Shown here: one piece after another, positions 1 through 64,000 of the stretch
How the letters are laid out: each line of letters opens with the position of its first letter
Position numbering within the stretch: position 1 is the stretch's first letter
Source of the DNA: Hexactinellida sp. DTS-2022
Taxonomy: Eukaryota > Porifera > Hexactinellida
Length of the DNA stretch: 64,000 bases
NCBI GenBank assembly: GCA_028753945.1
Contig: JAPNXP010000014.1
Coordinates: forward strand, 62,001-126,000
Direction of reading: 5' to 3'
Made by a program: the position numbers and the translations under genes
The notes under the pieces: model-generated
Databases searched by the model: none
The model's input: only the letters and a program-made list of their open reading frames with translations
Told to the model about the DNA's origin: nothing

Positions 1-10143
<10,143 letters not shown>

Positions 10144-10180
10144 CAATATTATCTGAACTAGTTTGTGTATTAAGTAGTAA

Positions 10181-10402
10181 CACCTTGAGTACCAAGTGGC
10201 ACATAAAGTGGCATATTAAAGGGACACAATAGTACCAAATTCTACATTCATAAACCAGAGGTATTGCCTAGGAATTTGAGATTTAACACCTTTACAAGTG
10301 GCACAAAAGGTGGCACATTAAAGGGACACAATAGTTACCAAATTTTACATTCATTAACCATCCTAACAACCAGAGGTATCTCCTTAGGAATGTGTGATTT
10401 TA
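10181..10402. repeat. About 102-bp direct duplication spanning the PSMG3 stop codon
   Basis: GGGACACAATAGTACCAAAT (10221) recurs as GGGACACAATAGTTACCAAA (10323), 102 bases apart, with AAGTGGCACA, ACATTCAT and ACCAGAGGTAT around both. The copy nearer CHD matches the last PSMG3 codons but lacks the stop, so it is a relic of a partial 3' duplication in the 191-bp gap between the CHD and PSMG3 stops. Unit D has it too (54692-54913). Confidence 0.7.
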
Positions 10403-10691
10403 ATCCCAGGAACAACACCAGTGAATACTCGGGGGGAATAATCTCGATTATTGCGCGGGCGTACAAATGTGTCGGTGTGTCGTCTTTGCCCAAAAGTGTC
10501 GCAATCGAAGGTGTCACATCCGAATCCTCGATTTGTAGCCTGAGAGGGTGTTTGGCCAATAGGATTGTTCCTATTTTCTGTAGCTGGTTTAGCGACACAA
10601 TAATTGTGTCGGTGAACTTTAGGATTATAAGTTCGGTTCTAACACCGTTCAGCGAGTAAACTGATTGGTTGGATTCCGGCGGGAGGGACAT
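10335..10691 (-). CDS. PSMG3: Proteasome assembly chaperone 3 (PAC3/PSMG3), unit A, intact
   Basis: 118-residue single-exon gene, ATG at 10691 and TAA at 10335-10337. The family works as a PAC3-PAC4 pair that helps assemble the proteasome alpha-ring in the cytosol. Matching features are the small size (human about 122 residues), TELIILKFTDTIIVSLNQLQ followed by KIGTILLA, then LLGKDDTPTHLYARAIIEII, and the ending NECKIW, close to the CQVW ending known in vertebrates. The frame extends three codons upstream but only with GTG, so the ATG is chosen. It is convergent with CHD (191 bp between stops). Its ATG lies 214 bp from the LONP1 stop, in the same orientation. Similarity was judged from memory and is modest but runs end to end. 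Confidence 0.8.
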   Translation of the reverse strand: MSLPPESNQSVYSLNGVRTELIILKFTDTIIVSLNQLQKIGTILLAKHPLRLQIEDSDVTPSIATLLGKDDTPTHLYARAIIEIIPPEYSLVLFLGLKSHIPKEIPLVVRMVNECKIW

Positions 10692-10723
10692 CTGAGACAC
10701 AATTATAACACCTAACTATGCAA

Positions 10724-10758
<35 letters not shown>

Positions 10759-11089
10759 TAAACAGGATAATTGGAACTGAAACCAATTAAGAGGAGGGGA
10801 CAGATTACATTTAAACGGAGTGAAAATATTTAATCAAAAATCTAAAAGATTGCTAAGTGAAAAGCGTACCAAACAACACAAACAAACAACAACAACAACA
10901 ACAACTAAAATGCAATACCAAACACTTCTCTGTATTCTGACACGAAATGTATTTCCAGACCTGCCTTAATAGAATCCGACAGATCATAGAAATCGCTTTG
11001 ATTGGCTGACGGCAGAATTATCCGCTTAACACCTTCTCTCTTAGCCGCGATTAATTTCTCTTTTATCCCACCGACCGGAAGTACCTTTC

Positions 11090-11310
11090 CTAGAGAGATT
11101 AATCATAAAGTCACACCTCTGTAGAGAGATTAATCATAAAGTCACACCTCTATAGAGAGATTAATCATAAAGTCACACCTCTATAGAGAGATTAATCATA
11201 TATTCACACCTCTATAGAGAGATTAATCATATATTCACACCTCCATAGAGGGATTAATCATATATTCACACCTCTATAGAGGGATTAATCATATATTTAC
11301 ACCTCTATAG
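11090..11310. repeat. 31-bp minisatellite at the acceptor of the last LONP1 exon, unit A
   Basis: About seven units of AGAGATTAATCATAAAGTCA followed by CACCTCTATAG, period 31, beginning directly at the splice acceptor of the terminal exon (- strand). Units differ mainly by AAAGTC or TATTC. Counterparts: 31525-31775 (8 units), 40605-40855, 55598-55818 (7) and 62355-62605. Confidence 0.9.
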
Positions 11311-11849
11311 TGGTTCCGGAAATAAAGTTCCTATCCAACATTTGGAAAACGAATTTCACAATAACATGAATTTAAGCAAATACTAAGAATTTGATTAATT
11401 AATTAACTTAACGAACCTTTGCTAGTAAATATGGTCCAAAAACTAAGTATTTATTTATCAACAAGAACTAAACAAGTATTAATTAACCGGAACTGTTGAC
11501 GGTACACACGAGACTGTGCCTATAAATAGAACTAACCTGTGAGAGAAATCTCGCCAGTCATCGCGAGATCCGGTTTCACGGGGCGTCCGGTAGCTAGCGA
11601 CAGCAGAGAGGTAACCATGGTAACGCCAGCGGAGGGACCGTCTTTGGGAGTGGCCCCCTCCGGGACATGCAAATGCACCGCATTCCGATCGAAGTACTCC
11701 GTATCCGGGCAAACGTCAGCTATAAATAGAGGACAAAGCAATCAAATAAATTATTCTTATTTCTTTATGATAGCGATTCCCAACCGTTTAAAAATATCCG
11801 GAAAAACTAACAAACAAACAACCATCCAACAATCTAGTGTTCTCTAGTA

Positions 11850-11920
11850 GTAAGCTCGCCTTTTAGCAAGCAAATTAGTGTAAAATGCGACTTGCTATTA
11901 TGCGAACACCACTGTATGTA
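11850..11920. mobile_element. Small MITE-like fragment, inverse to 5439-5515
   Basis: Contains TAGCAAGCAAATTAGTGTAA, AATGCGACTTGCTATTATGC and GAACACCACTGTA, the reverse of the 5439 family. The same copy is fixed in the satellite-bearing intron of units B-E (about 32316, 41396, 56356 and 63146). Confidence 0.55.
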
Positions 11921-11985
11921 TAATTAGTATATAATCACGCTATTATAGCCAGGTAACAATAATTACAGTTAAGTCAAGATCTGCA

Positions 11986-14900
11986 ACTTTATAATATTGT
12001 ACGCATTTTGCGTACAATATACAGCACATTATATACAGTAGACCTTCGTTGGGATTCGAAATTTATTATATCCACTTTATAATATTGTACGCATTTTGCG
12101 TACAATATACAGCACATTATATACAGTGGACCTTCGTTGAGATTCGAAATTCATTATATCCACTTTATAATATTGTACGCATTTTGCGTACAATATACAG
12201 CACATTATATACAGTGGACCTTCGTTGAGATTCGAAATTCATTATATCCACTTTATAATATTGTACGCATTTTGCGTACAATATACAGCACATTATATAC
12301 AGTAGACCTTCGTTGGGATTCGAAATTCATTATATCCACTTTATAATATTGTACGCATTTTGCGTACAATATACAGCACATTATATACAGTAGACCTTCG
12401 TTGGGATTCGAAATTCATTATATCCACTTTATAATATTGTACGCATTTTGCGTACAATATACAGCACATTATATACAGTAGACCTTCGTTGGGATTCGAA
12501 ATTTATTATATCCACTTTATAATATTGTACGCATTTTGCGTACAATATACAGCACATTATATACAGTAGACCTTCGTTGGGATTCGAAATTCATTATATC
12601 CACTTTATAATATTGTACGCATTTTGCGTACAATATACAGCACATTATATACAGTAGACCTTCGTTGAGATTCGAAATTCATTATATCCACTTTATAATA
12701 TTGTACGCATTTTGCGTACAATATACAGCACATTATATACAGTGGACCTTCGTTGAGATTCGAAATTCATTATATCCACTTTATAATATTGTACGCATTT
12801 TGCGTACAATATACAGCACATTATATACAGTAGTCCTTCGTTGGGATTCGAAATTCATTATATCCACTTTATAATATTGTACGCATTTTGCGTACAATAT
12901 ACAGCACATTATATACAGTAGACCTTCGTTGAGAAACGAAATTCATTATATCCACTTTATAATATTGTACGCATTTTGCGTACAATATACAGCACATTAT
13001 ATACAGTGGACCTTCGTTGAGATTCGAAATTCATTATATCCACTTTATAATATTGTACGCATTTTGCGTACAATATACAGCACATTATATACAGTAGACC
13101 TTCGATAAGATTCGAAATTCATTATATCCACTTTATAATATTGTACGCATTTTGCGTACAATATACAGCACATTATATACAGTGGACCTTCGTTGGGATT
13201 CGAAATTCATTATATCCACTTTATAATATTGTACGCATTTTGCGTACAATATACAGCACATTATATACAGTGGACCTTCGTTGAGATTCGAAATTCATTA
13301 TATCCACTTTATAATATTGTACGCATTTTGCGTACAATATACAGCACATTATATACAGTAGACCTTCGTTGGGATTCGAAATTCATTATATCCACTTTAT
13401 AATATTGTACGCATTTTGCGTACAATGTACAGCACATTATATACAGTGGACCTTCGTTGAGATTCGAAATTCATTATATCCACTTTATAATATTGTACGC
13501 ATTTTGCGTACAATATACAGCACATTATATACAGTAGACCTTCGTTGGGATTCGAAATTCATTATATCCACTTTATAATATTGTACGCATTTTGCGTACA
13601 ATATACAGCACATTATATACAGTGGACCTTCGTTGAGATTCGAAATTCATTATATCCACTTTATAATATTGTACGCATTTTGCGTACAATATACAGCACA
13701 TTATATACAGTAGACCGTCGTAGAGATTAGAAATTCATTATATCCACTTTATAATATTGTACGCATTTTGCGTACAATGTACAGCACATTATATACAGTG
13801 GACCTTCGTTGAGATTCGAAATTCATTATATCCACTTTATAATATTGTACGCATTTTGCGTACAATATACAGCACATTATATACAGTGGACCTTCGTTGA
13901 GATTCGAAATTCATTATATCCACTTTATAATATTGTACGCATTTTGCGTACAATATACAGCACATTATATACAGTAGACCTTCGTTGGGATTCGAAATTC
14001 ATTATATCCACTTTATAATATTGTACGCATTTTGCGTACAATATACAGCACATTATATACAGTAGACCGTCGTTGAGATTCGAAATTCATTATATCCACT
14101 TTATAATATTGTACGCATTTTGCGTACAATGTACAGCACATTATATACAGTGGACCTTCGTTGAGATTCGAAATTCATTATATCCACTTTATAATATTGT
14201 ACGCATTTTGCGTACAATATACAGCACATTATATACAGTAGACCTTCGTTGAGATTCGAAATTCATTATATCCACTTTATAATATTGTACGCATTTTGCG
14301 TACAATATACAGCACATTATTTACAGTGGACCTTCGTTGGGATTCGAAATTTATTATATCCACTTTATAATATTGTACGCATTTTGCGTACAATATACAG
14401 CACATTATATACAGTGGACCTTTGTTGAGATTCGAAATTCATTATATCCACTTTATAATATTGTACGCATTTTGCGTACAATATACAGCACATTATATAC
14501 AGTAGACCTTCGTTGAGATTCGAAATTCATTATATCCACTTTATAATATTGTACGCATTTTGCGTACAATATACAGCACATTATATACAGTGGACCTTCG
14601 TTGAGATTCGAAATTCATTATATCCACTTTATAATATTGTACGCATTTTGCGTACAATATACAGCACATTATATACAGTAGACCTTCGATAAGAATCGAA
14701 ATTCATTATATCCACTTTATAATATTGTACGCATTTTGCGTACAATATACTGCACATTATATACAGTGGACCTTCGTTGAGATTCGAAATTCATTATATC
14801 CACTTTATAATATTGTACGCATTTTGCGTACAATATACAGCACATTATATACAGTAGACCTTCGTTGGGATTCGAAATTCATTATATCCACTTTATAATA

Positions 14901-17900
14901 TTGTACGCATTTTGCGTACAATGTACAGCACATTATATACAGTGGACCTTCGTTGAGATTCGAAATTTATTATATCCACTTTATAATATTGTACGCATTT
15001 TGCGTACAATATACAGCACATTATATACAGTAGACCTTCGTTGGGATTCGAAATTCATTATATCCACTTTATAATATTGTACGCATTTTGCGTACAATAT
15101 ACAGCACATTATATACAGTGGACCTTCGTTGAGATTCGAAATTCATTATATCCACTTTATAATATTGTACGCATTTTGCGTACAATATACAGCACATTAT
15201 ATACAGTAGACCGTCGTTGAGATTAGAAATTCATTATATCCACTTTATAATATTGTACGCATTTTGCGTACAATGTACAGCACATTATTTACAGTGGACC
15301 TTCGTTGGGATTCGAAATTTATTATATCCACTTTATAATATTGTACGCATTTTGCGTACAATATACAGTACATTATATACAGTAGACCTTCGTTGGGATT
15401 CGAAATTCATTATATCCACTTTATAATATTGTACGCATTTTGCGTACAATATACAGCACATTATTTACAGTGGACCTTCGTTGGGATTCGAAATTTATTA
15501 TATCCACTTTATAATATTGTACGCATTTTGCGTACAATATACAGCACATTATATACAGTGGACCTTCGTTGAGATTCGAAATTCATTATATCCACTTTAT
15601 AATATTGTACGCATTTTGCGTACAATATACAGCACATTATATACAGTGGACCTTCGTTGAGATTCGAAATTCATTATATCCACTTTATAATATTGTACGC
15701 ATTTTGCGTACAATATACAGCACATTATATACAGTAGACCTTCGTTGAGATTCGAAATTCATTATATCCACTTTATAATATTGTACGCATTTTGCGTACA
15801 ATATACAGCACATTATTTACAGTGGACCTTCGTTGGGATTCGAAATTTATTATATCCACTTTATAATATTGTACGCATTTTGCGTACAATATACAGCACA
15901 TTATATACAGTGGACCTTCGTTGAGATTCGAAATTCATTATATCCACTTTATAATATTGTACGCATTTTGCGTACAATATACAGCACATTATATACAGTA
16001 GACCGTCGTTGAGAAAAGAAATTCATTATATCCACTTTATAATATTGTACGCATTTTGCGTACAATATACAGCACATTATATACAGTGGACCTTCGTTGA
16101 GATTCGAAATTCATTATATCCACTTTATAATATTGTACGCATTTTGCGTACAATGTACAGCACATTATATACAGTGGACCTTCGTTGAGATTCGAAATTC
16201 ATTATATCCACTTTATAATATTGTACGCATTTTGCGTACAATATACAGTACATTATATACAGTAGACCTTCGTTGGGATTCGAAATTCATTATATCCACT
16301 TTATAATATTGTACGCATTTTGCGTACAATATACAGCACATTATATACAGTGGACCTTCGTTGAGATTCGAAATTCATTATATCCACTTTATAATATTGT
16401 ACGCATTTTGCGTACAATATACAGCACATTATATACAGTGGACCTTCGTTGAGATTAGAAATTCATTATATCCACTTTATAATATTGTACGCATTTTGCG
16501 TACAATATACAGCACATTATATACAGTAGACCTTCGTTGGGATTCGAAATTCATTATATCCACTTTATAATATTGTACGCATTTTGCGTACAATGTACAG
16601 CACATTATATACAGTGGACCTTCGTTGAGATTCGAAATTCATTATATCCACTTTATAATATTGTACGCATTTTGCGTACAATATACAGCACATTATATAC
16701 AGTAGACCTTCGTTGGGATTCGAAATTCATTATATCCACTTTATAATATTGTACGCATTTTGCGTACAATATACAGCACATTATATACAGTGGACCTTCG
16801 TTGAGATTCGAAATTCATTATATCCACTTTATAATATTGTACGCATTTTGCGTACAATATACAGCACATTATATACAGTGGACCTTCGTTGAGATTAGAA
16901 ATTCAATATATCCACTTTATAATATTGTACGCATTTTGCGTACAATATACAGCACATTATATACAGTAGACCGTCGTTGAGATTAGAAATTCAATATATC
17001 CACTTTATAATATTGTACGCATTTTGCGTACAATGTACAGCACATTATTTACAGTGGACCTTCGTTGGGATTCGAAATTTATTATATCCACTTTATAATA
17101 TTGTACGCATTTTGCGTACAATATACAGCACATTATATACAGTGGACCTTCGTTGAGATTCGAAATTCATTATATCCACTTTATAATATTGTACGCATTT
17201 TGCGTACAATATACAGCACATTATTTACAGTGGACCTTCGTTGGGATTCGAAATTTATTATATCCACTTTATAATATTGTACGCATTTTGCGTACAATAT
17301 ACAGCACATTATATACAGTGGACCTTTGTTGAGATTCGAAATTCATTATATCCACTTTATAATATTGTACGCATTTTGCGTACAATATACAGCACATTAT
17401 ATACAGTAGACCTTCGTTGAGATTCGAAATTCATTATATCCACTTTATAATATTGTACGCATTTTGCGTACAATATACAGCACATTATATACAGTGGACC
17501 TTCGTTGAGATTCGAAATTCATTATATCCACTTTATAATATTGTACGCATTTTGCGTACAATATACAGCACATTATATACAGTAGTCCTTCGTTGGGATT
17601 CGAAATTCATTATATCCACTTTATAATATTGTACGCATTTTGCGTACAATATACAGCACATTATATACAGTGGACCTTCGTTGAGATTCGAAATTCATTA
17701 TATCCACTTTATAATATTGTACGCATTTTGCGTACAATATACAGCACATTATATACAGTAGACCTTCGTTGGGATTCGAAATTCATTATATCCACTTTAT
17801 AATATTGTACGCATTTTGCGTACAATGTACAGCACATTATATACAGTGGACCTTCGTTGAGATTCGAAATTCATTATATCCACTTTATAATATTGTACGC

Positions 17901-20900
17901 ATTTTGCGTACAATATACAGCACATTATATACAGTAGTCCTTCGTTGGGATTCGAAATTCATTATATCCACTTTATAATATTGTACGCATTTTGCGTACA
18001 ATGTACAGCACATTATATACAGTGGACCTTCGTTGAGATTCGAAATTCATTATATCCACTTTATAATATTGTACGCATTTTGCGTACAATATACAGCACA
18101 TTATATACAGTAGACCTTCGTTGGGATTCGAAATTCATTATATCCACTTTATAATATTGTACGCATTTTGCGTACAATGTACAGCACATTATATACAGTG
18201 GACCTTCGTTGAGATTCGAAATTCATTATATCCACTTTATAATATTGTACGCATTTTGCGTACAATATACAGCACATTATATACAGTAGTCCTTCGTTGG
18301 GATTCGAAATTCATTATATCCACTTTATAATATTGTACGCATTTTGCGTACAATATACAGCACATTATATACAGTGGACCTTCGTTGAGATTCGAAATTC
18401 ATTATATCCACTTTATAATATTGTACGCATTTTGCGTACAATATACAGCACATTATATACAGTAGACCTTCGATAAGATTCGAAATTCATTATATCCACT
18501 TTATAATATTGTACGCATTTTGCGTACAATATACAGCACATTATTTACAGTGGACCTTCGTTGGGATTCGAAATTTATTATATCCACTTTATAATATTGT
18601 ACGCATTTTGCGTACAATATACAGCACATTATATACAGTGGACCTTCGTTGGGATTCGAAATTCATTATATCCACTTTATAATATTGTACGCATTTTGCG
18701 TACAATATACAGCACATTATTTACAGTGGACCTTCGTTGGGATTCGAAATTTATTATATCCACTTTATAATATTGTACGCATTTTGCGTACAATATACAG
18801 CACATTATATACAGTAGACCTTCGTTGAGATTCGAAATTCATTATATCCACTTTATAATATTGTACGCATTTTGCGTACAATATACAGCACATTATTTAC
18901 AGTGGACCTTCGTTGGGATTCGAAATTTATTATATCCACTTTATAATATTGTACGCATTTTGCGTACAATATACAGCACATTATATACAGTGGACCTTCG
19001 TTGGGATTCGAAATTCATTATATCCACTTTATAATATTGTACGCATTTTGCGTACAATATACAGCACATTATATACAGTAGACCTTCGTTGAGATTCGAA
19101 ATTCATTATATCCACTTTATAATATTGTACGCATTTTGCGTACAATATACAGCACATTATTTACAGTGGACCTTCGTTGGGATTCGAAATTTATTATATC
19201 CACTTTATAATATTGTACGCATTTTGCGTACAATATACAGCACATTATTTACAGTGGACCTTCGTTGGGATTCGAAATTCATTATATCCACTTTATAATA
19301 TTGTACGCATTTTGCGTACAATATACAGCACATTATATACAGTAGACCTTCGTTGAGATTCGAAATTCATTATATCCACTTTATAATATTGTACGCATTT
19401 TGCGTACAATATACAGCACATTATATACAGTGGACCTTCGTTGAGATTCGAAATTCATTATATCCACTTTATAATATTGTACGCATTTTGCGTACAATAT
19501 ACAGCACATTATATACAGTAGACCTTCGTTGAGAAACGAAATTTATTATATCCACTTTATAATATTGTACGCATTTTGCGTACAATATACAGCACATTAT
19601 ATACAGTAGACCTTCGTTGAGATTCGAAATTCATTATATCCACTTTATAATATTGTACGCATTTTGCGTACAATATACAGCACATTATTTACAGTGGACC
19701 TTCGTTGGGATTCGAAATTTATTATATCCACTTTATAATATTGTACGCATTTTGCGTACAATATACAGCACATTATATACAGTGGACCTTCGTTGAGATT
19801 CGAAATTCATTATATCCACTTTATAATATTGTACGCATTTTGCGTACAATATACAGCACATTATATACAGTAGACCTTCGTTGAGATTCGAAATTCATTA
19901 TATCCACTTTATAATATTGTACGCATTTTGCGTACAATATACAGCACATTATATACAGTAGACCTTCGTTGAGATTCGAAATTCATTATATCCACTTTAT
20001 AATATTGTACGCATTTTGCGTACAATATACAGCACATTATATACAGTGGACCTTCGTTGAGATTCGAAATTCATTATATCCACTTTATAATATTGTACGC
20101 ATTTTGCGTACAATATACAGCACATTATATACAGTAGACCGTCGTTGAGATTAGAAATTCATTATATCCACTTTATAATATTGTACGCATTTTGCGTACA
20201 ATGTACAGCACATTATATACAGTGGACCTTCGTTGAGATTCGAAATTTATTATATCCACTTTATAATATTGTACGCATTTTGCGTACAATATACAGCACA
20301 TTATATACAGTAGACCTTCGTTGAGATTCGAAATTCATTATATCCACTTTATAATATTGTACGCATTTTGCGTACAATATACAGCACATTATTTACAGTG
20401 GACCTTCGTTGGGATTCGAAATTTATTATATCCACTTTATAATATTGTACGCATTTTGCGTACAATATACAGCACATTATATACAGTGGACCTTCGTTGG
20501 GATTCGAAATTCATTATATCCACTTTATAATATTGTACGCATTTTGCGTACAATATACAGCACATTATATACAGTAGACCTTCGTTGAGATTCGAAATTC
20601 ATTATATCCACTTTATAATATTGTACGCATTTTGCGTACAATATACAGCACATTATATACAGTGGACCTTCGTTGAGATTCGAAATTCATTATATCCACT
20701 TTATAATATTGTACGCATTTTGCGTACAATATACAGCACATTATATACAGTAGACCTTCGTTGAAAACGAAATTCATTATATCCACTTTATAATATTGTA
20801 CGCATTTTGCGTACAATATACAGCACATTATTTACAGTGGACCTTCGTTGGGATTCGAAATTTATTATATCCACTTTATAATATTGTACGCATTTTGCGT

Positions 20901-23900
20901 ACAATATACAGCACATTATTTACAGTAGACCTTCGTTGAGATTCGAAATTCATTATATCCACTTTATAATATTGTACGCATTTTGCGTACAATATACAGC
21001 ACATTATATACAGTAGACCTTCGTTGAGAAACGAAATTCATTATATCCACTTTATAATATTGTACGCATTTTGCGTACAATATACAGCACATTATATACA
21101 GTGGACCTTCGTTGAGATTCGAAATTCATTATATCCACTTTATAATATTGTACGCATTTTGCGTACAATATACAGCACATTATATACAGTAGACCTTCGT
21201 TGAGATTCGAAATTCATTATATCCACTTTATAATATTGTACGCATTTTGCGTACAATATACAGCACATTATTTACAGTAGACCTTCGTTGGGATTCGAAA
21301 TTCATTATATCCACTTTATAATATTGTACGCATTTTGCGTACAATATACAGCACATTATATACAGTAGACCTTCGTTGAGATTCGAAATTCATTATATCC
21401 ACTTTATAATATTGTACGCATTTTGCGTACAATATACAGCACATTATTTACAGTAGACCTTCGTTGGGATTCGAAATTCATTATATCCACTTTATAATAT
21501 TGTACGCATTTTGCGTACAATATACAGCACATTATATACAGTGGACCTTCGTTGGGATTCGAAATTTATTATATCTACTTTATAATATTGTACGCATTTT
21601 GCGTACAATATACAGCACATTATATACAGTAGACCTTCGTTGGGATTCGAAATTTATTATATCTACTTTATAATATTGTACGCATTTTGCGTACAATATA
21701 CAGCACATTATATACAGTAGACCTTCGTTGGGATTCGAAATTTATTATATCCACTTTATAATATTGTACGCATTTTGCGTACAATATACAGCACATTATA
21801 TACAGTGGACCTTCGTTGGGATTCGAAATTTATTATATCTACTTTATAATATTGTACGCATTTTGCGTACAATATACAGCACATTATATACAGTAGACCT
21901 TCGTTGGGATTCGAAATTTATTATATCTACTTTATAATATTGTACGCATTTTGCGTACAATATACAGCACATTATATACAGTAGACCTTCGTTGGGATTC
22001 GAAATTTATTATATCTACTTTATAATATTGTACGCATTTTGCGTACAATATACAGCACATTATATACAGTAGACCTTCGTTGAGATTCGAAATTCATTAT
22101 ATCCACTTTATAATATTGTACGCATTTTGCGTACAATATACAGCACATTATATACAGTAGACCTTCGTTGGGATTCGAAATTTATTATATCTACTTTATA
22201 ATATTGTACGCATTTTGCGTACAATATATAGCACATTATATACAGTAGACCTTCGTTGAGATTCGAAATTCATTATATCCACTTTATAATATTGTACGCA
22301 TTTTGCGTACAATATACAGCACATTATTTACAGTAGACCTTCGTTGGGATTCGAAATTCATTATATCCACTTTATAATATTGTACGCATTTTGCGTACAA
22401 TATACAGCACATTATATACAGTAGACCTTCGTTGGGATTCGAAATTTATTATATCTACTTTATAATATTGTACGCATTTTGCGTACAATATACAGCACAT
22501 TATATACAGTAGACCTTCGTTGAGATTCGAAATTCATTATATCCACTTTATAATATTGTACGCATTTTGCGTACAATATACAGCACATTATATACAGTAG
22601 ACCTTCGTTGGGATTCGAAATTTATTATATCTACTTTATAATATTGTACGCATTTTGCGTACAATATATAGCACATTATATACAGTAGACCTTCGTTGAG
22701 ATTCGAAATTCATTATATCCACTTTATAATATTGTACGCATTTTGCGTACAATATACAGCACATTATTTACAGTAGACCTTCGTTGGGATTCGAAATTCA
22801 TTATATCCACTTTATAATATTGTACGCATTTTGCGTACAATATACAGCACATTATATACAGTAGACCTTCGTTGGGATTCGAAATTTATTATATCTACTT
22901 TATAATATTGTACGCATTTTGCGTACAATATACAGCACATTATATACAGTAGACCTTCGTTGAGATTCGAAATTTATTATATCCACTTTATAATATTGTA
23001 CGCATTTTGCGTACAATATACAGCACATTATATACAGTGGACCTTCGTTGAGATTCGAAATTCATTATATCCACTTTATAATATTGTAAGCATTTTGCGT
23101 ACAATATACAGCACATTATATACAGTAGACCTTCGTTGAGATTCGAAATTCATTATATCCACTTTATAATATTGTACGCATTTTGCGTACAATATACAGC
23201 ACATTATTTACAGTAGACCTTCGTTGGGATTCGAAATTCATTATATCCACTTTATAATATTGTACGCATTTTGCGTACAATATACAGCACATTATATACA
23301 GTGGACCTTCGTTGGGATTCGAAATTTATTATATCTACTTTATAATATTGTACGCATTTTGCGTACAATATACAGCACATTATATACAGTGGACCTTCGT
23401 TGGGATTCGAAATTTATTATATCTACTTTATAATATTGTACGCATTTTGCGTACAATATACAGCACATTATATACAGTAGACCTTCGTTGGGATTCGAAA
23501 TTTATTATATCCACTTTATAATATTGTACGCATTTTGCGTACAATATACAGCACATTATATACAGTGGACCTTCGTTGGGATTCGAAATTTATTATATCC
23601 ACTTTATAATATTGTACGCATTTTGCGTACAATATACAGCACATTATATACAGTGGACCTTCGTTGGGATTCGAAATTTATTATATCTACTTTATAATAT
23701 TGTACGCATTTTGCGTACAATATACAGCACATTATATACAGTAGACCTTCGTTGGGATTCGAAATTTATTATATCTACTTTATAATATTGTACGCATTTT
23801 GCGTACAATATACAGCACATTATATACAGTAGACCTTCGTTGGGATTCGAAATTTATTATATCTACTTTATAATATTGTACGCATTTTGCGTACAATATA

Positions 23901-26900
23901 CAGCACATTATATACAGTAGACCTTCGTTGAGATTCGAAATTCATTATATCCACTTTATAATATTGTACGCATTTTGCGTACAATATACAGCACATTATA
24001 TACAGTAGACCTTCGTTGGGATTCGAAATTTATTATATCTACTTTATAATATTGTACGCATTTTGCGTACAATATATAGCACATTATATACAGTAGACCT
24101 TCGTTGAGATTCGAAATTCATTATATCCACTTTATAATATTGTACGCATTTTGCGTACAATATACAGCACATTATTTACAGTAGACCTTCGTTGGGATTC
24201 GAAATTCATTATATCCACTTTATAATATTGTACGCATTTTGCGTACAATATACAGCACATTATATACAGTAGACCTTCGTTGGGATTCGAAATTTATTAT
24301 ATCTACTTTATAATATTGTACGCATTTTGCGTACAATATACAGCACATTATATACAGTAGACCTTCGTTGAGATTCGAAATTCATTATATCCACTTTATA
24401 ATATTGTACGCATTTTGCGTACAATATACAGCACATTATATACAGTAGACCTTCGTTGGGATTCGAAATTTATTATATCTACTTTATAATATTGTACGCA
24501 TTTTGCGTACAATATATAGCACATTATATACAGTAGACCTTCGTTGAGATTCGAAATTCATTATATCCACTTTATAATATTGTACGCATTTTGCGTACAA
24601 TATACAGCACATTATTTACAGTAGACCTTCGTTGGGATTCGAAATTCATTATATCCACTTTATAATATTGTACGCATTTTGCGTACAATATACAGCACAT
24701 TATATACAGTAGACCTTCGTTGGGATTCGAAATTTATTATATCTACTTTATAATATTGTACGCATTTTGCGTACAATATACAGCACATTATATACAGTAG
24801 ACCTTCGTTGAGATTCGAAATTTATTATATCCACTTTATAATATTGTACGCATTTTGCGTACAATATACAGCACATTATATACAGTGGACCTTCGTTGAG
24901 ATTCGAAATTCATTATATCCACTTTATAATATTGTACGCATTTTGCGTACAATATACAGCACATTATATACAGTAGACCTTCGTTGAGATTCGAAATTCA
25001 TTATATCCACTTTATAATATTGTACGCATTTTGCGTACAATATACAGCACATTATTTACAGTAGACCTTCGTTGGGATTCGAAATTCATTATATCCACTT
25101 TATAATATTGTACGCATTTTGCGTACAATATACAGCACATTATATACAGTGGACCTTCGTTGGGATTCGAAATTTATTATATCTACTTTATAATATTGTA
25201 CGCATTTTGCGTACAATATACAGCACATTATATACAGTGGACCTTCGTTGGGATTCGAAATTTATTATATCTACTTTATAATATTGTACGCATTTTGCGT
25301 ACAATATACAGCACATTATATACAGTAGACCTTCGTTGGGATTCGAAATTTATTATATCCACTTTATAATATTGTACGCATTTTGCGTACAATATACAGC
25401 ACATTATATACAGTGGACCTTCGTTGGGATTCGAAATTTATTATATCCACTTTATAATATTGTACGCATTTTGCGTACAATATACAGCACATTATATACA
25501 GTAGACCTTCGTTGAGATTCGAAATTCATTATATCCACTTTATAATATTGTACGCATTTTGCGTACAATATACAGCACATTATTTACAGTAGACCTTCGT
25601 TGGGATTCGAAATTCATTATATCCACTTTATAATATTGTACGCATTTTGCGTACAATATACAGCACATTATATACAGTGGACCTTCGTTGGGATTCGAAA
25701 TTTATTATATCTACTTTATAATATTGTACGCATTTTGCGTACAATATACAGCACATTATATACAGTGGACCTTCGTTGGGATTCGAAATTTATTATATCT
25801 ACTTTATAATATTGTACGCATTTTGCGTACAATATACAGCACATTATATACAGTGGACCTTCGTTGGGATTCGAAATTCATTATATCCACTTTATAATAT
25901 TGTACGCATTTTGCGTACAATATACAGCACATTATATACAGTGGACCTTCGTTGGGATTCGAAATTTATTATATCTACTTTATAATATTGTACGCATTTT
26001 GCGTACAATATACAGCACATTATATACAGTGGACCTTCGTTGGGATTCGAAATTTATTATATCTACTTTATAATATTGTACGCATTTTGCGTACAATATA
26101 CAGCACATTATATACAGTAGACCTTCGTTGGGATTCGAAATTTATTATATCCACTTTATAATATTGTACGCATTTTGCGTACAATATACAGCACATTATA
26201 TACAGTAGACCTTCGTTGGGATTCGAAATTTATTATATCTACTTTATAATATTGTACGCATTTTGCGTACAATATACAGCACATTATATACAGTAGACCT
26301 TCGTTGGGATTCGAAATTTATTATATCCACTTTATAATATTGTACGCATTTTGCGTACAATATACAGCACATTATATACAGTGGACCTTCGTTGGGATTC
26401 GAAATTTATTATATCTACTTTATAATATTGTACGCATTTTGCGTACAATATACAGCACATTATATACAGTAGACCTTCGTTGGGATTCGAAATTTATTAT
26501 ATCTACTTTATAATATTGTACGCATTTTGCGTACAATATACAGCACATTATATACAGTAGACCTTCGTTGGGATTCGAAATTTATTATATCTACTTTATA
26601 ATATTGTACGCATTTTGCGTACAATATACAGCACATTATATACAGTAGACCTTCGTTGAGATTCGAAATTCATTATATCCACTTTATAATATTGTACGCA
26701 TTTTGCGTACAATATACAGCACATTATATACAGTAGACCTTCGTTGGGATTCGAAATTTATTATATCTACTTTATAATATTGTACGCATTTTGCGTACAA
26801 TATATAGCACATTATATACAGTAGACCTTCGTTGAGATTCGAAATTCATTATATCCACTTTATAATATTGTACGCATTTTGCGTACAATATACAGCACAT

Positions 26901-27702
26901 TATTTACAGTAGACCTTCGTTGGGATTCGAAATTCATTATATCCACTTTATAATATTGTACGCATTTTGCGTACAATATACAGCACATTATATACAGTAG
27001 ACCTTCGTTGGGATTCGAAATTTATTATATCTACTTTATAATATTGTACGCATTTTGCGTACAATATACAGCACATTATATACAGTAGACCTTCGTTGGG
27101 ATTCGAAATTTATTATATCTACTTTATAATATTGTACGCATTTTGCGTACAATATACAGCACATTATATACAGTGGACCTTCGTTGAGATTCGAAATTCA
27201 TTATATCCACTTTATAATATTGTACGCATTTTGCGTACAATATACAGCACATTATATACAGTAGACCTTCGTTGGGATTCGAAATTTATTATATCTACTT
27301 TATAATATTGTACGCATTTTGCGTACAATATACAGCACATTATATACAGTAGACCTTCGTTGGGATTCGAAATTTATTATATCTACTTTATAATATTGTA
27401 CGCATTTTGCGTACAATATACAGCACATTATATACAGTAGACCTTCGTTGAGATTCGAAATTCATTATATCCACTTTATAATATTGTACGCATTTTGCGT
27501 ACAATATACAGCACATTATATACAGTAGACCTTCGTTGGGATTCGAAATTTATTATATCTACTTTATAATATTGTACGCATTTTGCGTACAATATATAGC
27601 ACATTATATACAGTAGACCTTCGTTGAGATTCGAAATTCATTATATCCACTTTATAATATTGTACGCATTTTGCGTACAATATACAGCACATTATTTACA
27701 GT
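11986..27702. repeat. 88-bp satellite array, unit A (about 179 monomers) inside a LONP1 intron
   Basis: Monomer 88 bp: TACAGTAGACCTTCGTTGGG, ATTCGAAATTCATTATATCC, ACTTTATAATATTGTACGCA, TTTTGCGTACAATATACAGC, ACATTATA. Diagnostic variants: GTAGACC/GTGGACC, TTGGGATT/TTGAGATT, TTCATT/TTTATT, ATATCC/ATATCT, CAATAT/CAATGT, TTATAT/TTATTT. The spacing stays at 88 over 170 monomers, with one 1-bp deletion at about 20764. The right third (about 21.5-27.7 kb) is rich in the ATATCTACTT variant and is organised in an 1848-bp higher-order repeat. Open stretches of about 69 codons recur because monomers are alike; they are not genes. Confidence 0.98.
21700..25420. repeat. 1848-bp higher-order repeat (21 monomers), two copies
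   Basis: The rare variant ACAATATATAGC occurs at 22221 and 22661 (440 apart) and again at 24069 and 24509 (440 apart). Both pairs are displaced by 1848 = 21 x 88. Matching variant strings on either side follow the same shift. Edges are approximate. Confidence 0.75.
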
Positions 27703-27943
27703 GTTACGACTACAAGCTCTATAATGCATACTTAACAGCTGATAGTTTTATCACCTTTTGAGAGGGAAGATATGAATATCTACTTAGATATTATAACTTG
27801 TTCCTAGATACAGTATTTTCTATCTCCCTGCCAAATTTCAAGCCTGTAGCTCTTACCAGTTCCTCAATCAATTCTGACCAAACAAACAAACATACAAAAA
27901 AATAAAAAAATCATTGTGATTTAATATATAACTGTGCACATAC

Positions 27944-30474
27944 CAGTGTCCATTATGAATCTCCTCGCGACGCTTAGCGCTATCTGTCCCGACTCCTTCA
28001 TGACGTCACCGAGCTTGCCGGTCAGCTTGAGGTCCGCAGTCCCCTTATCCGACCTCCTAATTGGAACTGACTCTATGTAGAGGGTGGACCCCCCCATTGA
28101 GGTCCACGCGAGACCCATGACCACCCCCGGAGGTGTCAAGTGGTACAGACGATCTGACGGGAAGACTGGCTTGCCAACGTAGTCGGACAGGTTGTCAGAA
28201 GTTATCTGTAACGGAACTGTATTATGTACCATGGATATACGTATAAGGGATAGGAGAATATACAAATTCGGGCGTTAGTGTTGTAGTTAGAAAAGCTATA
28301 ATGCATAGTCCAACAATACTAAAGCTATTCCATAGAGCCTCGTTAGTAGGAACACCAGGGGACCGTCAAAATGTGTACGCCTTATCCGGAATTCGTATTA
28401 ACTAATATCATTTACATTTGTACTGAAAAGGCTTTTAAGGGGACTGAAATAGTGTTCATATTACCCGTGTTCGTATTAGCGAGGTTCTACTGTATTCCCA
28501 TTTGAATATTGGTCCCATTGCCTTACCCCAATGTGTCCCTATACAAGTGACAGGGTATATAAGATACCCATACAATGGGGACTATATTAGTCTATATATA
28601 GGGTACCTGTATGGGTCCGGTGTCCCCTGTCTCCACGAGGTGTCGGGCCGACTTCCGGAGTATCCGGTCCAGCTGTTTCTGCAGATTCCTAACTCCGCTT
28701 TCTCTGCAATACCGACTTATGAGGGCAGGCAGCACTGAGTCAGAGAGAGAGATCTGATTGGTCAGCACGCCGCTCTGTCGCAGTGCCTCCGGGATTAAGT
28801 GGCGCCTGGCTATCTCCACCTGCGTAGCAACCATATAAGCACTCTGGAATGTGTGGTAACCGTAATGCGGGATGGTTCTACATTTACTTTGCCGACTATA
28901 CTATAGTATAATGGCCCAGTTCTAATCTGTTTTAAATTGCAAAAATTTCGAACAAAATAAGAAATAGTACGACTTTCCTTTTACAATTGTAGGAACATTG
29001 ATTCAAGCCTGGTTTTTATCATATTCATGGTTTAGCAACGCTAAATTCGAACTACAGTCGATTCCGCTTAATTAATTAATCGGGTCAAAATTTCACAGGA
29101 TTTATAAGACGGAATTACATATTGGCTTAAATATTTTCGGATAATAGATTTCTCTGCTTAATCGGGTCAAAGTAACCTGGTCCCGAGGTGACTCTATTTC
29201 GACTGTACAGGTGACTCAATTCCCAAACATTTAATACAGTCAGTTTGACCCGATTAAGTGGAGAAATCTATTAACCAAGAGGTGACCCTATTAAGCACAC
29301 CTGACTGTATTCCTTATTCTCATTATCCCAACTATTCCCTACTGCCCCCCCCCCCTACCTTTTCCTCTGCTATGTACCCAGACACGTGTATAACTTCCAT
29401 TCTATCCAACAGCGGACCAGGGATTGTGTCGGTAACGTTGGCAGTGCCTATAAATAGAACTCTGGAGAGGTCGATGGGAACATCCAGATAGTGATCCAGG
29501 AAGTTCCTGTTCTGCTCCGGATCTAACAGCTCGAGAAGGGCGGAGGCCGGGTCCCCCTGGTACCCCCGACCCAGCTTGTCGATCTCGTCAATCAGGATAA
29601 GCGGGTTCTCAGTCTGCACCTAGGTACACATTATAGAGAGATTACAATATGACATCAATATAAATATAAGTTATAACTGAGATTATATTAAAAGTCGAAA
29701 CCGGATCAACGAACTACTGATTTTGCCTAATAATTATTCAATCGAATAATGATAGCTAAACATTCTAGATATAATATTTTCAAACCCAATATTCAAAATG
29801 CGTTCGCCTTTTATATTGAAAAGACTTTGAAGGGCACTGAAATAGTGTTGTATTAAGTATTAACCGTGTTCCTACTAACGATATTCTACTATATCTGGTT
29901 GCACCTTGATATTAACCTGAGACTACCTAGAACTGACATAACTCTACCTATAAGCTATACACTATACACTTATATAATTATAACCCTACCACTAATGCTA
30001 CTACACTTATTACTCTACCTTTTTGAGTGCCTGCACCACCTTGCCGGGCATGGCGCCCACATAGGTGCGTCTGTGTCCCTTTATCTCCGCCACGTCCGAG
30101 AGCCCCCCCACGCTAAACCGGAAGTACTCCCGATTAAGCGCGCGGGCAATGGACCGGCCTATGGAGGTCTTGCCCACACCGGGGGGTCCGCAGAAACAGA
30201 GGATCCTCCCCTGTGTGCCCCCCCTAAGCTTGGATACCGCTATGAACTCAAGAATGCGCTTCTTTATATCCTCTAGACCGTAATGGTCCTGTTCTAGGAT
30301 AATGCTGGCTTCTGATAGGTCGAATCGCTCGTTACTGGACTGGCCCCAAGGAATGCTGGTTAGCCAATCGAGATAGTTTCTAGTTACGCTAAATTCAGAA
30401 CTGTTTGTGTCCAGCAGCGACAACTTAGTTAGTTCCTCCTCAAACACCTCTGCCACGTGCTCAGGGGGAGACAG
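27944..30474 (-). CDS. LONP1: LONP1 AAA+ and P-domain-start exons, unit A, detail
   Basis: Five-kilobase-scale view of unit A's coding core. 30474-30019 (152 codons) holds Walker A (GPPGVGKT) and pore-loop-region motifs. 29619-29359 (87 codons) holds Walker B (LIDEIDK), [13 protein letters not shown] and DRMEV. 28819-28607 (71 codons) holds the helical lid with [13 protein letters not shown]. 28205-27944 starts the protease domain ([38 protein letters not shown]). All introns here are GT-AG. Compared with unit B, unit A has KGTADLKL where B, C and D have KGTGDLKL. Confidence 0.92.
28330..28496. mobile_element. Type 1 MITE in a LONP1 intron, unit A
   Basis: Runs from AGAGCCTCGTTAGTAGGAAC to TAGCGAGGTTCTACTGTA and has the family interior. 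Counterparts are in B (37350-37528), C (52331-52494) and D (59102-59280). B and D share an extra AATGTACACC near the left end; A and C do not. Confidence 0.7.
28538..28605. repeat. 55-bp VNTR, single unit in unit A
   Basis: The unit begins CTATACAAGTGACAGGGTAT and ends TATATAGGGTAC, next to the donor of the 28819-28607 exon. Unit A has about one unit, B (37572-37685) and D (59324-59437) about two, and C (52538-52758) four. Confidence 0.75.
29053..29310. mobile_element. Type 2 MITE plus an adjoining partial copy, unit A
   Basis: 29053-29207 carries TACAGTCGATTCCGCTTAAT at the left, the CGGGTCAAAATTTCACAGG interior and a TTTCGACTGTAC right end. A second, shorter and inverted piece (about 29237-29310) ends CCTGACTGTA. 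Counterparts lie at 38131-38385 and 59883-60138. Confidence 0.65.
29693..29893. mobile_element. Worn type 1 MITE remnant in a LONP1 intron
   Basis: Contains AAAATGCGTTCGCCTTTTAT, GAAAAGACTTTGAAGGGCAC, TGAAATAGTGTTGTATTAAG and CTACTAACGATATTCTACTA, i.e. the right part of the type 1 element with an unrecognised left part. Same at 38773-38973 and 60525-60725. Confidence 0.5.
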
Positions 30475-30480
30475 CTGGAG

Positions 30481-30845
30481 TAAACAACAACAGGTAAACA
30501 ACAAGTAAACAACGAGTCAACAAACAAACTAACTAAAGAACTAACTAAGTAACTTACTATCGAACGAACTAACTAATTAATTAACTAGAAGTTTGTTCGT
30601 TTGATCGTTCGTTCGTTCGTTAGTTGTTACTTGCTTACTTACTTACTTACTTAGTTCGTTCGTCCGTTCGTTCGTTCGTTAGCTAGTTCGTTCGTTAGTT
30701 AACTAGTTAGTTAGTTAGTTAGTTAACTAGTTAGTTAGTTAACTAGTTAGTTAGTTCGTTAGTTAACTAGTTAGTTAGTTAGTTAACTAGTTAGTTAGTT
30801 AACTAGTTAGTTAGTTCGTTAGTTAACTAGTTAGTTAGTTATTTA
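30481..30845. repeat. GTTA/GTTC tetranucleotide and GTTAACTA array, LONP1 intron, unit A
   Basis: Starts with an (AACA/AACT) tract, then (GTTC)n, then nested TTAGTTAACTAGTTAGTTAG units repeating with a period near 60. It fills the intron between the broken exon and the Walker A exon. Apparently the same at 39561-39925 (B) and 61311-61675 (D). Confidence 0.88.
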
Positions 30846-30945
30846 CCTTTTTCATTTTCCCCATGAACTTATCCCTCAGCTGCTCCTTATCGTCCTTCTC
30901 GAGTCCCAATTCCTTCCGTATAATTCTCAGCTGTTCCATGAGGAG

Positions 30946-31126
30946 GTGTCACATCCGAATCCTCGATTTGTAGCCTGAGAGGGTGTTTGGCCAATAGGAT
31001 AGTTCCTATTTTCTGTAGCTGGTTTAGCGACACAATAATTGTGTCGGTGAACTTCAGGATTATAAGTTCGGTTCTAACACCATTCAGCGAGTAAACTGAT
31101 TGGTTGGATTCCGGCGGGAGGGACAT
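30946..31126 (-). pseudogene. PSMG3: PSMG3 5' part (codons 1-60), unit B, fused to LONP1 of unit A
   Basis: Begins with the same ATG TCC CTC start as the intact gene (31126) and runs through KIGTILLAKHPLRLQIEDSD. At 30946 it leaves PSMG3 and enters a LONP1 exon in a different frame, stopping at 30887 after about 19 foreign residues (PHGTAENYTEGIGTREGR). The conserved LLGKDD to KIW half is missing, so it cannot make PAC3. Its upstream region would be the promoter for the truncated Lon that follows. Confidence 0.85.
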
Positions 31127-31339
31127 CGCGACACAATTCTAACACCTAACTATGCAAAGTATAAACAACAACAACAATAAACAGGCTAATTGGAACTGGA
31201 ACCAATTAAGTGGAGGGGACAGATTACATTTAAACGGAGTGAAAATATTTAATCAAAAATCTAAAAGATTGCTAAGTGAAAAGCGTACCAAACAAACAAA
31301 CAAACAAACAAACAAACAACAACAACAACAACAACACAA

Positions 31340-34300
31340 CTAAAATGCAATACCAAACACTTCTCTGTATTCTGACACGAAATGTATTTCCAGACCGGCC
31401 TTAATAGAATCCGACAGATCATAGAAATCGCTTTGATTGGCTGACGGCAGAATTATCCGCTTAACGCCTTCTCTCTTAGCCGCGATTAATTTCTCTTTTA
31501 TCCCACCGACCGGAAGTACCTTTCCTAGAGAGATTAATCATAAAGTCACACCTCTATAGAGAGATTAATCATATATTCACACCTCCATAGAGGGATTAAT
31601 CATATATTCACACCTCTATAGAGGGATTAATCATATATTCACACCTCCATAGAGGGATTAATCATAAAGTCACACCTCTATAGAGGGATTAATCATATAT
31701 TCACACCTCTATAGAGAGATTAATCATATATTCACACCTCTATAGAGGGATTAATCATATATTCACACCTCTAAAGTGGTTCCCATAACAGGGGATACGA
31801 AATACAGTCCCTATCCCTCATTTGTAAAACGCCAAAAGTAAATTTGACTAATCAATTAACTAAACTTAACGAACCTATTGTTAATGAATTAACCTGAATT
31901 AACCTGAATTAACAGGAACTAAGCACGTATTAAAAGGAAATAAGCACATATTAACCGTTATTGTTGACGGTACACACGAAACTGTGTCTATAATTAGAAC
32001 TCACCTGTGAGAGAAATCTCGCCAGTCATCGCGAGATCCGGTTTGACGGGGCGTCCGGTAGCTAGCGACAGCAGAGAGGTAACCATGGTAACGCCAGCGG
32101 AGGGACCGTCTTTGGGAGTGGCCCCCTCCGGGACATGCAAATGCACCGCATTCCTATCGAAGTACTCCGTATCCGGGCAAACGTCAGCTATAAATAGAGG
32201 ACAAAGCAATCAAATAAATTATTCTTATTTCTTTATGATAGCGATTCCCAACCGTTTAAAAATATCCGGAAAAACTAACAAACAAACAACCATCCAACAA
32301 TCTAGTGTTCTCTAGTAGTAAGCTCGCCTTTTAGCAAGCAAATTAGTGTAAAATGCGACTTGCTATTATGCGAACACCACTGTATGTATAATTAGTATAT
32401 AATCACGCTATTATAGCCAGGTAACAATAATTACAGTTTAGTCAAGATCTGCAACTTTATAATATTGTACGCATTTTGCGTACAATATACAGCACATTAT
32501 TTACAGTGGACCTTCGTTGGGATTCGAAATTCATTATATCCCTTTATAATATTGTACGCATTTTGCGTACAATATATAGCACATTATTTACAGTGGACCT
32601 TCGTTGGGATTCGAAATTCATTATATCCACTTTATAATATTGTACGCATTTTGCGTACAATATACAGCACATTATATACAGTAGACCTTCGTTGAGATTA
32701 GAAATTCATTATATCCACTTTATAATATTGTACGCATTTTGCGTACAATGTACAGCACATTATATACAGTGGACCTTCGTTGAGATTCGAAATTCATTAT
32801 ATCCACTTTATAATATTGTACGCATTTTGCGTACAATATACAGCACATTATATACAGTGGACCTTCGTTGAGATTCGAAATTCATTATATCCACTTTATA
32901 ATATTGTACGCATTTTGCGTACAATATACAGCACATTATATACAGTGGACCTTCGTTGGGATTCGAAATTTATTATATCCACTTTATAATATTGTACGCA
33001 TTTTGCGTACAATGTACAGCACATTATATACAGTGGACCTTCGTTGAGATTCGAAATTCATTATATCCACTTTATAATATTGTACGCATTTTGCGTACAA
33101 TATACAGCACATTATATACAGTAGACCTTCGTTGAGATTCGAAATTCATTATATCCACTTTATAATATTGTACGCATTTTGCGTACAATATACAGCACAT
33201 TATATACAGTAGACCTTCGTTGAGATTCGAAATTCATTATATCCACTTTATAATATTGTACGCATTTTGCGTACAATATACAGCACATTATTTACAGTGG
33301 ACCTTCGTTGGGATTCGAAATTCATTATATCCACTTTATAATATTGTACGCATTTTGCGTACAATATACAGCACATTATATACAGTAGACCTTCGTTGAG
33401 ATTCGAAATTCATTATATCCACTTTATAATATTGTACGCATTTTGCGTACAATATACAGCACATTATATACAGTGGACCTTCGTTGAGATTCGAAATTCA
33501 TTATATCCACTTTATAATATTGTACGCATTTTGCGTACAATATACAGCACATTATATACAGTAGACCGTCGTTGAGATTAGAAATTCATTATATCCACTT
33601 TATAATATTGTACGCATTTTGCGTACAATGTACAGCACATTATATACAGTGGACCTTCGTTGAGATTCGAAATTCATTATATCCACTTTATAATATTGTA
33701 CGCATTTTGCGTACAATATACAGCACATTATATACAGTAGACCTTCGTTGAGATTCGAAATTCATTATATCCACTTTATAATATTGTACGCATTTTGCGT
33801 ACAATATACAGCACATTATTTACAGTGGACCTTCGTTGGGATTCGAAATTTATTATATCCACTTTATAATATTGTACGCATTTTGCGTACAATATACAGC
33901 ACATTATATACAGTAGACCGTCGTTGAGATTCGAAATTCATTATATCCACTTTATAATATTGTACGCATTTTGCGTACAATGTACAGCACATTATATACA
34001 GTGGACCTTCGTTGAGATTCGAAATTCATTATATCCACTTTATAATATTGTACGCATTTTGCGTACAATATACAGCACATTATATACAGTAGACCTTCGT
34101 TGAGATTCGAAATTCATTATATCCACTTTATAATATTGTACGCATTTTGCGTACAATATACAGCACATTATATACAGTAGACCTTCGTTGGGATTCGAAA
34201 TTTATTATATCCACTTTATAATATTGTACGCATTTTGCGTACAATATACAGCACATTATATACAGTGGACCTTCGTTGAGATTCGAAATTCATTATATCC

Positions 34301-37300
34301 ACTTTATAATATTGTACGCATTTTGCGTACAATATACAGCACATTATATACAGTAGACCGTCGTTGAGATTCGAAATTCATTATATCCACTTTATAATAT
34401 TGTACGCATTTTGCGTACAATATACAGCACATTATATACAGTGGACCTTCGTTGAGATTCGAAATTCATTATATCCACTTTATAATATTGTACGCATTTT
34501 GCGTACAATATACAGCACATTATATACAGTAGACCGTCGTTGAGATTCGAAATTCATTATATCCACTTTATAATATTGTACGCATTTTGCGTACAATGTA
34601 CAGCACATTATATACAGTGGACCTTCGTTGAGATTCGAAATTCATTATATCCACTTTATAATATTGTACGCATTTTGCGTACAATATACAGCACATTATA
34701 TACAGTAGACCTTCGATAAGATTCGAAATTCATTATATCCACTTTATAATATTGTACGCATTTTGCGTACAATATACAGCACATTATATACAGTGGACCT
34801 TCGTTGGGATTCGAAATTCATTATATCCACTTTATAATATTGTACGCATTTTGCGTACAATGTACAGCACATTATATACAGTGGACCTTCGTTGAGATTC
34901 GAAATTCATTATATCCACTTTATAATATTGTACGCATTTTGCGTACAATATACAGCACATTATATACAGTAGACCTTCGTTGAGATTCGAAATTCATTAT
35001 ATCCACTTTATAATATTGTACGCATTTTGCGTACAATATACAGCACATTATTTACAGTGGACCTTCGTTGGGATTCGAAATTTATTATATCCACTTTATA
35101 ATATTGTACGCATTTTGCGTACAATATACAGCACATTATATACAGTAGACCGTCGTTGAGATTCGAAATTCATTATATCCACTTTATAATATTGTACGCA
35201 TTTTGCGTACAATGTACAGCACATTATATACAGTGGACCTTCGTTGAGATTCGAAATTCATTATATCCACTTTATAATATTGTACGCATTTTGCGTACAA
35301 TATACAGCACATTATATACAGTAGACCTTCGTTGAGATTCGAAATTCATTATATCCACTTTATAATATTGTACGCATTTTGCGTACAATATACAGCACAT
35401 TATTTACAGTGGACCTTCGTTGGGATTCGAAATTTATTATATCCACTTTATAATATTGTACGCATTTTGCGTACAATATACAGCACATTATATACAGTGG
35501 ACCTTCGTTGAGATTCGAAATTCATTATATCCACTTTATAATATTGTACGCATTTTGCGTACAATATACAGCACATTATATACAGTAGACCTTCGTTGAG
35601 ATTCGAAATTCATTATATCCACTTTATAATATTGTACGCATTTTGCGTACAATATACAGCACATTATATACAGTAGACCGTCGTTGAGATTCGAAATTCA
35701 TTATATCCACTTTATAATATTGTACGCATTTTGCGTACAATATACAGCACATTATATACAGTGGACCTTCGTTGAGATTCGAAATTCATTATATCCACTT
35801 TATAATATTGTACGCATTTTGCGTACAATATACAGCACATTATATACAGTAGACCGTCGTTGAGATTCGAAATTCATTATATCCACTTTATAATATTGTA
35901 CGCATTTTGCGTACAATGTACAGCACATTATATACAGTGGACCTTCGTTGAGATTCGAAATTCATTATATCCACTTTATAATATTGTACGCATTTTGCGT
36001 ACAATATACAGCACATTATATACAGTGGACCTTCGTTGGGATTCGAAATTCATTATATCCACTTTATAATATTGTACGCATTTTGCGTACAATATACAGC
36101 ACATTATTTACAGTGGACCTTCGTTGGGATTCGAAATTTATTATATCCACTTTATAATATTGTACGCATTTTGCGTACAATATACAGCACATTATATACA
36201 GTGGACCTTTGTTGAGATTCGAAATTCATTATATCCACTTTATAATATTGTACGCATTTTGCGTACAATATACAGCACATTATATACAGTAGACCTTCGT
36301 TGAGATTCGAAATTCATTATATCCACTTTATAATATTGTACGCATTTTGCGTACAATATACAGCACATTATATACAGTGGACCTTCGTTGAGATTCGAAA
36401 TTCATTATATCCACTTTATAATATTGTACGCATTTTGCGTACAATATACAGCACATTATATACAGTGGACCTTCGTTGAGATTCGAAATTCATTATATCC
36501 ACTTTATAATATTGTACGCATTTTGCGTACAATATACAGCACATTATATACAGTAGTCCTTCGTTGGGATTCGAAATTCATTATATCCACTTTATAATAT
36601 TGTACGCATTTTGCGTACAATATACAGCACATTATATACAGTAGACCTTCGTTGGGATTCGAAATTTATTATATCCACTTTATAATATTGTACGCATTTT
36701 GCGTACAATATACAGCACATTATTTACAGTGTTACGACTACAAGCTCTATAATGCATACTTAACAGCTGATAGTTTTATCACCTTTTGAGAGGGAAGATA
36801 TGAATATCTACTTAGATATTAGAACTTGTTCCTAGATACAGTATTTTCTATCTCCCTGCCAAATTTCAAGCCTGTAGCTCTTTCCTCAATCAATTCTGAC
36901 CAAACAAACAAACAAACAAAAAAATAAAAAAATCATTGTGATTTAATATATAACTGTGCACATACCAGTGTCCATTATGAATCTCCTCGCGACGCTTAGC
37001 GCTATCTGTCCCGACTCTTTCATGACGTCACCGAGCTTGCCGGTCAGCTTGAGGTCCCCAGTCCCCTTATCCGACCTCCTAATTGGAACTGACTCTATGT
37101 AGAGGGTGGACCCCCCCATTGAGGTCCAGGCGAGACCCATGACCACCCCCGGAGGTGTCAAGTGGTACAGACGGTCTGAGGGGAAGACGGGCTTGCCAAC
37201 GTAGTCGGACAGGTTGTCAGAAGTTATCTGTAACGGGACTGTATTATGTACCATGGATAAATAAGGGATAGGGGAATATACAAATTCGGGCTTTATTGTT

Positions 37301-40025
37301 GTGGTTAGAAAAGCTATAATGCATAGTCCAACAATACTAAAGCTATTCCATAGAGCCTCGTTAGTAGGAATGTACACCAAGGGGACCGTCAAAATGTGTA
37401 CGCCTTATCCGGAATTCGTATAAACCAATATGATTTGTATTGAAAAGGCTTTGAAGGGGACTGAAATAGTGTTCGTATTAACAGAATTTCGTATTAGCCG
37501 TGTTCGTATTAGCGAGGTTCTACTGTATCCCCATTTGGTTAATGGACCATTCCCTTACCCCAATGTGTCCCTATACAAGTGACAGGGCATATAGGGTCCC
37601 CATACAATAGGGACTATATATAGGGTACCCATACAAGTGACAGGGTATATAGGGTCCCCATACAATAGGGACTATATATAGGATACCTGTATGGGTCCGG
37701 TGTCCCCTGTCTCCACGAGGTGTCGTGCCGACTTCCGGAGTATCCGGTCCAGCTGTTTCTGCAGATTCCTAACTCCGCTTTCTCTGCAATACCGACTTAT
37801 GAGGGCAGGCAGCACTGAGTCAGAGAGAGAGATCTGATTGGTCAGCACGCCGCTCTGACGTAGTGCCTCCGGGATTAAGTGGCGCCTCGCTATCTCCACC
37901 TGCGTAGCAACCATATAAGCACTATGGAATGTGTGTATAACCGTAATGCGGTATGGTTCTACATTTACTTTGCCGACTATACTATAGTATATGGCCCAGT
38001 TCTAATTTGTTTTAAATTGCAAAAATTTCGAACAAAATAGGAAATAGTACGACTTTCCTTTTACAATTGTAGGAACATTGATTCAAGCCTGGTTTTTATC
38101 ATATTCATGGTTTAGCAACGCTAAATTCGAACTACAGTCGACTCCGCTTAATTAATTAATCGGGTCAAAATTTCACAGGATTTATAAGACGGAATTACAT
38201 ATTGGCTTAAATATTTTCGGATAATAGATTTCTCTGCTTAATCGGGTCAAAGTAACCTGGTCCCGAGGTGACTCTATTTCGACTGTACAGGTGACTCAAT
38301 TCCCAAACATTTAATACAGTCAGTTTGACCCGATTAAGTGGAGAAATCTATTAACCGGTGGCTCTATTAAGCAGACCTGACTATAGTCCTTATTCTCATT
38401 ATCCCAACTATTCCCTACTGCCCCCCCCCCCCCCTACCTTTTCCTCTGCTATGTACCCAGACACGTGTATAACTTCCATTCTATCCAGCAGCGGACCAGG
38501 GATTGTGTCGGTAACGTTTGCAGTGCCTATAAATAGAACTCTGGACAGGTCGATGGGAACATCCAGATAGTGATCCAGGAAGTTCCTGTTCTGCTCCGGG
38601 TCCAGCAGCTCTAGGAGGGCGGAGGCCGGGTCCCCCTGGTACCCCCGACCCAGCTTGTCGATCTCGTCAATCAGGATAAGCGGGTTCTCAGTCTGAACCT
38701 AAGTAATGGGATATAGAGAGATTACAATATGACATCAATATAAATATAAGTTATAACTGAGATTATATTAAAAGTCGAAACCGGATCAACGAACTACTGA
38801 TTTTGCCTAATAATTATTCAATCGAATAATGATAGCTAAACATTCTAGATATAATATTTTCAAACCCAATATTCAAAATGCGTTCGCCTTTTATATTGAA
38901 AAGACTTTGAAGGGCACTGAAATAGTGTTGTATTAAGTATTAACCGTGTTCCTACTAACGATATTCTACTATATCTGGTTGCACCTTGATATTAACCTGA
39001 GACTACCTAGAACTGACATAACTCTACCTATAAGCTATACACTATACACTTATATAATTATAACCCTACCACTAATGCTACTACACTTATTACTCTACCT
39101 TTTTGAGTGCCTGCACCACCTTGCCGGGCATGGCGCCCACATAGGTGCGTCTGTGTCCCTTTATCTCCGCCACGTCCGAGAGCCCCCCCACGCTAAACCG
39201 GAAGTACTCCCGATTAAGCGCGCGGGCAATGGACCGGCCTATGGAGGTCTTGCCCACACCGGGGGGTCCGCAGAAACAGAGGATCCTCCCCTGTGTGCCC
39301 CCCCTAAGCTTGGATACCGCTATGAACTCAAGAATGCGCTTCTTTATATCCTCTAGACCGTAATGGTCCTGTTCTAGGATAATGCTGGCTTCTGATAGGT
39401 CGAATCGCTCGTTACTGGACTGGCCCCAAGGAATGCTGGTTAGCCAATCGAGATAGTTTCTAGTTACGCTAAATTCAGAACTGTTTGTGTCCAGCAGCGA
39501 CAACTTAGTTAGTTCCTCCTCAAACACCTCTGCCACGTGCTCAGGGGGAGACAGCTGGAGTAAACAACAACAGGTAAACAACAAGTAAACAACGAGTCAA
39601 CAAACAAACTAACTAAAGAACTAACTAAGTAACTTACTATCGAACGAACTAACTAATTAATTAACTAGAAGTTTGTTCGTTTGATCGTTCGTTCGTTCGT
39701 TAGTTGTTACTTGCTTACTTACTTACTTACTTAGTTCGTTCGTCCGTTCGTTCGTTCGTTAGCTAGTTCGTTCGTTAGTTAACTAGTTAGTTAGTTAGTT
39801 AGTTAACTAGTTAGTTAGTTAACTAGTTAGTTAGTTCGTTAGTTAACTAGTTAGTTAGTTAGTTAACTAGTTAGTTAGTTAACTAGTTAGTTAGTTCGTT
39901 AGTTAACTAGTTAGTTAGTTATTTACCTTTTTCATTTTCCCCATGAACTTATCCCTCAGCTGCTCCTTATCGTCCTTCTCGAGTCCCAATTCCTTCCGTA
40001 TAATTCTCAGCTGTTCCATGAGGAG
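31340..40025 (-). pseudogene. LONP1: LONP1 C-terminal half, unit B (5'-truncated, fused to PSMG3 of unit C)
   Basis: Exons in coding order: 40025-39927 (broken), 39554-39099, 38698-38438, 37899-37687, 37227-36966, 32187-32005 and 31524-31340. Phases and lengths are the same as in unit A, with all Lon motifs kept, including the catalytic Ser and Lys. From the ATG at 40019 the frame is open for 550 codons. The satellite intron is only 4.8 kb. The Walker-A half is exactly 9080 bp from unit A's with no difference seen. Confidence 0.88.
32454..36730. repeat. 88-bp satellite array, unit B (about 49 monomers)
   Basis: Same monomer and same intron position as in unit A. Its left end is a distinct type (TTATTTACAGTGGACC, and a second monomer with ATATCCCTTTATAAT, one base shorter) shared with C and E. 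The right end joins GTGTTACGACTACAAGC, as in all units. Confidence 0.97.
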
Positions 40026-40206
40026 GTGTCACATCCGAATCCTCGATTTGTAGCCTGAGAGGGTGTTTGGCCAATAGGATAGTTCCTATTTTCTGTAGCT
40101 GGTTTAGCGACACAATAATTGTGTCGGTGAACTTCAGGATTATAAGTTCGGTTCTAACACCATTCAGCGAGTAAACTGATTGGTTGGATTCCGGCGGGAG
40201 GGACAT
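40026..40206 (-). pseudogene. PSMG3: PSMG3 5' part (codons 1-60), unit C, fused to LONP1 of unit B
   Basis: ATG at 40206. Same truncation base as in unit B (the GTGTCACATC block abutting AGGAG at 40025/40026), and the same out-of-frame stop at 39967. Confidence 0.85.
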
Positions 40207-41533
40207 CGCGACACAATTCTAACACCTAACTATGCAAAGTATAAACAACAACAACAATAAACAGGCTAATTGGAACTGGAACCAATTAAGTGGAGGGGAC
40301 AGATTACATTTAAACGGAGTGAAAATATTTAATCAAAAATCTAAAAGATTGCTAAGTGAAAAGCGTACCAAACAAACAAACAAACAAACAAACAAACAAC
40401 AACAACAACAACAACACAACTAAAATGCAATACCAAACACTTCTCTGTATTCTGACACGAAATGTATTTCCAGACCGGCCTTAATAGAATCCGACAGATC
40501 ATAGAAATCGCTTTGATTGGCTGACGGCAGAATTATCCGCTTAACGCCTTCTCTCTTAGCCGCGATTAATTTCTCTTTTATCCCACCGACCGGAAGTACC
40601 TTTCCTAGAGAGATTAATCATAAAGTCACACCTCTATAGAGAGATTAATCATATATTCACACCTCCATAGAGGGATTAATCATATATTCACACCTCTATA
40701 GAGGGATTAATCATATATTCACACCTCCATAGAGGGATTAATCATAAAGTCACACCTCTATAGAGGGATTAATCATATATTCACACCTCTATAGAGAGAT
40801 TAATCATATATTCACACCTCTATAGAGGGATTAATCATATATTCACACCTCTAAAGTGGTTCCCATAACAGGGGATACGAAATACAGTCCCTATCCCTCA
40901 TTTGTAAAACGCCAAAAGTAAATTTGACTAATCAATTAACTAAACTTAACGAACCTATTGTTAATGAATTAACCTGAATTAACCTGAATTAACAGGAACT
41001 AAGCACGTATTAAAAGGAAATAAGCACATATTAACCGTTATTGTTGACGGTACACACGAAACTGTGTCTATAATTAGAACTCACCTGTGAGAGAAATCTC
41101 GCCAGTCATCGCGAGATCCGGTTTGACGGGGCGTCCGGTAGCTAGCGACAGCAGAGAGGTAACCATGGTAACGCCAGCGGAGGGACCGTCTTTGGGAGTG
41201 GCCCCCTCCGGGACATGCAAATGCACCGCATTCCTATCGAAGTACTCCGTATCCGGGCAAACGTCAGCTATAAATAGAGGACAAAGCAATCAAATAAATT
41301 ATTCTTATTTCTTTATGATAGCGATTCCCAACCGTTTAAAAATATCCGGAAAAACTAACAAACAAACAACCATCCAACAATCTAGTGTTCTCTAGTAGTA
41401 AGCTCGCCTTTTAGCAAGCAAATTAGTGTAAAATGCGACTTGCTATTATGCGAACACCACTGTATGTATAATTAGTATATAATCACGCTATTATAGCCAG
41501 GTAACAATAATTACAGTTTAGTCAAGATCTGCA

Positions 41534-44500
41534 ACTTTATAATATTGTACGCATTTTGCGTACAATATACAGCACATTATTTACAGTGGACCTTCGTTGG
41601 GATTCGAAATTCATTATATCCCTTTATAATATTGTACGCATTTTGCGTACAATATATAGCACATTATTTACAGTGGACCTTCGTTGGGATTCGAAATTCA
41701 TTATATCCACTTTATAATATTGTACGCATTTTGCGTACAATATACAGCACATTATATACAGTAGACCTTCGTTGAGATTAGAAATTCATTATATCCACTT
41801 TATAATATTGTACGCATTTTGCGTACAATGTACAGCACATTATATACAGTGGACCTTCGTTGAGATTCGAAATTCATTATATCCACTTTATAATATTGTA
41901 CGCATTTTGCGTACAATATACAGCACATTATATACAGTGGACCTTCGTTGAGATTCGAAATTCATTATATCCACTTTATAATATTGTACGCATTTTGCGT
42001 ACAATATACAGCACATTATATACAGTGGACCTTCGTTGGGATTCGAAATTTATTATATCCACTTTATAATATTGTACGCATTTTGCGTACAATGTACAGC
42101 ACATTATATACAGTGGACCTTCGTTGAGATTCGAAATTCATTATATCCACTTTATAATATTGTACGCATTTTGCGTACAATATACAGCACATTATATACA
42201 GTAGACCTTCGTTGAGATTCGAAATTCATTATATCCACTTTATAATATTGTACGCATTTTGCGTACAATATACAGCACATTATATACAGTAGACCTTCGT
42301 TGAGATTCGAAATTCATTATATCCACTTTATAATATTGTACGCATTTTGCGTACAATATACAGCACATTATATACAGTAGACCTTCGTTGAGATTCGAAA
42401 TTCATTATATCCACTTTATAATATTGTACGCATTTTGCGTACAATATACAGCACATTATATACAGTAGACCTTCGTTGGGATTCGAAATTCATTATATCC
42501 ACTTTATAATATTGTACGCATTTTGCGTACAATATACAGCACATTATATACAGTAGACCTTCGTTGAGATTCGAAATTCATTATATCCACTTTATAATAT
42601 TGTACGCATTTTGCGTACAATATACAGCACATTATATACAGTGGACCTTCGTTGAGATTCGAAATTCATTATATCCACTTTATAATATTGTACGCATTTT
42701 GCGTACAATATACAGCACATTATATACAGTAGACCGTCGTTGAGATTAGAAATTCATTATATCCACTTTATAATATTGTACGCATTTTGCGTACAATGTA
42801 CAGCACATTATATACAGTGGACCTTCGTTGAGATTCGAAATTCATTATATCCACTTTATAATATTGTACGCATTTTGCGTACAATATACAGCACATTATA
42901 TACAGTGGACCTTCGTTGAGATTCGAAATTCATTATATCCACTTTATAATATTGTACGCATTTTGCGTACAATATACAGCACATTATATACAGTAGACCT
43001 TCGTTGAGATTCGAAATTCATTATATCCACTTTATAATATTGTACGCATTTTGCGTACAATATACAGCACATTATTTACAGTGGACCTTCGTTGGGATTC
43101 GAAATTTATTATATCCACTTTATAATATTGTACGCATTTTGCGTACAATATACAGCACATTATATACAGTAGACCGTCGTTGAGATTCGAAATTCATTAT
43201 ATCCACTTTATAATATTGTACGCATTTTGCGTACAATGTACAGCACATTATATACAGTGGACCTTCGTTGAGATTCGAAATTCATTATATCCACTTTATA
43301 ATATTGTACGCATTTTGCGTACAATATACAGCACATTATATACAGTAGACCTTCGTTGAGATTCGAAATTCATTATATCCACTTTATAATATTGTACGCA
43401 TTTTGCGTACAATATACAGCACATTATTTACAGTGGACCTTCGTTGGGATTCGAAATTTATTATATCCACTTTATAATATTGTACGCATTTTGCGTACAA
43501 TATACAGCACATTATATACAGTGGACCTTCGTTGAGATTCGAAATTCATTATATCCACTTTATAATATTGTACGCATTTTGCGTACAATATACAGCACAT
43601 TATATACAGTAGACCTTCGTTGAGATTCGAAATTCATTATATCCACTTTATAATATTGTACGCATTTTGCGTACAATATACAGCACATTATATACAGTAG
43701 ACCTTCGTTGAGATTCGAAATTCATTATATCCACTTTATAATATTGTACGCATTTTGCGTACAATATACAGCACATTATATACAGTAGACCGTCGTTGAG
43801 ATTCGAAATTCATTATATCCACTTTATAATATTGTACGCATTTTGCGTACAATATACAGCACATTATATACAGTGGACCTTCGTTGAGATTCGAAATTCA
43901 TTATATCCACTTTATAATATTGTACGCATTTTGCGTACAATATACAGCACATTATATACAGTAGACCGTCGTTGAGATTCGAAATTCATTATATCCACTT
44001 TATAATATTGTACGCATTTTGCGTACAATGTACAGCACATTATATACAGTGGACCTTCGTTGAGATTCGAAATTCATTATATCCACTTTATAATATTGTA
44101 CGCATTTTGCGTACAATATACAGCACATTATATACAGTAGACCTTCGATAAGATTCGAAATTCATTATATCCACTTTATAATATTGTACGCATTTTGCGT
44201 ACAATATACAGCACATTATATACAGTGGACCTTCGTTGAGATTCGAAATTCATTATATCCACTTTATAATATTGTACGCATTTTGCGTACAATATACAGC
44301 ACATTATATACAGTAGACCTTCGTTGAGATTCGAAATTCATTATATCCACTTTATAATATTGTACGCATTTTGCGTACAATATACAGCACATTATTTACA
44401 GTGGACCTTCGTTGGGATTCGAAATTTATTATATCCACTTTATAATATTGTACGCATTTTGCGTACAATATACAGCACATTATATACAGTAGACCGTCGT

Positions 44501-47500
44501 TGAGATTCGAAATTCATTATATCCACTTTATAATATTGTACGCATTTTGCGTACAATGTACAGCACATTATATACAGTGGACCTTCGTTGAGATTCGAAA
44601 TTCATTATATCCACTTTATAATATTGTACGCATTTTGCGTACAATATACAGCACATTATATACAGTAGACCTTCGTTGAGATTCGAAATTCATTATATCC
44701 ACTTTATAATATTGTACGCATTTTGCGTACAATATACAGCACATTATTTACAGTGGACCTTCGTTGGGATTCGAAATTTATTATATCCACTTTATAATAT
44801 TGTACGCATTTTGCGTACAATATACAGCACATTATATACAGTGGACCTTCGTTGAGATTCGAAATTCATTATATCCACTTTATAATATTGTACGCATTTT
44901 GCGTACAATATACAGCACATTATATACAGTAGACCTTCGTTGAGATTCGAAATTCATTATATCCACTTTATAATATTGTACGCATTTTGCGTACAATATA
45001 CAGCACATTATATACAGTAGACCGTCGTTGAGATTCGAAATTCATTATATCCACTTTATAATATTGTACGCATTTTGCGTACAATATACAGCACATTATA
45101 TACAGTGGACCTTCGTTGAGATTCGAAATTCATTATATCCACTTTATAATATTGTACGCATTTTGCGTACAATATACAGCACATTATATACAGTAGACCG
45201 TCGTTGAGATTCGAAATTCATTATATCCACTTTATAATATTGTACGCATTTTGCGTACAATGTACAGCACATTATATACAGTGGACCTTCGTTGAGATTC
45301 GAAATTCATTATATCCACTTTATAATATTGTACGCATTTTGCGTACAATATACAGCACATTATATACAGTGGACCTTCGTTGGGATTCGAAATTCATTAT
45401 ATCCACTTTATAATATTGTACGCATTTTGCGTACAATATACAGCACATTATTTACAGTGGACCTTCGTTGGGATTCGAAATTTATTATATCCACTTTATA
45501 ATATTGTACGCATTTTGCGTACAATATACAGCACATTATATACAGTGGACCTTTGTTGAGATTCGAAATTCATTATATCCACTTTATAATATTGTACGCA
45601 TTTTGCGTACAATATACAGCACATTATATACAGTAGACCTTCGTTGAGATTCGAAATTCATTATATCCACTTTATAATATTGTACGCATTTTGCGTACAA
45701 TATACAGCACATTATATACAGTGGACCTTCGTTGAGATTCGAAATTCATTATATCCACTTTATAATATTGTACGCATTTTGCGTACAATATACAGCACAT
45801 TATATACAGTGGACCTTCGTTGAGATTCGAAATTCATTATATCCACTTTATAATATTGTACGCATTTTGCGTACAATATACAGCACATTATATACAGTAG
45901 TCCTTCGTTGGGATTCGAAATTCATTATATCCACTTTATAATATTGTACGCATTTTGCGTACAATATACAGCACATTATATACAGTAGACCTTCGTTGAG
46001 AAACGAAATTCATTATATCCACTTTATAATATTGTACGCATTTTGCGTACAATATACAGCACATTATATACAGTGGACCTTCGTTGAGATTCGAAATTCA
46101 TTATATCCACTTTATAATATTGTACGCATTTTGCGTACAATATACAGCACATTATATACAGTAGACCTTCGATAAGATTCGAAATTCATTATATCCACTT
46201 TATAATATTGTACGCATTTTGCGTACAATATACAGCACATTATATACAGTGGACCTTCGTTGAGATTCGAAATTCATTATATCCACTTTATAATATTGTA
46301 CGCATTTTGCGTACAATATACAGCACATTATATACAGTAGACCTTCGTTGGGATTCGAAATTCATTATATCCACTTTATAATATTGTACGCATTTTGCGT
46401 ACAATGTACAGCACATAATATACAGTGGACCTTCGTTGAGATTCGAAATTCATTATATCCACTTTATAATATTGTACGCATTTTGCGTACAATATACAGC
46501 ACATTATATACAGTAGACCTTCGTTGGGATTCGAAATTCATTATATCCACTTTATAATATTGTACGCATTTTGCGTACAATGTACAGCACATTATTTACA
46601 GTAGACCTTCGTTGGGATTCGAAATTCATTATATCCACTTTATAATATTGTACGCATTTTGCGTACAATATACAGCACATTATATACAGTAGACCGTCGT
46701 TGAGATTAGAAATTCATTATATCCACTTTATAATATTGTACGCATTTTGCGTACAATATACAGCACATTATATACAGTAGACCTTCGTTGGGATTCGAAA
46801 TTCATTATATCCACTTTATAATATTGTACGCATTTTGCGTACAATATACAGCACATTATATACAGTAGACCGTCGTTGAGATTCGAAATTGATTATATCC
46901 ACTTTATAATATTGTACGCATTTTGCGTACAATATACAGCACATTATATACAGTAGACCTTCGTTGGGATTCGAAATTCATTATATCCACTTTATAATAT
47001 TGTACGCATTTTGCGTACAATATACAGCACATTATATACAGTGGACCTTTGTTGAGATTCGAAATTCATTATATCCACTTTATAATATTGTACGCATTTT
47101 GCGTACAATATACAGCACATTATATACAGTAGACCTTCGTTGAGATTCGAAATTTATTATATCCACTTTATAATATTGTACGCATTTTGCGTACAATATA
47201 CAGCACATTATTTACAGTGGACCTTCGTTGGGATTCGAAATTTATTATATCCACTTTATAATATTGTACGCATTTTGCGTACAATATACAGCACATTATA
47301 TACAGTGGACCTTCGTTGAGATTCGAAATTCATTATATCCACTTTATAATATTGTACGCATTTTGCGTACAATATACAGCACATTATATACAGTGGACCT
47401 TCGTTGAGATTCGAAATTCATTATATCCACTTTATAATATTGTACGCATTTTGCGTACAATGTACAGCACATTATATACAGTGGACCTTCGTTGAGATTC

Positions 47501-50500
47501 GAAATTCATTATATCCACTTTATAATATTGTACGCATTTTGCGTACAATATACAGCACATTATATACAGTAGACCTTCGTTGAGATTCGAAATTCATTAT
47601 ATCCACTTTATAATATTGTACGCATTTTGCGTACAATATACAGCACATTATTTACAGTGGACCTTCGTTGGGATTCGAAATTTATTATATCCACTTTATA
47701 ATATTGTACGCATTTTGCGTACAATATACAGCACATTATATACAGTAGACCTTCGTTGGGATTCGAAATTCATTATATCCACTTTATAATATTGTACGCA
47801 TTTTGCGTACAATATACAGCACATTATATACAGTGGACCTTCGTTGAGATTCGAAATTCATTATATCCACTTTATAATATTGTACGCATTTTGCGTACAA
47901 TATACAGCACATTATATACAGTGGACCTTCGTTGAGATTCGAAATTCATTATATCCACTTTATAATATTGTACGCATTTTGCGTACAATATACAGCACAT
48001 TATATACAGTAGACCGTCGTTGAGATTCGAAATTTATTATATCCACTTTATAATATTGTACGCATTTTGCGTACAATATACAGCACATTATATACAGTGG
48101 ACCTTCGTTGAGATTCGAAATTCATTATATCCACTTTATAATATTGTACGCATTTTGCGTACAATATACAGCACATTATATACAGTAGACCTTCGATAAG
48201 ATTCGAAATTCATTATATCCACTTTATAATATTGTACGCATTTTGCGTACAATATACAGCACATTATATACAGTGGACCTTCGTTGAGATTCGAAATTCA
48301 TTATATCCACTTTATAATATTGTACGCATTTTGCGTACAATATACAGCACATTATATACAGTAGACCTTCGTTGGGATTCGAAATTCATTATATCCACTT
48401 TATAATATTGTACGCATTTTGCGTACAATGTACAGCACATAATATACAGTGGACCTTCGTTGAGATTCGAAATTCATTATATCCACTTTATAATATTGTA
48501 CGCATTTTGCGTACAATATACAGCACATTATATACAGTAGACCTTCGTTGGGATTCGAAATTCATTATATCCACTTTATAATATTGTACGCATTTTGCGT
48601 ACAATGTACAGCACATTATTTACAGTAGACCTTCGTTGGGATTCGAAATTCATTATATCCACTTTATAATATTGTACGCATTTTGCGTACAATATACAGC
48701 ACATTATATACAGTAGACCGTCGTTGAGATTAGAAATTCATTATATCCACTTTATAATATTGTACGCATTTTGCGTACAATATACAGCACATTATATACA
48801 GTAGACCTTCGTTGGGATTCGAAATTCATTATATCCACTTTATAATATTGTACGCATTTTGCGTACAATATACAGCACATTATATACAGTAGACCGTCGT
48901 TGAGATTCGAAATTGATTATATCCACTTTATAATATTGTACGCATTTTGCGTACAATATACAGCACATTATATACAGTGGACCTTTGTTGAGATTCGAAA
49001 TTCATTATATCCACTTTATAATATTGTACGCATTTTGCGTACAATATACAGCACATTATATACAGTAGACCTTCGTTGAGATTCGAAATTTATTATATCC
49101 ACTTTATAATATTGTACGCATTTTGCGTACAATATACAGCACATTATTTACAGTGGACCTTCGTTGGGATTCGAAATTTATTATATCCACTTTATAATAT
49201 TGTACGCATTTTGCGTACAATATACAGCACATTATATACAGTGGACCTTCGTTGAGATTCGAAATTCATTATATCCACTTTATAATATTGTACGCATTTT
49301 GCGTACAATATACAGCACATTATATACAGTGGACCTTCGTTGAGATTCGAAATTCATTATATCCACTTTATAATATTGTACGCATTTTGCGTACAATGTA
49401 CAGCACATTATATACAGTGGACCTTCGTTGAGATTCGAAATTCATTATATCCACTTTATAATATTGTACGCATTTTGCGTACAATATACAGCACATTATA
49501 TACAGTAGACCTTCGTTGAGATTCGAAATTCATTATATCCACTTTATAATATTGTACGCATTTTGCGTACAATATACAGCACATTATTTACAGTGGACCT
49601 TCGTTGGGATTCGAAATTTATTATATCCACTTTATAATATTGTACGCATTTTGCGTACAATATACAGCACATTATATACAGTAGACCTTCGTTGGGATTC
49701 GAAATTCATTATATCCACTTTATAATATTGTACGCATTTTGCGTACAATATACAGCACATTATATACAGTGGACCTTCGTTGAGATTCGAAATTCATTAT
49801 ATCCACTTTATAATATTGTACGCATTTTGCGTACAATATACAGCACATTATATACAGTGGACCTTCGTTGAGATTCGAAATTCATTATATCCACTTTATA
49901 ATATTGTACGCATTTTGCGTACAATATACAGCACATTATATACAGTAGACCGTCGTTGAGATTCGAAATTTATTATATCCACTTTATAATATTGTACGCA
50001 TTTTGCGTACAATATACAGCACATTATATACAGTAGACCTTCGTTGGGATTCGAAATTCATTATGTCCACTTTATAATATTGTACGCATTTTGCGTACAA
50101 TATACAGCACATTATATACAGTAGACCTTCGTTGGGATTCGAAATTCATTATATCCACTTTATAATATTGTACGCATTTTGCGTACAATATACTGCACAT
50201 TATATACAGTAGACCGTCGTTGAGATTAGAAATTCATTATATCCACTTTATAATATTGTACGCATTTTGCGTACAATGTACAGCACATTATATACAGTGG
50301 ACCTTCGTTGAGATTCGAAATTCATTATATCCACTTTATAATATTGTACGCATTTTGCGTACAATATACAGCACATTATATACAGTGGACCTTCGTTGAG
50401 ATTCGAAATTCATTATATCCACTTTATAATATTGTACGCATTTTGCGTACAATATACAGCACATTATATACAGTAGACCGTCGTTGAGATTCGAAATTGA

Positions 50501-51706
50501 TTATATCCACTTTATAATATTGTACGCATTTTGCGTACAATATACAGCACATTATATACAGTAGACCTTCGTTGGGATTCGAAATTCATTATATCCACTT
50601 TATAATATTGTACGCATTTTGCGTACAATATACAGCACATTATATACAGTGGACCTTTGTTGAGATTCGAAATTCATTATATCCACTTTATAATATTGTA
50701 CGCATTTTGCGTACAATATACAGCACATTATATACAGTAGACCTTCGTTGAGATTCGAAATTTATTATATCCACTTTATAATATTGTACGCATTTTGCGT
50801 ACAATATACAGCACATTATATACAGTGGACCTTCGTTGAGATTCGAAATTCATTATATCCACTTTATAATATTGTACGCATTTTGCGTACAATATACAGC
50901 ACATTATATACAGTGGACCTTTGTTGAGATTCGAAATTCATTATATCCACTTTATAATATTGTACGCATTTTGCGTACAATATACAGCACATTATATACA
51001 GTAGACCTTCGTTGAGATTCGAAATTTATTATATCCACTTTATAATATTGTACGCATTTTGCGTACAATATACAGCACATTATTTACAGTGGACCTTCGT
51101 TGGGATTCGAAATTTATTATATCCACTTTATAATATTGTACGCATTTTGCGTACAATATACAGCACATTATATACAGTGGACCTTCGTTGAGATTCGAAA
51201 TTCATTATATCCACTTTATAATATTGTACGCATTTTGCGTACAATATACAGCACATTATATACAGTAGACCTTCGTTGGGATTCGAAATTTATTATATCT
51301 ACTTTATAATATTGTACGCATTTTGCGTACAATATACAGCACATTATATACAGTAGACCTTCGTTGGGATTCGAAATTTATTATATCTACTTTATAATAT
51401 TGTACGCATTTTGCGTACAATATACAGCACATTATATACAGTAGACCTTCGTTGAGATTCGAAATTCATTATATCCACTTTATAATATTGTACGCATTTT
51501 GCGTACAATATACAGCACATTATATACAGTAGACCTTCGTTGGGATTCGAAATTTATTATATCTACTTTATAATATTGTACGCATTTTGCGTACAATATA
51601 TAGCACATTATATACAGTAGACCTTCGTTGAGATTCGAAATTCATTATATCCACTTTATAATATTGTACGCATTTTGCGTACAATATACAGCACATTATT
51701 TACAGT
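41534..51706. repeat. 88-bp satellite array, unit C (about 116 monomers)
   Basis: The left end is as in unit B and the right end carries the ATATCTACTT variants seen in unit A. Blocks resembling B's array recur shifted by 9080 and then 9344 bp (three extra monomers). At 46.3-49.7 kb the variant string containing ACATAATATACAG (46415 and 48439 region) repeats at 2024 bp (23 monomers), later 1936 bp (22). Confidence 0.97.
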
Positions 51707-52537
51707 GTTACGACTACAAGCTCTATAATGCATACTTAACAGCTGATAGTTTTATCACCTTTTGAGAGGGAAGATATGAATATCTACTTAGATATTATAA
51801 CTTGTTCCTAGATACAGTATTTTCTATCTCCCTGCCAAATTTCAAGCCTGTAGCTCTTACCAGTTCCTCAATCAATTCTGACCAAACAAACAAACATACA
51901 AAAAAATAAAAAAATCATTGTGATTTAATATATAACTGTGCACATACCAGTGTCCATTATGAATCTCCTCGCGACGCTTAGCGCTATCTGTCCCGACTCT
52001 TTCATGACGTCACCGAGCTTGCCGGTCAGCTTGAGGTCCCCAGTCCCCTTATCCGACCTCCTAATTGGAACTGACTCTATGTAGAGGGTGGACCCCCCCA
52101 TTGAGGTCCACGCGAGACCCATGACCACCCCCGGAGGTGTCAAGTGGTACAGGCGATCTGAGGGGAAGACTGGCTTGCCAACGTAGTCGGACAGGTTGTC
52201 AGAAGTTATCTGTAACGGAACTGTATTATGTACCATGGATATATAAGGGTAGGGGAATATACAAATTCGGGCGTTAGTGTTGTAGTTAGAAAAGGTATAA
52301 TGCATAGTCCAACAATACTAAAGCTATTCCATAGAGCCTCGTTAGTAGGAACACCAGGGGACCGTCAAAATGTGTACGCCTTATCCGGAATTCGTATTAA
52401 CTAATATCATTTACATTTGTACTGAAAAGGCTTTTAAGGGGACTGAAATAGTGTTCATATTACCCGTGTTCGTATTAGCGAGGTTCTACTGTATTCCCAT
52501 TTGAATATTGGTCCCATTGCCTTACCCCAATGTGTCC

Positions 52538-52758
52538 CTATACAAGTGACAGGGTATATAGGATACCCATACATAGGGGGTATATAGGGTACCTATACAA
52601 GTGACAGGGTATATAGGATACCCATACATAGGGGGTATATAGGGTACCTATACAAGTGACAGGGTATATAGGATACCCATACATAGGGGGTATATAGGGT
52701 ACCCATACAAGTGACAGGGTATATAGGGTCCCCATACAAAAGGGACTATATATAGGAT
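52538..52758. repeat. 55-bp VNTR, four units, unit C
   Basis: CTATACAAGTGACAGGGTAT starts at 52538, 52593 and 52648, with a variant (CCATACAAGTG) at 52703. The spacing is exactly 55. Fewer units at the matching site in A, B and D. Confidence 0.9.
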
Positions 52759-53029
52759 ACCTGTATGGGTCCGGTGTCCCCTGTCTCCACGAGGTGTCGT
52801 GCCGACTTCCGGAGTATCCGGTCCAGCTGTTTCTGCAGATTCCTAACTCCGCTTTCTCTGCAATACCGACTTATGAGGGCAGGCAGCACTGAGTCAGAGA
52901 GAGAGATCTGATTGGTCAGCACGCCGCTCTGACGTAGTGCCTCCGGGATTAAGTGGCGCCTCGCTATCTCCACCTGCGTAGCAACCATATAAGCACTCTG
53001 GAATGTGTGATAACCGTAATGCGGTATGG

Positions 53030-53070
53030 TTCGACTTTTACTTTTACTGTTCACTTTTACTGTTCACACA
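53030..53070. other. Junction between LONP1 intron (unit C) and CHD exon 15 (unit D)
   Basis: Left of here the sequence follows the LONP1 intron (AATGCGGTATGGTTC); right of it, the CHD exon end TTCACACAGCAG and its intron. Between them CTTTTACTGTTCA occurs twice in tandem (about 53041-53066), filler or templated insertion at the breakpoint. Confidence 0.8.
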
Positions 53071-53571
53071 GCAGGTTAGTGTCAGTTTGTTACACCTGTG
53101 AGGTTAGTGTCAGTTTATAACACCTGTGTGAGGTTAGTGTCAGTTTATAACACTGTTTATACAGTCGAAACAGATTTTTTTCTAACTAACTAATAATTCT
53201 AAATGTGTAAGAAATTCCAATTTTGTTTTATTTTCAATCGGTTTATTTATAATAACTATCGGATTTTTCTTACTTTATTTCCATGCAAAGAATTGGCTAA
53301 AAAAACAATTTCAACTATATATATGTGTAAACTCTGTGTCAGTATATAAACCTGTATATGAGGACGTTTATAACACTTGTGTATAACCCCTTTTGCAGAT
53401 GTACCAGCCGGGAGTGACGTCACAGGGGGCTGGGGGCTCCCAGACTATCCTTATGGCGCCTCAGACCGGAGGGGGCGGCGGGAACTATTTCATAGCGGCA
53501 CACCCCCAACAGGGGACAGGACAGACATTCCTGCTACACCAGCCCCAGCCACAGGTATGTTAATAGGGAGT

Positions 53572-53758
53572 TAGTTAGTTAGGTACATAGTTAGATTGTT
53601 TGTTTGTTTGTTTGTTTGTTGGATGGTTGGTTAGTTAGTTAGTTTGTTTGTTTGTTTGTTTGTTTGTTTGTTTGTTTGTTTGTTAGTTTGTTTGTTTGTT
53701 TGTTTGTTTGTTAGTTTATCTGTCTGTCTGTTAGTTAGTTAGTTAGGTAGTTAGATTG
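53572..53758. repeat. GTTT/GTTA tract, unit D copy
   Basis: Counterpart of 9068-9262, with different block lengths. Confidence 0.85.
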
Positions 53759-53762
53759 TTTA

Positions 53763-53993
53763 TTGTTAATCGGGTGGCATACGAAGGCTCGCAATAATAT
53801 GAAACCACAAGTTGGTGCCACAACTCAGCTTCTAGTTCCACCAATCAGAAGCTGGGTTGCCTGTCGGAACTTGGGGATCGGTCTGATTGGCTGGATCCCT
53901 GAAAGCACAGGAACAATCCGAGAGTCCTCCGTCCTGAGGTCCCAGAGGCCTCAGGCCTGAAACACCTCTCCACATTCCTAACGACCCATAGCA
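53763..53993. other. GC-rich intronic segment, unit D copy
   Basis: Copy of the 9270-9500 segment. I see no substitutions over the shared 65-codon stretch. Function unknown. Confidence 0.4.
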
Positions 53994-54845
53994 GCGCTAT
54001 GACAACCATTCCATATAGCAAGAATACTGTGTATCCCTCCCATTGCCCGTTATACTAATTGAGATATATATTGTGGCCTACTGTGTATACAGTCAACTTC
54101 AAATCGATTGATCGAAAAAATGTCATTTGTTGGTATTAACTAAGGTTCAGCTGTACTAGAATATGAATATAGAATATAGAAAATTCGAATTAACTGGTTC
54201 GTATAACGAGGTTCTACTGTTATAATACTAGAATATTAATATTGACCAAATTTATCATAACTATTGACTTAAAATAATCAAACAACTTAATTATGCTAGA
54301 ACATCCAAAATTGACCCAATTAACCACATATTTGTATTTACCCTATTGGCAGTTGAGTTTCTATAAAAACGCAATTAAGTGGAGTGTCTATTTATAGAAT
54401 TCTATAATATTCCTTAGGGTGTCCAACAAAAGGCGGGCTCGCAGATTATAATCGGATCCAACAAATCCAGCCAATCGATAGTCGCGCTGCAGCCTCAAGC
54501 GACAGCCACTTCCGGGACACAAGTGGCACAAGTGGCACAAGGTGTGACACAATTGGTGGTCCAAGCCAAGGCACCTGGAAATGTGTCGCTGGAAGGCGCC
54601 AGAATAGTGGTACAACAACCGACACCTGTCACCTCCACTATTCACATAGACTGACAATATTATCTGAACTAGTTTGTGTATTAAGTAGTAACACCTTGAG
54701 TACCAAGTGGCACATAAAGTGGCATATTAAAGGGACACAATAGTACCAAATTCTACATTCATAAACCAGAGGTATTGCCTAGGAATTTGAGATTTAACAC
54801 CTTTACAAGTGGCACAAAAGGTGGCACATTAAAGGGACACAATAG

Positions 54846-55202
54846 TTACCAAATTTTACATTCATTAACCATCCTAACAACCAGAGGTATCTCCTTAGGA
54901 ATGTGTGATTTTAATCCCAGGAACAACACCAGTGAATACTCGGGGGGAATAATCTCGATTATTGCGCGGGCGTACAAATGTGTCGGTGTGTCGTCTTTGC
55001 CCAAAAGTGTCGCAATCGAAGGTGTCACATCCGAATCCTCGATTTGTAGCCTGAGAGGGTGTTTGGCCAATAGGATTGTTCCTATTTTCTGTAGCTGGTT
55101 TAGCGACACAATAATTGTGTCGGTGAACTTTAGGATTATAAGTTCGGTTCTAACACCATTCAGCGAGTAAACTGATTGGTTGGATTCCGGCGGGAGGGAC
55201 AT
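54846..55202 (-). CDS. PSMG3: PSMG3, unit D, second intact copy
   Basis: 118 residues, ATG at 55202 and TAA at 54846. The predicted protein is the same as unit A's. It keeps its upstream region and the 102-bp duplication after the stop. Both intact copies therefore could supply the chaperone; whether both are expressed is not visible. Confidence 0.8.
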   Translation of the reverse strand: MSLPPESNQSVYSLNGVRTELIILKFTDTIIVSLNQLQKIGTILLAKHPLRLQIEDSDVTPSIATLLGKDDTPTHLYARAIIEIIPPEYSLVLFLGLKSHIPKEIPLVVRMVNECKIW

Positions 55203-55234
55203 CTGCGACACAATTATAACACCTAACTATGCAA

Positions 55235-55266
<32 letters not shown>

Positions 55267-55412
55267 TAAACAGGATAATTGGAACTGAAACCAATTAAGA
55301 GGAGGGGACAGATTACATTTAAACGGAGTGAAAATATTTAATCAAAAATCTAAAAGATTGCTAAGTGAAAAGCGTACCAAACAACACAAACAAACAACAA
55401 CAACAACAACAA

Positions 55413-58400
55413 CTAAAATGCAATACCAAACACTTCTCTGTATTCTGACACGAAATGTATTTCCAGACCTGCCTTAATAGAATCCGACAGATCATAGAAA
55501 TCGCTTTGATTGGCTGACGGCAGAATTATCCGCTTAACACCTTCTCTCTTAGCCGCGATTAATTTCTCTTTTATCCCACCGACCGGAAGTACCTTTCCTA
55601 GAGAGATTAATCATAAAGTCACACCTCTGTAGAGAGATTAATCATAAAGTCACACCTCTATAGAGAGATTAATCATAAAGTCACACCTCTATAGAGAGAT
55701 TAATCATATATTCACACCTCTATAGAGAGATTAATCATATATTCACACCTCCATAGAGGGATTAATCATATATTCACACCTCTATAGAGGGATTAATCAT
55801 ATATTTACACCTCTATAGTGGTTCCGGAAATAAAGTTCCTATCCAACATTTGGAAAACGAATTTCACAATAACATGAATTTAAGCAAATACTAAGAATTT
55901 GATTAATTAATTAACTTAACGAACCTTTGCTAGTAAATATGGTCCAAAAACTAAGTATTTATTTATCAACAAGAACTAAACAAGTATTAATTAACCGGAA
56001 CTGTTGACGGTACACACGAGACTGTGCCTATAAATAGAACTAACCTGTGAGAGAAATCTCGCCAGTCATCGCGAGATCCGGTTTCACGGGGCGTCCGGTA
56101 GCTAGCGACAGCAGAGAGGTAACCATGGTAACGCCAGCGGAGGGACCGTCTTTGGGAGTGGCCCCCTCCGGGACATGCAAATGCACCGCATTCCGATCGA
56201 AGTACTCCGTATCCGGGCAAACGTCAGCTATAAATAGAGGACAAAGCAATCAAATAAATTATTCTTATTTCTTTATGATAGCGATTCCCAACCGTTTAAA
56301 AATATCCGGAAAAACTAACAAACAAACAACCATCCAACAATCTAGTGTTCTCTAGTAGTAAGCTCGCCTTTTAGCAAGCAAATTAGTGTAAAATGCGACT
56401 TGCTATTATGCGAACACCACTGTATGTATAATTAGTATATAATCACGCTATTATAGCCAGGTAACAATAATTACAGTTTAGTCAAGATCTGCAACTTTAT
56501 AATATTGTACGCATTTTGCGTACAATATACAGCACATTATATACAGTAGACCTTCGTTGGGATTCGAAATTTATTATATCCACTTTATAATATTGTACGC
56601 ATTTTGCGTACAATATACAGCACATTATATACAGTAGACCTTCGTTGGGATTCGAAATTCATTATATCCACTTTATAATATTGTACGCATTTTGCGTACA
56701 ATATACAGCACATTATATACAGTGGACCTTCGTTGAGATTCGAAATTCATTATATCCACTTTATAATATTGTACGCATTTTGCGTACAATATACAGCACA
56801 TTATTTACAGTGGACCTTCGTTGGGATTCGAAATTTATTATATCCACTTTATAATATTGTACGCATTTTGCGTACAATATACAGCACATTATTTACAGTG
56901 GACCTTCGTTGAGATTCGAAATTCATTATATCCCTTTATAATATTGTACGCATTTTGCGTACAATATACAGCACATTATATACAGTAGACCTTCGTTGAG
57001 ATTCGAAATTCATTATATCCACTTTATAATATTGTACGCATTTTGCGTACAATATACAGCACATTATATACAGTAGACCTTCGTTGAGATTCGAAATTCA
57101 TTATATCCACTTTATAATATTGTACGCATTTTGCGTACAATATACAGCACATTACATACAGTAGACCTTCGTTGGGATTCGAAATTTATTATATCCACTT
57201 TATAATATTGTACGCATTTTGCGTACAATATACAGCACATTATATACAGTAGACCTTCGTTGAGATTCGAAATTCATTATATCCCTTTATAATATTGTAC
57301 GCATTTTGCGTACAATATACAGCACATTATATACAGTAGACCTTCGTTGAGATTCGAAATTCATTATATCCACTTTATAATATTGTACGCATTTTGCGTA
57401 CAATATACAGCACATTATATACAGTAGACATTCGTTGAGATTCGAAATTCATTATATCCCTTTATAATATTGTACGCATTTTGCGTACAATATACAGCAC
57501 ATTATATACAGTAGACCTTCGTTGAGATTCGAAATTCATTATATCCACTTTATAATATTGTACGCATTTTGAGTACAATATACAGCACATTATATACAGT
57601 AGACATTCGTTGAGATTCGAAATTCATTATATCCACTTTATAATATTGTACGCATTTTGCGTACAATATACAGCACATTATATACAGTAGACATTCGTTG
57701 AGATTCGAAATTCATTATATCCACTTTATAATATTGTACGCATTTTGCGTACAATATACAGCACATTATATACAGTAGACCTTCGTTGAGATTCGAAATT
57801 CATTATATCCCTTTATAATATTGTACGCATTTTGCGTACAATATACAGCACATTATATACAGTAGACCTTCGTTGGGATTCGAAATTTATTATATCCACT
57901 TTATAATATTGTACGCATTTTGCGTACAATATACAGCACATTATATACAGTAGACCTTCGTTGAGATTCGAAATTCATTATATCCCTTTATAATATTGTA
58001 CGCATTTTGCGTACAATATACAGCACATTATATACAGTAGACCTTCGTTGAGATTCGAAATTCATTATATCCACTTTATAATATTGTACGCATTTTGCGT
58101 ACAATATACAGCACATTATATACAGTAGACCTTCGTTGAGATTCGAAATTCATTATATCCCTTTATAATATTGTACGCATTTTGCGTACAATATACAGCA
58201 CATTATATACAGTAGACCTTCGTTGAGATTCGAAATTCATTATATCCACTTTATAATATTGTACGCATTTTGAGTACAATATACAGCACATTATATACAG
58301 TAGACCTTCGTTGGGATTCGAAATTTATTAGATCCACTTTATAATATTGTACGCATTTTGCGTACAATATACAGCACATTATATACAGTAGACCTTCGTT

Positions 58401-61400
58401 GGGATTCGAAATTTATTATATCCACTTTATAATATTGTACGCATTTTGCGTACAATATACAGCACATTATATACAGTGTTACGACTACAAGCTCTATAAT
58501 ATAATGCATACTTAACAGATGATAGTTTTATCACCTTTTGAGAGGGAAGATATGAATATCTACTTAGATATTAGAACTTGTTCCTAGATACAGTATTTTC
58601 TATCTCCCTGCCAAATTTCAAGCCTGTAGCTCTTTCCTCAATCAATTCTGACCAAACAAACAAACAAACAAAAAAATAAAAAAATCATTGTGATTTAATA
58701 TATAACTGTGCACATACCAGTGTCCATTATGAATCTCCTCGCGACGCTTAGCGCTATCTGTCCCGACTCTTTCATGACGTCACCGAGCTTGCCGGTCAGC
58801 TTGAGGTCCCCAGTCCCCTTATCCGACCTCCTAATTGGAACTGACTCTATGTAGAGGGTGGAGCCCCCCATCGAGGTCCATGCGAGACCCATGACCACCC
58901 CCGGAGGTGTCAAGTGGTACAGACGATCTGACGGGAAGACGGGCTTGCCAACGTAGTCGGACAGGTTGTCAGAAGTTATCTGTAACGGAACTGTATTATG
59001 TACCATGGATAAATAAGGGATAGGGGAATATACAAATTCGGGCTTTATTGTTGTGGTTAGAAAAGCTATAATGCATAGTCCAACAATACTAAAGCTATTC
59101 CATAGAGCCTCGTTAGTAGGAATGTACACCAAGGGGACCGTCAAAATGTGTACGCCTTATCCGGAATTCGTATAAACCAATATGATTTGTATTGAAAAGG
59201 CTTTGAAGGGGACTGAAATAGTGTTCGTATTAACAGAATTTCGTATTAGCCGTGTTCGTATTAGCGAGGTTCTACTGTATCCCCATTTGGTTAATGGACC
59301 ATTCCCTTACCCCAATGTGTCCCTATACAAGTGACAGGGCATATAGGGTCCCCATACAATAGGGACTATATATAGGGTACCCATACAAGTGACAGGGTAT
59401 ATAGGGTCCCCATACAATAGGGACTATATATAGGATACCTGTATGGGTCCGGTGTCCCCTGTCTCCACCAGGTGTCGTGCCGACTTCCGGAGTATCCGGT
59501 CCAGCTGTTTCTGCAGATTCCTAACTCCGCTTTCTCTGCAATACCGACTTATGAGGGCAGGCAGCACTGAGTCAGAGAGAGAGATCTGATTGGTCAGCAC
59601 GCCGCTCTGACGTAGTGCCTCCGGGATTAAGTGGCGCCTCGCTATCTCCACCTGCGTAGCAACCATATAAGCACTATGGAATGTGTGTATAACCGTAATG
59701 CGGTATGGTTCTACATTTACTTTGCCGACTATACTATAGTATATGGCCCAGTTCTAATTTGTTTTAAATTGCAAAAATTTCGAACAAAATAGGAAATAGT
59801 ACGACTTTCCTTTTACAATTGTAGGAACATTGATTCAAGCCTGGTTTTTATCATATTCATGGTTTAGCAACGCTAAATTCGAACTACAGTCGACTCCGCT
59901 TAATTAATTAATCGGGTCAAAATTTCACAGGATTTATAAGACGGAATTACATATTGGCTTAAATATTTTCGGATAATAGATTTCTCTGCTTAATCGGGTC
60001 AAAGTAACCTGGTCCCGAGGTGACTCTATTTCGACTGTACAGGTGACTCAATTCCCAAACATTTAATACAGTCAGTTTGACCCGATTAAGTGGAGAAATC
60101 TATTAACCGGTGGCTCTATTAAGCAGACCTGACTATAGTCCTTATTCTCATTATCCCAACTATTCCCTACTGCCCCCCCCCCCCCCTACCTTTTCCTCTG
60201 CTATGTACCCAGACACGTGTATAACTTCCATTCTATCCAGCAGCGGACCAGGGATTGTGTCGGTAACGTTTGCAGTGCCTATAAATAGAACTCTGGACAG
60301 GTCGATGGGAACATCCAGATAGTGGTCCAGGAAGTTCCTGTTCTGCTCCGGGTCCAGCAGCTCTAGGAGGGCGGAGGCCGGGTCCCCCTGGTACCCCCGA
60401 CCCAGCTTGTCGATCTCGTCAATCAGGATAAGCGGGTTCTCAGTCTGAACCTAAGTAATGGGATATAGAGAGATTACAATATGACATCAATATAAATATA
60501 AGTTATAACTGAGATTATATTAAAAGTCGAAACCGGATCAACGAACTACTGATTTTGCCGAATAATTATTCAATCGAATAATGATAGCTAAACATTCTAG
60601 ATATAATATTTTCAAACCCAATATTCAAAATGCGTTCGCCTTTTATATTGAAAAGACTTTGAAGGGCACTGAAATAGTGTTGTATTAAGTATTAACCGTG
60701 TTCCTACTAACGATATTCTACTATATCTGGTTGCACCTTGATATTAACCTGAGACTACCTAGAACTGACATAACTCTACCTATAAGCTATACACTATACA
60801 CTTATATAATTATAACCCTACCACTAATGCTACTACACTTATTACTCTACCTTTTTGAGTGCCTGCACCACCTTGCCGGGCATGGCGCCCACATAGGTGC
60901 GTCTGTGTCCCTTTATCTCCGCCACGTCCGAGAGCCCCCCCACGCTAAACCGGAAGTACTCCCGATTAAGCGCGCGGGCAATGGACCGGCCTATGGAGGT
61001 CTTGCCCACACCGGGGGGTCCGCAGAAACAGAGGATCCTCCCCTGTGTGCCCCCCCTAAGCTTGGATACCGCTATGAACTCAAGAATGCGCTTCTTTATA
61101 TCCTCTAGACCGTAATGGTCCTGTTCTAGGATAATGCTGGCTTCTGATAGGTCGAATCGCTCGTTACTGGACTGGCCCCAAGGAATGCTGGTTAGCCAAT
61201 CGAGATAGTTTCTAGTTACGCTAAATTCAGAACTTTGTGTCCAGCAGCGACAACTTAGTTAGTTCCTCCTCAAACACCTCTGCCACGTGCTCAGGGGGAG
61301 ACAGCTGGAGTAAACAACAACAGGTAAACAACAAGTAAACAACGAGTCAACAAACAAACTAACTAAAGAACTAACTAAGTAACTTACTATCGAACGAACT

Positions 61401-61775
61401 AACTAATTAATTAACTAGAAGTTTGTTCGTTTGATCGTTCGTTCGTTCGTTAGTTGTTACTTGCTTACTTACTTACTTACTTAGTTCGTTCGTCCGTTCG
61501 TTCGTTCGTTAGCTAGTTCGTTCGTTAGTTAACTAGTTAGTTAGTTAGTTAGTTAACTAGTTAGTTAGTTAACTAGTTAGTTAGTTCGTTAGTTAACTAG
61601 TTAGTTAGTTAGTTAACTAGTTAGTTAGTTAACTAGTTAGTTAGTTCGTTAGTTAACTAGTTAGTTAGTTATTTACCTTTTTCATTTTCCCCATGAACTT
61701 ATCCCTCAGCTGCTCCTTATCGTCCTTCTCGAGTCCCAATTCCTTCCGTATAATTCTCAGCTGTTCCATGAGGAG
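55413..61775 (-). pseudogene. LONP1: LONP1 unit D, frameshifted
   Basis: Exons in coding order: 61775-61677 (broken, fused to PSMG3 of unit E), 61304-60851, 60450-60190, 59651-59439, 58979-58718, 56227-56045 and 55597-55413. The Walker A exon is 454 nt instead of 456: CAGAACTTTGTG replaces CAGAACTGTTTGTG near 61232. This shifts the frame early in the exon, before the P-loop, so no ATPase can be read through. The other exons are open. Confidence 0.9.
56494..58477. repeat. 88-bp satellite array, unit D (about 22 monomers)
   Basis: Shortest complete array. The left end is like unit A's. Many monomers have ATATCCCTTTATAAT (87 bp), alternating with 88-bp ones. Two carry TTTTGAGTAC, breaking the palindrome (about 57571 and 58270), and some read GTAGACATTCG. 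Confidence 0.97.
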
Positions 61776-61956
61776 GTGTCACATCCGAATCCTCGATTTG
61801 TAGCCTGAGAGGGTGTTTGGCCAATAGGATAGTTCCTATTTTCTGTAGCTGGTTTAGCGACACAATAATTGTGTCGGTGAACTTCAGGATTATAAGTTCG
61901 GTTCTAACACCATTCAGCGAGTAAACTGATTGGTTGGATTCCGGCGGGAGGGACAT
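61776..61956 (-). pseudogene. PSMG3: PSMG3 5' part (codons 1-60), unit E, fused to LONP1 of unit D
   Basis: ATG at 61956. Third instance of the same junction base (61775/61776). The out-of-frame stop is at 61717. Confidence 0.85.
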
Positions 61957-62169
61957 CGCGACACAATTCTAACACCTAACTATGCAAAGTATAAACAACA
62001 ACAACAATAAACAGGCTAATTGGAACTGGAACCAATTAAGTGGAGGGGACAGATTACATTTAAACGGAGTGAAAATATTTAATCAAAAATCTAAAAGATT
62101 GCTAAGTGAAAAGCGTACCAAACAAACAAACAAACAAACAAACAAACAACAACAACAACAACAACACAA

Positions 62170-63017
62170 CTAAAATGCAATACCAAACACTTCTCTGTAT
62201 TCTGACACGAAATGTATTTCCAGACCGGCCTTAATAGAATCCGACAGATCATAGAAATCGCTTTGATTGGCTGACGGCAGAATTATCCGCTTAACGCCTT
62301 CTCTCTTAGCCGCGATTAATTTCTCTTTTATCCCACCGACCGGAAGTACCTTTCCTAGAGAGATTAATCATAAAGTCACACCTCTATAGAGAGATTAATC
62401 ATATATTCACACCTCCATAGAGGGATTAATCATATATTCACACCTCTATAGAGGGATTAATCATATATTCACACCTCCATAGAGGGATTAATCATAAAGT
62501 CACACCTCTATAGAGGGATTAATCATATATTCACACCTCTATAGAGAGATTAATCATATATTCACACCTCTATAGAGGGATTAATCATATATTCACACCT
62601 CTAAAGTGGTTCCCATAACAGGGGATACGAAATACAGTCCCTATCCCTCATTTGTAAAACGCCAAAAGTAAATTTGACTAATCAATTAACTAAACTTAAC
62701 GAACCTATTGTTAATGAATTAACCTGAATTAACCTGAATTAACAGGAACTAAGCACGTATTAAAAGGAAATAAGCACATATTAACCGTTATTGTTGACGG
62801 TACACACGAAACTGTGTCTATAATTAGAACTCACCTGTGAGAGAAATCTCGCCAGTCATCGCGAGATCCGGTTTGACGGGGCGTCCGGTAGCTAGCGACA
62901 GCAGAGAGGTAACCATGGTAACGCCAGCGGAGGGACCGTCTTTGGGAGTGGCCCCCTCCGGGACATGCAAATGCACCGCATTCCTATCGAAGTACTCCGT
63001 ATCCGGGCAAACGTCAG
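62170..63017 (-). CDS. LONP1: LONP1 last two exons, unit E (rest outside window)
   Basis: Exons 63017-62835 ([17 protein letters not shown], with the catalytic Ser) and 62354-62170 (GGIKEK with the catalytic Lys, ending VFGIAF and TAG). Donor GTGAG as in B and C. Upstream exons lie beyond the satellite, right of 64000. This is the only unit here that could still belong to a full-length gene. Confidence 0.88.
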
Positions 63018-63283
63018 CTATAAATAGAGGACAAAGCAATCAAATAAATTATTCTTATTTCTTTATGATAGCGATTCCCAACCGTTTAAAAATATCCGGA
63101 AAAACTAACAAACAAACAACCATCCAACAATCTAGTGTTCTCTAGTAGTAAGCTCGCCTTTTAGCAAGCAAATTAGTGTAAAATGCGACTTGCTATTATG
63201 CGAACACCACTGTATGTATAATTAGTATATAATCACGCTATTATAGCCAGGTAACAATAATTACAGTTTAGTCAAGATCTGCA

Positions 63284-64000
63284 ACTTTATAATATTGTAC
63301 GCATTTTGCGTACAATATACAGCACATTATTTACAGTGGACCTTCGTTGGGATTCGAAATTCATTATATCCCTTTATAATATTGTACGCATTTTGCGTAC
63401 AATATATAGCACATTATTTACAGTGGACCTTCGTTGGGATTCGAAATTCATTATATCCACTTTATAATATTGTACGCATTTTGCGTACAATATACAGCAC
63501 ATTATATACAGTAGACCTTCGTTGAGATTAGAAATTCATTATATCCACTTTATAATATTGTACGCATTTTGCGTACAATGTACAGCACATTATATACAGT
63601 GGACCTTCGTTGAGATTCGAAATTCATTATATCCACTTTATAATATTGTACGCATTTTGCGTACAATATACAGCACATTATATACAGTGGACCTTCGTTG
63701 AGATTCGAAATTCATTATATCCACTTTATAATATTGTACGCATTTTGCGTACAATATACAGCACATTATATACAGTGGACCTTCGTTGGGATTCGAAATT
63801 TATTATATCCACTTTATAATATTGTACGCATTTTGCGTACAATGTACAGCACATTATATACAGTGGACCTTCGTTGAGATTCGAAATTCATTATATCCAC
63901 TTTATAATATTGTACGCATTTTGCGTACAATATACAGCACATTATATACAGTAGACCTTCGTTGAGATTCGAAATTCATTATATCCACTTTATAATATTG
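63284..64000. repeat. 88-bp satellite array, unit E (at least 8 monomers, runs off the window)
   Basis: Left end as in units B and C, with no difference seen from them over the visible part. Confidence 0.97.

Follow-up and report, generated by a model that had tools for sequence, protein, structure and literature searches.

Exchange between satellite arrays in a predicted intron probably mixed the halves of tandem LONP1 copies in a hexactinellid sponge

In the genome assembly of Hexactinellida sp. DTS-2022 (GCA_028753945.1), arrays of an 88-bp satellite follow one another along a contig between flanks of a few recurrent types, and the question that this locus raises is how different left and right flanks came to be combined around the same repeat. 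The window that we analysed is the whole stretch of 64,000 nucleotides from position 62001 to 126000 of contig JAPNXP010000014.1 (here called C6), which is 5.37 Mb long and part of a genome of 112.4 Mb in 18 contigs. Seven arrays of the satellite, all in the same orientation, are present in the first 176 kb of C6. The window covers the whole of A, B, C, and D and the beginning of E, and F and G lie beyond it (Table 1). (S0 denotes the stretch before A, S1 to S6 the spacers between neighbouring arrays, and S7 the stretch after G.) Among the 709 monomers in these arrays, partial ends included, 64 are distinct. A preliminary description of this DNA had proposed exchange through the array. We add to it that the arrays are set in a predicted LONP1 intron, that the row continues through E, F, and G, and that a block of ~31 kb repeats at D.

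Table 1 Coordinates of arrays, exons, junctions, and changes of type (window positions unless marked C6)
Feature	Position	Strand	Details
Array A	11986-27702 (C6:73986-89702)	+	179 monomers, last partial; type I left, alpha right
Array B	32454-36731 (C6:94454-98730; end may be one base earlier)	+	49 monomers; type II left, beta right
Array C	41534-51706 (C6:103534-113706)	+	116 monomers; type II left, alpha right (recombinant type)
Array D	56494-58477 (C6:118494-120477)	+	23 monomers; type I left, beta sub-type right
Array E	63284-64000 in window; whole array C6:125284-129560	+	start only within window
Array F	C6:134581-144753		outside window
Array G	C6:149541-165082		outside window
PSMG3 (PAC3 domain match)	10347-10592; 54858-55103	-	
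31-bp minisatellite, 7.1 units	11091-11310; 55599-55818		
31-bp minisatellite, 8.0 units	31526-31773; 40606-40853; 62356-62603		
LONP1 exon, Lon_C 142-203	10908-11093; 31343-31528; 40423-40608; 55416-55601; 62173-62358	-	
LONP1 exon with motif GPSAG	11535-11717; 32003-32185; 41083-41265; 56043-56225; 62833-63015	-	left of array
LONP1 exon, start of Lon_C	27945-28217; 36967-37239; 51949-52221; 58719-58991	-	right of array
LONP1 lid exon	28631-28837; 37711-37917; 52785-52991; 59463-59669	-	
LONP1 AAA exons after A	29359-29613 + 30019-30471	-	
LONP1 AAA exons after B	38438-38692 + 39099-39551	-	
LONP1 AAA exons after D	60190-60444 + 60851-61240	-	shorter
Junction J1	53045-53060		LONP1 meets sequence from beyond PSMG3, with 16 unmatched bases at the join
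Junction J2	30944-30947		LONP1 joined to inside of PSMG3; two BLAST matches overlap by 4 bp
S1 breakpoint	29631-29632		at or just right; differences from S2 many before, none after
S3 switch	52520-52761		alpha-like to S2-like across minisatellite
Change-of-type interval in C	45933-51212		monomers 51-110; by hand from monomer lengths
Change-of-type interval in D	56846-58477		

The left flanks fall into the two types that had been described, type I at A and D and type II at B, C, and E. Specifically, 107 of 110 variable gap-free sites separate {A,D,G} from {B,C,E,F}, and the remaining three set A apart. Each of the marks by which the types had been told apart also holds, namely an intact PSMG3 with type I (the genome contains three PAC3 matches, which lie left of A, D, and G), a minisatellite of seven rather than eight units, and the donor string GTTAG as opposed to GTGAG. 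Note that the 298 bp adjoining the arrays (11688-11985 and equivalents) carry no difference between types I and II, as if homogenised, whereas the whole left flank differs at 107 of 1459 sites. On the right, the division into alpha (A and C) and beta (B and D) is borne out by 16 sites that separate {A,C,F,G} from {B,D,E}; six further sites put G with B, D, and E. The strings quoted for alpha (TATTATAACTTG, CATACAAAA, and AACACCAGG) are present in A and C, those quoted for beta (TATTAGAACTTG and AATGTACACC) are present in B and D, and the motif ACCAGT, of which beta had been said to lack a copy, occurs twice in A and C and once in B and D. All four combinations of flanks are thus present as claimed: I+alpha at A, II+beta at B, II+alpha at C, and I+beta at D. 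The right flank of D is a sub-type of beta that differs from B at 7 of 858 sites; on the left, D and G show no differences (0/1474). Outside the window, the right flank of E is that of B (0/858), the right flank of F is that of C (0/849), and G joins a type I left flank to an alpha-like right flank.

Array C illustrates the conflict between the two sides. Compared with B, it differs at 0 of 1510 sites on the left and at 31 of 836 on the right (Fisher 9e-15); compared with A, it differs at 110 of 1459 sites on the left and at 9 of 849 on the right (Fisher 7e-14). A single tree that explains both flanks had been named as the outcome that would overturn exchange, and we found that one tree fails: in an approximately unbiased (AU) test the right-flank data reject the left-flank tree (p 1.7e-4) and the left-flank data reject the right-flank tree (p 5.3e-5). 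(This test and the four-gamete test were run on five lineages, A, B, C, D, and G, with E and F omitted as duplicates of B and C; an AU test on seven copies, which also penalised arbitrary orders among identical copies, was superseded by it.) In the four-gamete test, 2675 of 4730 pairs of sites across the array failed; among pairs confined to one flank, the failures were 0 of 5995 on the left and 60 of 903 on the right. The idea that this result hangs on D alone was rejected, given that without D 963 of 4620 pairs across the array and 18 of 861 within the right flank still fail. Note that the flanks are 2-16 kb apart, so more conflict across the array than within a flank is expected from distance alone, and the excess is therefore no proof of a hotspot.

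Around the arrays lie parts of the gene for the mitochondrial Lon protease, LONP1; the genes matched in the region, syntaxin, PSMG3, and mitochondrial Lon, are eukaryotic. Minus-strand LONP1 exons flank every array on both sides. The exon to the right of each array matches Lon_C positions 1-92, the exon to the left matches 84-144, and the exon further left matches 142-203, with a lid exon further right of the array in all seven copies. The fragments are identified as LONP1 by their AAA, lid, and Lon_C domains and by PDB matches named mitochondrial Lon, the best matches of the AAA exon being chains entitled 'Lon protease homolog, mitochondrial' (E 4e-79). The motif GPSAG of the exon left of the array presumably holds the catalytic serine. 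Between the two exons that border an array, the donor (ACACTG/GTATGT) and the acceptor (TTTATAG/CTGAC) are the same in 7/7 copies, and the reading frame, as read by eye, is kept when the exons are joined. Judged from these sequence signals, the arrays lie in one predicted intron of each LONP1 copy, an intron of ~2.5-16.2 kb that is 80-97% satellite (array A makes up ~97% of a 16.2-kb intron). A dispersed element of ~155 bp also occurs in a LONP1 intron (28341-28495 and equivalents), with at least 47 matches, at least nine of them in LONP1 copies and at least 38 elsewhere.

The copies are not equally complete. Copies A, B, D, and E retain AAA, lid, and protease parts; a domain search found no AAA exons in copies C and F, where the lid and protease parts alone were found. 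In C6:1-176000 the N-terminal substrate-binding domain was not found for copies A to F, which thus fall short of complete genes, and its one match lies beside G (C6:169319-169513, profile positions 2-62 of 200), for which reason G looks like the full LONP1 gene, as far as its sequence tells. (Another Lon-like gene is present at C6:5.22 Mb.) Near 61240, the copy after D is 2 bp short in its AAA exon compared with the other copies, as expected for a decaying fragment. We counted synonymous differences among copies in five LONP1 exons; the sixth, Lon_C 142-203, was not among them, and the AAA_N exon after D, being a partial match, was left out, such that AAA_N stands for four of five copies. The counts were 14 in 453 bp for AAA_N, at most 9 in 255 bp for AAA_C, at most 5 in 207 bp for the lid, at most 7 in 273 bp for LonC1, and 2 in 183 bp for LonC2, and the sole nonsynonymous change in the five exons is in LonC1 of copy A. 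The fact that nearly all exon differences are synonymous argues that selection acted during most of the divergence of the types. The simplest course would be that types I and II and types alpha and beta were once alleles of a functional gene and had already separated when the truncated copies arose.

The truncated copies end at two junctions. J2 is common to S1, S2, S4, and S5, and there the LONP1 match ends at C6:168114; J1 is common to S3 and S6, and there the LONP1 match ends at C6:166245 and the other side matches C6:70571 onwards. We read the two as independent non-homologous duplications. Every type II flank of the stretch, of which there are four (B, C, E, and F), is attached to J2.

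The preliminary description had suggested that breakpoints be placed by strings of monomer variants. Placed in this way, they fall inside arrays C and D and not in the adjacent unique intron sequence. Monomers 1-47 of B and 1-50 of C align with 43 of 51 columns identical, whereas shuffles of C gave no more than 22 (n=100), and the same alignment of the first 47 monomers of B gave 12 of 52 with A and 9 of 58 with G. Past its B-like part, C runs to an edge of the A/G type, while B ends in a beta edge. The last seven monomers are common to A and C, and G has six of them; the longest run in 200 shuffles was five. In its interior C shares no run of more than seven monomers with A or more than six with G (runs of that length being the shared right edges), and for lack of longer runs the donor of the right half of C is not pinned down. 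Monomers 1-4 of D are the first four of G. Of the last 18 monomers of D, 12 belong to types seen in D alone, six of these monomers being 87 bp long, and its right array edge has 6 mismatches in 317 bp to B and 7 in 317 to each of A, C, and G; most of the interior monomers of D, like its right-flank sub-type, occur nowhere else on the stretch. The notion that D simply combines array G with array B was not supported by these monomers and edge mismatches. Linked monomers thus confine the change of type to the array from both sides in C and from the left side in D.

Exchange was not confined to the satellite. S1 and S2 differ at many sites up to the S1 breakpoint and are identical from 29632 to the next array (2822 bp). 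S3 differs from S2 at 31 of 836 sites before the minisatellite and at 1 of ~290 after it (Fisher 0.0015). The alpha tract beside C is thereby bounded on both sides by sequence like that of the II+beta lineage, as a conversion tract would be, and it fits conversion or a double crossover better than one crossover. In all, two changes of type lie in arrays and two in spacers. The proposal of exchange through the array stands for C and, unless D is an assembly join, for D, but not as an exclusive route, given the changes in the spacers and the failing pairs within the right flank; with exchange in the spacers too, these data do not mark the satellite as a hotspot.

The row of arrays contains a large repeat. 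The block from B to S3 recurs almost exactly as E to S6 (~31 kb); the junction between the first copy and the second falls at array D, which alone is I+beta. B and E are identical (0/4277), as are S3 and S6 (0/4787), and C and F differ at 3 of 10173 sites, all within 20 bp. (These three differences, at array positions 7363-7382, turn one monomer variant into that of its neighbour, much like a short conversion.) In a global alignment, S5 differs from S2 by two SNPs and by the length of the 31-bp minisatellite, which is 217 bp (seven units) longer in S5 (C6 ~133442) and is the largest difference between the blocks. A count of 19 S2/S5 mismatches from BLAST was rejected, the global alignment having shown the remainder to be misaligned repeat units. 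D may be the product of a crossover or a join made in assembly: a crossover of array G with an unseen array on the other chromosome would give this order of blocks, and so would a false join of two haplotypes inside the satellite. Because the four-gamete conflict persists without D, the finding of exchange does not need D.

Taken together, we think it likely that partial duplications and exchange between misaligned satellite arrays mixed the halves of LONP1. At the start, one LONP1 intron would have held a long array of the 88-bp satellite. Part of the gene would have been duplicated in tandem twice (junctions J1 and J2), which would have produced extra 3' gene fragments, each with a satellite intron, and the fragments would have carried old lineages, a (I+alpha) and b (II+beta), that we infer to be allelic. 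Misaligned arrays would then, if the events took this order, have recombined by unequal crossover or conversion to give C (II+alpha) and D (I+beta), and the exchange at D, presumably a crossover between homologues that left D as a real molecule, would have duplicated the ~31-kb block, with B to S3 giving rise to E to S6. The view of the preliminary description that exchange or conversion in the satellite is the simplest reading is supported by the failure of one tree and by the changes of type inside arrays.

Three other explanations bear on parts of this account. The assembler may have written two haplotypes in series, A-B-C and then E-F-G, with a false join inside D, a possibility that we take seriously even though we judge it improbable. 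The I+beta combination of D would then be an artefact; such a join touches D and the repeated block only, and not the exchange in C. Consistent with it are the recurrence of B and C as E and F, equal in length and with 0 and 3 differences, the location of the junction inside a satellite array, and the private monomers and sub-type of D. However, the 217-bp minisatellite difference and the few SNPs between the blocks make a double count of one molecule unlikely, and two alleles would have to be near-identical over ~27 kb and yet, immediately beyond, carry dozens of differences (S1 compared with S4, up to 29631). Moreover, recombinant array C and the test without D are independent of D.

It is also doubtful that ordinary allelic recombination in a single LONP1 intron preceded the duplications, which would then have sampled types already mixed. 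The restriction of exon differences to synonymous ones, with the one exception in copy A, is what alleles of a working gene would display and agrees with this idea; but since type II flanks are all on J2, the II+alpha combination of C arose on a chromosome that already bore J2, and B and C share not only J2 and the whole II flank but also a string of 47-50 monomers. Finally, an account with no exchange, in which the tandem copies share one tree and mutate at unequal rates, might be entertained given that one tree could hold the main splits once D is set aside ({A,G} against {B,C} on the left and B by itself on the right). This explanation was rejected by the tree and four-gamete tests and is exceedingly improbable: C is at odds with it in being close to B on the left and to A on the right, as are the pairs that fail without D. 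Going further than exchange between misaligned arrays, one could imagine, as a long shot, that the satellite intron is a standing recombination hinge and that the 5'-truncated copies archive 3' halves, kept intact as they exchange with the full-length gene across the array, in which case LONP1 alleles would be continually reassembled from halves.

Unequal crossing over and gene conversion are known in satellite and tandem-gene arrays, for which there are reviews (such as PMC8122249 and PMC7214746). What we observe resembles these processes in that the copies here are in tandem, types change inside the repeat, and blocks are duplicated inside arrays (the longest repeated runs are of 15, 12, and 15 monomers in A, C, and G, as opposed to at most five in 30 shuffles of each). 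The locus differs in that the repeat is inside a predicted intron, so that exchange swaps gene halves. The Drosophila genes kl-3 and kl-5 are reported to have giant introns that contain satellite DNA (PMC6508621), and LONP1 is like them in being a protein-coding gene with satellite DNA in an intron; however, the predicted introns here are 2.5-16 kb long, and six of the seven belong to truncated tandem copies. False duplication is reported in assemblies (PMC9516828), and the near-identical repeated block with equal array lengths is like it, whereas the small differences between blocks and the type conflict that persists without D are unlike it. Among the literature matches listed, none concerned an intronic satellite of a conserved gene exchanging the halves of tandem fragments. 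Thus, the process is known and the setting is unusual. The locus is a natural example of changes of type that strings of monomer variants can locate within a satellite, and one in which, with the satellite in a predicted intron of a conserved gene, exchange would reshuffle gene halves and copy gene fragments. It also carries a warning that at such arrays an assembler could join haplotypes.

Related and neighbouring repeats were seen elsewhere. Among the matches listed, the 88-bp family is also present on the minus strand of C11 (15335300-15374454) and of C15 (~104-143 kb) at ~90-93% identity, and around the C11 array dispersed repeats alone match the LONP1 stretch. C6 itself starts inside an array of a 212-bp satellite (86 copies, 99% matches, C6:1-18318); no telomere-like runs were found in the C6 stretch read for the five motifs tried. 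Left of array A, the window contains a 29-bp minisatellite of 50 units that are 97% alike (3027-4483).
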